Origin: Gimesia maris
GTDB lineage: Bacteria > Planctomycetota > Planctomycetia > Planctomycetales > Planctomycetaceae
Length of the DNA stretch: 64,000 nt
Assembly: GCF_008298035.1 (NCBI RefSeq)
Contig: NZ_CP042910.1
Location: forward strand, 7,750,001-7,814,000
Direction of reading: 5' to 3'
Numbering within the stretch: the first letter of the stretch is position 1; every line of letters starts with the position of its first letter. The position numbers and the translations under genes were made by a program. The notes below the pieces were generated by a model, which had not been told where the DNA came from, made no database searches, and saw only the letters and a list, made by a program, of their open reading frames with translations. Shown piece after piece: positions 1 through 64,000 of the stretch.

Positions 1-680
1 CCGATCGATTTCTGATTGACGCTGAATCAAATATCATCGCATTCCGCGGCTCGCAACAGCCCCCGGCACAGCTGTTTGACGGATTAAAACCCATAAAAAA
101 CCGACCACGGCCTTACGTCAGCCAGGGCATTGCCTATCTGACTTTTCATCAGACCTGCCAGCTTGTGATTGTCGGCTGTGGTCACATCGGTCAGAAGGTC
201 GCCGAACTGGCCAGCGATGTCGATTTCGATATTATCGCCGTCGATGATCGCGAAGAATACTGCAACGCCGATCGCTTCCCGACGGCAAAGCAGCTGATTG
301 TCGGCTCGTTTGACACGGCCCTCACCAGACTGTCTGTCACTCCGGACACATTTATCATCATCGTTACCCGCGGGCACAATCACGACGAAGAGGCCCTGGG
401 GCACCTCGCCGTCACAGACGCACGCTACATCGGCATGATTGGCAGTAAGCGCAAAGTGAAGCTGATTTTTGAAGACCTGCTGCGACTGGGAACGCCGCGG
501 GAAGCACTCGCGAAGGTGCACGCGCCACTCGGCTTTGATATCGGTTCACAGACGGTACCTGAGATCGCAATGAGTATCGTTGCCGAGCTGATTGCCTACC
601 GTAACCTGGATGCCCTGCCGGAAGGCTACCAGAGACCAAGCCTGATGGACGACATTAAAACGCCGCATCCCGCCGGTTAA
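1..680 (+). CDS. XdhC family protein, 5' end outside window
   Basis: The reading frame is open from the window edge (first full codon at base 3) to TAA at 678-680, so the N-terminus is missing. The visible part has a Rossmann-type nucleotide-binding motif VIVGCGHIGQ (about 165-195), an acidic loop VDDREEY after the second strand, and IGMIGSKRK (about 430-460), all hallmarks of the XdhC/CoxI C-terminal domain. Family members help insert or mature the molybdenum cofactor of xanthine dehydrogenase-like enzymes; some are orphan homologues of unknown role. No molybdenum hydroxylase gene is visible here, so the partner is unknown. The family call is firm, the function inferred. Confidence 0.85.
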   Translation, partial: DRFLIDAESNIIAFRGSQQPPAQLFDGLKPIKNRPRPYVSQGIAYLTFHQTCQLVIVGCGHIGQKVAELASDVDFDIIAVDDREEYCNADRFPTAKQLIVGSFDTALTRLSVTPDTFIIIVTRGHNHDEEALGHLAVTDARYIGMIGSKRKVKLIFEDLLRLGTPREALAKVHAPLGFDIGSQTVPEIAMSIVAELIAYRNLDALPEGYQRPSLMDDIKTPHPAG

Positions 681-708
681 CTTTCGTCAGCAGAGCAGGG
701 GGGTAAGA

Positions 709-1068
709 TTACTCTTCCCAGTCTTCGGGATCTTCGTATTCCCGGTCCTCGGCAGAGCGGACTTCGTTGGTCTTGGCATCCCCGCGACGGAACACGGCGA
801 CCACATCTTCAATCGGGACCACGAACAGCACATTGTCGGGCTCAAAATCCACGGGGATGGCATCGCTGGGGTTGAACAGCACTTTGTCGTATTTCTTGAC
901 CGGAAAATCATCATCCCGGGCAATCTGCACGCTGATTTCCACCACGCGTCCGGTAATGTTTGGAATCTCGGCCTTATCGGGAAGGACAATCCCCCCCTTG
1001 GTCGTCTGGCGACTTTCGTCTTTACGAATGAGAATTCGCATTCCCAGAGGTTCAACCCAGTCTGACAC
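709..1068 (-). CDS. GroES-like (Cpn10) co-chaperonin homologue
   Basis: A 119-residue protein with the Cpn10 layout: an N-terminal strand EPLGMRILIRKDE, a mobile-loop region TTKGGIVLPDKAE that keeps the GIVL contact used to bind GroEL, and the KYDKVLF and LFVVPIEDVVAVF core strands. GroES caps the GroEL folding cage. Usual length is about 95 residues; this one has an extra acidic tail of about 23 residues. No groEL lies beside it, and bacteria with several chaperonin genes often carry stand-alone GroES paralogues. It could be the main co-chaperonin or a specialised paralogue; I cannot tell. Confidence 0.85.
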   Translation of the reverse strand: MSDWVEPLGMRILIRKDESRQTTKGGIVLPDKAEIPNITGRVVEISVQIARDDDFPVKKYDKVLFNPSDAIPVDFEPDNVLFVVPIEDVVAVFRRGDAKTNEVRSAEDREYEDPEDWEE

Positions 1069-1398
1069 TAAAAATCTCCCCGCTTATTCAGTTCTAATCA
1101 GTTCAATGAACGCGTTACCGTTCCGACAATATGACAGGCTGCCATCAGTCCAGTCTGTGGAAAGGCTAAAATAACCTGTTTGTTCTATGGAATACAATCA
1201 TAGTCCATGACTCCCCTGAAAAGAACCCCGAAAATGCCGACTGATTTTCCGTTTACGTACGATTTGACGCAGAAACTGCCGGTGGCCTTGCCGCTGCAGT
1301 GCCTGGAAATGCTGTTCGGGAATTCCCCTCAATATGAATTCTTTGAATAATTCAGACGTTTTTCAGTGCATTTTCAGACGCGCCAGGTTCTTCTATAG

Positions 1399-1426
1399 TT
1401 GATAAAATAACTTGTACATCTATAAA
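1399..1426 (+). promoter_or_regulatory. Putative sigma70-type promoter of the ferritin-like gene
   Basis: TTGATA at 1399-1404 and TATAAA at 1421-1426 are 16 bp apart and lie upstream of the ferritin-like gene, giving a predicted leader of about 70 nt. Sequence match only. Confidence 0.5.
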
Positions 1427-1460
1427 GAGAGTGCAGAGATTTTGTAATCAACTGGCAAAC

Positions 1461-1485
1461 GGATCCATTTGGATCCAGGTTTTTT
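1461..1485 (+). promoter_or_regulatory. Terminator-like hairpin in the leader of the ferritin-like gene
   Basis: GGATCC at 1461-1466 and 1471-1476 is self-complementary and can fold into a 6-bp stem with an ATTT loop. It is followed by a run of six T (1480-1485), then the ribosome site AGGAG (about 1496) and the ATG at 1506. A hairpin plus U-run inside a leader is the form of an attenuator, but no alternative structure or ligand is evident. Confidence 0.4.
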
Positions 1486-1505
1486 AATGACAACAGGAGA
1501 CTGAC

Positions 1506-1931
1506 ATGGACAAGCAGACAATGATCGCAAACCTCAATGAGGACCTGGCGAGTGAACTCGCTGCCATCATTCAATATACCACGTACGCTGCCAAAGCGAC
1601 CGGCCCCTATCGACCGCAGCTGACGCAGTTCTTTCTGGCGGAAGTCCCCGATGAACTGGGACATGCTCAATTTCTGGCGAATAAAATCGTCGCCCTCGGC
1701 GGAGAACCTGTCACGGTTGCCGGTAAAGTGACCGCAGCACACACCAATCATGAGATGCTGGAAGCAATCCTGGTAGCCGAAAAAGAAGCGACCGCCGGGT
1801 ATACCCAACGCGCCAAAGAAGCCGAAGAACTTGGCGACAAAGGTTTGGCCGTTCAACTGGAAGATATGGTCCGCGATGAAAGCGGGCACGCCGAAGAAGT
1901 CGAACGCATCCTCCGGGACTGGCCACTATAA
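1506..1931 (+). CDS. Ferritin-like di-iron protein (bacterioferritin-like)
   Basis: A 141-residue all-helical protein. Candidate di-iron ligands sit at bacterioferritin-like spacing: Glu17, Glu50 with His53 (ELGH), Glu92/94, and Glu125 with His128 (ESGH). Such proteins oxidise and store iron or consume peroxide. No haem-binding methionine is obvious, so ferroxidase or Dps-like roles remain open. The start is supported by CAGGAGACTGAC just upstream, and a predicted promoter and leader hairpin precede it. It is transcribed alone and ends at an inverted repeat shared with the convergent neighbour. Confidence 0.85.
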   Translation: MDKQTMIANLNEDLASELAAIIQYTTYAAKATGPYRPQLTQFFLAEVPDELGHAQFLANKIVALGGEPVTVAGKVTAAHTNHEMLEAILVAEKEATAGYTQRAKEAEELGDKGLAVQLEDMVRDESGHAEEVERILRDWPL

Positions 1932-1955
1932 GCATAAGCCGTCTAACGGCTCTCA

Positions 1956-1994
1956 AGACAGGTCAGTCAGATTCTTTTTCTGACTGACCTGTTT
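1956..1994. terminator. Inverted repeat between convergent genes
   Basis: A perfect 12-bp stem, CAGGTCAGTCAG (1959-1970) and its complement (1980-1991), with a 9-nt T-rich loop, sits between the stops of the ferritin-like gene (+) and the ApgM-like gene (-). It probably acts as a terminator in both directions, although the flanking T-run is short. Confidence 0.65.
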
Positions 1995-2000
1995 AGGGTC

Positions 2001-3212
2001 TTAACTGGATGTCCCAAAGAAGAAGGGCATCAGTTGATGGCCTTTCGGCAGCAGCAGATTACTGGCGCCAGCCGTGATTTCATCATAACTGCCGGCCTGG
2101 TCCGGGCGGACATTCTTGCCACAAATGGCGAAAGGCACATATCCATGGCTGTGAGTTTTGGTGCGTAGAAACGTGGGATGATCGGGGCAGACCAGGATCC
2201 GGTAATCACCCTGAGATTTCAGGTAGCCATGTACCGGGCCCACGATGTGCTCGTCGATATTCTCCAGGGCTTTGACCTTTTCTTCCACTTCCCCTTCATG
2301 GGATGCTTCGTCGGTCGCCTCGACATGCACGACGACAAAATCCGTATTCTTCAATGTCTCAATCGCAGCCCGTCCTTTGGCAGCATAATCGGTATCGATA
2401 TACCCGGTAGCTCCTTCGACTTCAATCACATCCCAGCCCAGCAGGCGTCCCAGCCCCCGCAGCAGATCGACGGCGGTGATCACAGCCCCCGTTTTGTTAA
2501 ACTGCTCCAGAAACGGTTTCAACGCCGGTCGACTTCCCTGACCCCAGAGCCAGATCTGAGTTGCCGGCGGCTGACCGTCAGTTCGCTTCTGGTTCTCTGC
2601 CGATTTCGTAAACAGTTTTTTACTCCGCTCCATCAGATCCAGCAGCAGTTCACTGCCTCTGCCGGACGGCAGATCGTGTTCGATCGGCTGGTCGGTTAAA
2701 TCATGGGGAGGCGTTGTCGAAGTGCCTGTATCGAATGGCCGATCATCGGCATCTTTCGCGCGGTAAATGAGCAGGTTCCGATAGCTGACCCCCTGGTGAA
2801 ATTCCCACTGGGGTTCCTCCGCCGTCGCTTCCTGCAGGAGGGCCACCAGCTCTGCACCGACATCATTGGGGAGCTGTGATGCGGTAAAGCTGGCCATGTT
2901 CCCATCAGCAATCGTTACGAAATTACAACGGATCGCCCAGTCATGGGGTCCCAGTTCAATCCCCTGTGCCGCCGCTTCCAGCGGTGCGCGACCCGTGTGA
3001 TACACCAGCGGGTCGTATCCAAACAGACTCATCGTCCCCACATCACTGCCGGAAGGCATGGAAGCGGGAACCGTATCTGTACGTCCCAGAATTCCTTCTG
3101 CGACCACGGCATCCATGTGGGGGACATTGGCTGACTGCAGAGGAGTTTTACCCCCCAGTGCATCCTGCGGTTCGTCCGCACAACCATCGGGAATCACGAG
3201 CACATATTTCAT
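2001..3212 (-). CDS. ApgM-type phosphoglycerate mutase or proposed homoserine kinase
   Basis: A 403-residue alkaline-phosphatase-superfamily enzyme. Visible are the N-terminal metal site VLVIPDGCADEP, the Ser-bearing motif PSGSDVGTMSLFGYDP (Ser about residue 56, the phospho-acceptor in the family), VVVHVEATDEASHEG and the late metal-site histidines CPDHPTF and KTHSHGYVPF. The family interconverts 3- and 2-phosphoglycerate without a cofactor in archaea. A bacterial branch has been proposed to serve as homoserine kinase because its genes cluster with threonine synthesis. No threonine genes adjoin it here. The start at 3212 gives the canonical MKYVLVIPDG. Confidence 0.85.
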   Translation of the reverse strand: MKYVLVIPDGCADEPQDALGGKTPLQSANVPHMDAVVAEGILGRTDTVPASMPSGSDVGTMSLFGYDPLVYHTGRAPLEAAAQGIELGPHDWAIRCNFVTIADGNMASFTASQLPNDVGAELVALLQEATAEEPQWEFHQGVSYRNLLIYRAKDADDRPFDTGTSTTPPHDLTDQPIEHDLPSGRGSELLLDLMERSKKLFTKSAENQKRTDGQPPATQIWLWGQGSRPALKPFLEQFNKTGAVITAVDLLRGLGRLLGWDVIEVEGATGYIDTDYAAKGRAAIETLKNTDFVVVHVEATDEASHEGEVEEKVKALENIDEHIVGPVHGYLKSQGDYRILVCPDHPTFLRTKTHSHGYVPFAICGKNVRPDQAGSYDEITAGASNLLLPKGHQLMPFFFGTSS

Positions 3213-3384
3213 ATCAGGGTACTTACTGTCAGGCAGGATCTGGGAGAACTGGAAAAGAGAACTGTTTTGTCCTCAATATCCTGAATTTTCGTCTTTCCTG
3301 CAAGTAATCAGAGTCAGGAAATGTCGAGACAACCCTTGATCGCAGCCTGTGCAGCACATCGAGAACGCATCACATTTAACCACA

Positions 3385-3452
3385 GCGTCTCGCGATCTGT
3401 TATCCTCGGTCCAGACGGACCTGGAGACGCTGCAGTGGAACTGGAAACCGTC
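3385..3452 (-). repeat. 68-bp dispersed element, copy 1
   Basis: Read on the minus strand: a 22-bp arm (3452-3431) then a 46-bp core (3430-3385) bounded by GCGTCTC and GAGACGC. An inner GGTCC-GTCT-GGACC hairpin is intact. The outer stem extends to 9 bp (CAGCGTCTC/GAGACGCTG), the best-paired copy. It starts 17 nt after the stop of the exported oxidoreductase-like gene. Its 22-bp arm is the most diverged of the five. Confidence 0.8.
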
Positions 3453-3469
3453 CAGGAACATGAAGACCC

Positions 3470-4834
3470 TTATTGAGGAGCAGGATCCTCTCCGACAAAT
3501 TCCTGTGGTGGCGTCATTTCAGCAGTGATGACCTTCCATGAATCGCCCATTTCACGAAACTGATTGAAATTTTTCGGCGTGTAGGAAAATTCCAGTTCAG
3601 GCGTTTTCATCAAGGCCTGTCCCTTTTCAAAATAGGAGTGCATGGCGGCATCCAGTGCGCCGGTCATCAGCAGGGTGCGCTCACAGGGGTAGGGTTCTTC
3701 CTTGTGCACAAACAGATGTTGAATCGCATGTGAAAATGCCCGGAACAGGTTTCGGTTACCCCAGGGCCCCGGGAAGAACGTGGTCGCTTTCGGCTGCGCT
3801 TCACCTTTGACCTGGCAGGCAAAGTTCCAGCGGACGCCGTTCGCACCGATTTTCAGCATCGTGGCGCGAAATCCATCCTTGTATTCCAGCAGGATCCCAT
3901 GCGGTTCTGCTGCCCCTTCCGCGCCGATCGGATCGAACAGACCCCGCTTTTTCTTGCCCAGTTCCGCCTGCATGGCTGCTTCTGCCAGCTGCATGGACCA
4001 GCGTCCCTGGCGGCCGGCTTTGATCAGATCATCGCCTTTCAGAAACTGAACCGTTGAAATCCCCGTTTCGCCTCCTTTACGGAATTCGACCATCGACTGC
4101 AGGACTTCAAGTCCGTGGATATCGTATTTCTCAATCGGTCCTCCATGAATCGAGACCGCGTCTTCCAGTTCCGTGCCAGAGGGAATTTCCAGCGGAATCG
4201 TGCGTTGTGCCAGCGGAACCGAACTGCCGACCATCATCGGGAATTCGTACTTCCGCGAAGTGTCATACATTTCCCGGGCCCAGTCCCAGCGATAAGAAAA
4301 ATGTTTGTCACTGAAGACCGGGACAAAGCGTTTTGATTTCTCCATAACCGCCACGATTTCATCAAAGAACCGTTTGCGCGGGTACCTGGTCTGTCCGAAT
4401 TTGGTATCAGGATAATCGCCGTGCTCACCAATCGAAAGCACTGCGTCTACCGCCAGTTCATCACCGCCGAGAGTCAACGCGTCTCCGATTGTCTTATAAA
4501 AGGGGATCTCATATTTTTTGGCAATCCCCCGGGAGAGATCCCGGTCCGTAAACTGATCGCCGTAGAAAGAGACGACATCGCACTGTGGTTGCTGAAGCTT
4601 ACCGTTAAACAGGTACGGCCCTAAAAACGGATGCAGAATATGAAAGGCATGCGACAGATAAAAACACTGTGTGTAGATGGCAGCGACTTGCGGACGTTTG
4701 TTTTCCTCGGCGGCATGCAACGCCTGTTGCTGCCAGTTCAGGCCGGCAGTACCAGCAAAAGCGGCAGCACTCAGCTTTAACATTTCACGCCGGGAAAGAG
4801 AGGACAGGGACTGGTGAGAAAAGGTATCCGTCAT
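3470..4834 (-). CDS. Twin-arginine exported protein, possibly oxidoreductase-like; function unknown
   Basis: A 454-residue protein opening with a Tat signal: SLSRREMLKLSAAAFAGTAG, with the cleavage region near LHAAEE (about residue 42). The mature part contains AIYTQCFYLSHAFHIL and DAVLSIGEHGDYP, and resembles planctomycete proteins loosely related to Gfo/Idh/MocA oxidoreductases. The usual GxGxxG nucleotide motif is not evident, so redox activity is uncertain. Export through Tat implies that it folds, perhaps with a cofactor, before crossing the membrane. It is a single gene: the 68-bp element follows its stop, and the isocitrate dehydrogenase terminator lies upstream. Confidence 0.65.
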   Translation of the reverse strand: MTDTFSHQSLSSLSRREMLKLSAAAFAGTAGLNWQQQALHAAEENKRPQVAAIYTQCFYLSHAFHILHPFLGPYLFNGKLQQPQCDVVSFYGDQFTDRDLSRGIAKKYEIPFYKTIGDALTLGGDELAVDAVLSIGEHGDYPDTKFGQTRYPRKRFFDEIVAVMEKSKRFVPVFSDKHFSYRWDWAREMYDTSRKYEFPMMVGSSVPLAQRTIPLEIPSGTELEDAVSIHGGPIEKYDIHGLEVLQSMVEFRKGGETGISTVQFLKGDDLIKAGRQGRWSMQLAEAAMQAELGKKKRGLFDPIGAEGAAEPHGILLEYKDGFRATMLKIGANGVRWNFACQVKGEAQPKATTFFPGPWGNRNLFRAFSHAIQHLFVHKEEPYPCERTLLMTGALDAAMHSYFEKGQALMKTPELEFSYTPKNFNQFREMGDSWKVITAEMTPPQEFVGEDPAPQ

Positions 4835-4973
4835 GAGGTTGACTCCAGTGGTGGGCTAATTGAGGCGAGACTCAGTTTCCATCGTATCAAATCATATTGA
4901 TCTCTTCACCAGTTTTTTTCGGAAGCTCTACTATTTCTCTTAGATTTTTCCAGTCATCCTCAGGGACCGGGAA

Positions 4974-5014
4974 TAAAAAAACTGCGATGCAAAGCACAGG
5001 CTTCGCATCGCAGT
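4974..5014 (-). terminator. Intrinsic terminator after isocitrate dehydrogenase
   Basis: A 10-bp stem ACTGCGATGC (4981-4990) pairs with 5005-5014, topped by an inner AAGC/GCTT stem. On the minus strand it ends in a T-run (complement of 4974-4980). It lies 31 nt beyond the stop of the minus-strand gene. Confidence 0.85.
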
Positions 5015-5044
5015 GAGATCATCAATCTTCTCGTGTCTCAGGAA

Positions 5045-6217
5045 TTATCGCATTTTCGCACAGATGGCTTCTGCCATCTCCTGAGTTCCGACGGCGGTTG
5101 GATCGTTACGATCATCTTTCAGGTCGTAGGTCACGTCTTTACCTTCTTCAATCACGTCAGCAACTGCCTTGTCCAGCTTCGCAGCCGCTTCGTGTTCGCC
5201 GAGGTAATCCAGCATCATCTTACCGGACAGGATCAGGGCAACCGGATTCACTTTATTCTGCCCTTTGTATTTAGGAGCAGAACCGTGGGTCGCTTCGAAG
5301 ATCGCGGCTTCGGTTCCGATGTTCGAACCAGGGGCAACCCCCAGGCCACCCACCAGGCCGGCACACAGGTCACTCAGAATGTCACCGTACAGGTTGGAGG
5401 TCACGAGCACGTCGTACAATTCCGGTTTTTGCACCAGCTGCATGCACATGTTGTCAATCAGACGCTCATTATACTCGATGCTGCCACCACAGTCGGTCGC
5501 AATGCCTGCCAGCTTCGGATCGGCTTCGACGCCTTCTGACAGTTCATCCCATTCAAATTTAGCGCCGTAGGCTTTCGCGACAGCCCGTGTTTCATCATAC
5601 CACAGACCATCAGTGAACTTCATGATGTTTGCTTTGCAGATCGAAGTCACAGACTGGCGTTTGTTGTCGACTGCATATTTGAAAGCGTAGTTACAGATAT
5701 CGCGAGTACCCTGGTAAGACATTGGCTTGATACTGACGCCGGTCTCATCAAGGGGAGTATTGATCTTTTTACCCGTCGCGAATTCGTTGATCTTTTTGAT
5801 CAATTCCGCTGTTTTTTCCTGACCCGCCTGAAACTCAACGCCGGCATACAGGTCTTCTGTGTTTTCTCGTACCACGACCAGATCGACATTGGAGTCGGCA
5901 AAGTAGGTCCGCACACCTTTGTAGGTTTTACAGGGGCGGATGCAGGCATACAGGCCCAGTTCCTGTCGCAGGAACACGTTCACACTGCGGAAGCCTTTTC
6001 CGATGGGTGTGGTGATCGGTGCTTTCAAGGCGATTTTGTTGGCCCGGATCGAATCCATCACACGATCTGGAACGCCACCTTCAGCTTCAATGACTTCGAT
6101 TCCACATTCCTGAACATCCCAGTCGATTTTCACGCCAGTGGCATCAACACATTTTCTGGTTGCCTCGGCGATTTCCGGTCCAACTCCATCACCCGGAATT
6201 AGTGTGACTTTATACAT
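5045..6217 (-). CDS. icd: NAD-type isocitrate dehydrogenase (isocitrate/isopropylmalate DH family)
   Basis: 390 residues from the preferred ATG at 6217, which has GAGGA 5-6 nt upstream and begins [16 protein letters not shown]. An ATG 24 nt earlier is in frame but lacks a ribosome site. The beta-decarboxylating dehydrogenase signatures are the N-terminal [10 protein letters not shown], the substrate motif [18 protein letters not shown] (the S-x-N-x-x-L-R pattern of isocitrate rather than isopropylmalate enzymes), [12 protein letters not shown], and the C-terminal cofactor region [13 protein letters not shown]. It oxidises isocitrate to 2-oxoglutarate in the TCA cycle. The residues after ATHGSAP suggest an NAD rather than NADP preference, but this is not certain. 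Confidence 0.88.
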
Positions 6218-6435
6218 CGTTTCCTCTAATACTTCTGACAAAAAGGGAATGCGACCAGGTTCTCAAGTGTTATGAATACCACGCTACGAGCCTGCTGACT
6301 CTTGAAACCAAAGGCCATACTGGTTGATACTGATTACTTAGCTCACAGACAAGCAGTGACCGTATCAAAACGGAAATCGCTTTTCAACTATACGCGATAG
6401 CCCGCGCCTACTTTTCACATCAATCAGGGATTCTC

Positions 6436-6753
6436 ATGATCCAGCGTATTTTCAGGAATTACCTGCTCCGACACCAGAACAGAGCCAACCAGATCCTGCA
6501 CCTGATTGGTGTCCCGCTCACTTTTGGGGGACTGATCGGATTTGGCATCGCGGGAAACTGGATTTATGCGGGAATGGCATTTTTTGCTGGATATGCCTTA
6601 CAGTTTCTGGGTCACGCCATCGAGCGGAATGATGCGGGCGAACTCATTTTGATCAAGAAACTACTTGGGAAACCCTACACGGAATTCGGACCTGAGACTC
6701 AAATTCAACAGAATTTTGACCATTCGTCAAAAAAGTCAAGTTGTAACGATTAA
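6436..6753 (+). CDS. Mpo1-like (DUF962) small membrane protein
   Basis: 105 residues. The motif RHQNRANQILHLIGVPL near the N-terminus and GHAIERN after two hydrophobic segments (about 27-45 and 47-62) match the Mpo1/YGL010w-like family. Yeast Mpo1 is an iron-dependent dioxygenase of 2-hydroxy fatty acids using conserved histidines; here His13, His22 and His60 or so are the candidates. A bacterial role is not established. AGGGA six nt before the ATG supports the start. Confidence 0.8.
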   Translation: MIQRIFRNYLLRHQNRANQILHLIGVPLTFGGLIGFGIAGNWIYAGMAFFAGYALQFLGHAIERNDAGELILIKKLLGKPYTEFGPETQIQQNFDHSSKKSSCND

Positions 6754-6945
6754 ATCGCCGATACCGAATGTAGTGATTCTACCAACTAGACTCCCTGCCC
6801 TGCGCTCTTGCGACTATTTTGCGACAAGGTTGTCTTACAGCAGTTGGTAATTTCTCCCTGAAAGTACTATCGATTATGAACTTAAGTGATTATGAACATA
6901 CACTTTATGCCCATAATCGTCGTTCATGTCTTGAAGGATAAAAAC

Positions 6946-9249
6946 ATGAACCTTCGCCAGAAGTTACACCAGTTTTTCTGTGGATGCCTGATTACCAGTC
7001 AGCTTGTTGGCTGTCACGGTCTGGGTACCGATACCGATCTTCATTATCTCGGGGACAAAGAGCTCCAGTATTATGAGGATGTCGCCACTAAAATTGAATA
7101 CCCGGCGGTCTATGAAGAGACACCGGAAGAGATCACATTTTCAGGGAAACCACGGACGCTGACGGATCGTTCGCAGGATGAAATCTGGGATTTACCCCTG
7201 ATGGACGCAATTCATCTGGGGCTGGCCAACAGTGAGGTCATCCGTGTTTCCGGTACGCTGGGAACCAACGGCAACGCACTGTTAAATAATCCGGATGGCA
7301 CCCCTTCGATTTATGACCCTTCCATCCAGGAAACCAACGTGCTGTTGGGTGGATCGCGTGGTGTCGAGGCGGCATTGTCGGCATTTGATACTACATTTAC
7401 TGCGAACATGCTCTGGGGCCGCTCCGAACAGGTGCAGAACAGCCCGTTCTTTGGTGGTATTCCCGGCGGTACACTCACACAGGAAACCGGACAATTTCAG
7501 TCTGGTCTGTCCAAAACATTCGCGAACGGCGGCCAGTTTGCCCTGTCTCATAACTGGAACTACACAGGCAGTAACGCCACCAGCCAGCTGTTTCCTTCTA
7601 CCTATGCCGGAAACGCGGGACTCTCTTATCGCCAACCGTTCCTGGCAGGAGCCGGCGTTGATTACACCCGCATTGCCGGTCCGATTGGTTCCGGATTCAC
7701 CGGAATTACCGGGGTCAGCCAGGGGGTCGTGATTGCCCGCATCAACAATGACCTGGTACTGGCAGATTTCGAGCGAAACGTACGGAACCTCATTTCTGAT
7801 ATTGAAGAAAGTTACTGGCAACTTTACCTGGCATACCGCCTGTATGATACACAGGTGGTCGCCCGGAACTCTGCACTTCGCAGCTGGCGGGAAGCCCATG
7901 CAAAACTGGAAGCCGGCGGTACCAGAAACTTCAAACCCGCTGATGAGGCACAGGCGAAAGACCGTCTGTTTGAAACACAGTCACTGGTTCAGTCAACTCG
8001 CAGCGATATCTACACAGCAGAGAGCCGCTTTCGACGGCTGGTTGGTCTGCCGGTGAATGATGGAAAAATCATTCGACCGATCGATGACCCGATTGCAGCA
8101 GAATTCACTCCTGACTGGAGTATGTGTCTGACTGAAGCCCTCGTACATCGCGTCGAATTACGTAAACAGAAATGGAACATTAAAAGTCTGGAATTCCAGA
8201 GAATGGCTGCCACCAGTCTGACCAAGCCACGGTTGGACCTGGTTTCCAGCTACCAGGTGAATGGCTTCGGCGATCGTCTGTTGAGCCAGAAAAACACCGA
8301 TGGCGTCACTTCACAGGGTCTGCATAGTGCTTATGGAACCCTGATGGATAATGACCAGGACAGCTGGACTGTTGGCTGGGAATTCAGTATGCCCCTTGGT
8401 TTCCGCTCGGCACATGCCCAGGTGGAAAACCTCGAATTCCGCCTCTCGAAAGCACGAGCCGTGCTCAAAGCACAGGAAATGGATGTCAGCCAGGAACTGG
8501 CGATCACCTTTCAGGACCTGACCAAAAACTATGCGACGGCACAGTCCAACTTTAACCGCTGGCGTGCGGCCCGCAGACGTGTGGAACTGTTTGACGCCGA
8601 AGTTCAGGCAGGAACGACAACACTCGATACACTGTTACGTGCCCAGTCCTCACTGGCTGCCGCCGAAACCGAATACTACCGCTCACTGGTGGCCTACAAC
8701 GTGGCGATCAAGAACCTCCACAAATGGAAAGGCACACTGCTGCAACATAACAATGTGCATCTCATGGAAGGTGAATGGTCTCCGGTTGCCTATCAACAGG
8801 CTGTGCGACGTGCCTGGGCCAGAACACACGGAGTCGACGCTCATAAACTGCGAAGCAAACCGGAACCATTTGTTTCGGATGGCTACATCGGAGAAGTGGG
8901 TGTCATGCCTGCAGCCGAAGGTCAATCGTTCTCCTCAGGACAGGAAGGGATGACACCGGATATCCTGCCAGTTCCGGAACCGGGAATGACCCCGGAATAT
9001 GCTCCCCCGGCACCTGCCACGTCAGGCGAACCGGAAGCACGTCTGCAACTCAACGAAGATACTCAAAGTCGAAACCCGTTTGTCCAGTCCGACATCGAGA
9101 ACGCGGTGAAAATCGCGCTCGAGTCGGAACCACCGGCGCCTCAGCCCAGGATTAAACAGGTTTCTTCCACACAGCAAGAGCTGCCGATTGCTGACACTGA
9201 GAAAAACCTTGAGGTTGAGTTCATGCCCGCCACCAGTTTTGTAGAGTGA
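6946..9249 (+). CDS. TolC-family outer-membrane efflux lipoprotein
   Basis: 767 residues from the ATG at 6946, which has GAAGGA eight nt upstream; an in-frame ATG at 6886 would add 20 residues and hide the signal. The signal ends in a lipobox LVGC (about residue 22), so the protein is probably a lipoprotein. The central region has the paired long helices of TolC-type efflux channels, for example DLVLADFERNVRNLISDIEESYWQLYLA around 270-300 and a second helical half at 490-600. About 150 Pro/Glu-rich residues follow the channel domain, which is unusual. No pump or adaptor gene adjoins it. A 68-bp element starts five nt after the stop. Confidence 0.8.
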   Translation: MNLRQKLHQFFCGCLITSQLVGCHGLGTDTDLHYLGDKELQYYEDVATKIEYPAVYEETPEEITFSGKPRTLTDRSQDEIWDLPLMDAIHLGLANSEVIRVSGTLGTNGNALLNNPDGTPSIYDPSIQETNVLLGGSRGVEAALSAFDTTFTANMLWGRSEQVQNSPFFGGIPGGTLTQETGQFQSGLSKTFANGGQFALSHNWNYTGSNATSQLFPSTYAGNAGLSYRQPFLAGAGVDYTRIAGPIGSGFTGITGVSQGVVIARINNDLVLADFERNVRNLISDIEESYWQLYLAYRLYDTQVVARNSALRSWREAHAKLEAGGTRNFKPADEAQAKDRLFETQSLVQSTRSDIYTAESRFRRLVGLPVNDGKIIRPIDDPIAAEFTPDWSMCLTEALVHRVELRKQKWNIKSLEFQRMAATSLTKPRLDLVSSYQVNGFGDRLLSQKNTDGVTSQGLHSAYGTLMDNDQDSWTVGWEFSMPLGFRSAHAQVENLEFRLSKARAVLKAQEMDVSQELAITFQDLTKNYATAQSNFNRWRAARRRVELFDAEVQAGTTTLDTLLRAQSSLAAAETEYYRSLVAYNVAIKNLHKWKGTLLQHNNVHLMEGEWSPVAYQQAVRRAWARTHGVDAHKLRSKPEPFVSDGYIGEVGVMPAAEGQSFSSGQEGMTPDILPVPEPGMTPEYAPPAPATSGEPEARLQLNEDTQSRNPFVQSDIENAVKIALESEPPAPQPRIKQVSSTQQELPIADTEKNLEVEFMPATSFVE

Positions 9250-9254
9250 GCACT

Positions 9255-9322
9255 GACTGTGTTCCGTGTTGCTATAGCGTCTCCAGGAACAATTGAAGCG
9301 AGTATAGCAGATTGGGAGACGT
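9255..9322 (+). repeat. 68-bp dispersed element, copy 2
   Basis: The arm (9255-9276) begins GACTGTGTTCCG and the 46-bp core is 9277-9322. The outer stem is GCGTCTC/GAGACGT, closed by a G-T pair. The inner hairpin is not preserved; CAATTG occupies its place. The second half matches copy 1 closely. It starts five nt after the TolC-like stop codon. Confidence 0.8.
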
Positions 9323-9688
9323 TACCGCCAAAAGCGATGCATCCTGAAACAACAAATGCACGCATTGCCCTGATTGCACAGCTTCCGCTGACTGCGAATT
9401 TGGTCCTTCAATTTTTTGAAAAGACCTTTACGAATTTCAGTATGCATTTCCATAAACAGGTGCTAGTTTTAAACATAACTTTCGTTTGATTCATCGCTGA
9501 CGCTTGTTTCACACAAAAATACCAGTATCGATGTCCATCTCCATCGATTGTTGTTTCCTGATGTTGAGCTGTCTTTGCGCTGACGATACTTCCATTTTGT
9601 CAGACCTGCGCAGACAGTTCACACTGAGTTTTCGGGATTGAACACCCGCCACTGACCAGGCCTGTGGAAAGCATACAAAAGATAATCA
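9323..9688. other. Non-coding spacer
   Basis: AT-rich spacer between the repeat element and the WYL regulator. I see no convincing ORF, hairpin with T-run or RNA gene in it. The promoter of the regulator presumably lies here. Confidence 0.4.
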
Positions 9689-10678
9689 ATGGTGGCTGGA
9701 CGAATTCCTCGTCTTCTAAGACTGATTGCGCTGTTACAGTCGGGACGTGTTTACAACTCTGCACAACTTGCCAGCGAATGTGAAGTCAGTCGCAGGACCG
9801 TCTTTCGCGACCTGAAAACGCTTCAGGAATCGGGGATCTACGTTCTGTACGATGATGAGAAACAGGGATATCAGCTTCCCTGGAGAACCATTGTCCCGTT
9901 TAAAGACCTCACCTTCGAAGAAGTCCTTGCCCTGTTTGTGCTCAGCCAGGATCTCGACAAAACCATCGTGGGGTTGCCACTGGATGGCATTGCACATACC
10001 GCGTCCGCCAAAATTCTCAGCAGTTTACCCGACGCATTGCGCGAGCAAGTGATTGAAGCGGCTCAGTCCATATCTATCTGGCTCACACCCTGCAATCCGT
10101 CGCTGCGGAACGAATTGCACTATAAAACCATTCTGAAAGCAGTCACATCAAAACAAAACGTGCGGATTCAATATGTCTGCCCGAACGAGCAAAAAACAGC
10201 CTCTACCATGCTGAGCCCGTACCATATGCTCTATTCGAATCGCCAGTGGTATGTAGTAGGACGCTCCTCCGTCGATCGGGGGATCAAAGTATTTCCGATT
10301 CAGAAAATGATCAAATCTGAACTGCTCGACGAAAAATTCAAAAAACCCTCCCGCTTTAAGCTCGACCGCTATCTCGACCATTCCTGGGATCCTGTGCGGC
10401 AGTCATCCAGAACCGTTTCTGTGAAAATTCGCTTTGAAAGCCAGGCTGCTCAGACTGTCTCACAGATCATCTGGGACAAGTCACAGGAAATCCGTAAGCT
10501 CAAAGGGGGTGCCATCGAATTCCGGGCACGCGTTGGTGACCTGGAACAGATGACTGACTGGCTGCTGAGTTTCGGGAACCAGGCGGAAGTGATCTCCCCC
10601 CCCTCACTGCGAAAACTGATCAAAACCCGTATTTCTGAAATGTCACAGATTTACAGTAAGAAATCGAGCCGGAACTGA
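9689..10678 (+). CDS. HTH-WYL domain transcriptional regulator
   Basis: 329 residues. An N-terminal DeoR/HTH_11-type winged helix (about 5-60; LIALLQSGRVYNSAQLASEC then SRRTVFRDLKTLQESG) precedes a WYL domain (about 145-220) with YHMLYSNRQWYVVGRS, and a WCX C-terminal region. WYL regulators sense ligands, often nucleotides or single-stranded DNA, and control varied genes including defence and DNA-damage functions. No defence genes are near, and it stands alone between two non-coding spacers, so its targets are unknown. Confidence 0.88.
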   Translation: MVAGRIPRLLRLIALLQSGRVYNSAQLASECEVSRRTVFRDLKTLQESGIYVLYDDEKQGYQLPWRTIVPFKDLTFEEVLALFVLSQDLDKTIVGLPLDGIAHTASAKILSSLPDALREQVIEAAQSISIWLTPCNPSLRNELHYKTILKAVTSKQNVRIQYVCPNEQKTASTMLSPYHMLYSNRQWYVVGRSSVDRGIKVFPIQKMIKSELLDEKFKKPSRFKLDRYLDHSWDPVRQSSRTVSVKIRFESQAAQTVSQIIWDKSQEIRKLKGGAIEFRARVGDLEQMTDWLLSFGNQAEVISPPSLRKLIKTRISEMSQIYSKKSSRN

Positions 10679-11181
10679 TTTCAAAATCAAGGCGAACTTC
10701 TTTGTCAATCAGCTGTCTAAACTCACACATCACCCACAAACAGCTCTCACAGATTTTGATAAAGATCGCGCATGTACACTCACATCGACTTCACAGCCGA
10801 TTATTCTGTGAAACCTCTCAAAATCCCGCATCAAACTACTGACCTGCCTCACCATTAGGTTTACTATTTCAGGGTAGGAAATCCGTACCTCAACGCAGGA
10901 AATCTGCTAATTTCCGCTTGAAGAGCGCCCGAGAACGTGTGTCTGACCGCAGCCATTGCGTATGATGTTACCAGTCACACAGATTCAAAACTCCCCGTGG
11001 AGGGAACCAGATCCCGTCCCGGGAATATCCCGTTATCCAGACCAGAGCAATCACCGGTTTCAGAAACGAATCCGCAAATGGCTCTGCTATCAGTTAAGAC
11101 CCCGTTTTACGGGTAGTAAGAAGTGGAGATTCTCTCCACAGACAGACAAAAGATTAAATTGAAGTGAGGAAAGACAAAATC
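10679..11181. other. Non-coding spacer upstream of hisI
   Basis: Roughly 500 bp without a credible gene. A 68-codon frame (10956-11162) has no ribosome site or family features. A small imperfect hairpin, GCAGGAAAT (10895-10903) with ATTTCCGC (10910-10917), and a near repeat of TAGGAAATCC just before it are the only structure I see. It may hold the hisI promoter. Confidence 0.35.
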
Positions 11182-11667
11182 ATGTCAGATGGAATTCAAT
11201 TCGCGGCACGGACAACCGTCGAGCAGGTGGAAGAAGGAAATGAACTGGCCCCCAAATTTGATCAAGACGGTTTAATTCCTGTCGTAACGACCGACTTTAC
11301 GTCGGGTGAACTGCTCATGCATGCTTATATGAATGAGGAAGCACTCAAAAAAACCATCGAACTGGGCGAAGCCGTTTACTGGAGCCGCAGCCGACAGGTA
11401 CTCTGGCACAAAGGTGCCACCAGCGGGCTCGTACAGAAAGTCAAAGCTCTGCTGATTGACGACGACCAGGATACCATCTGGTTAAGGGTCGATGTCATGG
11501 GAGGCGGAGCCAGCTGCCACGTAGGCTATCGTTCCTGTTTCTACCGCCGCGTGCCCGTGGGTGAAGAGACGAAAGAAAAAGGCCTGGCACTGGAGTTCAC
11601 CGAAACAGAAAAAGTATTCGACCCCAAAGATGTCTACGGAGACGCTCCCAATCCGACCAAACTGTAA
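11182..11667 (+). CDS. hisI: Phosphoribosyl-AMP cyclohydrolase
   Basis: 161 residues from the ATG at 11182 (GTGAGGA upstream); an in-frame GTG at 11164 is an alternative. It opens the adenine ring of phosphoribosyl-AMP in histidine synthesis. Signatures are [41 protein letters not shown], the acidic metal motif DDDQD and the zinc-site cysteines of [13 protein letters not shown]. There is no fused hisE domain. Only two cysteines are present in the whole protein, so the third zinc ligand seen in studied enzymes must be something else. The next gene follows after 25 nt on the same strand. Confidence 0.93.
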
Positions 11668-11692
11668 ACTGTACCACGAACACAGGTGACCT

Positions 11693-13096
11693 ATGAGCCA
11701 ATTCAGTCGACGTGACTTTCTCGCTGCCTCCCTGGCTGCGACAGGCACTGCATTTTCCCTTGATGAGTGGGCCTGCGCGAATCAGGCAGACACAACCCGC
11801 AATCCGAATCTGCATATCGCGGCCTTCCGGTTTGATGTTTCTCCTCCCAAAGGGCATTCCCTCTGCGGCGGCTGGATCAAACCGGTCGTAGGATATGACG
11901 ATTCACTGGAAGCCATCGGCTACGTTCTGCTGGGAGCCGGCAAACCGATTGTCGTCTGCGCCGTCGACTGGACCGGGCTGCTGAATGACGCTCATATCGC
12001 CTGGCGCACTGCGCTGGCTGAAGCTGCCGGTACCACCATTGATCGGGTGGCCGTTCAGTGTGTGCATCAGCATAACGCGCCGTTCGCCTGCCTGAACGCC
12101 GAACAGATCATCCTGGAACAAGGTGACCTGCCGCACATCGTCGAGCTCGACTTCTTCAATGAATGTCTGGACAAAGCCCGTAAAGCAGTCACCGCGGCCC
12201 TTCCCAAAGCAGAGCCCGTAACGCATGTTGCACACAGCCAGGGGAAAGTCGACAAGGTCGCCTCCAACCGTCGGATTGACCGCGACAAAAACGGGAAAAT
12301 TGTCCGCATGCGAGGTAGCAGTTGCAAAGACGAGACCCTGCGAAGCATGACCGAAGGGACTATCGATCCATTCCTGAAAACGATCGCCTTTTACAACAAA
12401 GACAAAAAACTGGTCTCCTGTCATTACTATTCGACGCATCCCATGAGCTATTACGGCGACGGACGCGTCAGCAGTGACTTCACCGGTATCGCCCGTAAAC
12501 AGCGTCAGCAGGAAGAACCAGGCTGCACACACATTTATTTCACAGGCTGTGCCGGGAATGTATCAGCCGGCAAGTACAACGATGGCACCAAACCCCTGCG
12601 GGGGATTCTGGCAAAGCGCATCTATGATGGCATTATCGCTTCCGAAAAAGGGCTCAAACCGGAACCGGTCGGACAGCTGACCTGGAAAACACATGACATT
12701 TTACCTCCCGTTCGCAGCACTTTCAGCGTAGAAGAATTGACGAAGACAATTTCCAACAAAGACAACAGCGTTGTGAATCGCAATCGACCCTCCTACACGC
12801 TGGCCTGGTTACAACGGGTCGAGAAGAAAATTCCGATTACACTCAGTTCTCTGCAGATGAATGATATCAAAACGCTGCACCTGCCGGCGGAGAGCTTTAT
12901 CGAGTACCAGTTGCGTGCACAGAGCATTCAGCCTGATCAGTTTATCGCAACAGCCGCTTATGGAGATGGCGGACCCTGGTACATTCCCGTCGCGGAAGAA
13001 TATCCCGCAGGTGGCTACGAAGTCAGTGTGGCCTTCTGCGATCCCGGTATTGACGCCGTGATGACGCAGGGCATGAAATCTCTGCTGGACAGTTAA
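11693..13096 (+). CDS. Tat-exported neutral ceramidase-like protein
   Basis: 467 residues with a Tat signal, SRRDFLAASLAATGTAFS (about 5-22). The body resembles the alkaline/neutral ceramidase N-terminal domain: FDVSPPKG, VVCAVDWTGL, VQCVHQHNAPF (zinc-type histidines), STHPMSYYGDG and FTGCAGNVSAGKYND. Genuine ceramidases hydrolyse N-acyl sphingosine, but planctomycetes carry many shorter paralogues whose substrates are unknown. The C-terminal immunoglobulin-like domain of full ceramidases is not evident, so lipid hydrolysis is not assured. It lies between hisI and queD on the same strand, likely by chance. Confidence 0.75.
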   Translation: MSQFSRRDFLAASLAATGTAFSLDEWACANQADTTRNPNLHIAAFRFDVSPPKGHSLCGGWIKPVVGYDDSLEAIGYVLLGAGKPIVVCAVDWTGLLNDAHIAWRTALAEAAGTTIDRVAVQCVHQHNAPFACLNAEQIILEQGDLPHIVELDFFNECLDKARKAVTAALPKAEPVTHVAHSQGKVDKVASNRRIDRDKNGKIVRMRGSSCKDETLRSMTEGTIDPFLKTIAFYNKDKKLVSCHYYSTHPMSYYGDGRVSSDFTGIARKQRQQEEPGCTHIYFTGCAGNVSAGKYNDGTKPLRGILAKRIYDGIIASEKGLKPEPVGQLTWKTHDILPPVRSTFSVEELTKTISNKDNSVVNRNRPSYTLAWLQRVEKKIPITLSSLQMNDIKTLHLPAESFIEYQLRAQSIQPDQFIATAAYGDGGPWYIPVAEEYPAGGYEVSVAFCDPGIDAVMTQGMKSLLDS

Positions 13097-13150
13097 TAAT
13101 ATCAATCAGCGTATTACGAATTACGTTTATTACGAGGTCGAAATAATATC

Positions 13151-13651
13151 ATGGGTATGACAATCATGCGGCGGATCAAGTTTAATGCGGGTCACCGCTT
13201 ATTCCGCCATGAAGGGAAATGCCAGTTTTTTCATGGTCACAATTATGTGGCCGACTTTTATGTCACCGGTCCCGATACAGACGCGGTCGGACGCATTATC
13301 GATTTTGCGCACCTCAAAAGCCTGCTCAAAGGCTGGATCGATGAAAACTGGGATCACGGCTTCCTGCTAAATATCGAGGACGAGAACGGCTTGAACGCGA
13401 TCCGCATGGTCGAGCCCACCAAGTACTTCGTACTGCCCTACAATCCCACGGCGGAAAACATGGCCCGCTACCTGTTGGATGAAGTCTGCCCGAACCTGCT
13501 CAACGACCTGGGCGTCCAGGCTGTCAAAGTCGTCATCTGGGAAACCGAAGAATCGTGTGCGGAAGCAACCATCGATCAGAAAGACAAATCCGAACACAGT
13601 CTGCTGGATGCGTTTCAGACCGATTCTTTTCCGACCGGCCTGCACTGGTAA
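13151..13651 (+). CDS. queD: 6-pyruvoyl-tetrahydropterin synthase / QueD family
   Basis: 166 residues. Zinc histidines are in AGHRLF and FFHGHNY, the catalytic cysteine candidate is in GKCQFFHGH, and VIWETEESCAEA near the C-terminus binds the pterin. The family makes 6-carboxy-tetrahydropterin for queuosine and deazaguanine synthesis (QueD), or tetrahydropterins (PTPS). The middle region is longer than in the E. coli enzyme. No other queuosine gene is in the window, so QueD versus PTPS is not settled. A strong bidirectional terminator follows. Confidence 0.85.
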   Translation: MGMTIMRRIKFNAGHRLFRHEGKCQFFHGHNYVADFYVTGPDTDAVGRIIDFAHLKSLLKGWIDENWDHGFLLNIEDENGLNAIRMVEPTKYFVLPYNPTAENMARYLLDEVCPNLLNDLGVQAVKVVIWETEESCAEATIDQKDKSEHSLLDAFQTDSFPTGLHW

Positions 13652-13684
13652 GCCTCGCGGAATCCAGTCGACAACAAACTCAAC

Positions 13685-13721
13685 AAAAAAGCTCTGGACT
13701 GATCTGGTCCAGAGCTTTTTT
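13685..13721. terminator. Bidirectional intrinsic terminator
   Basis: GCTCTGGAC (13691-13699) pairs with GTCCAGAGC (13707-13715) around a 7-nt loop. It is flanked by A-run and T-run, so it works on both strands for the convergent genes queD (+) and rpsR (-). Confidence 0.93.
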
Positions 13722-13746
13722 ATTTATCGTTTTTTCGCTTCGCAGC

Positions 13747-14028
13747 TTAGTCTTCTGCAACGTAAGGCAGCAGACCGATGAAGCGAGCTCGCAGCACGGC
13801 TTTACGCACAGCACGCTGATACAGGGCTGAGGTGCCTGTGCGACGACGAGGCAGAATACGTCCTTCGCGATCCAGGAGAGAACGCAGTGTTCTCAGATCC
13901 TTGTAATCGACATAGACGGGACGTGGAATGTTACCATCCGGGCAGAACCGACATTTGAGCTTCTTTTTCAGACGAGCTCGTTTTTTCCGCCGTTTGACAA
14001 TCTCTTTACGTGATAAACCGACTGACAT
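13747..14028 (-). CDS. rpsR: 30S ribosomal protein bS18
   Basis: 93 residues from the ATG at 14028, which has AAGGAAA eight nt upstream; an ATG 18 nt earlier is in frame. The bS18 core is clear: [34 protein letters not shown] and [26 protein letters not shown]. It binds bS6 and 16S rRNA in the platform. Unlike the common rpsF-ssb-rpsR-rplI operon, it sits downstream of rpsN here with about 119 nt between them. Confidence 0.96.
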
Positions 14029-14147
14029 TCTGTTTTCCTTTTTCATGCGCCGTAAACTAGGGACACCCGAAAGCCGGGGCGACGCTGATTTCCTGTTGCT
14101 GGCTGGAATCGAAGATCACACTCTTCGACCTCGTGGGAACGATCAGC

Positions 14148-14417
14148 TTACCAGCTTGATTTCTTCATGCCGGGAATCAGGCCATCTAAAGCCATATCCC
14201 GCAGAGCGATACGCGAAATCTGGAACTTGCGATAGTTGCCACGGGGACGTCCGGTCAGCTGACACAGACGGCGGAGACGGGTTTTGCTGGAACTACGGGG
14301 CAGTTTAGCAAGCCCTTCGTAATCACCTTTTGCAACCAGTTCTGCCCGTACAGCGGCGTACTTTTCAACCAGTTTTGCGTTTCGTTTCTGTTTTTCAATC
14401 TTCGATTTGGAAGCCAT
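14148..14417 (-). CDS. rpsN: 30S ribosomal protein bS14 (zinc-independent form)
   Basis: 89 residues: N-terminal [16 protein letters not shown], middle [22 protein letters not shown] and end [25 protein letters not shown]. The CxxC zinc pairs of the short uS14 form are absent, so this is the longer C-minus type. It assembles late into the 30S head. It is outside the usual spc operon and pairs with rpsR on the minus strand. Confidence 0.96.
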
Positions 14418-14466
14418 TTATATACCTTCTGCGACAAATTCCAAAATAGGGAACGACAGTTATACT

Positions 14467-14505
14467 GCCCGCCACGCCAGATCGTCAACTTGGCGGGCTG
14501 TTTTC
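14467..14505. terminator. Hairpin between SDR gene and rpsN
   Basis: GCCCGCCA (14467-14474) pairs with TGGCGGGC (14491-14498), followed on the plus strand by TGTTTTC. It could end the minus-strand SDR transcript or be a leader structure of rpsN. The T-run is on the plus side, which has no gene, so its role is unclear. Confidence 0.4.
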
Positions 14506-14582
14506 AAAGCAAAATCAACTAAAAAAACGCAAACTTCAACGCGAACCCCTGCTCGCAGGCAGCGACAAAGTGTACATGCGCG

Positions 14583-15434
14583 CTATTTTTTCTCTTTGGG
14601 GGGCTGCGGTCGAAAATACTTCATGGATTCCACCACCACCGTGCGACGGGTCGCGATGCGTACCAGCAGCGACAGAAAATAGTTACCCCAGCCGGATACC
14701 GTGTACTGCCGCTTCTTCTCCAGCGCCTTCAGACCGGTTTTGACCACCTGGTCAACGGTCTGATAACGATGTTTCTTCAACCAGCCTTCCACACCGGCGA
14801 CATCAAAAAACTCGGTCTGCGTCGTTCCCGGGCAAAGGGCCGTTACCGTCACACCTTTATCGCGGGCTTCGGCCCAGAGGCCTTCTGTGAAATGCAGCAC
14901 ATAGCTTTTACTGGCCGCATAAGCTGACATGTAGGCAACCGGTTGAAACGCAGCAACCGAGGCGATGTTGATAATCCCCCCGTGCTCCCGTTCCATCATC
15001 TCGGGCAGATAAAAATAAGTCAGGTCTGTCAGGGCACCAATATTCAGTCGGGCCATCTGCATCACCCGTTCCCGATCCGTCGCTGCGATATCAGAAACCA
15101 CACTGAAACCCGCATTGTTAATCAGCAACTCAACCTGCACGCCCCGCGCTTTGACTTCGTCATACAGTCGGGCAGGGGCCTCCTGCTCGGAAAGATCCAG
15201 CACAACCACTTCGGTTTTTGTGCCATGCCGGGTCAGCAGTTCTGCAGCCAGTTCTTCCAGTTTCTCTTTACGTCGGGCCGTCAGCACAAGATGCATTCCC
15301 CGGGCAGCCAGCCGGTGCGCAAACTCCAGGCCGATTCCGGATGAAGCACCCGTAATCAGAGCCCATCGATCAGAATATTCATCTATCACTGCTGACTCTC
15401 CAGAAGTATCCTGTTTGGAGACTGAGATTTCCAT
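14583..15434 (-). CDS. Short-chain dehydrogenase/reductase
   Basis: 283 residues. A cofactor motif [15 protein letters not shown] lies at about 26-40, TARRKEK suggests NADP binding, NNAG is near 108, and the catalytic triad is Ser (IASVAAFQ) with YAASK (about 172-176). A 20-residue polar N-terminal extension precedes the fold. The C-terminal [14 protein letters not shown] could be a membrane-associated helix, as in DltE/YqjQ-like SDRs. The substrate is unknown. It reads alone toward rpsN, with a hairpin between. Confidence 0.85.
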
Positions 15435-15598
15435 TTTGAAAAGAGGTCGGGAAGAAGTGCTGCCCGCGTCCTCGGAGATCGTAATTCAATTTCCCTCTGT
15501 TGAAAACCCCGTAACCACTGATAATAAACTTACTTTGATCGATTTTTCACCCTTTTTTCATTGCTCAATCAAGTCAGAATCAGAATTCGAGGAGAAAA

Positions 15599-16297
15599 AT
15601 GACCCCTGTCGACAGACTCAGCCGCGACGAAGTACGCAGTGTTGACCAGCGCACCATCGAGGAATTCGGCTTACCCGGCGTCGCCCTCATGGAGAACGCC
15701 GGCCGTGGCGTGTTCGAACTGCTTACCTCTCTGAAAGCAACGGGACCCGTGAAAATCTGTGTTGGCAAAGGCAATAACGGCGGCGACGGCTTTGTCATCG
15801 CCCGTCATCTCGATAACGCCGGCATGCCTGTCGAAATCTATCTGCTGGCGGATCCCTCAGAACTCAAAGGGGACGCCGCCATCAATTTTCACGTGGCGCG
15901 ACGCATGGAAATCGACATGCACATTGATCCCGACCTGGATCAGCCGGACGCATTCTGTGAATTCCTCAATTCAGCCGACTGGATTGTCGATGCCCTGTTG
16001 GGGACCGGCGTGCAAGGCACAATTCGCGAACCCTACGCCACCGCGATTTCAATCATCAATCAGGCACCGGGTTTCAAGCTGGCGGTCGACCTGCCTTCAG
16101 GCCTCGATTGCGATACCGGACTACCACTGGGCGAATGTATTCACGCCCATCAGACCGCGACCTTCGTCGCCGAAAAACAAGGTTTCGCCAATCCCGATTC
16201 CCGGCAGTACACGGGGACCATCCATGTTCTGCCAATCGGTGCACCACGCAAAATCGTGCAGGATCTCCTGCAAAAACAGGATTCCGGCGAAAATTGA
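15599..16297 (+). CDS. nnrE: NAD(P)H-hydrate epimerase (YjeF N-terminal domain)
   Basis: 232 residues: LSRDEVRSVDQRTIEEFGLPGVALMENAGRG, the phosphate-binding GKGNNGGDGFVIARHL, ADWIVDALLGTG and AVDLPSGLDCDTG. It interconverts the R and S forms of hydrated NAD(P)H so that a dehydratase can repair them. The NnrD dehydratase domain that is often fused C-terminally is missing, so repair needs a partner elsewhere. GAGGAG six nt before the ATG supports the start. Confidence 0.92.
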   Translation: MTPVDRLSRDEVRSVDQRTIEEFGLPGVALMENAGRGVFELLTSLKATGPVKICVGKGNNGGDGFVIARHLDNAGMPVEIYLLADPSELKGDAAINFHVARRMEIDMHIDPDLDQPDAFCEFLNSADWIVDALLGTGVQGTIREPYATAISIINQAPGFKLAVDLPSGLDCDTGLPLGECIHAHQTATFVAEKQGFANPDSRQYTGTIHVLPIGAPRKIVQDLLQKQDSGEN

Positions 16298-16490
16298 TCC
16301 GTTTTCCGCTTTGTGTAAAATCAATGCAAACTCAAAAAATAGCCCGTTTCAGTAAAACGGGGGTTCTCAAAACCTCTTCTCACGCTGTATATTAGGTAGC
16401 AGACGGTGCACGCGATTTCCGGAATCTACAATCACTGTTGGCTTTCTCATGTCATTCCCTGTGAACGGAAACAGGGCAAGGTTCGTCTCC

Positions 16491-17246
16491 ATGGACAAAA
16501 ATTTCTGGTATCTGAAGAACTGCGATCTCTTTGAACGCTTGAGTCAGGATCAGATTGCGCATGTCGAACGTAATTCCTCGGTTCGGAATTTTGCACGCGG
16601 AAATATGGTTTACCTCCCCACAGAAAGCAGCGATTCGGTTTATCTGCTCCTGTCCGGCAGAATCAAACTCTATCATCTGACAACCGAAGGAAAACAGGCC
16701 CTGCTGGCGTTGATCGAACCCGGCGAACTCTTCGGCGAGCTGGCCATCCTGGGTGGTGGTGAACGCGAAGAATATGCAGAAGCCATGCTCAAAGCCTCGA
16801 TTCTCCGCATCCCGGGGCAGATCATTCAGGATCTTATGGAACATCACGCGACCGTCTCGCTGGGCGTGACCAAGCTGATGGGCTTAAGGCGACAACGGAT
16901 CGAACAGCGCCTTAAATCGCTACTGTTTCGCTCAAACCGCGATCGTCTCACTCATTTACTGCTCGAGTTAGCAGAAAAATATGGACGCTTCACCAATGAA
17001 GGAATTCTGATCAACATCAAGCTCTCGCATCAGGAACTGGCCAGCATCATCGGCAGCACGCGGGAAACCGTGACCGTGCTGCTGGGCGAACTTCAGGACG
17101 AACGCAGCATCGACATCCAGAAGCGACACATTATCTTACGGAAAGCCCGGTACCTGGCACATTCGATTGATTTTAAACTGACACCCGCCTTCCAGTCGAA
17201 ACCAGATCAGTCGGGTGAATTCGTCTTAAGAGGAGCCGAAGCCTGA
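16491..17246 (+). CDS. Crp/Fnr family transcriptional regulator
   Basis: 251 residues from the ATG at 16491 (AAGG upstream); ATG 16449 is the longer alternative. An N-terminal cyclic-nucleotide-binding beta roll (about 10-120, VYLLLSGRIKLYHL and GELFGELAILGG) is joined through a long helix to a winged helix-turn-helix (about 175-225, LSHQELASIIGSTRETVTVLLGELQ). The Arg-Ser-Ala that contacts cAMP phosphate in CRP is not conserved in the EREEYAEAM stretch, and no Fnr-type cysteine cluster is present. The signal is therefore unknown. A zinc-finger membrane protein gene follows. Confidence 0.9.
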   Translation: MDKNFWYLKNCDLFERLSQDQIAHVERNSSVRNFARGNMVYLPTESSDSVYLLLSGRIKLYHLTTEGKQALLALIEPGELFGELAILGGGEREEYAEAMLKASILRIPGQIIQDLMEHHATVSLGVTKLMGLRRQRIEQRLKSLLFRSNRDRLTHLLLELAEKYGRFTNEGILINIKLSHQELASIIGSTRETVTVLLGELQDERSIDIQKRHIILRKARYLAHSIDFKLTPAFQSKPDQSGEFVLRGAEA

Positions 17247-17405
17247 AATAAATCCCGCCATTCTCCCCACAGTCAGCTGAAATGCAGGGAAACTGTATGC
17301 TATCTCACAGATCATACGGGCACTGGCTACGATAATAAAAGCAGGGGAAAAGTCCCACAAAAGAAAGAAAGCAGAATTCCTGCTGATGTAGCAGGAGGTT
17401 TGAAC

Positions 17406-17879
17406 ATGAACAAAAACAACCCAACTCCATCCTCAATCGATACCGAAACAGAATGGCGCGACTGCGCACCAGGTGACCTGTGTCAGTTTGTGTCAGCGAT
17501 GAAAAAACGTAAGCAGATCAGCCACCTGATCACCGGTGCCGAGATCCTGACGGTCTGCCTGGTCGTCGGCCTGATTGGATTCGTCGGCATGTATCAGATT
17601 TCGGGCTCCGCGGGCTCCTCCGGCGATCAGATTGCCGGCAAAAAAATGCCCGGAGGCATTAACTGCCAGCAGGCCCTTGACTATGCGAATGACTATCTCG
17701 CACATCAGCTCGACCAGCATACCGAGCAACAGATGCAGGTTCATCTCGCCCATTGTCCCAAATGCCAGAAAAAGGTTGATGAAATTGAAGCTAATATGCA
17801 CAATAACCCGGCCCAGCTCAAAGCCGCCCGGCAAAAGCAGGCGGACTGGGAAGCGTATGTGCTGGCTTTGAATGACTGA
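17406..17879 (+). CDS. Single-pass membrane protein with anti-sigma-type zinc finger after the membrane span
   Basis: 157 residues from the ATG at 17406, which has AGGAGG eight nt upstream. A polar N-terminus with a basic stretch MKKRKQ (about 33-38) is followed by one hydrophobic span, ILTVCLVVGLIGFVGMY (about 47-63). After it comes a zf-HC2-like motif: NCQQALDYANDYLAHQLD, then HLAHCPKCQ (H-x3-C-x2-C, about 115-123). In ordinary ZAS anti-sigma factors the finger precedes the span and is cytoplasmic. By the positive-inside rule this finger would lie outside. No ECF sigma gene adjoins it; Crp/Fnr is upstream and scpB downstream. Confidence 0.7.
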   Translation: MNKNNPTPSSIDTETEWRDCAPGDLCQFVSAMKKRKQISHLITGAEILTVCLVVGLIGFVGMYQISGSAGSSGDQIAGKKMPGGINCQQALDYANDYLAHQLDQHTEQQMQVHLAHCPKCQKKVDEIEANMHNNPAQLKAARQKQADWEAYVLALND

Positions 17880-17955
17880 TACTCTGTAAAGACTCGCTGA
17901 TCACCTGTCTGGCACTCTGAGCGATACTGTCTGATTCCCTGAAAGGATTGAGGGG

Positions 17956-18711
17956 ATGTCTGAAGAAGAACAACAACCCGTCAACGACGATACCAGTTCC
18001 AACGAAGACGACTTTCTGGCCGCCTTCGCTGCGAGCAGTCAGGTCGATGAAGAGATCGACGCCGATTACGAACGGACGCTGGAAGCCATCGAAGCCGTTG
18101 AACGGGATCTGGAACTGCCAGACGAACCGGCGGCCGAAGAAACCGTCGAGCAGCCGAAAAGCAGCAGTACATCGGTAAAGCGCGAAGTCCGCATTCCTCC
18201 ACGTCACATCATCGAAGCCGCCCTGTTTGTCGGCGGCAAACCACTGACGACCAAAAAGCTCTGCTCACTGCTCAACGATGAGTATTCTTCTTCCTATGTC
18301 GATGATTTACTGGATGACCTTAACCGCCAGTACATCGAAGAGGCGCGACCGTATGAGATCCGCATGGAAGAAGGGGGCTACCGCCTCATCCTCAGGCATG
18401 ACTTCGAACGCATTCGCAACCGCGTGTATGGCTTCGGTCCCAAAGAAGTCAAGCTCTCACAGGATGCCCTCGAAGTCCTCGCGCTCGTCGCCTATCAGCA
18501 GCCGATCAGTAAAGAGCAGATTATCGAAGCAGGCAAAGACAAAGCCAACGGCATCCTCCGCCAGCTGCTCAGACGCGAACTGATCGCCATCGAACGCAAT
18601 GAAGATAAAAAAGCGGAAGTCAAATACATCACCACCGCCCGCTTCCTGCAGGTCTTCGGCTTAGGCAACATCGAAGAGCTGCCCTACATCGAATCGTTGA
18701 GTCACAAGTAA
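17956..18711 (+). CDS. scpB: Segregation and condensation protein B
   Basis: 251 residues. A poorly structured acidic N-terminal extension of about 80 residues precedes two winged-helix domains: IIEAALFVGGKPLTTKKLCSLL, then LSQDALEVLALVAYQQPISKEQI and RGL-like RQLLRRELIAIERN, ending FLQVFGLGNIEELPYIE. ScpB dimers bind the ScpA kleisin in the SMC condensin complex. scpA, usually next door, is not in this window. Its stop lies four bp from the stop of the convergent acetyltransferase remnant. Confidence 0.92.
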   Translation: MSEEEQQPVNDDTSSNEDDFLAAFAASSQVDEEIDADYERTLEAIEAVERDLELPDEPAAEETVEQPKSSSTSVKREVRIPPRHIIEAALFVGGKPLTTKKLCSLLNDEYSSSYVDDLLDDLNRQYIEEARPYEIRMEEGGYRLILRHDFERIRNRVYGFGPKEVKLSQDALEVLALVAYQQPISKEQIIEAGKDKANGILRQLLRRELIAIERNEDKKAEVKYITTARFLQVFGLGNIEELPYIESLSHK

Positions 18712-18715
18712 ATCC

Positions 18716-19209
18716 TCAGACTCGATACTGGCCCATGATCACAATATCCTGATAGACCCCGTCCAGGCATCTCGCGAACCGCTTCACGCCTTCCACCTGG
18801 TAACCGTGTTTGCGATACAGGTTCAGCGCGACTTCGTTATCGGCAAACACTTCCAGCTCCAGCCGTTTCAATCCCTGTTCCCAGGCATGTGCCATCGCGC
18901 GTTCCAGCAGTTGATTACCGATTCCCTGGCCTCGAAATTCAGGGAGGACTCCCATGCCCAGTCGCGCCACATGTCTGACGGAATCGCGCACGTGAGGAAT
19001 GAGTCGGCCCAGCCCACGATCTGCTGCTCGATCACGGCCACGTATTGGGCATGATTCTGTTCGACGTTATGTCTGACGTACGCCTCCATGTTCTCCAGGG
19101 AAGGGGGCTCGACGGTCAGCAGATATTTCTTTTCCGCTGCCACGCGTTGCAGCGCTGCGCGAAATCCAGCGAGATCATCTAATTCAATTTGTCTGACTCT
19201 GAAGCCCAT
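18716..19209 (-). pseudogene. GNAT N-acetyltransferase split by a frameshift
   Basis: Two overlapping minus-strand frames together make one GNAT protein of about 165 residues. The first (from ATG 19209) gives MGFRVRQIELDDLAGF and YVAVIEQQIVGWAD. The second (running to 18716) gives IPHVRDSVRHVARLGMGV followed by the acetyl-CoA loop LPEFRGQGIGNQLL and LYRKHGYQVEG. The switch falls at about 18998-19008, and one extra base after the GWAD codons would restore a continuous RimI/RimJ-like protein. It is either a real inactivating deletion or a base-call error. The substrate is unknown. Confidence 0.75.
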
Positions 19210-19347
19210 GATTCGGGACTCGTCAAAGGAAGTAACACATTTGAAGTACGGTCTTGTCTTCTACAATCCCTACGTGAAGACGGTTACAAACACGTAAATC
19301 AATGACACGCTCCCGAGGGAACGTGTTCGGTTCAGCCTGTCAGAAGC

Positions 19348-20169
19348 TCAAGCAGATTTGCTGCCCCGACCCTTAAACACGGAGATCAGTAAAAAGACAA
19401 CGCCGGCGATAATCCACTTCACCATACCCCGGTATTTACGGAAACCGCCTCCTTCGACTGTACCTGTCGGGGGCTTAGGGTTACTGGCCATCACCGATTC
19501 GGCCCAGTCTTTGCCAGCGTTTTGCGTCCAGCTGAGTTCATCCTGAGGCGCATAGCAATAGAGAAACAGAACTTTGCCGTCTGTATCCAGAAAGGTCGTC
19601 GTACAACAGACCACATCATCCAAGTTCTCTCCCGCCGCGGACACGTTGTAAGTCACGAACATGGAGAATGCCATTGCATTCGGGACATCGTAATGTGGGT
19701 CGAGGGGCACCACCTGCGAAACCTTCATCGCAAAATCCATATCGAACTCTTTACTGATTCCCTGATTCAATTTATCAAACAGATCGGGCAACTGCTTTTT
19801 CAACGTCTCTGTAATTTTCCTGTTTTCCTGGATCGCTGCTTCTTTCAGTTTTGCAAAATCCCCGGTACCCAGCTCTGCGGTTTTCAGTTTTTTATTCACC
19901 TTCAGCATGAAGGTCCTGTCGAGGGGCGGCATTTGTCCCGCTTTCGCTGCGGCGACAGCTGATTCGGGAATATAATAGGCCAGCAGATCGTTGGCAGGAT
20001 CGGCCAGATTGCGCGCCAGGCGATAAACGTCCCCCATGTCAGGAGTCACCCGCGCATAGCCTGCCGGAGCCGGGACTTCAATTTTTTTATCACCGATTGT
20101 GAAACTGTCTGCTGAAACGGTGGAATGAAAACAACACAGCAGCATGATACCTGTCAGCAGAAATTTCAT
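19348..20169 (-). CDS. Secreted protein of unknown function with C-terminal membrane anchor
   Basis: 273 residues. The signal peptide is MKFLLTGIMLLCCFHSTVSA. A soluble domain follows (DKKIEVPAPAGYARVTPDM, then VAFS-like AMAFSMFVTYNV), and a C-terminal hydrophobic helix MVKWIIAGVVFLLISVF (about 250-266) with a basic end GRGSKSA. It should face the periplasm, anchored by its C-terminus. AAAGGA ahead of the ATG supports the start. It is last in a run of four small minus-strand secreted or membrane genes; I do not recognise the family. Confidence 0.75.
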   Translation of the reverse strand: MKFLLTGIMLLCCFHSTVSADSFTIGDKKIEVPAPAGYARVTPDMGDVYRLARNLADPANDLLAYYIPESAVAAAKAGQMPPLDRTFMLKVNKKLKTAELGTGDFAKLKEAAIQENRKITETLKKQLPDLFDKLNQGISKEFDMDFAMKVSQVVPLDPHYDVPNAMAFSMFVTYNVSAAGENLDDVVCCTTTFLDTDGKVLFLYCYAPQDELSWTQNAGKDWAESVMASNPKPPTGTVEGGGFRKYRGMVKWIIAGVVFLLISVFKGRGSKSA

Positions 20170-20313
20170 CGGAGTCCTTTTTCTGTTCCTGAACCTTCAT
20201 CGAATAGAGACATCCGAATATCATGCCATAATGTTCCCGATGACTCCAATGAAAAATGTGTAAATTCAATCAGATCAACAAATCCACAGAGCAAACTCTG
20301 TGACTCAAAATTG

Positions 20314-20556
20314 TCACTCTCTTCCCTTTGAAACACCAGTCCACAGACGGTAACCGGCCCAGACCGCAATCCCCAGCCAGGCAAGCGACCACAGTCCCAG
20401 TGAACGGTACATCGCCATCCTGCCTTCCATCCCGCCAACATTGCGCGGCAGAAAGATTTCGCCCACAATCAGACTCGCAAAGCCGAGCAGGGCACACAAG
20501 GAGAACACAATAAGAAATATCCAGTATTGTTTACGGGTAATGGGAAACTGTTTCAC
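20314..20556 (-). CDS. Small two-span membrane protein, unknown function
   Basis: 80 residues from GTG 20556, which has AGAGG nearby. An ATG at 20601, overlapping the previous stop as TGATG, would add 15 residues and imply translational coupling. Two hydrophobic spans are visible, YWIFLIVFSLCALLGFASLI and LGLWSLAWLGIAVWAGYRLW. No family is recognised. It likely shares a transcript with the genes on either side. Confidence 0.6.
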   Translation of the reverse strand: MKQFPITRKQYWIFLIVFSLCALLGFASLIVGEIFLPRNVGGMEGRMAMYRSLGLWSLAWLGIAVWAGYRLWTGVSKGRE

Positions 20557-20600
20557 GTTGGTACCTCTACTATGATTTTTGATTTCTGTTAAATGCAACA

Positions 20601-21068
20601 TCAATCCAGACGTAATTCCACTGCCTGCAGACCGCCGCAGCTGAGTCGTTTTGTTTTCCCTTTCTCCAGAAATGTCCGGATTTCGACTGCCTCGGTTTTG
20701 GTGAGCTGGGTGCCTGTCTCTTGTGTTCCTTTCAGCTGAGAGACGCGTTCGGTCCAACGCAGTTTGAGTAGCGTCCGGTACTTTCCATTCTCCGCCGGTT
20801 TGATTGTCCCCTTGACCCAGACGCCAAACTTCAGCTCCTGTTCCCCTTGAAATCCTGGCTCCAGACCGCCGGAAAAAGAACGGATCTTTCCCTGGGGGTT
20901 CACTTGCACGTCACAGTCCAACAGCCGTTTCACCTTCCCGGACTGAGTCTGCTCCAGTAGTTTGATCGTAAAGATCTGTTTTTCTTTTGAATCATCTGCA
21001 GCCGGTGTATTTACAACGGTGAAACCGGTGATCAGCAGACACATCAGAAACGTTACTTTTTTCAACAT
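20601..21068 (-). CDS. Secreted protein of unknown function
   Basis: 155 residues with a signal peptide MLKKVTFLMCLLITGFTVVN (cleavage after TPAA). The mature part looks like a small beta-rich domain (IFTIKLLEQTQSG, LKFGVWVKGTIKPAENGKYR, LRWTERVSQL). Two cysteines (LLDCDV and LSCGG) could pair. AAGGAG seven nt before the ATG supports the start. The next gene overlaps its stop by one base if the upstream ATG is used. Confidence 0.7.
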   Translation of the reverse strand: MLKKVTFLMCLLITGFTVVNTPAADDSKEKQIFTIKLLEQTQSGKVKRLLDCDVQVNPQGKIRSFSGGLEPGFQGEQELKFGVWVKGTIKPAENGKYRTLLKLRWTERVSQLKGTQETGTQLTKTEAVEIRTFLEKGKTKRLSCGGLQAVELRLD

Positions 21069-21144
21069 CAGAGACTCCTTTCTGATTTTCCATCAAGGCA
21101 TTAAAGCGGTCGGAAAAATCTGGGGTTTTCCCGTTTACAAAAGC

Positions 21145-21426
21145 TCAGACACGTTCTGGCTGATTTTTCGTGTATGATTCTTCATTAATCCCCCGCACCT
21201 GGTCGCGCCAGGGAATCCAGTGATAGGCATTGTCTCTGGTAAAATACGAGCGAATGATCTCGGCGGTCACGTCATCAGCCAGCGTATTGATTATTCTCTG
21301 TACGCGAATCAGTTCGTAACCAATCACCAGCAGAACAATCAGGCCTCCGCCGCTGGCTCCGATCAGACATCCCATGATCAGAAACGGCCAGTTGATTAAC
21401 GCAGGATACAGATCCATTTTTTTCAT
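21145..21426 (-). CDS. Small membrane protein, unknown function
   Basis: 93 residues with one long or two closely spaced hydrophobic segments (LINWPFLIMGCLIGASGGGLIVLLVIGYELI broken by glycines, about 10-40), followed by a soluble tail containing HWIPWRDQVRGI. No family recognised. It is probably first of the four-gene minus-strand run 21426-19348. Confidence 0.6.
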   Translation of the reverse strand: MKKMDLYPALINWPFLIMGCLIGASGGGLIVLLVIGYELIRVQRIINTLADDVTAEIIRSYFTRDNAYHWIPWRDQVRGINEESYTKNQPERV

Positions 21427-21489
21427 TGCTGTTGGACTCGATTCAAAAGTTCTTACTTGAAAGGAGCGACTGTGAGCTGCCTGATTCCC

Positions 21490-21930
21490 TCAATCATCCT
21501 GTAACAGCACCGGACACAAATCATCATAGATCTTCGGCGGCACCAGTCCCTTCCGTATCGCAGCCAGTTCTTCACCCGTAAACCAGGTCACCTTAAACGT
21601 CGCGCCATCCGACTCAATCCCTTCTGCCAGCAAAGCAGCTTTCACAGAATCAGAGATGCGGCACTGATAATGATACATGATTTCATGTTCGGGAACCCCA
21701 TTAAATTCGAAAATCGACTCATGAAAATTGAGGAACTCAAGCGTCTGATCTTTCAGCCCCAGCTCTTCAAACAGCTCCCGCGCAGCGGCATCCTGCAGCC
21801 TTTCTCTAAATTCGACGCCTCCGCCGACGGGAATATAAAACTGGAATTTCCTGCTGGGATCAAACCCCTCAGAGAGCAACACCTGCCCCTGGTGGATCAG
21901 TGATATAATGACTTTGGTGCGAATCTGCAT
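21490..21930 (-). CDS. NUDIX hydrolase
   Basis: 146 residues from the ATG at 21930, preceded by AGGGAG; an ATG at 21945 is an alternative. The complete Nudix box is present as GGVEFRERLQDAAARELFEE plus LGL, matching G-x5-E-x7-REUxEExGU. It would hydrolyse a nucleoside diphosphate linked to some group X, but substrate prediction from sequence is unreliable. The frame stays open upstream to 22266, but that extension runs into the repeat island and looks non-coding. Confidence 0.88.
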   Translation of the reverse strand: MQIRTKVIISLIHQGQVLLSEGFDPSRKFQFYIPVGGGVEFRERLQDAAARELFEELGLKDQTLEFLNFHESIFEFNGVPEHEIMYHYQCRISDSVKAALLAEGIESDGATFKVTWFTGEELAAIRKGLVPPKIYDDLCPVLLQDD

Positions 21931-22407
21931 TTCTCTCTCCCTCATTATCCCTTTCACAATCAACTGTATAGACGGCACTGTGAAAATCGGGTCACCGCGA
22001 CTGCTCAAACTGAACTTGACCCCGTCGCGCCACTGGCGATAAGCGTTGATCTGGGTCGCGCGCGTGCCCAGTTTACAGTGCACCGAAACACGGGCCACTT
22101 GTTTGTATTCTTCACTACAAATGGGCCTGTTTTTTCCAGATTTGCACTGCCTGAAATGACACCGGTTCGTGATGTGATCCTGCGGGTCGCCCCACATCGC
22201 AGGCTTTCGTCCCGGCACCACCTCAGCACCGCCAAACATCGGCCCCCTATCAACGCCCATCGCCACATTTTATTGTTCATTCCCGTTGACCTCCCCACGC
22301 CTTTCCACAAAATAGTCACAATGCAACAAGCCACAGACCACTGAACCACAGATCGAACACCAGAATGAACTCCACAACAATAACAAACTTTCAATATCCT
22401 CTCCCCC

Positions 22408-22450
22408 GTGCGGGTGCCTCTGTCGGCTTGCCCGACAGTGCTGGTATTAA
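22408..22450 (+). repeat. Hairpin repeat T, copy 1
   Basis: TGTCGG (22421-22426) pairs with CCGACA (22432-22437) over a CTTGC loop; flanks GTGC and GTGCTG are shared with the copy at 23050. Confidence 0.65.
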
Positions 22451-22651
22451 CGTCTCCATACACGTTTTCCAAAGCATTATAAAAGAAACGCCCCAGTCCC
22501 CGCAGATGAAAATCCCGAACCACTCGAAGATTAAAAAGGAGGTTCAAAAAGCTGTCATCGATATTCACCATAGAACATTCCCGATGAGCCATTGAACCCT
22601 TGCCTCCGGCTTTCCGATCCCGTTCACAAAAACCGCGGCTAACGTGAAAGT

Positions 22652-22705
22652 AAAAAAGGGTAACCCCGGATGCAATCCGGGGTGAGCGCAGCGAACAGGA
22701 AACTG
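22652..22705 (+). repeat. Hairpin repeat H, copy 1
   Basis: AAAGGGTAAC leads into a 7-bp stem CCCCGGA/TCCGGGG (22664-22670, 22676-22682), followed by GAGCGCAGCGAACAGGA. Confidence 0.7.
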
Positions 22706-22874
22706 ACAGAACAAGCGCACAATTCAGAACAACACATCCGACCTGCCTTGCCGATAGGGGCTGTCCCATGTGTCAGCCCGCCTGGCGACGATCAACACGG
22801 CATAGCGGACAATGGGAACAGCTGAGACACCCCAATCAGAAATTTCGACCACGAAAACCCAAAACCAGCCATAA

Positions 22875-22929
22875 GAAAAAAGGGTAACCCCGAATGAAAT
22901 TCGGGCCGAGCGCAGCGAGCAGGAGGTCG
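22875..22929 (+). repeat. Hairpin repeat H, copy 2
   Basis: Same lead AAAGGGTAAC, stem CCCGAAT/ATTCGGG (22888-22894, 22898-22904) and tail GAGCGCAGCGAGCAGGAGG. Stem bases differ from copy 1 but stay paired. Confidence 0.7.
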
Positions 22930-22969
22930 CAGCTATCACGTACTATCCATAATCGGGCTTCCTATACCC

Positions 22970-23006
22970 ATTCGGCACGGCCGGACAAGCCGGTCCGTGG
23001 CACACG
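22970..23006 (-). repeat. Hairpin repeat T, copy 2 (inverted)
   Basis: On the minus strand GTGTGCC then a short stem around CTTGT (CCGG at 22981-22984 and 22990-22993, extended by a G-T pair). It matches the copy at 23050 in the opposite orientation. Confidence 0.5.
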
Positions 23007-23049
23007 AAAACCCCTCTATTAGTTGCAATATCCCCTATCGGATCAGACG

Positions 23050-23092
23050 TGCGTGTGCCAACGTCGGCTTGTCCGACGGTGCTGATACAAAC
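23050..23092 (+). repeat. Hairpin repeat T, copy 3
   Basis: CGTCGG (23062-23067) pairs with CCGACG (23073-23078) over CTTGT. Compared with copy 1 the first and last stem bases change together (T-A to C-G). Confidence 0.65.
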
Positions 23093-23187
23093 CCCGAGAA
23101 ACCTCCCGAAACGGGTTGCCCCGAACCTGTTTTTGGTTCCTGGAACCTTTATTTTAATCAAGAAATATTTCAACTCAACCAATCTAG

Positions 23188-23237
23188 TGGGTAACACCGA
23201 ATGAAATTCGGTGTTGTCGGAGACAACAGGAAGTTGT
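23188..23237 (+). repeat. Hairpin repeat H, copy 3
   Basis: A 9-bp stem ACACCGAAT/ATTCGGTGT (23194-23202, 23206-23214), then a second hairpin TGTTGTC/GACAACA (23212-23218, 23222-23228) and AGGAAG. Confidence 0.7.
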
Positions 23238-23325
23238 AGTGTGAACATTGTCTGTTGATCAGTTTAGCCTTACTCTGCCTGGAGCAGGTAGGAAACATGG
23301 CTCTGATTCGAACGTGTCAGCCATG

Positions 23326-23372
23326 ACCTCCTGCTCGCTGCGCTCGGCCCGAATTATATTCGGGCCCACCCT
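23326..23372 (-). repeat. Hairpin repeat H, copy 4 (inverted)
   Basis: Stem GGCCCGAAT/ATTCGGGCC (23346-23354, 23358-23366). On the minus strand it is followed by GAGCGCAGCGAGCAGGAGG, identical to copy 2. Confidence 0.7.
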
Positions 23373-23417
23373 GAATTTTGGGGGATTCGATCCTGTTGAA
23401 ATGATTCTGCGTTTCTT

Positions 23418-24275
23418 TCAGACGCCGAACACTTCTTCCAGCGCGGCCCGCATCACTTTGGGATCGGGGTCCACGCCGGTCCAGAGCTGGAAGCCGATCA
23501 CGCCCTGGTTAACCAGCATGCCCAGGCCGTCGAGCGTCGGACAGCCGATTTTCGCTGCTTCGCGGAGCAGGTGGGTTTCGGGAGGATTGGGGATCACGTC
23601 TGAGACGATCATGTTCGACTTGAGTGAACTGAAATCGAGTGGGAAGACCGCGTCCACATCGGGATACAGGCCAATCGACGTGGCGTTGATCACGACATCG
23701 ACATCATCGGCCAATGTATAATTACCGTCCCAGAGTTCGAAGCGGGTGCGCACTTCGGTTTTTTCATTGAGCAGCCTGACCAGCGCTTCGCCGCGCTCGG
23801 CACTGCGATTGACGATGGTAATTTCTGCGGCTCCCGCGAGCGCCGTCTCCACACCAATGGCCCGGGCTGCACCGCCGGCACCAAACATCACGATCTTCTT
23901 CCCCTGCGGATCGGTTACTTCTTTTAATGACTGCACGAAACCTTTGCCGTCCGTATTATCACCCAGCAGGTGATCGCCCTGGCGGACAATACAGTTGACG
24001 GCTCCCATCATCGCCGCCGCATCGCTGATGCCGTCCAGGTATTGAATGACTTCGACTTTATGGGGAATCGTCAGATTCGCACCGCGAAAGCCCATTGCCC
24101 GCAACCCTTCAACCGCCGACTCCAGATTTTCAGGCGCGACCTCAATCGTCAGATACCGCCATTCCAGACCACAGGCTTTGTAAGCCGCCTCGATCATGCA
24201 CTGGGTCGGGTTCTCTGCCACCGGCTGCCCGAAAACGCACGTCAGTTCCTGTTTGAAATTCAACGGCTTTGTCAT
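23418..24275 (-). CDS. aroE: Shikimate dehydrogenase
   Basis: 285 residues from the ATG at 24275; the frame extends 33 nt further to a TTG. It reduces 3-dehydroshikimate with NADPH in aromatic amino-acid synthesis. Signatures are VFGQPVAENPTQCM (substrate site), ANLTIPHKVEV with the catalytic lysine, LLGDNTDGKGF with the catalytic Asp, the nucleotide motif MFGAGGAARAI, the NADP clamp IVNRSAERGE, and VNQGVIGFQLWTG at the end. It borders the hairpin island at its 3' side. Confidence 0.95.
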   Translation of the reverse strand: MTKPLNFKQELTCVFGQPVAENPTQCMIEAAYKACGLEWRYLTIEVAPENLESAVEGLRAMGFRGANLTIPHKVEVIQYLDGISDAAAMMGAVNCIVRQGDHLLGDNTDGKGFVQSLKEVTDPQGKKIVMFGAGGAARAIGVETALAGAAEITIVNRSAERGEALVRLLNEKTEVRTRFELWDGNYTLADDVDVVINATSIGLYPDVDAVFPLDFSSLKSNMIVSDVIPNPPETHLLREAAKIGCPTLDGLGMLVNQGVIGFQLWTGVDPDPKVMRAALEEVFGV

Positions 24276-24494
24276 GATGTCATCAGTTCCTGAATTTGGG
24301 TTGAGCAAAAACGCCTTCGCGCTGAATGGTTCGGCACAGAGATTCCATCATACGCGTCCCCGTTTCAAGTCACAACTTTAGCCGATCCCCGGATTCCCTG
24401 ATTGCAGCGGGTCCACTTCCCGCGTAAACTGAAAATCTGAAACACGACGCTCTGATCAGTAACATTTTGACACCTGTCCGAAAGAACTTGACGT

Positions 24495-25694
24495 TTGAAA
24501 AAACGAATTCTCATCACGCTGGCAGTACTCCTGGTTCTATTGCCTGTTTGCCTCTTCCTGTTTGTCGGCTGGAACGTGAGATCCAATGCGCGTGTCACCC
24601 TCAGTCGCGCACAACGCTTCCTGGCAGAAGGGAAGCCGGATGCCACATTAAATGAACTCGAGTGGCTCCGCTGGTTCGAACCCGATCAGCCACGCGCACA
24701 ACTTCTGGCTGGTGAATGTTACTTCGTGAAAAAAGATTATCCGGCGGCGATTGAGTCGCTCTCTCAACTGAACGAAACGTTTCCCGATTACCGACGGTCC
24801 TCCTTTGCGCTGGCACGCAGTTATGAAAACACCGCTAAGCTGGCCGAGGCCGAACGCACTTTAAAAGCACATCTGGCTGCGTTTCCGGATTCACAGGAAG
24901 CAGTCACACAGTTGCAGTGGATCTATTTCAACCAGATTCGTCTGCGAGAGTTGGAAAACCTGCTGGAGCGCAGCCTGGAGACCTGCCCGAACCAGTTCCT
25001 CCAGTTGTATCATCTGCTGAATACCGAACATAAAAACCCGATTGCGCAGGAATCGATCAAACTGCTGAACCGCATTAATGAGAAAGAACCGGGACAACCT
25101 TCCATCATGCGGGCCCTCGCTTACTGTCACTGGAAGCTGGGAGAGATCGACCAGGCAAAATCCTATCTCGAAGCGGCCCGACAGGCGGAACCCCAAAACG
25201 TGGAAACTCTGCTGGTCGCCTTTGAATTTTATCTTGAACTGGGAGAACTGGAAGCGGTTCAGCAACTTGTGACCGAATTAGAAAACCAGCCCGAGGATTT
25301 TCAGCAACAGCTCCAGCAGGATGACCGCTGGCTGTGGCTGCAGAGTCGCCTGGAGCAACAGCAGGGAGAAACATCTGCCGCGCTCGAATCTATCCAGGCA
25401 GCCTCCCGTCTGCATCCGGGAGAGATTAAATATTTGCAGGAGGAAGCCATGCTGCTGCAGGCGCTGGGCAAAAAAGCAGAGGCGGCGGAGAAATTTCAAC
25501 GCGTCAAGCAGCTGGCCGCCAGTCATCGGGAGCTGTATAAAATCGTCTCCAGCGGTGCACTGGAATCACCGGACGTTGAAATGGCACAAGAGATTGCCAA
25601 TCACCTGGAAATATTGGGCAAACAGAAGCAGGCAGCAGCCTGGAAAAATCTGGTGTACCAGTTTCAAAGCAGGCAACCCACGCCGACGCGCTGA
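24495..25694 (+). CDS. Membrane-anchored tetratricopeptide repeat protein
   Basis: 399 residues starting at TTG 24495, with no better start nearby. An N-terminal signal anchor (ITLAVLLVLLPVCLFLFVGW, about 6-25) precedes about eight TPR-like units, for example AQLLAGECYFVKKDYPAAIESL, SFALARSYENTAKLAEAERTL, ALAYCHWKLGEIDQAKSYL and EEAMLLQALGKKAEAAEKF. TPR arrays are protein-interaction scaffolds; the partner is not indicated. It converges with metF, with 22 bp between the stops. Confidence 0.8.
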   Translation: MKKRILITLAVLLVLLPVCLFLFVGWNVRSNARVTLSRAQRFLAEGKPDATLNELEWLRWFEPDQPRAQLLAGECYFVKKDYPAAIESLSQLNETFPDYRRSSFALARSYENTAKLAEAERTLKAHLAAFPDSQEAVTQLQWIYFNQIRLRELENLLERSLETCPNQFLQLYHLLNTEHKNPIAQESIKLLNRINEKEPGQPSIMRALAYCHWKLGEIDQAKSYLEAARQAEPQNVETLLVAFEFYLELGELEAVQQLVTELENQPEDFQQQLQQDDRWLWLQSRLEQQQGETSAALESIQAASRLHPGEIKYLQEEAMLLQALGKKAEAAEKFQRVKQLAASHRELYKIVSSGALESPDVEMAQEIANHLEILGKQKQAAAWKNLVYQFQSRQPTPTR

Positions 25695-25716
25695 TTCACG
25701 CTGGCAGCCTCTTTGA

Positions 25717-26610
25717 CTACGTCGCAATATTCTCCTGGGTCTCCGGAAAACCGAGGGCATCGAATATCCGTTTGCAGGCCTGTGAACGATTCAAGACATA
25801 AAAGTGGATCCCGGGCACACCCTCTTTGATCAACTGCTCGCACTGGCGGATCGCATATTCCACCCCAATCTCAAACTGGGCCTCCAGATCATCCTGCGCC
25901 GCTTCCAGTTGGCCTACCAGATCGGCGGGGAACTCGGAGCTGCACATCGACATGATCCGCTGGATCCGCCGATACTCGGTGATCGGCATAATTCCGGGAA
26001 CGATCGGTCGGTCGATTCCCGCTTTCAGGCATCGCTCACGGAATTGATAAAAGTGTTCGTTGTTAAAGAACAGTTGTGTATAAATCGCGTCGGCGCCGGC
26101 ATCGACTTTCCGTTTCAGGTTCGTCAGATCGACCTCGGCATCCGAGGCTTCCGGGTGACATTCGGGATAGCCGGCAACGCCGATACCCATATCTGGGAAA
26201 TGTTTACGAATCAGCGATACCAGCTCATTGGCATATTTCAGGCCCCCATCCGCGGGAACAAACGTTTCCTGGCCGGCAGGAGGGTCACCCCTCAGAGCCA
26301 TGATGTTGGTGATGCCCGCATCGACGGCATTCTGCAGCCATTCGACCAGTTCCTCCCGGGTCGAATTCACACAGGTAAAATGAGCGGTCGCTGTATTATG
26401 TAACTGATTCTGAATCAGCGCACATAATTCGATGGTTCGTTTACTGGTAGACCCCCCGGCGCCATAAGTACAGGAAACAAAAGCGGGTTGATAACGAACC
26501 AGCTCTTCCAGCGTTTTAAACAGCTCTGCATCCCCGCTTTCATTGCGTGGGGGGAAGATTTCCACAGAGAGGCCAAACGTTCCACCTTGGTATAATTCAC
26601 TGATGCGCAT
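25717..26610 (-). CDS. metF: 5,10-methylenetetrahydrofolate reductase
   Basis: 297 residues, the normal length for bacterial MetF. The barrel signatures are SVEIFPPRN (with the catalytic Glu), VSCTYGAGGST, HFTCVN, IMALRGDPP (FAD/folate loop) and YTQLFFNNEHFYQF. It reduces methylene-THF to methyl-THF, the methyl donor for methionine synthase. It is divergent from ahcY, with about 455 bp between the starts, so the two methyl-cycle genes may share regulation. Confidence 0.94.
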   Translation of the reverse strand: MRISELYQGGTFGLSVEIFPPRNESGDAELFKTLEELVRYQPAFVSCTYGAGGSTSKRTIELCALIQNQLHNTATAHFTCVNSTREELVEWLQNAVDAGITNIMALRGDPPAGQETFVPADGGLKYANELVSLIRKHFPDMGIGVAGYPECHPEASDAEVDLTNLKRKVDAGADAIYTQLFFNNEHFYQFRERCLKAGIDRPIVPGIMPITEYRRIQRIMSMCSSEFPADLVGQLEAAQDDLEAQFEIGVEYAIRQCEQLIKEGVPGIHFYVLNRSQACKRIFDALGFPETQENIAT

Positions 26611-27065
26611 TAGGTTTTCTTGTCTTCAGAGGGTTTAAATTCGCCTGTCAGGATCTAAAATGAGAGAGATTCCAGCTAGCGTAGTGTATAAATTATGTGT
26701 TTTGCAGGTCAACAAACCTGTATTTTCTATTGCCAGCCCGGTTCGTATTGCCTATCTTGCAGTCAGGGTAGACCACGTTGATTTCAGACTCGGATGATGG
26801 CAGTTTATGCTTCCTGAACTAGATGAAGCAACAGTGATAATCACCTTTCCCTGACTCAGAGATGAATGACCTCAGATTGAAGACTCTGTAGAAACACAGA
26901 ATCAGCTCCGTTCCATTCAATTATATAATAGTCGATGATGCTGTTTCTGGTCAGTGTGATTTTTTCCGCTCAAGTAAAACAGCTTTAAAACGATGATTCA
27001 AGTCGATTGCTGCTTGAATTGAATTTAGATACTCCCCTTTTCTATTGAACCAACAAGGATTGAGA
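26611..27065. other. Divergent metF-ahcY regulatory region
   Basis: Contains a TATAAT at 26924-26929 facing ahcY without a good -35 box, a small hairpin CAGGT/ACCTG near 26706, and ATTCAAG (26996-27002) pairing with CTTGAAT (27013-27019) in the ahcY leader. I looked for SAM and SAH riboswitch cores and did not find a convincing match. Confidence 0.4.
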
Positions 27066-28397
<1,332 letters not shown>

Positions 28398-28431
28398 CGG
28401 CGATCGTCTGCTGAAATTAGAAACTTGAAAC

Positions 28432-28472
28432 ACCCTCCGGATGACGCATTATCGTGGTCCGGAGGGTTTGTT
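28432..28472 (+). terminator. Intrinsic terminator after ahcY
   Basis: ACCCTCCGGA (28432-28441) pairs with TCCGGAGGGT (28458-28467), followed by TTGTTTG, 35 nt after the stop. Confidence 0.9.
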
Positions 28473-28593
28473 TGTTATGCAGGGAAAACTCTGATTGTCT
28501 CTTTGCAGCTGAGTTTTTATAATCGCAGAAACTGACTGGAGTTAAGCCAGATCCTGCAATAAATTTTCCCATCGAACAGAGAAAGACTGCTTC

Positions 28594-29613
28594 ATGACAC
28601 GCATCACTTCACGCCGTGACTTTCTGAAACAAACATCTGCATTCACTGCCGGGCTCGCCTTTTCCAGCTGGGCCGGTTCCGCTCTGGCGACCACTGCAGT
28701 CAACCAGCCTCTGTTTGACATTTCACTGGCCCAATGGTCTCTGCATCGCGCATTGCGTGGCGGGAAACTGGATAACCTCGACTTTGCAAAAGTCACCAAA
28801 GAAGAATTCGGCATCGAAGCAGTCGAATATGTGAACCAGTTCTTCAAAGACAAAGCCAACGATGAAAAATATCTGGCTGAGATGAACAAGCGGGCCGCGG
28901 CTGTCGGCGTGAAAAATGTGTTGATCATGATTGACGGAGAAGGGGCGCTTGGCGATCCTGATGCAAAGAAGCGAACTCTCGCGATTGAAAATCATCACAA
29001 GTGGGTGACCGCTGCCAAAACACTCGGCTGCCACTCCATTCGGGTGAATGCCCGCAGCAATGGCAGCTTTGAAGAGCAGCAGAAACTGGCCGCCGATGGC
29101 CTGCGTCGACTCACCGAGTTTGCCATGCAGTACGGCATCAATGTGCTGGTGGAGAATCATGGTGGTCTCTCCTCCAATGGTGCCTGGCTGGCGGGCGTGA
29201 TGAAAATGGTCAACCTGCCCGAATGTGGAACGCTGCCCGACTTCGGAAATTTCGTGCTCGACCGTAAAACCGGCGAAGAATACGATCGCTATAAAGGGGT
29301 CAAAGAACTGATGCCTTATGCCAAAGCCGTCAGTGCCAAGACCCATGATTTCAATAAAGACGGAAATGAAATCAACACGGACTACATGAAGATGATGCAG
29401 ATCGTCCTCGACGCCGGCTACCACGGTTATGTGGGAATTGAATATGAAGGCAAAAAACTCGATGAGTACGCCGGCATTAAAGCCAGCAAAAAACTGCTGC
29501 TCAAGGTCCGGGAAGAACTGACCCCGGAAGAGACTGCCGATCCCTGCTGCTCTCAGGAAAATTACTACGTCCCCCGACGTGGTCTGTTCCGTCGTGGTTT
29601 GTTCCGCAGATAA
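28594..29613 (+). CDS. Tat-exported xylose-isomerase-like TIM-barrel protein
   Basis: 339 residues with a Tat signal [19 protein letters not shown]. The mature domain is an AP-endonuclease-2/xylose-isomerase-type barrel: [41 protein letters not shown] (metal Glu/His), [19 protein letters not shown] and GYVGIEYEG. Members act as sugar isomerases or epimerases; the substrate is unknown. The C-terminus ends in a tandem basic repeat [12 protein letters not shown] after [10 protein letters not shown], which is odd for this family. Confidence 0.8.
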
Positions 29614-29634
29614 ACGCCTGACCGTTTATGAAAT

Positions 29635-29673
29635 AAAAAACGCCCCCTGGTCCAGTAGATCAGGGGGCGTTTT
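29635..29673. terminator. Bidirectional intrinsic terminator
   Basis: AAAACGCCCCCTG (29637-29649) pairs fully with 29661-29673. It serves the TIM-barrel gene (+) and the convergent desaturase (-). Confidence 0.93.
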
Positions 29674-29689
29674 GTGTATCTCGATTTCT

Positions 29690-30736
29690 TTATGAAGCCC
29701 GATGGACTTTGGAGACGTCACGATCGGAAAGAATTTCGCGTGCGACATCCGTTACAAAGTTATCTGCTCCCAGCCACTTTTCTTTTTTCGGAGCAGGGGC
29801 CCCGACATTCATTCCCACACCCGGATTCCATAAAGCGGGCAGGGTATGTTTGATGGCCGACATATAAGTCGTGAAAACAGGATATTTCGTATCGGGATTA
29901 TCCGCCTGGTAATTATCCATCTTTTCCACAAGCTTGTTATGAGCAATTTTGGGATGACGATGGTGAGGACCATGCACGAAAATATCAAAGTTAATGTAAG
30001 TACAGATTCGGGTAATCAGATTCGATCCGATCACGGTACGAGTACCCAGCAGGGGATCATAACTCTGCATCCCCAGGTGTTCGGTATATTTACGGAAGGT
30101 CTGAATCACACTGGCAATCCAGTGAGGAATCACCCAGGCCATCAGGAAAGGAATCCAGACGGAAAACCAGGTAACGGCACCCAGAATGGCTGCCCAGACG
30201 ACGGCCATCACTGCGTATTCAATCCGCATGGTTTTGATCACCTTGGGATTTTTAACCGGTGTTTTCCTGCTGAAGCAGAGGCGGCTGTAAACGAAGGGGG
30301 AAGTCACGAATCCCAGCGGGAGTTCCAGCCAGCAGAAAATGCGACGAAACGTCAGGGATGTCGTGGGGTCCGAATAGGGCCACAATTCCCAGTCGCCTGG
30401 TTTATTCAAGTAGGCATGATGACGGATATGGGCTTCACGGTAGGCAGTATATGAGACGAACAGCATCGTGCCGATAGCACGACCCAGCCAGATACTTACC
30501 CAGGGCTTGCCACAAATACCCTGATGCGATGTTTCATGAAAACAACTCGACCAGCAGAACATGCTGTAAGCGGCAACCAGCGTGCAGCCGATCACAAACG
30601 GCCAGGCGGTTGTCGGCCACTGAAAAGCCAGTGCCATGATGGCCGCTGAACCAAACAGGGAATGTAAAAAACGGGGAGTTGTCGACTTTGTCTCGAGATC
30701 AGAAATCTCTTTGGCGGTAAAATGGGTCACCGACAT
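29690..30736 (-). CDS. Membrane fatty acid desaturase family protein
   Basis: 348 residues with hydrophobic spans near 28-60, 80-95 and 180-215. It has the three histidine boxes of membrane di-iron desaturases: HETSH (about 67), HIRHH (about 104) and HGPHHRHP (about 254). The family inserts double bonds or hydroxylates acyl chains, carotenoids or sphingoid bases. The single gene gives no hint of its substrate. It ends at the shared terminator. Confidence 0.88.
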   Translation of the reverse strand: MSVTHFTAKEISDLETKSTTPRFLHSLFGSAAIMALAFQWPTTAWPFVIGCTLVAAYSMFCWSSCFHETSHQGICGKPWVSIWLGRAIGTMLFVSYTAYREAHIRHHAYLNKPGDWELWPYSDPTTSLTFRRIFCWLELPLGFVTSPFVYSRLCFSRKTPVKNPKVIKTMRIEYAVMAVVWAAILGAVTWFSVWIPFLMAWVIPHWIASVIQTFRKYTEHLGMQSYDPLLGTRTVIGSNLITRICTYINFDIFVHGPHHRHPKIAHNKLVEKMDNYQADNPDTKYPVFTTYMSAIKHTLPALWNPGVGMNVGAPAPKKEKWLGADNFVTDVAREILSDRDVSKVHRAS

Positions 30737-31056
30737 GGCACGTACCTCCTGGTTGTGCTCAAACTTTCAAAACGGATCGTTAAAATACGTATCGGAAAGT
30801 TGAGACCAAACACCATCAAGTGAAATGCAACAATTGGCCCAGATCACATTGCGCCCCGGCAGAGTCTGCCTGAACTACCCAATCTTCCCGACTTTATAAC
30901 CATAAGTCAGAAAAAGAGGTGATGCATAATTGAAACATGCAACAACACAGGTAATTTGCACAATCTATGAAATCTATGTAGTCTGTATCGAATATAGCGA
31001 CTATACAGAACACATGCGAGCAAATTTAATTCCCGTGGACAAATTGACCCGAAAAA
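30737..31056. other. Non-coding spacer
   Basis: AT-rich spacer holding the desaturase promoter region (30737 upward) and the 3' flank of the sulfatase. I see no gene, repeat copy or strong terminator. Confidence 0.35.
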
Positions 31057-32538
31057 TTATTGCTTTGAGGGGGGGAGATAGAGGTAAGAATCAGGAAAGA
31101 GTTGTTTTGTCATCAAAATCGTCTTGGATTTGCCGCCCTTCCAGATATCCCATTGCGGGTCGGCATATTTGGAAAAAAACTGATCCAGTCGCTGTTTGAG
31201 TTCCTTTCTGGTCTGTTTCGAAGCAGGCTGGTCGATCCGGTTCCTGTGCTCTCGTGAATCTGTGACCAGATGATACAGTTCGTTCGGTGATTCGCGATAC
31301 CGTTCGATGTACTTCCAGTCCTTTGTACGGATGGCACGTACATTCTCGAATTCGTAGAAGACGACTTCGTCCCAGGGAATCTGTTCTCCTTTGAGAACTG
31401 GCGCAAAATTACGCCCTGGCGTTGCGGGCTTCGCAGGTATTTTATCCTGAAGTCCCAGATAATTCAGCAGCGTGGGATACACATCGTAATTAGCCACCAT
31501 CATATCCTGGCGTGCTCCGGAGACAATTTTTCCCGGCTGTGAAAAGATAAGCGGGATCGTCATGGTCCAGTCGAAAGCGGTCAGCGGTCGTGTGTGATCT
31601 CCCATGCCCCAGTAACCACTGTGGCCGCCTGACAATCCCTGGTCTGCTGTGAAAATTACCAGTGTATTTTCACGTAAACCCAGATCTTTGAGCGTCTGCA
31701 TGATCTGGCCGACCCCATCATCCACGGCAGATACTTCGGCCGCGTATTTGCGAATAATCCCCAGGTCACCAATCCAGTCTCCGTAGTTGAAATTCCAGGG
31801 CTGTGCTTTTTCCCGGGGAAACGAAGGGAAAGTCATTTTTTCATATTCAGCTTTGAACCGGTTGCGAATCGGTTCTTTCATCGCCGAACCTAAACCGTAA
31901 GGACCATTGTAAGCCAGGAACAGAAAAAAGGGCTTCTCCTGATTCTGTTTGATAAACCTGATTCCATGTTGTGTCCAGAGATCAGTCAGATACGTTGGTT
32001 CCTTGCGTATTTTCTCGTTTTCAATGACGTTCTGATCATAAAAACCGGCACTGCCACCATGCGGTTTGGTAATCCAATACGAAAAACCTTCCTGCGGATA
32101 CAGGTTATCACCCAGATGCCATTTCCCTGATAATCCGCAGACATAACCGGCATCATGCAGTACCTGGGGAATTGACTGAAATTCCTCCAGGGTATTGAAC
32201 GAATCGGGGCCGGTTTGAATCCGGGTTCTGAGAAAACAATGTACGCCATGCTGGCAGGGCATCAGTCCTGTCAGAAAACTTGCCCTGGTCGGCGAACAGA
32301 CGGCGTTATTCGCAAACGCACGGGTGAACAGGGTCCCTTCTTTGGCCAGCTGATCGATGTGGGGGGTTTTGATATCCTGATTTCCATAGCAACCCAGGGT
32401 CCACTCGCCATGATTGTCTGTCATAATGATCACGACGTTGGGACGCTGCTGATCCGCCGCTGCAAGCTGCTCCGTAAAACTGAAATTCAGTAATAGAATC
32501 AGACAGAAACAGCAGACAGTAGAATATAACCGGCACAT
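31057..32538 (-). CDS. Secreted type I sulfatase
   Basis: 493 residues from the ATG at 32538, preceded by GGAGG; a longer frame to 32583 lacks this. A signal peptide (LYSTVCCFCLILLLNFSF) leads into RPNVVIIMTDNHGEWTLGCYG (metal site). The sulfatase signature CSPTRASFLTG contains the Cys-x-Pro-x-Arg that is converted to formylglycine, and GKWHLGD follows. It would remove sulfate from sulfated polysaccharides or similar. Maturation needs a formylglycine-generating or anSME enzyme, which is not in the window. The large sulfatase complement of planctomycetes is well known. Confidence 0.93.
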   Translation of the reverse strand: MCRLYSTVCCFCLILLLNFSFTEQLAAADQQRPNVVIIMTDNHGEWTLGCYGNQDIKTPHIDQLAKEGTLFTRAFANNAVCSPTRASFLTGLMPCQHGVHCFLRTRIQTGPDSFNTLEEFQSIPQVLHDAGYVCGLSGKWHLGDNLYPQEGFSYWITKPHGGSAGFYDQNVIENEKIRKEPTYLTDLWTQHGIRFIKQNQEKPFFLFLAYNGPYGLGSAMKEPIRNRFKAEYEKMTFPSFPREKAQPWNFNYGDWIGDLGIIRKYAAEVSAVDDGVGQIMQTLKDLGLRENTLVIFTADQGLSGGHSGYWGMGDHTRPLTAFDWTMTIPLIFSQPGKIVSGARQDMMVANYDVYPTLLNYLGLQDKIPAKPATPGRNFAPVLKGEQIPWDEVVFYEFENVRAIRTKDWKYIERYRESPNELYHLVTDSREHRNRIDQPASKQTRKELKQRLDQFFSKYADPQWDIWKGGKSKTILMTKQLFPDSYLYLPPSKQ

Positions 32539-32705
32539 GATGGCAGCCCTCCAGGATATCAAATGTAACAATGTTGATATCAAGCATGATTCATCCCCAT
32601 TCGCATTTCAAGCTGTACTCTGATCACGGCAGAGTTTTTAGCGAAAAACGGGGAGGCCAGAGATGTGACCTGAATACAGACTGGAATACATCACATATAA
32701 CTATC

Positions 32706-32773
32706 GCGTCTGTCAATCTAATCTACTCGGTTCAAATGGACCTGGAGACGCATTTATAAAACTGCACACAGTC
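32706..32773 (-). repeat. 68-bp dispersed element, copy 3
   Basis: On the minus strand the arm (32773-32752, GACTGTGTGCAG) starts with the last base of the slyX stop codon; the core is 32751-32706. The outer stem has six pairs (GCGTCT/AGACGC). The inner hairpin has one mismatch (GGTCC/GAACC). Confidence 0.8.
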
Positions 32774-33006
32774 TAATAATGAGGTGGTTTGTCCTGCAGC
32801 GGATCGGGACCCTCGTCTTCCACTTCCAGCGCTCCCATACGCGAATCCAGGAGTTTGAGAGACTTTCCCAATGTATCCACGATGGCGTTCTGCTGCAGTA
32901 CAGCTTCATTCAACTGTTCGACATCGTGTTGCAGGTGCATCAAGACGGATTCTACCTGAGTTAAACGTGCGATGAGTTCTTCCAGACGGGAAGTATTCTC
33001 AGTCAT
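32773..33006 (-). CDS. slyX: SlyX family protein
   Basis: 77 residues: a coiled-coil (LEELIARLTQVESVLMHLQHDVEQLNEAV) and the family's C-terminal signature PLQDKPPHY. Its molecular role is unknown in any organism. The coiled coil suggests oligomerisation. Confidence 0.88.
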   Translation of the reverse strand: MTENTSRLEELIARLTQVESVLMHLQHDVEQLNEAVLQQNAIVDTLGKSLKLLDSRMGALEVEDEGPDPLQDKPPHY

Positions 33007-33123
33007 AGTGAAAATCGCCTTTCAGGGAAGCTGTTTTTCTTATACAGTTTGTGGGTTAAAATACCATCTGGATTTTATTGACTCGCGTTCGACTTTGAAA
33101 CAACCTGACAGGTCCGATTCCCC

Positions 33124-34647
33124 ATGAATCCACGATTTCGGTACTCGCTGCTGCTGCTTATAGTTGCCTGCGTCATCATCTTCGGAGATGCTCACGATTC
33201 CAAAGCAGCCGAACATCACTTCCAGGTCCGTTTCCTGAAATCGATTCATCCTGAGCCTTTCACGGGCCGCGTTTATCTGATTTTTACCAAATCCGGACGT
33301 GAGCCGCGGTTGGGACCTTCCTGGTTCCAACCGGAGTCCTTCATTGCCTGTGATGTGACCAACTGGCAGCCAGGCGAACCGCTCGAGCTGGGACCTGAAA
33401 CCAAAGGACTACTCTCATATCCCCAGCCATTAGCAGAAATGGATCTGGCCGGATATCGCGCGCAGGCGGTCGCACGCTTTAACAACTCAAATCCCAAAAT
33501 CGGCACCGCCCCCGGAAACGGATTTAGCCAGACTCATCAGCTGAACGGCGGCCTGGTCGCAAACATCCCCTCCTTCATCATTGATCAACTGGTGCCGGAA
33601 AAAACGATTAGCGAAACCCAGTGGATCAAATACTTCCAGATGCGATCTCCTCTTTTGTCTCAGTTTCACGGTCAGGAGACAGGCCTGGAAGCCAGCGTGA
33701 TCTTGCCGCAAAGTTATTATCAGCAGCCTCAACGAAAATATCCGGTCATCTATTCCATTCCCGGGTTTGGCGGCGATCATCTACGCAGCCTTCCTCAAGC
33801 ACCGATTGCAGAACGAAATGTCGGCGGCGTTGAATTCATCCGCGTACTTCTCAATCCGCAATGTCGCTGGGGGCATCATGTCTTTGCTGATTCCGCTACC
33901 AATGGACCTGTCGGAAAAGCGTTTACCACCGAATTTATACCAGAGCTGGAAAAAGCATTTCGAGCCATCCCCCATTCACGCGCGCGATTTTTAACCGGAC
34001 ACTCTTCCGGCGGATGGTCGTCACTCTGGCTGCAGGTCACCTATCCCACTGTCTTTGGCGGCACCTGGAGCACCGCTCCCGACCCGGTTGATTTTCGCGA
34101 CTTCCAGCAGATCAACATCTACGAACCGGGGAGCAACGTCTATCGAGATGCGAACAACCAGCCCCGCCCGATCGCCCGCAGAGGAAATCAACCCATCCTC
34201 TGGTTCGAACCTTTCGCGAAAATGGAACAGGTGCTCGGGCATGGCGGACAGCTCCGTAGTTTTGAAGCGGTGTTCAGTCCCCGCGGTGCTGACGGAGAAC
34301 CGCTGAAGCTCTACGACTGGGAAACCGGCACAATCAACGCAGAAGTGGCAGATGCCTGGAAAGCATATGATATTCGCCTGATCCTGGAAGCTAACTGGAA
34401 ACAGCTGGCACCCGAACTCGCGGGAAAAATTCATGTCTTCATGGGAGACCAGGACACCTTCTACCTGAATGGTGCCACCCAGTTGCTCAAGCAGACGCTG
34501 GAACAACTCGATGCCGACGCCGTGGTGGAGATTCACCAGGGGAGAGACCATTCAAATTTATTGAGTCGTGAATTGATGCTGCGCATCCGCGCAGAAATGG
34601 TTCAGGCTTTTCTCAAGTACCAGGCTGAAATCCAGCCGGCAGAATAA
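33124..34647 (+). CDS. Secreted alpha/beta-hydrolase, esterase D-like
   Basis: 507 residues with a signal peptide (YSLLLLIVACVIIFG). An N-terminal beta domain of about 150 residues precedes an esterase fold: KYPVIYSIPGFGGDH (oxyanion side), nucleophile elbow TGHSSGGWSSLW, an Asp candidate in MGDQDTFYL and His in HQGRDHSNLL. Family members cleave carbohydrate or siderophore esters. No partner gene is adjacent; it converges with the ThiF/MoeB gene, with six bp between the stops. Confidence 0.82.
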   Translation: MNPRFRYSLLLLIVACVIIFGDAHDSKAAEHHFQVRFLKSIHPEPFTGRVYLIFTKSGREPRLGPSWFQPESFIACDVTNWQPGEPLELGPETKGLLSYPQPLAEMDLAGYRAQAVARFNNSNPKIGTAPGNGFSQTHQLNGGLVANIPSFIIDQLVPEKTISETQWIKYFQMRSPLLSQFHGQETGLEASVILPQSYYQQPQRKYPVIYSIPGFGGDHLRSLPQAPIAERNVGGVEFIRVLLNPQCRWGHHVFADSATNGPVGKAFTTEFIPELEKAFRAIPHSRARFLTGHSSGGWSSLWLQVTYPTVFGGTWSTAPDPVDFRDFQQINIYEPGSNVYRDANNQPRPIARRGNQPILWFEPFAKMEQVLGHGGQLRSFEAVFSPRGADGEPLKLYDWETGTINAEVADAWKAYDIRLILEANWKQLAPELAGKIHVFMGDQDTFYLNGATQLLKQTLEQLDADAVVEIHQGRDHSNLLSRELMLRIRAEMVQAFLKYQAEIQPAE

Positions 34648-34653
34648 CATGTC

Positions 34654-35694
34654 TCAACTGCCGATGTAGCGGGCATAGATGGTCTTGGCAACTGCAGGGT
34701 CATCGGTACCTTTGATGATCGCCCTGCCGTCACGAAACAGGCTGATTTCATAATCAGGATTTTTCAGATTCAGCCGCAGCAGATAAGGGTTCACGTCAAC
34801 GCTGCCTGAGTTCTGTAATTTCAGTGCCAGTTCTTCAAACGCAATTTTGCCTTTGTCGGCGGGAGAAACCTGAACCGCATTGCGACCACAAAGACGTGTC
34901 GTACGGGACCCCTGTTCTCCGTTCAGCCAGATTCGTTCCCCCTGGTGACAGGCTTTGCAGCCCCCTTTCTCCCTCAGATCGGCAAGACTCATCTGCCGGA
35001 ACGATCCTTCCCAGACATCGACGACCGTCAGAACCGGTTTGATCTGTTCGACCTGGCCGGAAAGCAGCTTGATCGCATCGACGGCTTCCAGCGACGCAAT
35101 CACGTTGACGGTTGGACCCAGAATGCCCGCGGTATCACAGGTCTCTGTACTGCCGGGTTCGGGTGCGGAATCAATCAGGCACCGCAGACATGCCGACTTG
35201 CCTGGCAGAATCGTCATGGTCTGCCCGGTACTACCGATGCAACCACAGTAAATCCAGGGAATCCCCAGTTCCAGTGAGACATCATTGATCAGGTAACGGA
35301 CTTCAAAATTATCCGTGCCATCCAGAATCAGATCGACGTTTTCCGCCAGCCTCAGGATGTTGGTATGGTCAATGTCTTCTACGACAGCCTCAATCTGTAC
35401 TTCACTGTTGATTTTTTTCAGTTTTTCGACAGCCGCGATCGCTTTGGGAAGTTTCGCAGCGACATCGTTCTCATCAAACAGAACCTGTCGCTGCAGGTTA
35501 CTGATCTCCACGAAATCCCGGTCCACGATTTTGATCTGACCAACACCCGCTCTGACTAGAGTTTCTGCCAGAACGGTCCCCAGCGCACCACAGCCGCATA
35601 ACAGCACACTGCTCTGCATTAAACGCGTCTGACCTGCTTCGCCCAGTTCTGAAAAAAGCACCTGGCGACTGTAACGTTCTAATTCGGGTTTCAT
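34654..35694 (-). CDS. ThiF/MoeB/HesA family adenylyltransferase
   Basis: 346 residues. The E1-like fold shows ERYSRQVLFSELGEAGQ, the ATP site LLCGCGALGTVLAETL, DRDFVEISNLQRQ, DGTDNFEVRYLIND and the zinc pairs CLRC and CKAC. These enzymes adenylate the C-terminal glycine of ThiS, MoaD or similar sulfur carriers. The last 80 residues are not rhodanese-like; they resemble a small domain with FRDGRAIIKGTDDP, as in other stand-alone MoeB-like proteins. Thiamine, molybdopterin or cysteine synthesis are all possible; no carrier gene is adjacent. Confidence 0.87.
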   Translation of the reverse strand: MKPELERYSRQVLFSELGEAGQTRLMQSSVLLCGCGALGTVLAETLVRAGVGQIKIVDRDFVEISNLQRQVLFDENDVAAKLPKAIAAVEKLKKINSEVQIEAVVEDIDHTNILRLAENVDLILDGTDNFEVRYLINDVSLELGIPWIYCGCIGSTGQTMTILPGKSACLRCLIDSAPEPGSTETCDTAGILGPTVNVIASLEAVDAIKLLSGQVEQIKPVLTVVDVWEGSFRQMSLADLREKGGCKACHQGERIWLNGEQGSRTTRLCGRNAVQVSPADKGKIAFEELALKLQNSGSVDVNPYLLRLNLKNPDYEISLFRDGRAIIKGTDDPAVAKTIYARYIGS

Positions 35695-35808
35695 TGCCTG
35701 TCTGTCCGTCTGGTTCCAGTGAAGAATATCTGCTGTTATTTTAGCAGGCGGACACTGGGATAACAGGTATCCAGACTCAGAACGGAAAAGATCCTCTATC
35801 GCACATGG

Positions 35809-35847
35809 AAAAAAGGCCTCACCGATACCTTCAGCGAGACCTTTTTT
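35809..35847 (-). terminator. Intrinsic terminator after the zinc-ribbon membrane protein
   Basis: AAAAAAGG (35809-35816) pairs with CCTTTTTT (35840-35847), with inner CTC/GAG pairs; on the minus strand it ends in a T-run 23 nt after the stop. Confidence 0.8.
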
Positions 35848-35869
35848 GTGTTACGGATTCCGTGCTGAT

Positions 35870-37036
35870 TCAATCCAGACTGATTTCCTGCAGGACTGAG
35901 ACAAACTGCGGCTTGATCAGTCGATGAGTCGTATCCGTCCAGCCTTCAGAACTCACTTTCAAAGTGATTCTGGGCTTGATCCAGGTCGCAACCTGGCTGG
36001 TTTTTACAAAAGGCTGTTTCTGTTCCAATTGGGGCAGACGTTTCTGCCATTCCAGTCGAATGTCTTCGGGAAGTTCACTGCCTCGGATATAACCTGCATA
36101 CACCAGCTGCTTGTTATAGGAAGAAGCTAACAGCACTGCGTCAATGGTTCCATTTGGCAGAGCCGAATAGCCGACGAGCAGACAGTCAGACTCCAGGCGT
36201 GGCGCCGTTTCAGGTTCTGCCACCGGTTCCGGCTCTGGTTTGGGTTCTTCTTCCGGTGCAGGCATTGCAGCCTGAGCAACGGCAGCGGCTTTTGCTTTGG
36301 CAGCTGATGCTGCGGAATCTTCTTCTTCAGTACCACCGGCAAAGTCATTTAAAGCATCTTCGATATTGTCTGCGCCACCTTCACCATCCGCGGATTTGGA
36401 CTGATCAACGACTGATGACAGCAGATTGACATTGGCTGTTTTTTTAACACCCCAGTCTTTGAACAGAGAATTGAATTCGAAACCGCCGACGATGGCAAAC
36501 GCACCCACAACCAGCGTCAGCCCCCAGACAGCCAGATCCAGTTTCCAGGCACCTTGAGGAAAACGGCGAATCGCGGGTCGCCAGATTTTGAATGGCGTTA
36601 CGATGATACTCAGGATACTGAAATCTGCCGAACGGGAGACCGCATTCAGATAAGCGATAAAATGACCGACTAAAAACATCATCAGACCAACCGTCGCCTG
36701 GGTGATTGTCCACAGACAGAGTTGACCAGGATCTTCGCAGTAAAAACGCCCGCCCACACTCAAACCGATTGCGGCCACTGTTCCCACACCCAACACCCAA
36801 CCCCAGGCGGGAATCAGTTCCCAGATATTCTGAGGCTGTGGTTGCTGTTCCAGTGACTGGCCCTGCATGTCAGTCTGACCGACACATTTCCCCAGCTTGG
36901 GATAGAAACCACATTGGGGGCACCACGAAGAGAGCCCCCAAGGCTCATACGTACCACATTCCGAGCAGGTTGGCTGCGCCTGTAACTCTTGAAACTGTTG
37001 CAGAAGCTGGTCTGTATCTTGTTTTGTATCTGGCAT
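35870..37036 (-). CDS. Zinc-ribbon membrane protein with C-terminal DNA-ligase-like OB domain
   Basis: 388 residues. An N-terminal zinc ribbon (C24-x2-C27, C39-x2-C42) precedes about three hydrophobic spans (WGWVLGVGTVAAIGL, TVGLMMFLVGHFIAYL, AVWGLTLVVGAFAIVGG). A low-complexity Ala/Glu/Pro linker (about 220-280) leads into a C-terminal domain from about 284. That domain reads CLLVGYSALPNGTIDAVLL, QLVYAGYIRGSEL and WIKPRITLKVSSEGWTD, closely recalling the OB-fold end of ATP-dependent DNA ligases (GGY, VGxVGTG and WVxPxLVxEVxFxEWT patterns). No adenylation domain is present, so it cannot be a ligase. Which side of the membrane the domain faces is not clear. Confidence 0.65.
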   Translation of the reverse strand: MPDTKQDTDQLLQQFQELQAQPTCSECGTYEPWGLSSWCPQCGFYPKLGKCVGQTDMQGQSLEQQPQPQNIWELIPAWGWVLGVGTVAAIGLSVGGRFYCEDPGQLCLWTITQATVGLMMFLVGHFIAYLNAVSRSADFSILSIIVTPFKIWRPAIRRFPQGAWKLDLAVWGLTLVVGAFAIVGGFEFNSLFKDWGVKKTANVNLLSSVVDQSKSADGEGGADNIEDALNDFAGGTEEEDSAASAAKAKAAAVAQAAMPAPEEEPKPEPEPVAEPETAPRLESDCLLVGYSALPNGTIDAVLLASSYNKQLVYAGYIRGSELPEDIRLEWQKRLPQLEQKQPFVKTSQVATWIKPRITLKVSSEGWTDTTHRLIKPQFVSVLQEISLD

Positions 37037-37234
37037 GGCTCAGTGACTTTTTGAAGTTGGCGGAGTATGTAGATCAACACAATTTGTTGCGAGACTCCGT
37101 GAACCTTAGCTTACAAAACACCACTTCAACGAACTTTGACTTCGATAAAACACCACAGAGGAATGAAAAACTGCACACCGCACTCCAGACAATCCCTGCA
37201 ATCCCTACAGGCAGTCTGTAAAAATGATGGTCTA

Positions 37235-37269
37235 TAAAAAAAGCCGACGTACCCAAAGGCACGTCGGCT
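37235..37269 (-). terminator. Intrinsic terminator after the FKBP gene
   Basis: AGCCGACGT (37242-37250) pairs with ACGTCGGCT (37261-37269), followed on the minus strand by seven T; 43 nt after the stop. Confidence 0.9.
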
Positions 37270-37311
37270 GAATGTCTGATGCTGTCCGATCAAGTGATCG
37301 GTCGATGCAGA

Positions 37312-38028
37312 TCAGTTGACCTTAAGCAGTTCGATGTCGAAGATCAGTACTTCGTTGGGACCGATATCAGGTCCTGAACCACGCTCGCCATAGGCCAGAT
37401 CGCTGGGAATAAACAGCTGCCATTTATCCCCTTCTTTCATCAGCTGTAATGCTTCTGTCCAGCCACTGATCACGCCACTGACAGGAAATGTAGCGGGCTC
37501 GTTGCGTTTGTAAGAGCTGTCGAACTCAGTACCATCGATCAGAGTACCACGATAATGTGTGGTAACACTGTCTTTAGGACCGGGAGTTTTTCCCTTACCC
37601 GATTTGATCACCTTGTACTGCAGTCCGCTCTTGGTGGTTTTCACACCTTCTTTTTTCGCATTGGTTTCCAGAAACTTTTTGCCCTTGGCCACATTTTCAG
37701 CCTGGGCTTTTTTCATCTTGGCTTCCTGCTGCTGACGCAGTTCCTGCTGGAAAGCAAGCAGCGTGGCGCGGATTTCATCCTCTGTCATCTGGGGTTTCTG
37801 CTTGGTCATGGCATCCACGATGCCTTTCGCCAGAACTTGCGGATCCAGATCGAGCTGATCCCGCATCAGGTTCTGACCGAGATTAAAGCCAATTCCATAA
37901 CTGACTTTCTGTTTCTGGTCTTTGAGACCTGATTTACCGGAAGCTGCTTTTTCGTTTTGTGCATTAGCCGAAGCGGAAAAACCGAACGACGCGATACATA
38001 AACAGGCAGCGAGATGCCATTTCGACAT
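37312..38028 (-). CDS. Exported FKBP-type peptidyl-prolyl isomerase (FkpA/Mip-like)
   Basis: 238 residues from the ATG at 38028 (AAAGG upstream), which places a signal peptide at the start (WHLAACLCIASFGFSASANA); the longer frame to 38178 would bury it. A helical dimerisation domain (about 35-125, VSYGIGFNLGQNLMRDQLDLD) is followed by the FKBP domain: VTTHYRGTLIDGTEFDSSY, VISGWTEALQLMKEGDKW, IPSDLAYGERG and VLIFDIELL. It assists folding of envelope proteins. A dedicated terminator follows. Confidence 0.92.
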   Translation of the reverse strand: MSKWHLAACLCIASFGFSASANAQNEKAASGKSGLKDQKQKVSYGIGFNLGQNLMRDQLDLDPQVLAKGIVDAMTKQKPQMTEDEIRATLLAFQQELRQQQEAKMKKAQAENVAKGKKFLETNAKKEGVKTTKSGLQYKVIKSGKGKTPGPKDSVTTHYRGTLIDGTEFDSSYKRNEPATFPVSGVISGWTEALQLMKEGDKWQLFIPSDLAYGERGSGPDIGPNEVLIFDIELLKVN

Positions 38029-38303
38029 AAGAAAAACCTTTCGGTGAACAATGAAAACGAGTTTAAACGGGAGAGACCATACGAGTCGGCGAGATTCGGC
38101 TGGCTGCGTTTGCCCCCGAATTAGCGGGTGATGTATTGCATGGCGTCCTCTTGCGCAGAGGATCTTTGACAATTTCAAAGTATCGATTATATGAGACTAT
38201 CAAGGGAAGTGTCTACAATAAAGCACCCTTCTCCTTGAAAACAGGGCTTTCTCCTGCAGTTTGTCCCGAGAAAACTCGCTGAAGCGCATCCCGTTTCACC
38301 ATC
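38029..38303. other. Spacer upstream of the FKBP gene
   Basis: Contains a short hairpin CCTCT/AGAGG near 38140-38160 and presumably the FKBP promoter; no other feature is visible before the 68-bp element at 38304. Confidence 0.35.
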
Positions 38304-38371
38304 GCGTCTTTCAATCGATTAGACTCGGTCCAAATGGACCCGGAGACGCTACAGCATAGTGGGACACAGTC
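38304..38371 (-). repeat. 68-bp dispersed element, copy 4
   Basis: On the minus strand the arm (38371-38350, GACTGTGTCCCAC) starts eight nt after the dapL stop; the core is 38349-38304. The inner hairpin GGTCC-ATTT-GGACC is intact, and the outer stem has six pairs. Confidence 0.82.
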
Positions 38372-38379
38372 CGGAAGCC

Positions 38380-39612
38380 TCAGCTGACCACTTTCTGAAA
38401 ACGGGTAACCGCTTCGTTGATATTATCTCTGGTGTTGAAAGCACTTAACCGGAAATAACCTTCCCCGGAAGCACCAAAACCACTGCCGGGAGTCCCCACC
38501 AGATGAGCTTTCTGCAGCAGTTCGTCGAAAAATTCCCAACTGGTCGATTCACCGGGTGTTTTCAACCAGACATAAGGAGCATTGACGCCGCCATAAACAG
38601 AGATTCCCACCGATTCCAGCCCTTCGCGAAGAAGTCGTGCATTTTCCAGATAGAAGGAAATCAGGCCCTGGATCTGCTCCCGGCCCTGTTCGGAATAGAC
38701 GGCTTCTGCCCCTTTCTGGATGATATAGGAAACCCCATTGAACTTCGTACAATGACGGCGGTTCCAGAGTGGGTGAATCTCTGCCGGCTCTCCACTGGCA
38801 GTCGTCCCCTTCAGTTGTTTGGGAACAACTGTGAACGCACAGCGGGTTCCTGTGAAACCGGCATTTTTGCTGAAGCTGCGAAACTCGATCGCCACTTCTT
38901 TAGCACCCTCGATTTCATAGATGGAATGAGGAATCTCTGGATCGGTAATAAATGCTTCGTAGGCAGCATCAAACAGAATGATCGATCCGTTGGCCCGGGC
39001 ATAATCGACCCACTGTTTCAAGGTTTCTTTTGTCGCCACAGTTCCCGTGGGATTATTGGGATAACAGAGGTAGATCAAGTCGACCGGGGACTCGGGCAGG
39101 GGAGCCACAAAATTGTTTTCGGCGGTCACCGGGAGATAGGTCAGACCAGCATAGCGGCCACTTTCATCTGCAGCGCCCGTGCGGCCAGTCATCACATTCG
39201 TATCAACATAGACAGGATAAACCGGATCCGTCACAGCGACTTTGTTATTGGCGCCGAAGATGTCCAGAATGTTTCCGGTATCACACTTGGAACCATCAGA
39301 GACAAAGATTTCGTCTGCTGAGATATCAACGCCCCGCGATTGAAAATCGTTCTTTGCGATCGCTTCCCGCAGAAATCCATAACCCTGCTCAGGACCATAG
39401 CCACGAAAGCTGCCCGCATCACCCATCTCATCAATGGCAGCATGCATGGCTTCACGAATCGCAGCCGGCAGTGGCTCAGTCACATCTCCGATTCCCAGTT
39501 TAATGACGGGGGCATTCGGGTTCTCTTCGCAGAATTTATTGACGCGACGTCCGATTTCCGGAAACAGGTAACCCGCTTTGAGCTTGAGATAGTGATCGTT
39601 AATAAAAGCCAT
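38380..39612 (-). CDS. dapL: LL-diaminopimelate aminotransferase
   Basis: 410 residues, a class I/II PLP aminotransferase with the DapL-specific start [21 protein letters not shown]. Also present are [28 protein letters not shown], the PLP lysine in [16 protein letters not shown] and [10 protein letters not shown] near the end. It converts tetrahydrodipicolinate straight to LL-diaminopimelate, bypassing the acyl pathways for lysine and peptidoglycan. DapL is typical of plants, cyanobacteria, Chlamydiae and planctomycetes. Copies of the 68-bp element flank the gene in inverted orientation. Confidence 0.96.
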
Positions 39613-39647
39613 TTCTCGCCTCGAATCTTGATAAATGCTGAACGTAA

Positions 39648-39715
39648 GACTGTGTCCCGTTTTACTGTAGCGTCTCCAGAACCATTTGGACCGGGTCTAA
39701 TTGCCTGGCAGATAC
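39648..39715 (+). repeat. 68-bp dispersed element, copy 5
   Basis: The arm (39648-39669, GACTGTGTCCCGTTTT) and core (39670-39715) read on the plus strand, starting 36 bp upstream of the dapL start. It is inverted relative to copy 4. The right end has decayed (CAGATAC instead of GAGACGC) and the inner hairpin is broken. It is the only copy not directly downstream of a gene in sense. Confidence 0.8.
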
Positions 39716-39858
39716 TCTGTCTAAATGTGATACGCTCTAATCGCTGGATGACAGCCTGGAATTCGTTTCCATTTCAGAAAGCCGTTGTATTTTGAAACTC
39801 GACGAATTGCAACCGACGCACACAGGAGAGACCGCTTTTCATTAAAAAGGTTCTCTGG

Positions 39859-41196
39859 TTACTTCATTGGAAACGGGCGGGGAGTGGCGTTCAACAGGAA
39901 TTCCTGAGACAGAGCCTCGATCTGGGATAAGCCGTTATATTCTCTGATTTTACGCTCACCCGACCAGCGATCTGCGGCACTTTCATACAGCAGTCTGATT
40001 CGGGGTTGCGACGCATCCCCGGGTGAATCCTGTTCGACTGCTTTGCCAACAGCAATCGCCACTCCCAGTTGAAATCGGGCCTGCGGATACAGGGGTGCCC
40101 CCAGATCTGCCAGTGACCAGCGTTCGACGCGCACACGACACCAGCGACTTAAGGGCCGGGGAGAATCTACAAAGGGCTGCAGGTCAGGGGGGAGATCCCA
40201 CTTTGCTTCTTCGTCAATCAACAGAACCACGCGGTCATGATGGCTCGCATACAATCCCCAACTGGGCCAGTGATCGAAATAACCGGTGGGCTCCAGCAGA
40301 GGCGCCAGCAATGCAATCCAGATCAGCGTTTGCACGGCTCGTTCAAGACCGCTATATGTCGGCGGCGACAGTTGCTCTTCAGCTTGTCTGCCCACAGGCT
40401 CAACAGACGTCTGATTCTGAAACCAGGTATGAAACAGAATCAGATCCTGAAAAATGAAATACACATTCCAGATCAGAACACCCTTGTAGTGATTTAGCCC
40501 GAGGGGCCCAATCGCGAGCATCAGCGTCAGATGCATTCCCACGGCCGCCCATAAAGCGACTTGCCTCGTGCGGCGGAAAAATAACCCGAATGCAATCAGA
40601 AATTCTCCGATCGGAAAGGAGGCTGCGATCCAGCTTAAAGTCTGTGGCGACCAGTAAGTCGTTGAAATACCCACTGCTGAAAACAGCCCTTCCGCCAACT
40701 GACGCCCCAGTGTCTGAACAAAACTGGCATCACATTTGGAGAGTGCGGAATAAAAATAAATGCTGAGTACAAACAGGCGAAACAATGGAATCGCGCGAGG
40801 CGGCTTAAGCACCGTGAGGATCAGCAACCCCAGTGCAAACTGGTAGGCCCAGGGCTGCAGACGATGTTGATCGAAAACAACTTCCAACAGAAATGAGAGC
40901 AGAAACAGACAACCGCAAAGCATCTGAAACCGCGGAGCAGATTCGTCCTCGGGTTTCTTCTTAAGCAGTGATGCTACCGACAACACGAAGAGACTGATCA
41001 GGGTCAGGACCATGATGGCAAAGGACAGCCAGTCGACAGCTGGCGGTAATTCAGACACCCGTGAAAATAAGGGAACCTGTGGGAAGAGTGTTTGCGGCGT
41101 CCAGAGTTTCCAGGTCAGACTCAACAGCACCAATGCAAACAGTGCCATGGTTATCTGGAGAATTCGCAGTTGTAATTTCAGTGGCTCGCGGAACAT
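39859..41196 (-). CDS. Polytopic membrane protein, MauE/DoxX/HTTM-like
   Basis: 445 residues with about eight hydrophobic spans between residues 10 and 300, then a soluble C-terminal domain (about 315-445). The span IYFYSALSKCDASF with a following loop and FPIGEFLIAFGLFF recalls MauE/DoxX or HTTM (vitamin-K-carboxylase-like) membrane proteins. No catalytic signature stands out, so activity is unknown. It is followed on the minus strand by a spacer with element copy 5. Confidence 0.6.
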   Translation of the reverse strand: MFREPLKLQLRILQITMALFALVLLSLTWKLWTPQTLFPQVPLFSRVSELPPAVDWLSFAIMVLTLISLFVLSVASLLKKKPEDESAPRFQMLCGCLFLLSFLLEVVFDQHRLQPWAYQFALGLLILTVLKPPRAIPLFRLFVLSIYFYSALSKCDASFVQTLGRQLAEGLFSAVGISTTYWSPQTLSWIAASFPIGEFLIAFGLFFRRTRQVALWAAVGMHLTLMLAIGPLGLNHYKGVLIWNVYFIFQDLILFHTWFQNQTSVEPVGRQAEEQLSPPTYSGLERAVQTLIWIALLAPLLEPTGYFDHWPSWGLYASHHDRVVLLIDEEAKWDLPPDLQPFVDSPRPLSRWCRVRVERWSLADLGAPLYPQARFQLGVAIAVGKAVEQDSPGDASQPRIRLLYESAADRWSGERKIREYNGLSQIEALSQEFLLNATPRPFPMK

Positions 41197-41294
41197 GAAT
41201 GGAATTGCCGTTTTTAATTCAGATTATACCGCACGTCCTGAGGTTTCTCTGCGTTCTGACCAATCAACTCTCAAGAAAATGCGAATCTGTCGGA

Positions 41295-42371
41295 TCAATT
41301 CCACTCTGTAAATACTGTTCCCGTCGCTGATTGATCATCGGCAACTACTTCGACTTCAGTACCCGGGGCATTCGCTGATTTGCGGAGTACGGTCATTGCC
41401 ACCACAGGATATTTTCCAAATGATCTGGCAGCAGAAGTAATGGTGCCAGCTTCCTCAGGCCCATCGTCTCCAGCGAACATTACTTTGGCTCCTGCAGGAG
41501 GAACCCACGCTCCCTCCAGCCCGATGGATCGAATTTCTTTATTGACGTGCCCTAAAGAGTCAATTCGCGCAATCGGTTCCTGGCCCAGATAACAGCCTTT
41601 TTTAAATGAAATCGACTGCGCCGTGCGGCTTGCTTCCTGAGCCAGATTCGCGTCCGACAGATCGACACCATAGATTGGATACAGTGACTCAATTCTGAGT
41701 GCGTCAAAAACCTGTTGACCTGCGGGGACAGCGCCTGACTCAATCAGACGGTTCCAGAACTCGCCGATTTTGACATACTGCAGACTGCAGAGATATCCCG
41801 GCTGGCCAAACCAGTCAACGCGCCGCACAGTCAGTCTCGCATCGCTGTTTGACACGCTCAATTGGTGAAACTCTTCCAGCCCCTCCACTTCAAGATCAAG
41901 CTGCTTGAGAATGTCTGTCGCGTCTGGACCTGAAAGATACAGGCTGCCAAACTCCTGAGTCCGAACAAGCAGGCGGGCATCTTCCAGAATAATATAACGT
42001 TCCAGGTGACGGGTAATTTCCTCGGCCTGTCCTGGCGCCGTATCAATCCAGATTGAATCTCCATGATGAAACGCATTGATATGTCCCAGAATTCGACTCT
42101 GGACATTTGTTACAAATGCTTCGCATCCCTGATTTGGCTGCAAACCTTTAATATCGTTCGTACAAAAATTATGCAGAAATTTGAGTCGGTCTGTACCTGA
42201 TAATTCAATCTGATCCCGATTGCTCAAGTCAAAAACCGCTGCCGATTTCCGGGCAGCCTGATACTCTTTTTCAGGAGAGCCAAAATGAGACGCCAGAGGA
42301 TAGTTTTCCTCTGGATGCTCAAAAACGGCCCCAGATGATTGTTGTTGAACTTGAAACTGACGTAATGACAT
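41295..42371 (-). CDS. ygfZ: Folate-binding protein YgfZ (iron-sulfur assembly factor)
   Basis: 358 residues from the ATG at 42371 (GGAAAACAA upstream). A GcvT-like folate fold contains the family signature KKGCYLGQEPIARIDSLGHV with the conserved redox Cys. YgfZ/IBA57 helps mature certain Fe-S enzymes with tetrahydrofolate. The N-terminus (FDLSNRDQIELSGTDRLKFLHNFCTND) matches the T-protein fold, but the KGCYxGQE motif separates it from true aminomethyltransferase. Confidence 0.9.
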   Translation of the reverse strand: MSLRQFQVQQQSSGAVFEHPEENYPLASHFGSPEKEYQAARKSAAVFDLSNRDQIELSGTDRLKFLHNFCTNDIKGLQPNQGCEAFVTNVQSRILGHINAFHHGDSIWIDTAPGQAEEITRHLERYIILEDARLLVRTQEFGSLYLSGPDATDILKQLDLEVEGLEEFHQLSVSNSDARLTVRRVDWFGQPGYLCSLQYVKIGEFWNRLIESGAVPAGQQVFDALRIESLYPIYGVDLSDANLAQEASRTAQSISFKKGCYLGQEPIARIDSLGHVNKEIRSIGLEGAWVPPAGAKVMFAGDDGPEEAGTITSAARSFGKYPVVAMTVLRKSANAPGTEVEVVADDQSATGTVFTEWN

Positions 42372-42659
42372 TTGTTTTCCGAATGGTCGCAATGATTAGG
42401 TGGGATTGTAGATCTCTGGTAAAGGCAGGACGTTTCACATCGATATAAGACGAAATTAAGAAGAGTCGTTTACCGCAATAGAAATTCGTCCCATTCATGA
42501 TGTGAATCACAGCAGTATTCTAGAAGGTCTGCTCTATTTTCCAAGGTCTGGGATGTACTCTTTCAGCAGTAATCGAAGTCTCCATGGAAAACCTCCCTCG
42601 GATTGACGGTTTCTGAGACCCATTCAGCCTGTAAATTCAATGTCTTCAGGCTGTTAAAG

Positions 42660-43883
42660 TCAGTTGACCTTCTCTATCTTAAGCGCATCCACATTGAGAA
42701 TGCCTGTTCCGCCATTCAAACCCAGCTGAATGACTGCTTCGCGTGTCTGTGGTGGAATGGGAATCGTTTTCTTTTCCTGGTGCCAGCCACGACTTCCGAG
42801 CCACGGGCCCAGGTAGGCCTGTCCTATGTTGCGTCGAATCGAATCATAGAAGTGAATGATTAAACCTGGTTTCTGATAGGACTGTTTTCCCTGAACTGTG
42901 TTCAGATAACTCAACTGCAGGCTGATTTCGAGTGAATTAACATGTGATCCATCAATGGCCATTCCCTGCAGGATCTGTGAAAGCCGTTCGGGGGTCTCGT
43001 TTTCGAACTGCAGATAAGCGGCCCCCTGCGGTGCCTGCGAAGTCATCCGGCTCACCCGTCGCTGATAATGCCAGTTATCGACTTTCTGGTCATTGTTGGC
43101 ATCGATTTCAAAACTGCCGTTGACGATTTCCGGTTTGAGCGGATCAGGTTTGACTTCCCGCTTCTCTTCCGAACGTCCTGTCATGGGGACAAAGAGTGTC
43201 GGAATCAACCGTTTGTGCTTGAGCTCTCCCTTTTCTTTTTGAAACAGATGGAACACCTGCTGATAGCGTTCTCCCAGTGGGATCAGCAGCATTCCGCCCT
43301 CTTTTAACTGATCAATTAAAGGCTGAGGAACTTTTTCCGGCGAACACGTCACGATGATTTTGTCAAAGGGTGCTTCTTCCGGCCAGCCCAGATATCCATC
43401 ACCGATTCGCGTATGCACATTGTCATAATCGAGTTTTTTCAGTCGAACGGCGGCTTTTTTTCCCAGTCCTTCGACAATCTCGATGGTATAAACGTCTTTC
43501 ACCAGAGCAGAAAGCACCGCCGCCTGAAATCCACTTCCGGTACCAATCTCCAGCACTTTGTCATCCGGCTGAGGATCAATCGTTTCTGTCATATATGCGA
43601 CCACATAAGGAGGCGAGATCGTCTGCTTATAGCCGATCGGTAACGCCAGATCCTGGTAGGCCAGATGCTTCAGATTCGAACTGACAAATTCATGTCGGGG
43701 GACCTGCCTCATCGATGAGAGAACACGCGGGTTCTTGATTCCCTCTCCCTCAATATAGCGGGTCACCATGTCATTCCGCTGATTTCGAAAGTAAGCACTG
43801 CTTTGTGAAAAAACAGGGGTGGGAGTCACAAAAAATGAGAAACCGGTTACCAGGTACGCGGTCAGGAATATAAGCTGCCTCAT
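42660..43883 (-). CDS. pcm: Exported protein-L-isoaspartate O-methyltransferase with extra C-terminal domain
   Basis: 407 residues. Signal-like N-terminus MRQLIFLTAYLVTGFSFFVT, then a complete PIMT domain (about 35-240): RHEFV, AYQDLALPIGYKQTISPPYVV, SAM motif VLEIGTGSGFQAAVLS, GDGYLGWPEEAPFD and GGMLLIPLG. It methylates damaged isoaspartyl residues so that they can reform aspartate. A further 160 residues look like a beta-sandwich carbohydrate-binding type module (IVNGSFEIDANNDQKVDNWHYQ, with AVIQLGLNGGTG near the end). Export of a SAM-dependent enzyme is puzzling, because SAM is cytoplasmic. Confidence 0.85.
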   Translation of the reverse strand: MRQLIFLTAYLVTGFSFFVTPTPVFSQSSAYFRNQRNDMVTRYIEGEGIKNPRVLSSMRQVPRHEFVSSNLKHLAYQDLALPIGYKQTISPPYVVAYMTETIDPQPDDKVLEIGTGSGFQAAVLSALVKDVYTIEIVEGLGKKAAVRLKKLDYDNVHTRIGDGYLGWPEEAPFDKIIVTCSPEKVPQPLIDQLKEGGMLLIPLGERYQQVFHLFQKEKGELKHKRLIPTLFVPMTGRSEEKREVKPDPLKPEIVNGSFEIDANNDQKVDNWHYQRRVSRMTSQAPQGAAYLQFENETPERLSQILQGMAIDGSHVNSLEISLQLSYLNTVQGKQSYQKPGLIIHFYDSIRRNIGQAYLGPWLGSRGWHQEKKTIPIPPQTREAVIQLGLNGGTGILNVDALKIEKVN

Positions 43884-44056
43884 GAGAAACCTCGATGCAG
43901 TCTGTGATTGAAATAGATCAATTTAAACAGGAATCAGCAGAAATTATAGCACTTGGGGGGGACTTACGTTAATGGCGATTTTCCGATATCAGTGGTGTTT
44001 CAACAGATTGAAACCGGATTCTTTAATTTCTATCCACACAGATCAGGGAATTCGCT

Positions 44057-44923
44057 ATGATTCGCATCTATCAGGATTTAAGTAGAAATATTCAATGGAT
44101 GGATTCCAGTCAGATGCAAGTGTTTCGAGTTGTGTTCGTCATGAGCCTGGTTTTGTGTACCTTCTCTTTGAAGGGCTGTGGTAGCTCCACCACTTCTGAT
44201 AATCAGCGACCGGCTCCCGTTCCAGTGGAAAAAAATCAGACCGCTTCGGCGACAGCGTCAACAGAGCAGACGGAAAAGCCGACCGCGTCCGCCGCTGAAC
44301 CCGCCGATCCCCAGGCAGAAGTCAAAGCCGTATTTGAAACGCTGTTGTCGATTCGCACGGAACCTGATCCCGATGAATGGATGCAGGCTGATAAAAAACT
44401 GATCGCATTTGGCAAGACAGCCGTCCCGACTTTAAAAGCAGCCATGTCACACCCCGATCCTGGTGCCAGAGAACTGGCCAGCATGTATCTGGCCAGTCTG
44501 GGTCCGGAAGCGAAAGAGGCCGCCCCGGTTCTGGAGACAGCCCTGCAGGACGCATCTCCGTTTACACAGGTCAATGCTGCCTCAACACTCACGCATTTTC
44601 CTGAATATCGTGAGAAAGCCATTCCCGTACTGATCAGCCTGACGGAACACCCCGATCCCAATACCCGACTCACTGCCATCTACGCCCTGGGAAATCTGGA
44701 ATCGCCGTCAGAAGACCGATTGAAGGCTATTAAAACCGCGCTCAACGATTCAGATCCGGAGGTTCAATTAGCGGCCATCAAAGTCATCGGCCAGATGGGA
44801 GATCCTGCCAAAGCCACTCTGACAGAATTGCAGACTCTCATCGACGACACTGATACCAGTGAAGTCCTGCGCGAGGCGGCGCTCTCTTCTAAATCTCAGA
44901 TCGAGCAGAGCCTGAAAAAATAA
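44057..44923 (+). CDS. HEAT-repeat lipoprotein
   Basis: 288 residues. AGGGA eight nt before ATG 44057 supports the long form; ATG 44114 would give a more standard signal. A lipobox LKGC (about residue 41) ends the signal MQVFRVVFVMSLVLCTFSLKGC (split by position). A Thr/Ala/Pro-rich linker precedes HEAT or PBS-lyase-like helical repeats (about 105-280): VPTLKAAMSHPDPGARELAS, AAPVLETALQDASPFTQVNA and RLKAIKTALNDSDPEVQLAA. It is a likely envelope scaffold. It precedes the pilus cluster but is separated from it by a strong terminator. Confidence 0.8.
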   Translation: MIRIYQDLSRNIQWMDSSQMQVFRVVFVMSLVLCTFSLKGCGSSTTSDNQRPAPVPVEKNQTASATASTEQTEKPTASAAEPADPQAEVKAVFETLLSIRTEPDPDEWMQADKKLIAFGKTAVPTLKAAMSHPDPGARELASMYLASLGPEAKEAAPVLETALQDASPFTQVNAASTLTHFPEYREKAIPVLISLTEHPDPNTRLTAIYALGNLESPSEDRLKAIKTALNDSDPEVQLAAIKVIGQMGDPAKATLTELQTLIDDTDTSEVLREAALSSKSQIEQSLKK

Positions 44924-45086
44924 TTCGGTCTCGCCAGCACCTCACAACTGCTCTGCCGACCTGCAGCTACGCTACACTTCCGTTCTGCCTGTAGCAATTT
45001 TAACGGTTAAATGCCTGTCCAGACCTCCTGCGCATTCCGAAACATATCGGAGAACAGCCTTTTCCTGAGTTCTTGCGCAATTCTGT

Positions 45087-45249
45087 TTGACTAACAAATT
45101 GCGTGAACTACTTTTACTGGCAGAGAGGGGCAACTGACCCGCTCATCGAACACAGTCAACAATTTCCTCCGCTTCTTATCGAGGCGAGGATTTACAGCGC
45201 GGCAAGGAAAGCTGGGAGCTTTGAGGGGACCTTGCCGCGCTCTTTTTTG
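45087..45249 (+). ncRNA. Candidate small RNA with own promoter and terminator
   Basis: TTGACT (about 45088-45093) and TACTTT 16 nt later form a promoter-like pair, and a very strong terminator ends at 45248. The roughly 130 nt between contain no ORF with a ribosome site. It could instead be the tail of the HEAT-gene transcript. No known RNA family was recognised. Confidence 0.35.
45196..45248 (+). terminator. Strong intrinsic terminator upstream of the pilus cluster
   Basis: A perfect 12-bp stem AGCGCGGCAAGG (45196-45207) with CCTTGCCGCGCT (45230-45241) encloses a smaller AAAGCT/AGCTTT hairpin and is followed by TTTTTT (45243-45248). It isolates the pilus cluster from upstream transcription. 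Confidence 0.9.
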
Positions 45250-45367
45250 TCTTGGAACCATCTGGCTTGATGGTGCTGGATACTCAGATCGCGTGTACTG
45301 CTTCTGAAATGGTGGATAGCAGGGCCGCAGATCAGCACCCTCAAGCGGTATTACATTGGAAAAGCTC

Positions 45368-45970
45368 ATGGCAACCAGAAAACTGTGGTTGCAGCGATCC
45401 TGCCGCAACGGATTTACTCTGATTGAATCGCTGGTCTCTGTGACGATCACTGCGATTGCCGGAGCCGCTCTATTCTCTGCCATCGGTGCGTCCCTGGGCA
45501 CCTGTTACTCCGCTTTGAATCATAACATCGGAACCGGTCTCGCTGACCAGATGCTGGAAGAACTCGCCGCGGTCCGTTTTCCCCTCGCCAGTGACACCAG
45601 GCCCGGGTTTCAAAGTTCCCGGGAATACTTTGATGATCTGGATGACTACGACAGCTGGTCCTCTACACCACCGGAAAACAAACAGGGTTACTCGCTGGGC
45701 GGAGAACCTGTCACGATTCTGGAAAGATATCCGATTTCCCGTCCCAGCCTGCTGATACCGGATACCGGATTTTTAAACAGACTGACTCGAGAAGTGCTGG
45801 TGGAACGAATCCAGCCCGACAACGACGGCACAGGCTGGGTCGTGACTCAAACGAATACGAATTATCGCAGGGTCACCGTCACGATCAAACTGGCAATGAA
45901 TGCAGACTCACAAAGTCATGTAATTACGGAGGCAACAAGAATATTCAGTTATGTTCCACTTTCGCCCTGA
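45368..45970 (+). CDS. Prepilin-like protein (GspI/PilV-type minor pilin)
   Basis: 200 residues from ATG 45368; a TTG at 45356 is an alternative. A short basic leader ends in the prepilin peptidase site NG/FTLIES with Glu at +5 and a hydrophobic helix (LVSVTITAIAGAALFSAIG). The globular part is unlike known pilins except in general type. Minor pseudopilins form the tip of type IV pili or type II secretion pseudopili. The stop overlaps the next gene by 20 bp, so translation is probably coupled. Confidence 0.8.
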   Translation: MATRKLWLQRSCRNGFTLIESLVSVTITAIAGAALFSAIGASLGTCYSALNHNIGTGLADQMLEELAAVRFPLASDTRPGFQSSREYFDDLDDYDSWSSTPPENKQGYSLGGEPVTILERYPISRPSLLIPDTGFLNRLTREVLVERIQPDNDGTGWVVTQTNTNYRRVTVTIKLAMNADSQSHVITEATRIFSYVPLSP

Positions 45971-46880
45971 TAACCTGAAGGCTGCTGTGCCTGTGTTTTC
46001 AGAGGGTCCGTTCAATTCAAAACGGACTTGCGTACGTTGCTGCGCAGTTCGAAAAGAACATTTTTATCGTGGTTTCACACTCGTCGAGCTGCTGATGTCC
46101 ATGGCGATCTCTTCGATTCTGATTGTCGCGCTGGCAGGTATTGTCACCGCCACGCAGTCCGCCTGGCAGCATACGCGGGGAATTGAAGATTCCCAGGCGC
46201 AGATCAATGCGGCCTTTGATCGAATCAAACTGATGATCTCGCAGGCAGGCGTTTATCATGTCAGTGGGCAATCTCCGCGGGCCGGAATTGCGGTCGTCTC
46301 TAATTCCTGGAACAGCATTGATATTCCCAACACACTGGTAGTCTGGTCCGGAGGACGTAACGGCGGTCTCAGCGAACAGGGGACGATCACACGTCTGCCT
46401 GAACTGAGTGAAATTCTGATCTATACAGTCGATCCGGCAGACCCACACAACCTGATTGAAATCGCGTTTCCCAATGCCGGTACCACAATTGATTTTAACA
46501 GTTCGTCCTTCAACAACACGATCCGCTCCGCCATTCAATCGAGCCAGGCGGAATCTGCGTTGTTGAGCAATCGGATTAAATGCAGTCAGTATGTCCTCGG
46601 CGGAAATCCCTGGGGACCAATCGCTGGAAATGTTTTTTTCAGCCTGGTTAAAACTCCCAGCGATTCCAGCTTGAGCAGTGTTTCACCCGGAACGGCTGAC
46701 TGGATGAATCTTTCCTGGCCTCAGGGGACCGCCAGTGCCAGCAGCGGACTGCGTCAGGTAACCGTTAACTGCGAAGTGCAATTCGAAACTGCAGAACAGA
46801 CAGAATGGAATGAAATCAATTCCACATCTGCCTTGCCATTTTTTGCATCCGGTTCGAGGTACTATGCATACACACCATAA
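45951..46880 (+). CDS. Prepilin-like protein (GspJ/PilW-type minor pilin)
   Basis: 309 residues. The leader is long (about 41 residues) and ends in RG/FTLVELL with Glu at +5, then a hydrophobic helix SMAISSILIVALAGIVTAT. The large head has PELSEILIYTVDPADPHNL. An internal start nearer the leader would be possible but none has a clear ribosome site. It overlaps both neighbours, consistent with a tightly coupled operon. Confidence 0.78.
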   Translation: MFHFRPDNLKAAVPVFSEGPFNSKRTCVRCCAVRKEHFYRGFTLVELLMSMAISSILIVALAGIVTATQSAWQHTRGIEDSQAQINAAFDRIKLMISQAGVYHVSGQSPRAGIAVVSNSWNSIDIPNTLVVWSGGRNGGLSEQGTITRLPELSEILIYTVDPADPHNLIEIAFPNAGTTIDFNSSSFNNTIRSAIQSSQAESALLSNRIKCSQYVLGGNPWGPIAGNVFFSLVKTPSDSSLSSVSPGTADWMNLSWPQGTASASSGLRQVTVNCEVQFETAEQTEWNEINSTSALPFFASGSRYYAYTP

Positions 46881-48831
46881 AGCAAAGCAGCTACGAAGTC
46901 AGAAAGCGGGCAATGAAAGTCATCGTCGGCAGTGGCTGACGGTGCGCACTTCGCGCGCGGGGATCTCGATGATCCTGGTGATGTTCGCTTTAAGTATGTC
47001 GCTTGTGTTGACCTACTCCTTTATCCAGACCCAGAGCGTACTCACCCAGGTTACCGAAAATGGTTCGAGACGCGATCTGGCAATGAATGCCGCCCGGGCA
47101 GGAATGACGGACGCTTTGAATCGTTTGAATTCACTGGAATGGACCGGGGTCAATGACCAGTACCAGCGCACGTTTTTCTCTGACTCGGATGGAGACAGTA
47201 CTTACTCTATTTCCTTTGAAACAATCGGGGATTCCATTGGTTCCGTTCTGGAACTCAAAGTCCACTCACTGGGTGCCTGGACATCAGCTGCCAACAGCAA
47301 CATGCGATCCGAATATCTGATCACGGCAAAAATGCGACTGGTTCCCAGGCTGGCAGGCCGCTCAATATTACCGGGTGACGCGGCGGAAGCCACCGATCAA
47401 ACGGCAAACTCGGGAGACTTCGATCAGATCCGGCAATACGCGTTATTTGCCGAAACAGGTTCCAGTTCACTCATTCTGGATCCCTGCGACCGCATTGATG
47501 GCAATATCTGGCTCTACGATAACCTGGTACTGTACGAGGACCCTGCCTGGAGTTCGTCTGTACGGGAAGAGTTCCTGGAAGACGTGGGAAAACGGTTTGT
47601 ATCCATTCCAGCAGGTTCCAGCAGTCTTTCGGAGGCCACTGTTTCGTATCCCCATCCCATCGCGGGATCTGTGACCTATTATGACTACCCTTCTTCTTCC
47701 AGCCGTAGAGATTTGTCAGATCTCAAACTGCACTGGTCGACCACGAATAACCGACTGCGGATTCCCAGTTCTGATTTTTCTGCATTCTCCAGCTATCGAC
47801 TGTATGAGGGCGGCCCGCTCTATCAGGCAGTTTCACTGAATTCCTCATTATATAATGTGACCTTGAAGCCGACTGCAGCCAACCCTCTGGGCATCTTCTA
47901 CCGCAGTGGAAGCCTCAATGTTTATGACAATGTTGTCATTCAGGGAACACTGGTCGCAACGTCAAAAATCACATTCCACGGCAAAGGTATCCACGTTACC
48001 TCCTTCAACTGGAAAGGCGCTGACGGGGGATCACTGGTTCGCGATGCAGATCGCTGGCCGAGGCTGCCAACTGTCGTAGCCGATGACATTGAATTTATCC
48101 GCGAAACACAAACCACACTCGAAGGAGCAGTCGTATGTCAGGGAGACGTCAGCGGTGCCGGCGGCTCCGTCGATTATGCGAACGTTTCTAACATCACCTA
48201 CACGGGCACTGCCACGGCGACTTCGATCGAACAGCCTTATAGCACAGTGACGCTCCAGGAATACAGGCTGCTCGACCTGATTTCCGCCAATGGAAAATAT
48301 GCGATCTGGCTCGAAACAACGGGAACCGGGCAAACCGGAGCGACCGGATCCTGGTATCCCATCACCGGTGTGGACAGTGCACACCAGCAGGTAACGGTAC
48401 GCGGTGAAATTGATATCGCCTCGCCCACCGGCTACGAGATCAAACGGCACAAGCAGGAACTGACACAAATTCGTGGTCCCATTTGTGCTGAAACATTTAA
48501 TTTTAACCGTCTCGATGAATGGGTGCTCTCCAGCTCGTACTGGTATGACCGTAAACAAAAATGGGACTACGATAATAATCTGCGGCGTTATTTCGGCTAT
48601 TCGGAACTCGGATTCAGTGAGTGGCTGGAGAACCCTTACAACTTTACGGGTTGGGGCTCGTACTACCAGTCGTATGGACTCAGCCTGGAGCCCACCCTGC
48701 ATATTCAACATTTGAAAGACCAGGAATATCGCTGGGAACCACCCTTATTTCAGCCTTTTGATGGTGGAGAGACGACTCCGGAGCTCTCCGGGTATCGCTG
48801 GTCGCTGATCGACTGGAAAGAGACGCAATAG
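46864..48831 (+). CDS. Large GspK/PilX-like prepilin-type protein
   Basis: 655 residues from ATG 46864 (GAGG upstream), overlapping the previous gene by 17 bp. A basic leader of about 33 residues ends RAG before the hydrophobic ISMILVMFALSMSLVLTYSF. The Glu at +5 is missing, as in GspK and PilX, which sit at the pilus tip. The long head (over 600 residues) is rich in Ser/Thr/Tyr and looks beta-rich (polymer-forming cytoskeletal-like turns GSLNVYDNVVIQGTLVATSKI). It is much larger than GspK (about 320). An adhesive tip is possible but unproven. Confidence 0.65.
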   Translation: MHTHHKAKQLRSQKAGNESHRRQWLTVRTSRAGISMILVMFALSMSLVLTYSFIQTQSVLTQVTENGSRRDLAMNAARAGMTDALNRLNSLEWTGVNDQYQRTFFSDSDGDSTYSISFETIGDSIGSVLELKVHSLGAWTSAANSNMRSEYLITAKMRLVPRLAGRSILPGDAAEATDQTANSGDFDQIRQYALFAETGSSSLILDPCDRIDGNIWLYDNLVLYEDPAWSSSVREEFLEDVGKRFVSIPAGSSSLSEATVSYPHPIAGSVTYYDYPSSSSRRDLSDLKLHWSTTNNRLRIPSSDFSAFSSYRLYEGGPLYQAVSLNSSLYNVTLKPTAANPLGIFYRSGSLNVYDNVVIQGTLVATSKITFHGKGIHVTSFNWKGADGGSLVRDADRWPRLPTVVADDIEFIRETQTTLEGAVVCQGDVSGAGGSVDYANVSNITYTGTATATSIEQPYSTVTLQEYRLLDLISANGKYAIWLETTGTGQTGATGSWYPITGVDSAHQQVTVRGEIDIASPTGYEIKRHKQELTQIRGPICAETFNFNRLDEWVLSSSYWYDRKQKWDYDNNLRRYFGYSELGFSEWLENPYNFTGWGSYYQSYGLSLEPTLHIQHLKDQEYRWEPPLFQPFDGGETTPELSGYRWSLIDWKETQ

Positions 48832-48849
48832 TTTTATTTGTGAGATCAG

Positions 48850-49476
48850 ATGCAACACCATGATCGAAAATATCGGCACAGCGGCATGTCTCCTTTGGAA
48901 AGGAGGAGACCCACAGAAATCCTGCGCGCCGATCGAGACGGTTTCACACTGGTCGAACTGATGATTGTGGTACTTCTGCTTTCCATTCTGGCAACCGTAT
49001 CACTGGTCTCAACAGACAGCAGTGGTGCGCTGGCCCTGGATGCCACCGCACGCATGCTGGTGGCTGATTTGCATCTTGCACGAAACCACGCCATTAAATT
49101 CAATTCCGAATACAAAGTCGATTTTGATCTCAATGCACAAACCTATGAAATACTGCATACCGGCTCCGGGGATTTACCGGTTCCCAAAAACAACCTTGCA
49201 GGATCAGCCGCCGATCCAGACCGCTACCTCAAACAGATACAGATCGATTCTCTGAATCTGCCCGGGCAGGCGGTACTCAGGCAGATCAAATTGAAAACAT
49301 CAGATTCAGCGGTCAGCGACCTTACATTTGGCCCGATGGGCGGCACGGGCCCTGCACGCAACGAAGATACAGTGCTGATGTTAACTACTCAAAAAAACGG
49401 AAATACGTTTTACATCCTCATCACCGTTTCCTGGGTCACAGGCCAGGCGTGGGTGGATGAGATTCAGACATTATAA
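48850..49476 (+). CDS. Prepilin-like protein (GspH/FimT-type)
   Basis: 208 residues. Leader of about 30 residues, cleavage site DG/FTLVELMIV with Glu at +5, hydrophobic helix VVLLLSILATVSLVS. The region after the helix, with ARMLVADLHLARNHAIKFNSEYKVDFD, is the classic GspH/FimT pattern. It is the last of four pilin-like genes; none of the four looks like a major pilin (GspG/PilA). Confidence 0.82.
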   Translation: MQHHDRKYRHSGMSPLERRRPTEILRADRDGFTLVELMIVVLLLSILATVSLVSTDSSGALALDATARMLVADLHLARNHAIKFNSEYKVDFDLNAQTYEILHTGSGDLPVPKNNLAGSAADPDRYLKQIQIDSLNLPGQAVLRQIKLKTSDSAVSDLTFGPMGGTGPARNEDTVLMLTTQKNGNTFYILITVSWVTGQAWVDEIQTL

Positions 49477-49514
49477 CACCAGGCGATTCATTTACTGAAA
49501 ACGAAACTGAAAAC

Positions 49515-50585
49515 ATGATTTCAATCAAACGATCACAATACAGTCCCATCGGTTTACAGCTGGGCCCGAATTCCGTGACCCTCGTTCAACTGACCGGGCC
49601 GCGCAATAATCGCGTGGTACATGCAATTGCGCAGGAACAGTTTGACTTTGACGATAAACTGACGCTCGATGAACGTGATGCGAAAATCGCTGGGGAAATC
49701 CGTCGAATTCTTTCCGATCATCATTTTAAAGGTCGCCGCGCAATCAGCTGCCTGGGCTCACAGGAACTGTTCATTCAGAATATTCGATTACCACAGCTGC
49801 CGACTGAGGAACTCACAAAAGTGGTTGCCTGGGAAGCAGAAGAACGTCTGCCTTATCCCGTGGTCGACGCAGAAATCCGTCATTTGCCCGCCGGTCAGGT
49901 GCGACAGGAAGCCAATACCAAACAGGAAGTCATCCTACTGGCCTGCCATAAGGGAATTCTGGAACGTCATCTGAATCTCCTGGAGCAGTCCGGTTTAAAT
50001 GCCGTTGCCATTGATGTGGAACCTTCGGCAACTCTGAGGTGTTTTCATGGCGGCGCGCGGGGTGCCCATTCGAATTCTGCCAACTGTTATCTGAATTTTG
50101 GCGAAGCGGCCACAACCGTCATATTTGCAGATCAGCAAAATGTGCTGTTTCTGAAGTACATCATGCAGGGCAGCAATCACCTCGATCGCGCGGTCGCCGA
50201 CAATCTGGACCTGCCGCTTTCCGAAGCGATTCGCATGCGAAATATCGTCACCAATTCCACATCACTGGATGCCAGTGATGAACTGCACCGGTCGGTCATC
50301 GATTCGATTCGATCACTGCTGGAATCGATCAGCACCGAAATTGAAAACTGTCTGCGCTATTACAAAGTGACCTTCCGCGGGAAAAAACTGAATCAGTTGA
50401 TCGTCACAGGCAATGAATGCAGTCCCTGGCTGATTGACTTTCTTTCAGAACGATTAAATACCGATTGCGAAATGGGCAACCCCTTTGAAAGCCTGGAACG
50501 CTGGCCGATTTCCACATCCATTCTGGAACGTCCCGGCAGATGGACTACGGCGCTGGGCCTGGCCATGAAAGAAAAAACGATTTAG
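49515..50585 (+). CDS. pilM: Type IV pilus assembly protein PilM
   Basis: 356 residues with the actin-like PilM fold: IGLQLGPNSVTLVQL, RRAISCLGSQELFIQNIRLPQLP, VVAWEAEERLPYPV, AIDVEPSATLRCF and YLNFGEAATTVIFA. PilM sits on the cytoplasmic side and binds the N-terminal tail of PilN. The next gene continues directly. Confidence 0.9.
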   Translation: MISIKRSQYSPIGLQLGPNSVTLVQLTGPRNNRVVHAIAQEQFDFDDKLTLDERDAKIAGEIRRILSDHHFKGRRAISCLGSQELFIQNIRLPQLPTEELTKVVAWEAEERLPYPVVDAEIRHLPAGQVRQEANTKQEVILLACHKGILERHLNLLEQSGLNAVAIDVEPSATLRCFHGGARGAHSNSANCYLNFGEAATTVIFADQQNVLFLKYIMQGSNHLDRAVADNLDLPLSEAIRMRNIVTNSTSLDASDELHRSVIDSIRSLLESISTEIENCLRYYKVTFRGKKLNQLIVTGNECSPWLIDFLSERLNTDCEMGNPFESLERWPISTSILERPGRWTTALGLAMKEKTI

Positions 50586-50683
50586 AACCGGAACCCGGTC
50601 AACACAACATTACAGACAACCTGATTGAAACAAACGGACGTGTAAATCAGACGATTCGAAAAGACCCCGCTAAGGGCGAGAAT

Positions 50684-51424
50684 ATGATACCTGAAATTGA
50701 TTTTTTACCAGCCAGCTATCGCGAAGTCAGGAGGCGGCAACGAAACCGCATCTGGCGAAGAACGATCGTGTTGATTTTTCTGACACTGGTCACCCTGAGT
50801 ACGGTGCGCCAGCGCGAAATTCAACATCAGCTGCAGACGAAAAAAGAAGCACTGGAAAAACGGGCACAGTTGATGAACGAGCAACTGGAAGACCCCACAC
50901 AACTGACTCTCCAGATTCAACAGACCGACATTCGGGCCGATCTGCTGGCAGGCCTGCAACTGGACGAATCGCCGGCGCAGCTGCTGAATATGATCAGCCA
51001 CGCTTTGCCTCAGTACGTTTCCCTGAATGAATTTCAGTTCACGTTTGAAAAAATTTCTGTCAAAGAAGATACACAGGCTAAAAAAAGTCCACCCCAAAAA
51101 CCGGAAAACGAACAACCGGAACTGGTGGATCTGAAATACCTGCAGGGGCTGCGCGCCAGGGAAAACCTGGTTGTCAGTCTGCAGGGAATCTCACCAGACC
51201 ACCTTTCCATTTCCCGATTTATGTCAAATCTGGATCAGATCGGCGTCTTCAGAGAAATCGACCTGATTCAGTCGAATGAAACCATGTTTGAGGGGCAAAC
51301 CCTGCGGGTGTTTCGACTCAGAATGGTCGTGAATTCACCTGGTATGTATCTCCCGAAAATTGATACGCATTTAACCGCCGGTCTGGATCGCTGGATCACG
51401 GCAGGAGGCTTGTTCCATGAATGA
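50684..51424 (+). CDS. pilN: PilN-like inner-membrane assembly protein
   Basis: 246 residues from ATG 50684; the frame is open upstream to an ATG at 50540 inside pilM, but MIPEIDFLPASY is the typical PilN start that binds PilM. One membrane span (TIVLIFLTLVTLSTV, about 26-40) is followed by a coiled coil (QLQTKKEALEKRAQLMNEQLE) and a ferredoxin-like periplasmic domain. There is no separate ribosome site of note apart from AAGGGCGAG. It overlaps the pilO start by eight bp. Confidence 0.85.
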   Translation: MIPEIDFLPASYREVRRRQRNRIWRRTIVLIFLTLVTLSTVRQREIQHQLQTKKEALEKRAQLMNEQLEDPTQLTLQIQQTDIRADLLAGLQLDESPAQLLNMISHALPQYVSLNEFQFTFEKISVKEDTQAKKSPPQKPENEQPELVDLKYLQGLRARENLVVSLQGISPDHLSISRFMSNLDQIGVFREIDLIQSNETMFEGQTLRVFRLRMVVNSPGMYLPKIDTHLTAGLDRWITAGGLFHE

Positions 51425-52025
51425 TAAATTACGTCGCGACAGTTTGATTACCATTATTGGCCTGTCCGTAGTTGTGGCTCTGTTTACCTTTGTCGTTTAT
51501 TTGCCCGGCCTGAAAAGCAAACAGCGGCTGAACCAGGAAATCGAAGATTATCATCAGAAAATCTCTGCCATTCCAGCCAAGGTGAAGCAGCTGGAGGAAC
51601 TGCATCAGCAGCTTGATCAACGTATCGCATTCATCAATCGCCTCAGCCAGAGAATTCCTGTCGGCAAAGACACGCACCAGGTACTGCAACGCGTTGCTTT
51701 GCTGGCAAAAACGGCTTCGCTCACCGTTTCAGAATTGAATCCGGGCGAGACGGCAGAACATGCCACCTATATCAGGCAGCCTTTTAAATTGAGTATCAGT
51801 GGTCACTACTCGGGGCTCCTGCAGTTTCTGAATGAGCTGGACAAAGAAAAACGCGTGTTTACCGTCAATCAGGTCTCACTCATCAAACAAAATGGAGATT
51901 CTGCGGGACTTATCAAGGGAACCATAGACCTGTCGGTTTACGCATTACGCGAGAACCAGAGGGATTATTCTGATTTTTCCGAAAATAGGGTTAGCAAGAC
52001 GTTTCTTTCGGCCGATAAGAGATAA
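51417..52025 (+). CDS. pilO: PilO-like inner-membrane assembly protein
   Basis: 202 residues. N-terminal span ITIIGLSVVVALFTFVVYLPGL, a coiled coil (QRLNQEIEDYHQKISAIPAKVKQL) and a PilO/GspM-type domain (FKLSISGHYSGLLQFLNELDKEKRVFTV). PilN and PilO form the alignment complex linking the motor to the secretin. The ATG lies in ATGAATGA, overlapping pilN, so expression is probably coupled. Confidence 0.87.
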   Translation: MNDKLRRDSLITIIGLSVVVALFTFVVYLPGLKSKQRLNQEIEDYHQKISAIPAKVKQLEELHQQLDQRIAFINRLSQRIPVGKDTHQVLQRVALLAKTASLTVSELNPGETAEHATYIRQPFKLSISGHYSGLLQFLNELDKEKRVFTVNQVSLIKQNGDSAGLIKGTIDLSVYALRENQRDYSDFSENRVSKTFLSADKR

Positions 52026-52132
52026 GGGTGCACTCTGATTCAAGTTGCTCTCAGACTGTTCCTCGTGAAAAACAGTTTAGGCCAGTTGATGTAACTTCAG
52101 GTCTCTTATGGATTTAAAGTGGTGATTCACGC

Positions 52133-52789
52133 GTGAAAACTTTCAGTGAACAACTTATACACGATTTAAAAGTAAGCTGGCAGAAGACACTCATATTGAG
52201 TCTGTTGCTACTGGTAGGGATCTATTTCTGGATTCCACCACTCTATCGTGCCATTCGAGGAAGCGCGAGTGCGTCGAGCGCTTCGGCCAGGACCACTGTA
52301 AAAGAAATTCCTCAACGTCCTCCTGTGAAAACGGAAATGAGTTTTGCACAGAGTGAACCGGCGGACGAACCACGTCATTCCTGGGAAAAATTTGATACGT
52401 TAATGCAGACCGATCCGCTCGTGCAGTCGGTGCAGATGGGAGCAATGCAGAAGAATCCGTTTGAGGTCGACCGGGATCAATTCTCGCCTCCCGTTCTGTT
52501 TGCTGAAGAGCCCCGAGAACCGGTTCAGGCTCCTAAGAAGAGCACACCCAAGCCTGCACCGGTACTGCCTGAAGATCTGGTTTTGAAAACCACCATCATC
52601 GGTAAAACTCGTAAAGCCGCAATCATCAATAACAAACTGTACTACGAAGGCAAATCATTTGAGCACAACGAGTCGACTTACGTTTTGGAGCAGGTCGCTG
52701 CACGGAATGTGATCTTGAGCCAGGGGACTCACAAGTTTGAACTGAAAATTCAAAATGACCCTTCCGCTTTTATTAAATATGAACAATAA
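52133..52789 (+). CDS. PilP/GspB-like membrane protein
   Basis: 218 residues starting at GTG 52133. One span (LILSLLLLVGIYFWIPPLY), a Pro/Ser-rich linker, a KNPFEVDRDQF segment, and a C-terminal domain LVLKTTIIGKTRKAAIINNKLYYEG with ILSQGTHKFELKI. This resembles the homology region of PilP, GspC and GspB that binds the secretin. PilP is normally a lipoprotein, and this one has a transmembrane anchor instead. The position between pilO and the secretin agrees with the call. Confidence 0.72.
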   Translation: MKTFSEQLIHDLKVSWQKTLILSLLLLVGIYFWIPPLYRAIRGSASASSASARTTVKEIPQRPPVKTEMSFAQSEPADEPRHSWEKFDTLMQTDPLVQSVQMGAMQKNPFEVDRDQFSPPVLFAEEPREPVQAPKKSTPKPAPVLPEDLVLKTTIIGKTRKAAIINNKLYYEGKSFEHNESTYVLEQVAARNVILSQGTHKFELKIQNDPSAFIKYEQ

Positions 52790-52848
52790 CAGTTCGCATC
52801 ACTGGCTGATTTAGATTGATTCGAACGATCATGGATGATGGTCGAAAC

Positions 52849-55215
52849 ATGAACAGACAATTTTTTTTACCGGCTTTCTGGGCAACTCTCACAGGACTGT
52901 CACTGCTGCTGATTGCTGCCATGACAGACGTCAAAACGCCACAGTCTCTGTTTATTTCCCCTCAACACTCAGTGAAGACACCACAGGATGTTCCTGAGAA
53001 CAGGGTCGCAGATGCGCAGCCAGCAGCGGTTCCGGCACAGCCTGAAGCAACCAGTACGTTGCCTCCGCAATCTCGACCTGTATCAGAACCGGAACTCACT
53101 CAAACCACTGAACTACCGCCGCCGGTGGAATCCGCTGTTCTACCAGCGAAAGCGGCATCAAAAAATGTATCGCTCAGAAAAGAGCCTGCACGATCGCGAC
53201 TGCTGGTAGAACCGGGTATCGAAATTTCTACGATTCCAGATGCCAGTCCCCGTGCGCGATCCATTCAATTCAACGTCGCCAGTGATGACGACCTGGTGGC
53301 ACCGCAGCCGAAATCATCAAAAATGGAACTCCGCCTGGCCAGTCTGACACAACAGGTCGACCGGCTGACCAGTCTGCAACTGCAGGCACAACAGCAGTCC
53401 AACATGGAACTGGCGCAGAATACCAACCGCCTGGAACAGGCGACGCAACTCCTGCAACAGATGCAACAGATGAATCAGCTCCGGGATCTGGAACGGAAAC
53501 TGGACGGCATGCAGGGCAAAGACCCGGCCGGCCCCGCAGCGACAGAAAAAAATGCGGAACCGCCTGTCACAGAAGCACCTGCAGCAGAGACGGTAGAAAC
53601 GACAAAGAAAAAACCGGTCTTGAAAATCAGCCCGAACAACGATTCCAGCGAAACATTTTCGCTCCAGATTCAGGATGCCGAAATCATGCAGGTCCTGGAC
53701 ATGCTCGGCGAACTTTCCGGTTTGAATATCCTGACAGGGCAGGGCGTAACCGGTACGATCTCGGCAAATTTGAAAAATGTCACACCGGCCCAGGCATTGG
53801 ATGCCATCCTGCGTTCGCGCGATCTGACCTCCGAAAAAGAAGGCGAGTTCATCTATGTAATGACCCAGGCTCAGCTTGAGCTTAAAAAGAAATCCAGCCG
53901 CAAAGTCATCACCAAGTTATATAGCCCGTTCTATATCAGTGCCAAAGAGCTACAGAACCTGATCACTCCCATTCTGACTGAGAATGTCGGCATCGTTTCA
54001 CTGACCTCCCCCAGTGAGGTCGGCATCGCACCCGATCCTACCAGTGCAGGTGGCGACTCCTTTGCGCAGACAGATTCGATCCTTGTACGCGATTATCCGG
54101 AAATTCTGGAAGAAGTAGACCGTCTGCTGGAAAAGATGGACATCCCTCCGATGCAGGTCGTGATCGAAGCGATGATTCTCAGCGTCGCCCTGAACGACGA
54201 TATGAAATTTGGCGTCAATTTTGCCATGCTGGGTGGAAATAACAAAAATCTGGTCGTGGATGGAAATGGAAATACACTCAATAATGCCAGTGGTTTCCCT
54301 GGTTCAGGTTCTTCTTCCATAGTGCCGCCTACGGGTCAGTTTATAGCAGATGTAGCAGGTCTGAAATATGGTTTCCTGCATGGAGATATCAGTGGTTTTA
54401 TCGAAGCACTGGAAGATGTGACAGAGACGAATCTGATCGCTTCACCACAACTGCGCGCGTTGAACAAACAGAAAGCCGAGTTGATTATCGGTGACCGTAT
54501 CAGTTATTCCACAGTGACTCAGAATGGAAACACTTCGATCCAGAATGTAAACTTTCTGGACTCCGGGATTGTATTGAACCTGCGGCCATTCATCACTCCC
54601 GATGGTCAGATCCGCATGGAAGTCCATCCCGAACGCAGTTCTGCCACCATCAACCCGAGTACCAATCTGCCCGACCTGCGAACGACCGAGGTTACCACCA
54701 ACGTCATGGTTCGAGACGGCCATACCGTTGTCATCGGTGGTTTAATCGAAGAACGAACTTCTGATACCCGGAATCAGGTTCCCTTCCTGGGAGCGCTTCC
54801 TGTGATTGGCAATGCGTTTCGTCAGCAGCGCGAAATCACGAACCGGACGGAATTGATCGTATTGATTACTCCACGAATCGTGCGTGCAGAAGCCGCGCTG
54901 GCCGAAGGTGAAATACTGAAACACGAAGGTGCAGAACGTCTCGAAAACTTCAAGAAGAGTTTCCTGCCCATCAATCAGGTGCGCATCGTACAGTCACATA
55001 TTGACAGAGCAAAGAAATTCCTGCGAATCGGCAATCTGCCCAAAGCCAGAGAACAGATCAAAATTGCCGTACGACTGGACAAAAACAATATCGAAGCGAT
55101 TCAGCTGAAAAACTACATCGAACAGGCATTGATCAATCGCAACCGGGGAATGATCGGGTTACCGCCCGTGTCTGGTCCGGAAGTTCATGCTCCCACTCTG
55201 GAAGGAGCACCCTGA
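52849..55215 (+). CDS. pilQ: Type IV pilus / type II secretion secretin with C-terminal TPR tail
   Basis: 788 residues; ATG 52831 and TTG 52816 are other possible starts. A signal-like N-terminus, a disordered Pro/Ala region, a Gln-rich coiled coil (about 160-220), an STN/N0-type domain (about 270-340, LQIQDAEIMQVLDMLGELSG), an N1-like domain, and the secretin core (about 430-680): VVIEAMILSV, GLKYGFLHGD, GHTVVIGGLIEERT, LPVIGNAF and ELIVLITPRIV. The last 75 residues carry a TPR-like hairpin (RAKKFLRIGNLPKAREQIKIA), which ordinary secretins lack. It forms the outer-membrane gate. Confidence 0.9.
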   Translation: MNRQFFLPAFWATLTGLSLLLIAAMTDVKTPQSLFISPQHSVKTPQDVPENRVADAQPAAVPAQPEATSTLPPQSRPVSEPELTQTTELPPPVESAVLPAKAASKNVSLRKEPARSRLLVEPGIEISTIPDASPRARSIQFNVASDDDLVAPQPKSSKMELRLASLTQQVDRLTSLQLQAQQQSNMELAQNTNRLEQATQLLQQMQQMNQLRDLERKLDGMQGKDPAGPAATEKNAEPPVTEAPAAETVETTKKKPVLKISPNNDSSETFSLQIQDAEIMQVLDMLGELSGLNILTGQGVTGTISANLKNVTPAQALDAILRSRDLTSEKEGEFIYVMTQAQLELKKKSSRKVITKLYSPFYISAKELQNLITPILTENVGIVSLTSPSEVGIAPDPTSAGGDSFAQTDSILVRDYPEILEEVDRLLEKMDIPPMQVVIEAMILSVALNDDMKFGVNFAMLGGNNKNLVVDGNGNTLNNASGFPGSGSSSIVPPTGQFIADVAGLKYGFLHGDISGFIEALEDVTETNLIASPQLRALNKQKAELIIGDRISYSTVTQNGNTSIQNVNFLDSGIVLNLRPFITPDGQIRMEVHPERSSATINPSTNLPDLRTTEVTTNVMVRDGHTVVIGGLIEERTSDTRNQVPFLGALPVIGNAFRQQREITNRTELIVLITPRIVRAEAALAEGEILKHEGAERLENFKKSFLPINQVRIVQSHIDRAKKFLRIGNLPKAREQIKIAVRLDKNNIEAIQLKNYIEQALINRNRGMIGLPPVSGPEVHAPTLEGAP

Positions 55216-55217
55216 GC

Positions 55218-56297
55218 ATGCTTCGAGTTCACGACAGGGCCTTTCATTATGTCAGAATGATGTTCTGTGCAGCGGGTCTCGTCTTGAGTGGTTGTCAAAC
55301 CGTGCCCGTCACCAGCCTGGCATTTCTGCCTGAAGCTGGTTCGATACAGAAAACAGCAGAACCACATGCCGAGGAAGCTGCGCAAAGACAGTCTGCATCT
55401 CCCTATAATCAGCAGGCGAATCAACTCATTCAGCAGGCGCTCGAACATTATTCGAATGGGGAATTAAATCGCGCCAAAGTGCTATTGGCCTCCGCACGTG
55501 AAATTGATCCTGGTCATATTGGCACTTTCGAAATCGAGGCCCAGCTCTCTTACGACATGGGAGACCGCAATCAGTTTCTGCAATCGCTGCGGGCCATCCG
55601 GGCGGCCAGTCCTGATGATTCCGAAAAGCAGAGTGCCATCGGAACCCTGTTCTTTCAGGCAGGTCAGACGCAGGAAGGGATCGCCTGTCTGAATCGCGCC
55701 ATCGAGTTAAAACCGCATGATGAAAACTATGCGCTCAAACTCGCATCCTTTTACGAACAGGCGGGCAGAACCGAGGAAGCCCAGAAAGTCCTGTTAAAAG
55801 CACTGCACACCACGCCGGGAAGTCGACGTTTACCGATTGCCCTGGGTCGGATCTGCGAAGCCAGCCAGCAGTGGAGTCAGGCCAGCGTCTATTACGCCAT
55901 GGTCGTCAATCATTTCCCCGAGAACCATGTCTGGCGAAAACAGCGGGCACGCTGCCTGTATTATTCCGGTAATTTTACAGCGGCTTTCGAAGAGTTCTCC
56001 ACCTGTCAGAAAAACGATCCTGAATCGTTGTCGCTCGCGGAAATCATCGCCTTTGGTGACGCTGCCTTACAGATTGGTAACCTGGAAAAAGCTCAATCGC
56101 TGTTTGATGGTCTTTCCGTGAAGTATCAGCGCCAGTTAATCCATGTAGAAATATTACGCGGATTGTGCGCAATAAACCGGGGCCAGAGTACCAGTGCAAA
56201 AAACATTATTGCTACAGCCCGCAAAAAATGGCCGAACGATGAGACCCTGCTGGAAGTCGCCGCTTTGATTCCGCCAGAACAGCCAACCGTACGGTAA
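55218..56297 (+). CDS. TPR lipoprotein (PilF/PilW-like pilotin candidate)
   Basis: 359 residues starting two bp after the secretin stop. A signal ends with lipobox LSGC (about residue 26). About eight TPR-type repeats fill residues 70-350, for example AKVLLASAREIDPGHIGT and AIGTLFFQAGQTQEGIACLNRAIELKP. In pseudomonads and Myxococcus a TPR lipoprotein (PilF/Tgl) guides secretin assembly. Position beside the secretin makes that role likely here, but this is inference. Confidence 0.78.
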   Translation: MLRVHDRAFHYVRMMFCAAGLVLSGCQTVPVTSLAFLPEAGSIQKTAEPHAEEAAQRQSASPYNQQANQLIQQALEHYSNGELNRAKVLLASAREIDPGHIGTFEIEAQLSYDMGDRNQFLQSLRAIRAASPDDSEKQSAIGTLFFQAGQTQEGIACLNRAIELKPHDENYALKLASFYEQAGRTEEAQKVLLKALHTTPGSRRLPIALGRICEASQQWSQASVYYAMVVNHFPENHVWRKQRARCLYYSGNFTAAFEEFSTCQKNDPESLSLAEIIAFGDAALQIGNLEKAQSLFDGLSVKYQRQLIHVEILRGLCAINRGQSTSAKNIIATARKKWPNDETLLEVAALIPPEQPTVR

Positions 56298-56508
56298 CTT
56301 CGCCACGTGACCGCATTTACACATATTCAAGTGCCAATCACATTCTCTATTCCGAAATTGGACAATCGGCAGATTGTAACCTAGATTTAAAAAGTGAGTT
56401 ATCTTCCTGACGGCCCTGTTGGAATCTGTGAAGAATGACTCGTTTTCGGAACTTTTAATGTGAACAACGTTTTTCAGTGGAATTCATTCGACTGAGAAAG
56501 AACTGGCA

Positions 56509-57975
56509 ATGAATATATCTGGCAAATACTGGTTTCTGATACTGCTCCTGCTGACAGTGAGTTGTGTAGACAACCTGCTGGTCATCAGCCAGACGGTAAG
56601 CCCGGCTTATGCGTTCCTGATCGCTTTTGCCGCATCACTGGCTGGCTGGGCCTGGTTCATGAAAAGCATCAAACACGATCAGCAGCAGATCGCAGCCTGC
56701 CTGAGAAACCCGGAACTGGCGCGCCCCGATTTTCAACGTAAGAACTTCTATGGATCTGTTTTCGCTGAAGCGATGCACAAAATGGAAGAATCTGATACGG
56801 AGCTTTCCACGACAAACCAGGTCAAAACCATGCTCAAAGCCAGGGTTAATTCGCTGTTAAAAAAAGAAGCCCTGGTCGAATCCGTCCTCGATAACCTGGA
56901 AATCGGAATTCTGGTTTTTGACGCGAAACAGGAACTGGAATTTACCAACCAGGCTGCAAATTCATTTCTGCTGGCGGGAACAGATCAGAAACAAACGACG
57001 AGTGAATCCGGTCTCTCGCTGGGAAAACCGGTTGTGGAGCAAACAGTCATTCCGGAACTGGCAAAACTGCTGGCGAAAACGATTGAACGCAAAGAAGCCA
57101 CCTTTCGCAGACGTACCGAATTTGAATTTACCAGCAACGGGATCTCAAACCAGTATCGGGCGATTGCGACGAATCTCACAGATGAGAATCAGGTCGCGCT
57201 GGGCACCGTGGTCGTCGTTGAAAATATCGGCGTAGAAGCCGATGAGAAAACGCAACACGCCGAATTCGTCTCCTCCGTCGCACACGAACTCAAAACTCCC
57301 ATGTCGGGAATCAAAGCCTACATTGAAATGCTGATTGACGGTGATTGTGAACCAGAGGAAGCAGACGAGCTTTATGGATTCATCAATGACCAGATTGATC
57401 GATTGACCCGACTGGTCAACAGCATGCTGAACCTGGCCCGCATCGAGAGTGGTGTGGTCGAAATTAAAAGACACGATCATGAACTGAACGACATTCTGAA
57501 AACAGCCGCGGATGTGATTTCGCCTACCGCCACCGAAAAGGATATCAAGTTTACCGCAGAACTGAGTGATATGTACCTGCCTGTATTTGTTGACAAAGAC
57601 ATGCTGGGACAGGCGATCATCAACCTGCTCTCCAATGCGGTGAAGTATACACCCAACGGTAGAGAAGTCCGGCTTCGCAGTAGAATGGAAGATACAACTG
57701 CCGTGATTGAAGTCCGCGATACCGGACTGGGTATCCCGGAAAATTCATTGCCTCATATTTTTGATCGTTTCTACCGTGTTCCGGAAAATAACCGTTCCGC
57801 TGCAGGAACCGGCCTGGGACTGGCCCTGGTTCATTTTATTGTCACCAACGTACACAACGGTTCGATTTCAGTACAATCCCAAGTCGATGAGGGGACCTGC
57901 TTTACTGTTACGATCCCACTGGGTCACAAAGAACAGAAGCGAAAAAAGCAACTGGCCCCGCCAGCAAACGCCTGA
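56509..57975 (+). CDS. PAS-containing sensor histidine kinase
   Basis: 488 residues. Two N-terminal spans (YWFLILLLLTVSCVDNLL and AFLIAFAASLAGWAWF) with almost no periplasmic loop, a linker coiled coil, a PAS-like domain (about 125-240, ILVFDAKQELEFTNQAANSFL), the HisKA box EFVSSVAHELKTPMSGIKAY with the phospho-His, and an ATPase domain with NLLSNAVKYTP, DTGLGIPE and GTGLGLALV. With no extracytoplasmic sensor it probably reads a membrane or cytoplasmic signal. A receiver gene follows after 57 nt. Confidence 0.92.
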   Translation: MNISGKYWFLILLLLTVSCVDNLLVISQTVSPAYAFLIAFAASLAGWAWFMKSIKHDQQQIAACLRNPELARPDFQRKNFYGSVFAEAMHKMEESDTELSTTNQVKTMLKARVNSLLKKEALVESVLDNLEIGILVFDAKQELEFTNQAANSFLLAGTDQKQTTSESGLSLGKPVVEQTVIPELAKLLAKTIERKEATFRRRTEFEFTSNGISNQYRAIATNLTDENQVALGTVVVVENIGVEADEKTQHAEFVSSVAHELKTPMSGIKAYIEMLIDGDCEPEEADELYGFINDQIDRLTRLVNSMLNLARIESGVVEIKRHDHELNDILKTAADVISPTATEKDIKFTAELSDMYLPVFVDKDMLGQAIINLLSNAVKYTPNGREVRLRSRMEDTTAVIEVRDTGLGIPENSLPHIFDRFYRVPENNRSAAGTGLGLALVHFIVTNVHNGSISVQSQVDEGTCFTVTIPLGHKEQKRKKQLAPPANA

Positions 57976-58032
57976 GTAGAACGTACCGTTCACAGCCCCA
58001 ATGAAAGAAGTAGTGAGAAAAGGAGTGAGAAA

Positions 58033-58422
58033 ATGAATCACCTGATTTATATTTGTGATGACGACTCGCATATCGTTCGTGCCATCAGCATGAAGCTGAG
58101 AAAAGCAGGCTTTGATGTAGAATGTTTTCCCGATGGTTTTGAATGCTGGGAAAAATCCCGGCAACAGGCGCCCCATATGATTATCACAGACCTGCAGATG
58201 CCTCGTATGAACGGCCTGGAACTTTGTGAGAAAATTCGAGCATTGGAAACAACCAGATTGATCCCGATTACGTTATTAACCGGGAAAGGTTTTGAATTCG
58301 ATCATGATGAGTATATGCAGACACTGAAAATCACCAACGTGATGGTAAAACCATTCAGCCCCAAAAAACTGCTGATGCAGGTTCAGGAATCGCTCAATCT
58401 GACCAACGATGTAATTGGTTAA
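58033..58422 (+). CDS. Single-domain response regulator (receiver only)
   Basis: 129 residues: acidic pair ICDDDSH, phospho-Asp in MIITDLQMPRMNG, Thr in LLTGKG and the lysine in VMVKPFSP. There is no output domain, so it must pass the signal by protein contact, CheY-like. The obvious donor is the adjacent kinase, and the targets could be the pilus motors or the neighbouring diguanylate cyclase. Confidence 0.92.
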   Translation: MNHLIYICDDDSHIVRAISMKLRKAGFDVECFPDGFECWEKSRQQAPHMIITDLQMPRMNGLELCEKIRALETTRLIPITLLTGKGFEFDHDEYMQTLKITNVMVKPFSPKKLLMQVQESLNLTNDVIG

Positions 58423-58459
58423 GTCGCTCAACGAAACAAACATTCTGAAACTCTTATTT

Positions 58460-59971
58460 ATGCGAAATTATTATACTGCCATCCAGTTCTGGTCTTATTC
58501 GCTGCTGGTAGTCTGTCTTTGTCCGCTGGCCGTTTTTCTGGGCTCGTACATGAACTGGCCACTGGGCGTGGCGCCATTGCTGCTGCTTGCACCGCCCACG
58601 GTCCTCGCTGCGGTTTCATCACCGCGGATCTGTTACTGGACCATCACGGCCATTTCCGTCGGTTCCTGTTTCGCGGAAACGTACTTCCGCACAGACTCCG
58701 TAAACGGAAAAAACAGCTACATACTCAGCATATTAAGCGCTGCCGTTCTGATTGGACTCGTCTTACTGATCGATCTGTACATAGGCAAGTTAAGAAGAAA
58801 GCTTTCTCAAATTCATCAGCAGAACGATGATCTGGTACGTCAATTGTACGAATCTCAGAAAGAGTCATTCACGCATCAGCAGAAGACCGTAGACGCCGAT
58901 GAAACAAAAAACAGACAACTCGCGGAATCCAGGGATACTTCTACAGGAGAAGTCGGCGTCAATTATCCGCTGCTTCTGCTGACACTTCAGGATATTGGTC
59001 GACGTATCTCTACAAATCAGTCCAATGAATCTCTGATTCCCACGGTCATCAGCACGGCGAAAGCTTCGCTGCAGTGTGAGTACTGCCAGGTATATCTATG
59101 GGACAGTAAATCACGCTCTCTGAAAAATGCGCTGCCGGCCCGTGCCCGCGATCAGTTGAATTATCGTCCGGTTCCCAACAGCGGTGTGGCTGCCTGGGTG
59201 ATTGAACATCGTCAGATTGTCATGCGAAACGATGCCGAACAGGATTATCGACTCAAACGGATTCTGGATGAAGATCCCAATATGCCCGATGCCATCGCGC
59301 CCCTCACCGTTGGTTCCGACCTGATTGGTCTGATGGTGATTGATAAAGTGGATGTGGAATCACCCACGATAGGGCGGCTTCTGTATATTCTTTCCAATAT
59401 CTATGCCCTGGGTATCAAGAATTCCCAGTTGTTTAAACGCATTGAAGAAATGGCCAGCCGCGATGGTCTGACTGGTTTGTTCAATCATGCCACCTTCCAG
59501 GAAAAACTGCACGAGCTGGTTACACAGGCGGATGCCCAGTCTAGTCAGCTCAGTATCATCATGAGCGACATTGACCACTTCAAATCATTCAACGACACCT
59601 ACGGCCATCAGGCTGGTGATTTTGTGTTGAAGGAAGTGGCACGGATCTGGAAAACCGTCATGCCGGAAAAAGCAATTATTGCCCGCTACGGCGGAGAAGA
59701 ATTCATCGGAGTTCTGCTGGATCATGAATATTCACAAGCCATGCAGATTGCCGAAGACCTGCGTGAAACTCTGGTAAACTGCCCGATCCTGTTTGAAGGA
59801 CAACAGTTGCAGGTTACTGCCAGCTTCGGCGTCACCGAATTCAAATATCCTGCCACAACGACAAATGAACTGGTTCGGATTGCCGATGAGAATTTATACA
59901 AAGCCAAAGAAAGCGGTCGAAATCAGGTTGTCGGACTCGATCCTAATTCCACCAGAAAACCCAGTATTTAG
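58460..59971 (+). CDS. Membrane GAF-GGDEF diguanylate cyclase
   Basis: 503 residues from ATG 58460; a TTG at 58415 overlapping the receiver stop is the alternative, and neither has a strong ribosome site. Several spans (about 7-110), a coiled coil, a GAF domain (about 190-335, LQCEYCQVYLWD and AIAPLTVGSDLIGLMVI), and a GGDEF domain (about 350-490) with FKSFNDTYGHQAGD and the active-site YGGEEF. It should make c-di-GMP. The RxxD inhibitory site that normally lies five residues before GG(D/E)EF is absent, so product inhibition is probably weak. Confidence 0.92.
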   Translation: MRNYYTAIQFWSYSLLVVCLCPLAVFLGSYMNWPLGVAPLLLLAPPTVLAAVSSPRICYWTITAISVGSCFAETYFRTDSVNGKNSYILSILSAAVLIGLVLLIDLYIGKLRRKLSQIHQQNDDLVRQLYESQKESFTHQQKTVDADETKNRQLAESRDTSTGEVGVNYPLLLLTLQDIGRRISTNQSNESLIPTVISTAKASLQCEYCQVYLWDSKSRSLKNALPARARDQLNYRPVPNSGVAAWVIEHRQIVMRNDAEQDYRLKRILDEDPNMPDAIAPLTVGSDLIGLMVIDKVDVESPTIGRLLYILSNIYALGIKNSQLFKRIEEMASRDGLTGLFNHATFQEKLHELVTQADAQSSQLSIIMSDIDHFKSFNDTYGHQAGDFVLKEVARIWKTVMPEKAIIARYGGEEFIGVLLDHEYSQAMQIAEDLRETLVNCPILFEGQQLQVTASFGVTEFKYPATTTNELVRIADENLYKAKESGRNQVVGLDPNSTRKPSI

Positions 59972-59981
59972 ATACGAAATC

Positions 59982-60317
59982 ATGCAGATCACAACCGAAA
60001 TTTTTGGAAATGTCATGGTGGCTCATACGCCGGACGAATTGACGGATGATACTTCCACCGAATTCGTCAATGCCCTGACTGCTGCCATCAATGAACAACA
60101 TTTTCAGGTCGTGCTGCAGATGGACCACAGTGAAACCCTGGATAGTGCGGGCCTGGAAGCTCTGCTGGATATTCAGGATCTGACCCGCGAACAGGGTGGA
60201 AATCTCAAGATCAGTGGCCTGGAAGATCCAGGCAAGAAGATTCTGGAAATCACACGCATTGATCAGCGAATCGATCTGTTCGATTCCGTGATCGATGCGG
60301 TCTCCAGTTTTCAATAA
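59982..60317 (+). CDS. STAS-domain protein (anti-anti-sigma-like)
   Basis: 111 residues from ATG 59982. The STAS fold has VVLQMDHSETLDSAGLEALLDIQDLTREQGGNLKISGL, where the Ser of DSAG is the usual phosphorylation site. STAS proteins either release sigma factors from anti-sigma kinases or act in other scaffolds. No matching anti-sigma kinase or sigma gene is in the cluster. Only 18 nt separate it from pilB, suggesting co-expression with the pilus motor. Confidence 0.85.
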   Translation: MQITTEIFGNVMVAHTPDELTDDTSTEFVNALTAAINEQHFQVVLQMDHSETLDSAGLEALLDIQDLTREQGGNLKISGLEDPGKKILEITRIDQRIDLFDSVIDAVSSFQ

Positions 60318-60335
60318 TAAATTGATGCGTAAATT

Positions 60336-62084
60336 ATGAATACCAACTCACTGCTCCAACCGAAAATGCGACTCGGTGATCTGCTCGTTTACAAAGAGTA
60401 TATCACTCTGGAACAGTTAGAGTCCGCGCTGGAAGCACAGTCACAGGGAGACGGCAGTCAGCTGCTGGGCGAACTGCTGGTCAATAATGAATATTGTACC
60501 GAGGATCAGGTACTGGAATGCCTGGCGCTCGAGTACCGGATTCCCTACGTGCAGCTCGACAGCCGCATGTTCGATTCGAAGATTTTTGATATCCTGCCCC
60601 GCGATTTTGTCGAAAAACATACCGTTCTGCCGCTGTTTAAAGTCCGAAATGTTCTGACCGTTGCCGTCGCTGAACCAACGAACGTCTTCCTGGTAGATCA
60701 ACTCAGAGACCTGACCAAAACGGAAATTCAAATCGTTGCGGCAAGTGCCCGCGAGATTCGGCGGATGGTGCAAACCTATATGCCGAATACGAATGTCTTT
60801 GTTATCGACGATATCATTGACGATGCGAACGGCACGAATGTCGAGCTGATTGAAGAGTCGATCGATGACATCGGCTTTGATGCCGAGTTTGCCGGCCAGA
60901 GCCCGATCATCAAACTGGTGAATTACATCATCTACAACGCCGTTCGAGAAGGCGCCAGTGATATTCACATTGAACCGACCGAACAGCAACTGCGGGTCCG
61001 CTACCGTGTGGATGGGGTGTTACAGCAGGCACTGGAACCACCAGTGCACCTGGCACCCGCGGTTTCTTCCCGTATCAAGATTATGGCCAGCCTCGATATC
61101 AGTGAACGTCGACTTCCCCAGGATGGTCGAATTCACGTCTTGATGGAAGGCCGCCCGATTGACCTGCGCGTCAGTACCCTGCCGATGCCCACCGGTGAAA
61201 AAGTGGTGATCCGTATTCTGGATAACCGCAGCGTGAATATTTCACTGGAACAACTCGGTTTCAGTTCCGAAGTTCTGGAACATTTTACCGAACAGCTTGA
61301 TAAACCCAACGGTATTATTCTGGTGACCGGTCCCACGGGTAGTGGTAAGAGTACCACTCTCTATGCAGCGCTGAACGCCGTCAGTTCCATTGAAAAAAAT
61401 GTGTGTACGGTCGAAGATCCGATCGAATATCAGCTGCCGATGATCAACCAGTTTCAGGTCAACGAAAAGATTGGGCTCTCTTTTGCTTCCATTCTGAGAA
61501 GTCTGCTGCGACAGGACCCCGATGTCATCATGGTCGGCGAAATTCGCGATCAGGAAACCGGCAAGATTGCGATCCAGGCTGCTCTGACAGGCCACCTGGT
61601 CTTCAGTACGCTGCATACCAATGATGCCATTTCAGCTGTGACACGACTGATTAATATGGGGGTTGATGATTACCTCATTGGCGCCGCCCTGAATATGGCG
61701 CTCGCCCAGCGACTGTGTCGCAAATTATGCCCGAAATGCAAAACACCTTATGAATTGCCCAAGGCGATGCAGCTGGCTGTGGAACGTATCGGGCTGGATG
61801 TAGAAGAGTTTTATCGAGGTAAAGGCTGTAAACGCTGTCGCAATACCGGTTTTTCCGGCCGGATCGGCGTCCACGAAATTCTGACGATCGATGATCCACT
61901 GCGGGAAATCATCACCACGAATCCCACCGTGGCGGCAGTCAAAGAGTATGCCCAGAATAATGGCATGATTCCACTACGGTATGATGCGCTGCGAAAAGCA
62001 AAAGAAGGAATGACCACCATCGAGGAAGCCCTTAAAGTCAGCGATGAAGGCTGGATTCCCCGAAAGTCCTCACTCAAACATTAA
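60336..62084 (+). CDS. pilB: Type IV pilus assembly ATPase PilB / GspE
   Basis: 582 residues. An N-terminal MshEN/T2SSE-N domain ([20 protein letters not shown]), DIHIEP, the Walker [16 protein letters not shown] (about 331-345), the Asp box EDPIEYQLP, the Walker B region [15 protein letters not shown], the His box [14 protein letters not shown], and the zinc tetracysteine CPKC...CKRC (about 465-510). It powers pilus extension. The N-terminal fold often binds c-di-GMP in MshE-type motors, which would fit the adjoining cyclase; I could not verify the binding motif fully. Confidence 0.94.
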
Positions 62085-62143
62085 TCACCGTTATTAACCT
62101 CTCGGTGTGAATAGATATAGATTCTCGTGAAAGCGACTCCACT

Positions 62144-63214
62144 ATGGAAATGAATGATCTGTTACATGCAGCTGTTGACAGCAATGCGTCTGATATCCTG
62201 CTCGCCATCGATGCTGCGCCGATGTTTCGCATTGATGGAACACTGAAAAAAACGGCGCTTGAACCACTCGATCCGGTTACGATCAGCGACCTGTGCGATC
62301 AGGTTCTCAATCCACAACAGAAAGAAATACTCGACAGGCAGAAGGACGTTGATTTTGCCATTACTATCCCGCGTCTGGGACGTTTTCGTTTCAACATCCA
62401 TGTCCAGCGCGGCACCTATGCAGCAGCGATCCGCCGTTTTTCAAATGAAATCTGTTCATTGAGCAGCCTGGATTTACCCCCGGTCGTGGAAGAATTGACG
62501 CGACTGAAAACAGGTTTGATCCTGGTGACCGGGCAGACCGGTTCCGGTAAATCAACGACGCTTGCCGCGATGGTCGAAGCCATTAATCAACGGGATGCCA
62601 AGCATATTATTACGCTCGAAGACCCCATTGAATATCAGTTTCAGCATGGTCGATCCCTGATCGAACAGCGGGAAATCGGCGAAGACTGTCCGGGATTTGC
62701 GTCCGGTCTGAAACACGTTCTCCGCCAGGATCCGGATGTCATTCTCATCGGCGAGTTGCGGGATCTGGATACAATCCGCGTCGCTTTGCAGGCCGCAGAA
62801 ACGGGGCATCTGGTGCTGTCATCTCTGCACGTTTCCAGCGCAGCCGGCGTGGTGGATCGTCTGGTTGAAGTTTTTCCGCCGGAAGAACAGTCCCAGGTTC
62901 GCAGTCACCTTGCCGAAACGTTGCGCGGAGTCATCACACAGAAACTGTTACCAGCGGCTGATGGTAACGGGCGCGTTGCCGCGCTCGAAATCATGCTCAT
63001 GAACCGGGCCGTGCAGACCAGTATTCGTGAATCGACTTCGCATTTGATCCCCGGGATCATTTCGACGAGCCGACGCATGGGGATGCAGACCATGGAACAG
63101 GCGTTGAAAGAACAGCTACTGAATGGAAAAGTTGATCCGGACATCATTGATGAACATCTGCAGGAGTTAAAAGGAGAGTCACCGAAAGAATATTCACAGG
63201 GATTACTCGCGTAA
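62144..63214 (+). CDS. pilT: Twitching-motility retraction ATPase PilT
   Basis: 356 residues: SDILLAIDAAPMFRIDG, Walker [16 protein letters not shown] (about 129-143), [40 protein letters not shown] and the His box TGHLVLSSLHVSSA. Its presence argues for retractable pili rather than a pure secretion system. The C-terminal AIRAGKT-like end typical of proteobacterial PilT is not evident. Confidence 0.92.
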   Translation: MEMNDLLHAAVDSNASDILLAIDAAPMFRIDGTLKKTALEPLDPVTISDLCDQVLNPQQKEILDRQKDVDFAITIPRLGRFRFNIHVQRGTYAAAIRRFSNEICSLSSLDLPPVVEELTRLKTGLILVTGQTGSGKSTTLAAMVEAINQRDAKHIITLEDPIEYQFQHGRSLIEQREIGEDCPGFASGLKHVLRQDPDVILIGELRDLDTIRVALQAAETGHLVLSSLHVSSAAGVVDRLVEVFPPEEQSQVRSHLAETLRGVITQKLLPAADGNGRVAALEIMLMNRAVQTSIRESTSHLIPGIISTSRRMGMQTMEQALKEQLLNGKVDPDIIDEHLQELKGESPKEYSQGLLA

Positions 63215-63229
63215 TCAGAAAGCACTCCC

Positions 63230-64000
63230 ATGCAGTTTACATATACAGCACGCAATACAAGTGGCCAGAACCAGACCGGTGAGCTGGTTGCGGATTCCCG
63301 GGAAGAGGCCGTCGCAAAACTGCGGCAGGAAGGCCTGTACCTGCTGGCGCTGGAGGAATCAGATACCAGTACCACTAATACGATCAGCATCGCACAAAAA
63401 AAACGGGTTCCCCGTAAGGAAATCATTTATTTCACCAACCAGATGGCCATTATGGTCGACGCCGGTGTGCCTGTAGCCACTGCCCTGGAAGGCATTTCGA
63501 AACAGATTGAAAATCCTGTTCTGGCAGAGATATTAGCACATATTCAAAAAAGTGTAGAATCCGGTAGTGACTTCTCGGCTGCGCTGGCAGATTTTCCCAG
63601 ACAGTTTGATCGCACGTATGTCAATCTGATTAAAGCCAGTGAAGCCAGTGGTACCATGCCACAGATGCTGAACCGGATCGCTGCCCAGGCGGAAGAAGAG
63701 CAGGAAACCATTCAGCAGGTCAAAGGGGCATTGATGTATCCCGCCATCATGCTGGTGATGTGTGTTGGTATCTGTATTTTTCTGCTGACATATGTTTTTC
63801 CAAAACTGATGCCGATGTTCGCCTCACGCGGAGCCGCGATACCGGCACCGACCAAAATCATGATCATGGTCTCAACGGCAATCACTTCCTACTGGTATCT
63901 GATTTTACTGTTTCTGGCAGCCTTTGTGGGTGTCTTCTGTTATGTTCGAAAGCAGGTCTGGGGAAAATCCGCCTTTGACTGGGTTTTAATCCGCATGCCT
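63230..64000 (+). CDS. pilC: PilC/GspF inner-membrane platform protein, 3' end outside window
   Basis: 257 codons visible. It starts MQFTYTARNTSGQNQTGELVADSREEAVAKLRQEGLYLL, then the first T2SSF domain (EIIYFTNQMAIMVDAGVPVATALEGISKQ and FDRTYVNLIKASEASGTMPQ) and the transmembrane segment IMLVMCVGICIFLLTYVFPKLMPMF. The platform protein couples the motors to pilin insertion. The frame is still open at base 64000. Confidence 0.93.
   Translation, partial: MQFTYTARNTSGQNQTGELVADSREEAVAKLRQEGLYLLALEESDTSTTNTISIAQKKRVPRKEIIYFTNQMAIMVDAGVPVATALEGISKQIENPVLAEILAHIQKSVESGSDFSAALADFPRQFDRTYVNLIKASEASGTMPQMLNRIAAQAEEEQETIQQVKGALMYPAIMLVMCVGICIFLLTYVFPKLMPMFASRGAAIPAPTKIMIMVSTAITSYWYLILLFLAAFVGVFCYVRKQVWGKSAFDWVLIRMP

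What the first reader, a model, noticed from the sequence alone, without database searches (positions are those of the whole stretch)
3385..39715. A 68-bp dispersed element in five gap-free copies
Copies at 3385-3452(-), 9255-9322(+), 32706-32773(-), 38304-38371(-) and 39648-39715(+) align over 68 bp without a single indel: a 22-bp arm starting GACTGTGT (diverged in the first copy) and a 46-bp core from GCGTCTC to GAGACGC. Outer ends are inverted repeats. An inner GGTCC-4nt-GGACC hairpin is intact in two copies and decayed in the others. Constant length with base decay looks like a family that spread by copying whole units, as REP/MITE-type elements do, or a conserved RNA 3' motif. I do not recognise it as a named family.
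Basis: seen in the sequence. Interest (0 to 1): 0.78.

Follow-up and report, generated by a model that had tools for sequence, protein, structure and literature searches.

The report
IS630-type mini-transposon family in Gimesia
The repeat is a 90-bp DNA parasite without genes, estimated at a few hundred mostly intergenic copies in a planctomycete genome, whose ends resemble those of a full-length transposon found in sister species; it is a new example of a well-known kind of element.

Summary
The five copies are real, but the unit is larger than 68 bp. It is a 90-bp imperfect palindrome between TA dinucleotides, TA|GACTGTG…GCGCTC|TA. It belongs to a family of roughly 200-300 copies in this genome (26 copies in a 780-kb even sample). 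It was found in 17 of 17 genomes of the genus searched (Gimesia, by named records) and in 0 of 23 outside it.

A 1,027-bp IS630-family (Tc1/mariner) insertion sequence in two sister genomes has 28-bp ends that match the element's right arm (25-26 of 30) and share the TAGA-N18-TAGCG layout of both arms. The window's own genome holds only an internally deleted 519-bp remnant. An exact empty site, a near-identical young set in one species and a head-to-tail array with period 92 show mobility.

So it is a MITE, most likely mobilised in trans by an IS630-type transposase. The REP/RAYT reading is not supported (no copy in 12 RAYT-like loci), nor is the conserved-RNA reading (no covariation above controls, no Rfam match, no overall slower evolution than flanks).

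Unexplained: the base after the right TA is G in 26 of 26 young copies while the base before the left TA varies; and genomes rich in copies show no intact cognate transposase.

The parts
3363..3452 (-). MITE copy 1 (90 bp)
   Evidence: nhmmer hit to all 90 positions; no element at the orthologous place in 4 of 4 aligned genomes: G014, G006, G011, G013; 17 bp after the stop codon of the ORF 3470-4834(-)
9255..9344 (+). MITE copy 2 (90 bp)
   Evidence: shared with G006, absent in G014, G011 and G013; G009 could not be aligned there; 5 bp after the stop of the ORF 6886-9249(+) (outer membrane efflux protein)
32684..32773 (-). MITE copy 3 (90 bp), left border TTAG kept
   Evidence: shared with G014, a left-end remnant only in G006 and G011; the TAG at its left end closes an open frame of 82 codons
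38282..38371 (-). MITE copy 4 (90 bp)
   Evidence: no element at the orthologous place in 9 of 9 aligned genomes; 8 bp after the stop of the aminotransferase ORF 38380-39612(-)
39648..39737 (+). MITE copy 5 (90 bp)
   Evidence: shared with G011, absent in 8 of 9 aligned genomes

Best explanation
[quoted passage not shown] It codes for nothing. Its two ends (TAGA-N18-TAGCG, inverted) serve as binding and cutting sites for an IS630-type transposase made elsewhere, which cuts it out and joins it into a TA, best inside YTAG, leaving TA on both sides (shown: ends, TA borders, empty site, related IS; inferred: binding and cut-and-paste, from what is known of the family). Copies survive mainly between genes, often exactly at a stop codon, because both ends bring their own TAG and so renew the stop of a gene they enter (inferred from position). 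In the window's species the sampled copies are old and no intact transposase was found, so the family is probably immobile there now.
For: High copy number with constant ends; 17 of 17 genomes of the genus, 0 of 23 outside. Full-length IS630-family element of 1,027 bp in G016 and G001 with 28-bp terminal inverted repeats, DDE_3 114 bits against a cut-off of 28.6 and NCBIfam IS630 143 bits against 100. Its four ends match the element's right arm at 25-26 of 30 and the left arm at 17-19 of 30; the two arms match each other at 20 of 30. Best matches in 100 random 3.6-kb stretches with known copies masked: right arm 15-18 of 28, left arm 15-18 of 28 save two at 25, which may be unmasked copies. 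TAGA-N18-TAGCG occurs in 20 of 30 related planctomycete IS630 loci, at both ends in 10 (3 of the 30 are in-genus or this IS itself at most: L251, L256), against 13 matches in 1.18 Mb of background that includes copies of the element. Exact empty site: copy in SAT87 (L079) against own-genome L013, one TTAG kept, no gap at the joint; the three-copy array of G014 (L141) starts at a TA present without it in G000 and G011. Array period 92 = 90 + one shared TA. Own-genome 519-bp deletion derivative of the IS. 38 of 42 sampled copies intergenic against 2,308 of 20,000 random placements; in 14 of 42 the border stop codon closes an open frame of at least 60 codons, in 12 of these at least 170.
Against: The left arm is only moderately like the IS ends. 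Copy number and intact IS do not go together: G001 and G016, which hold the intact IS, show 3 and 18 matches, while the copy-rich G000 and G014 show no intact cognate transposase and G011 only broken ones. The base outside the right TA is G in 26 of 26 young copies (22 of them G014, 3 G011, 1 G000), that outside the left TA is C 13, T 11, A 2; a symmetric TA insertion does not predict that. TA borders rest on young copies, mostly of another species; window copies have mostly lost them.
Confidence: 0.9

Rival explanations
1. A REP/REPIN-type palindrome moved as single-stranded DNA by a Y1 (RAYT) transposase, which would join the element 3' of an NTAG tetranucleotide without target duplication.
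For: Palindromic, about 95 bp, intergenic, hundreds of copies; left tetramer NTAG variable while the right CTAG is constant, which fits a directional target; Y1_Tnp genes in 6 of 6 genomes tested. The empty site alone cannot tell this from a TA duplication.
Against: No copy of the element in any of the 12 fetched Y1_Tnp loci (of 20 matches; the other 8 were not fetched); the RAYT units of one group are bordered by another repeat; the ends match an IS630 transposon instead.
Confidence: 0.05
2. A conserved structural RNA (3'-UTR motif, terminator or processing site) kept by selection.
For: The consensus top strand folds far better than the bottom strand (-36.0 against -23.7 kcal/mol); copies are common next to stop codons. 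A count over all pairs, flanking ones included, is above shuffles (30 against 20.9 +/- 4.0, reached by 9 of 500). In two of six shared loci the element changed less than its flanks (0 of 88 against 7 of 408; 2 of 88 against 36 of 406).
Against: For the 30 inner pairs: 16 double-kept changes, null 13.9 +/- 3.1, slid partners 10-15. Over all six shared loci 72 of 525 element positions differ against 259 of 2,435 flank positions; in the three window loci the elements changed faster. Among tandem neighbours 14 copies lie on the genes' strand and 10 against it. No Rfam match.
Confidence: 0.04
3. Chance similarity among unrelated palindromes.
For: None found.
Against: 0 hits in simulated sequence of the same size against 26 copies.
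Confidence: 0.01

Closest known systems
RUP (repeat unit of pneumococcus) / IS630-Spn1
   Same: 107 bp, no gene, about 110 copies, ends like those of a resident IS630, TA target, thought to move in trans (PMC3049150 and PMC2229807, passages seen).
   Different: Other phylum; here the parental IS was not found intact in the window's genome. RUP letters were not compared.
Correia/NEMIS elements (Neisseria) and Nezha (cyanobacteria)
   Same: Small TA-bordered MITEs with 24-26-bp inverted repeats in Correia (PMC2229807, PMC3049150, passages); Nezha proposed to be moved by ISNpu3-like elements (PMC3049150, passage).
   Different: Host; sequences were not compared. Promoter, IHF and RNase III roles reported for Correia (PMC10969869, passages) were not tested here.
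IS630 / ISY100 (Tc1/mariner family)
   Same: TA target duplicated on insertion (PMC2170065, passages); preference of IS630 for TA in CTAG (title of Tenzen and Ohtsubo 1991 in its reference list; that paper was not held). TA inside CTAG/TTAG here too.
   Different: Those are autonomous; this element has no transposase.
REP / REPIN with RAYT
   Same: Many intergenic palindromes in one genome; GTAG- and CGTC-tagged REPs are reported from Planctomycetes (PMC3733652, passages).
   Different: No RAYT association seen, and IS630-like ends.

Membership tests
IS630-type MITE | Terminal inverted repeats matching those of a full-length IS630 in the same clade | tested here: met
   Right arm 25-26 of 30 to the intact IS ends, left arm 17-19 of 30, shared TAGA-N18-TAGCG layout
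IS630-type MITE | TA on both sides, target TA duplicated | tested here: inconclusive
   TA at both borders in 26 of 26 young copies (selected as at least 92 of 96 like a consensus that includes the borders) and an exact empty site with one TTAG: fits, but a TA duplication cannot be told from a TAG one, or from none with an element-borne CTAG
IS630-type MITE | Many copies of one length, no transposase inside | tested here: met
   90 bp; 26 copies in 780 kb
IS630-type MITE | Presence/absence between related genomes | tested here: met
IS630-type MITE | Moved in trans by the IS transposase | not testable with these tools
   Needs an assay
REP/REPIN (RAYT-dependent) | Copies flank a RAYT gene | tested here: not met
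   0 of 12 fetched Y1_Tnp loci (of 20 matches), about 1.5 kb flanks each
REP/REPIN (RAYT-dependent) | GTAG or CGTC tag at the foot of the palindrome | tested here: not met
   Left tetramer CTAG 13, TTAG 11, ATAG 2, GTAG 0 of 26 young copies; GTAG 3 of 104 copies at least 80 of 96 like the consensus
Conserved RNA motif | Compensatory changes in the helices | tested here: not met
   Inner pairs 16 against 13.9 +/- 3.1 in shuffles; with the flanking pairs 30 against 20.9 +/- 4.0
Conserved RNA motif | Match to a described family | tested here: not met
   Rfam
RUP | Sequence identity to RUP | not tested
   RUP letters were not fetched

The most novel reading that the evidence does not exclude
The element moves with a fixed polarity at its target: the IS-like right end is always joined next to G (TA|G) and the diverged left end next to a free base, so an IS630-type transpososome with two unlike ends reads the target in one direction; the TAG carried at both ends lets the family spread into stop codons without harm, giving the genus hundreds of genes with a movable hairpin at their 3' end.
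Probability: 0.15. Interest if true: 0.5.

Novelty: new member of a known kind. Interest (0 to 1): 0.35.

Why it matters
It adds a high-copy MITE family with an identified IS630 relative from planctomycetes; I saw no such family described in the listings (searches list only 15 of 178 and 12 of 293 papers). A young set in one species, an old decaying set in the window's species and intact IS copies in others make the genus a natural series for studying how MITEs amplify and outlive their transposase. The renewal of stop codons by the TAG ends is a simple way by which such an element can be tolerated next to genes.

Tried and rejected
RAYT as mover: not supported. An IS5-type transposase (DDE_Tnp_1, 249 aa) that lies beside two young G014 copies: the sequence next to the element's CTAG (agggtatccgaaaac, aggtggtccgaaaac) is unlike the element's ends, so it looks as if it uses the CTAG as a target; its own ends were not mapped further. 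Four-base CTAG duplication: rejected, since left and right outer bases differ in 13 of 26 young copies. RNA covariation: a first count looked significant (43 against 27.1 +/- 4.8, 0 of 200 shuffles); it included copies picked by an exact left-arm pattern. Without these it was 30 against 20.9 +/- 4.0 (9 of 500), 13 of the 30 in the four outermost pairs, which lie at or outside the borders; without the five outermost pairs it was 16 against 13.9 +/- 3.1. A left-arm 'conservation' was the same selection effect; in 23 unselected gap-free copies both arms vary alike (0.149 each), the middle more (0.213). A search for an IS630 whose ends match the left arm better gave at best 21 of 28, at one end (L254); masked random stretches reach 18 save two at 25. 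Empty sites of L126 could not be aligned at base level in the intergenic part. Part of the output was cut, so for copy 3 I report only G014, G006 and G011. The first null (60 windows, median 15, highest 24 of 28) still held copies of the element; one search masks known ones. In one search I left out a pair from one and the same record (L055/L089), duplicate and reciprocal rows, and L092/L024 (30 of 84 element and 81 of 398 flank differences, gapped, orthology unclear); three of the six pairs kept came from copies fetched for likeness to the family, which favours slow change.
Full report
What was reported. Five gap-free 68-bp copies. They are there, at the stated places and strands, with 46-53 of 68 identical bases in each pair. 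Extending the alignment shows that the copies go on for 22 bases past the reported end; the unit is 90 bp, GACTGTGTCCAG…TTAAATGTGATGCGCTC, bordered by TA on both sides in well-kept copies.

How many and where. One copy as a query hits 40 places, itself included, in the window's own 7,816,689-bp genome (40 of 120 first-look candidates were scored). In 39 evenly spaced 20-kb stretches (780 kb) a profile finds 26 copies of at least 25 bits, about 260 per genome; in 20 such stretches of a sister genome (G014, 400 kb) it finds 11, about 216 per genome; in simulated sequence of the size of the 780 kb it finds none. Among 40 genomes the element is in 17 of 17 of the same genus, own included, and in 0 of 23 others; the number of matches per genome runs from 1 to 25 with at most about 22 candidates scored in the rich ones, so these are lower bounds. 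An exact 24-base piece of the left arm occurs in 32 stretches of named genomes: 21 of Gimesia sp. SAT87, 8 of Planctomycetaceae bacterium HKST-UBA69, 2 of uncultured Gimesia, 1 of a Planctomycetota MAG; contig lengths identify SAT87 with G011. The window's genus is therefore taken to be Gimesia.

Anatomy. Both ends are TAGA-N18-TAGCG in inverted orientation, with a 20 of 30 match between them; the consensus folds into one long imperfect hairpin, better on the top strand (-36.0) than on the bottom (-23.7 kcal/mol, RNA parameters). In 26 young copies (at least 92 of 96 like the consensus; 22 from G014, 3 from G011, 1 from the own genome) the left border is CTAG 13, TTAG 11, ATAG 2 and the right border CTAG 26. 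G014 holds a three-copy head-to-tail array with a period of 92 bases, i.e. 90 plus one shared TA.

Mobility. The flank-joined sequence of a SAT87 copy (L079) matches the window's own genome (L013) over 384 bases with a single TTAG at the joint. At the orthologous places of the window copies, copy 4 is absent in 9 of 9 genomes, copy 5 in 8 of 9 and copy 1 in 4 of 4; copy 2 is shared with G006 and copy 3 with G014. The array of G014 begins at a TA that exists without any copy in G000 and G011. G014 has copies 98-99% like the consensus, whereas none of the 26 sampled copies of the own genome, and 1 of 11 of G014, reaches 100 bits.

The parent. Among transposase loci, some IS630-type ones carried a piece like the element's right end. 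A search with the first reading frame, which hit 6 of 17 genomes, led to two complete elements, in G016 (L200) and G001 (L203): 1,027 bp, 28-bp inverted repeats, two overlapping frames around a run of eight A, the first with HTH_23 and HTH_Tnp_IS630, the second with DDE_3 (114 bits, cut-off 28.6) and NCBIfam's IS630 transposase model (143 bits, cut-off 100). Their ends match the element's right arm at 25-26 of 30 and its left arm at 17-19; over all eight IS ends examined the ranges are 23-26 and 17-20. The own genome has a 519-bp derivative of this IS with both ends and the middle missing (G000:C1:2649092-2649610) and no DDE_3 match. Of 30 related IS630 loci from planctomycetes (two of them, L251 and L256, from Gimesia), 20 have TAGA-N18-TAGCG at one end at least and 10 at both; 1.18 Mb of background holds 13 such matches, copies of the element included. 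The base before the TA is C or T at the ends printed for most of them.

What does not fit neatly. The genomes with the intact IS have few copies (3 matches in G001, 18 in G016), while the copy-rich G000, G014 and G011 have no intact cognate transposase that I found. The parent may have been lost after the bursts, or a relative of it not found here did the work. The constant G beside the right TA is not explained by a symmetric TA insertion.

Where copies sit. 38 of 42 sampled copies (26 own genome, 11 G014, 5 window) lie between predicted ORFs of at least 100 codons; random placement gives 2,308 of 20,000. ORFs were called with a simple greedy rule, not with a trained gene finder. In 14 of 42 the TAG or TAA at an element border is the stop codon of an open frame of 60 or more codons, in 12 of these of 170 or more; no chance level was computed for this. 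Since both ends read TAG inwards, an insertion into the TA of a stop codon renews the stop.

Not shown to be a conserved RNA. With pattern-selected copies and the five outermost pairs removed, 16 double changes keep a pair in 69 copies, against 13.9 +/- 3.1 in 500 shuffles and 10-15 with partners slid by 1-3; with the outermost pairs it was 30 against 20.9 +/- 4.0. Over six shared loci the elements differ at 72 of 525 positions, their flanks at 259 of 2,435; the element was slower in two, level in one and faster in three, the latter all window copies (rows left out are listed under Tried and rejected). Rfam has no match in the window or in three loci with good copies.

Not shown to be a REP. 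Y1_Tnp genes are in 6 of 6 genomes (20 matches); the 12 fetched loci hold no copy. Three loci of one RAYT group share a mobile unit whose left border, AAGGTGTCAGGAACC, recurs inverted at the right border in two.

Literature. RUP of S. pneumoniae is the closest described case: 107 bp, ends like IS630-Spn1, TA target (PMC2229807 and PMC3049150, passages). ISY100 inserts almost only into TA and duplicates it (PMC2170065, passages). The preference of IS630 for CTAG is cited from a title in that paper's reference list. A 2024 review of prokaryotic MITEs has no occurrence of 'planctomyc' or 'IS630' in its text (PMC10969869, term search). Searches for Gimesia with repeat and transposable (1 paper), planctomycet with MITE terms (15 of 178 listed), Planctomyces maris with transposase terms (12 of 293 listed), Gimesia with insertion sequence (1) and planctomycet with miniature inverted (10) showed no description of such a family in their listings; of these papers I saw passages of three (PMC3733652, PMC9208149, PMC10969869). 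ISfinder was not available.

Verdict. An IS630-type MITE family, new as a family as far as I could see, ordinary as a kind.

Noticed in passing
L111, L112, L117 (G000 and G014): A RAYT-like gene (NCBIfam REP_Tyr_transpos, 63 bits, below its cut-off of 80) lies in a shared unit of about 720-750 bp with AAGGTGTCAGGAACC at the left border in three of three and its inverse at the right in two of three; a 45-bp inverted pair of the same repeat stands near L112 and L117. It may be a REP system of the genus, but GTGTCAGGAACC has 0 exact matches in the 780-kb sample and in the window.
   Followed up: partly
G014:C1:7208528-7208932 and 3890489-3890893: Copies of an IS5-type element (DDE_Tnp_1, 249 aa) lie right beside young MITE copies, apparently inserted at their CTAG end.
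   Followed up: partly
L198 and L199 (G001, G012), L202 (G011): The IS630 copies of three species share nearly the same surroundings in the stretches printed. This suggests a recently exchanged mobile region; not tested.
   Followed up: no
L200 and L203, positions 1843-1850: The IS630 transposase is split in two overlapping frames around a run of eight A, as in programmed frameshifting; not tested.
   Followed up: no
window 1-64000: The window holds 5 copies where the sample density of the own genome predicts about 2.
   Followed up: no
L036 (G000:C1:368500-374500): Two copies of the element lie 223 bp apart in opposite orientation, left ends facing.
   Followed up: no
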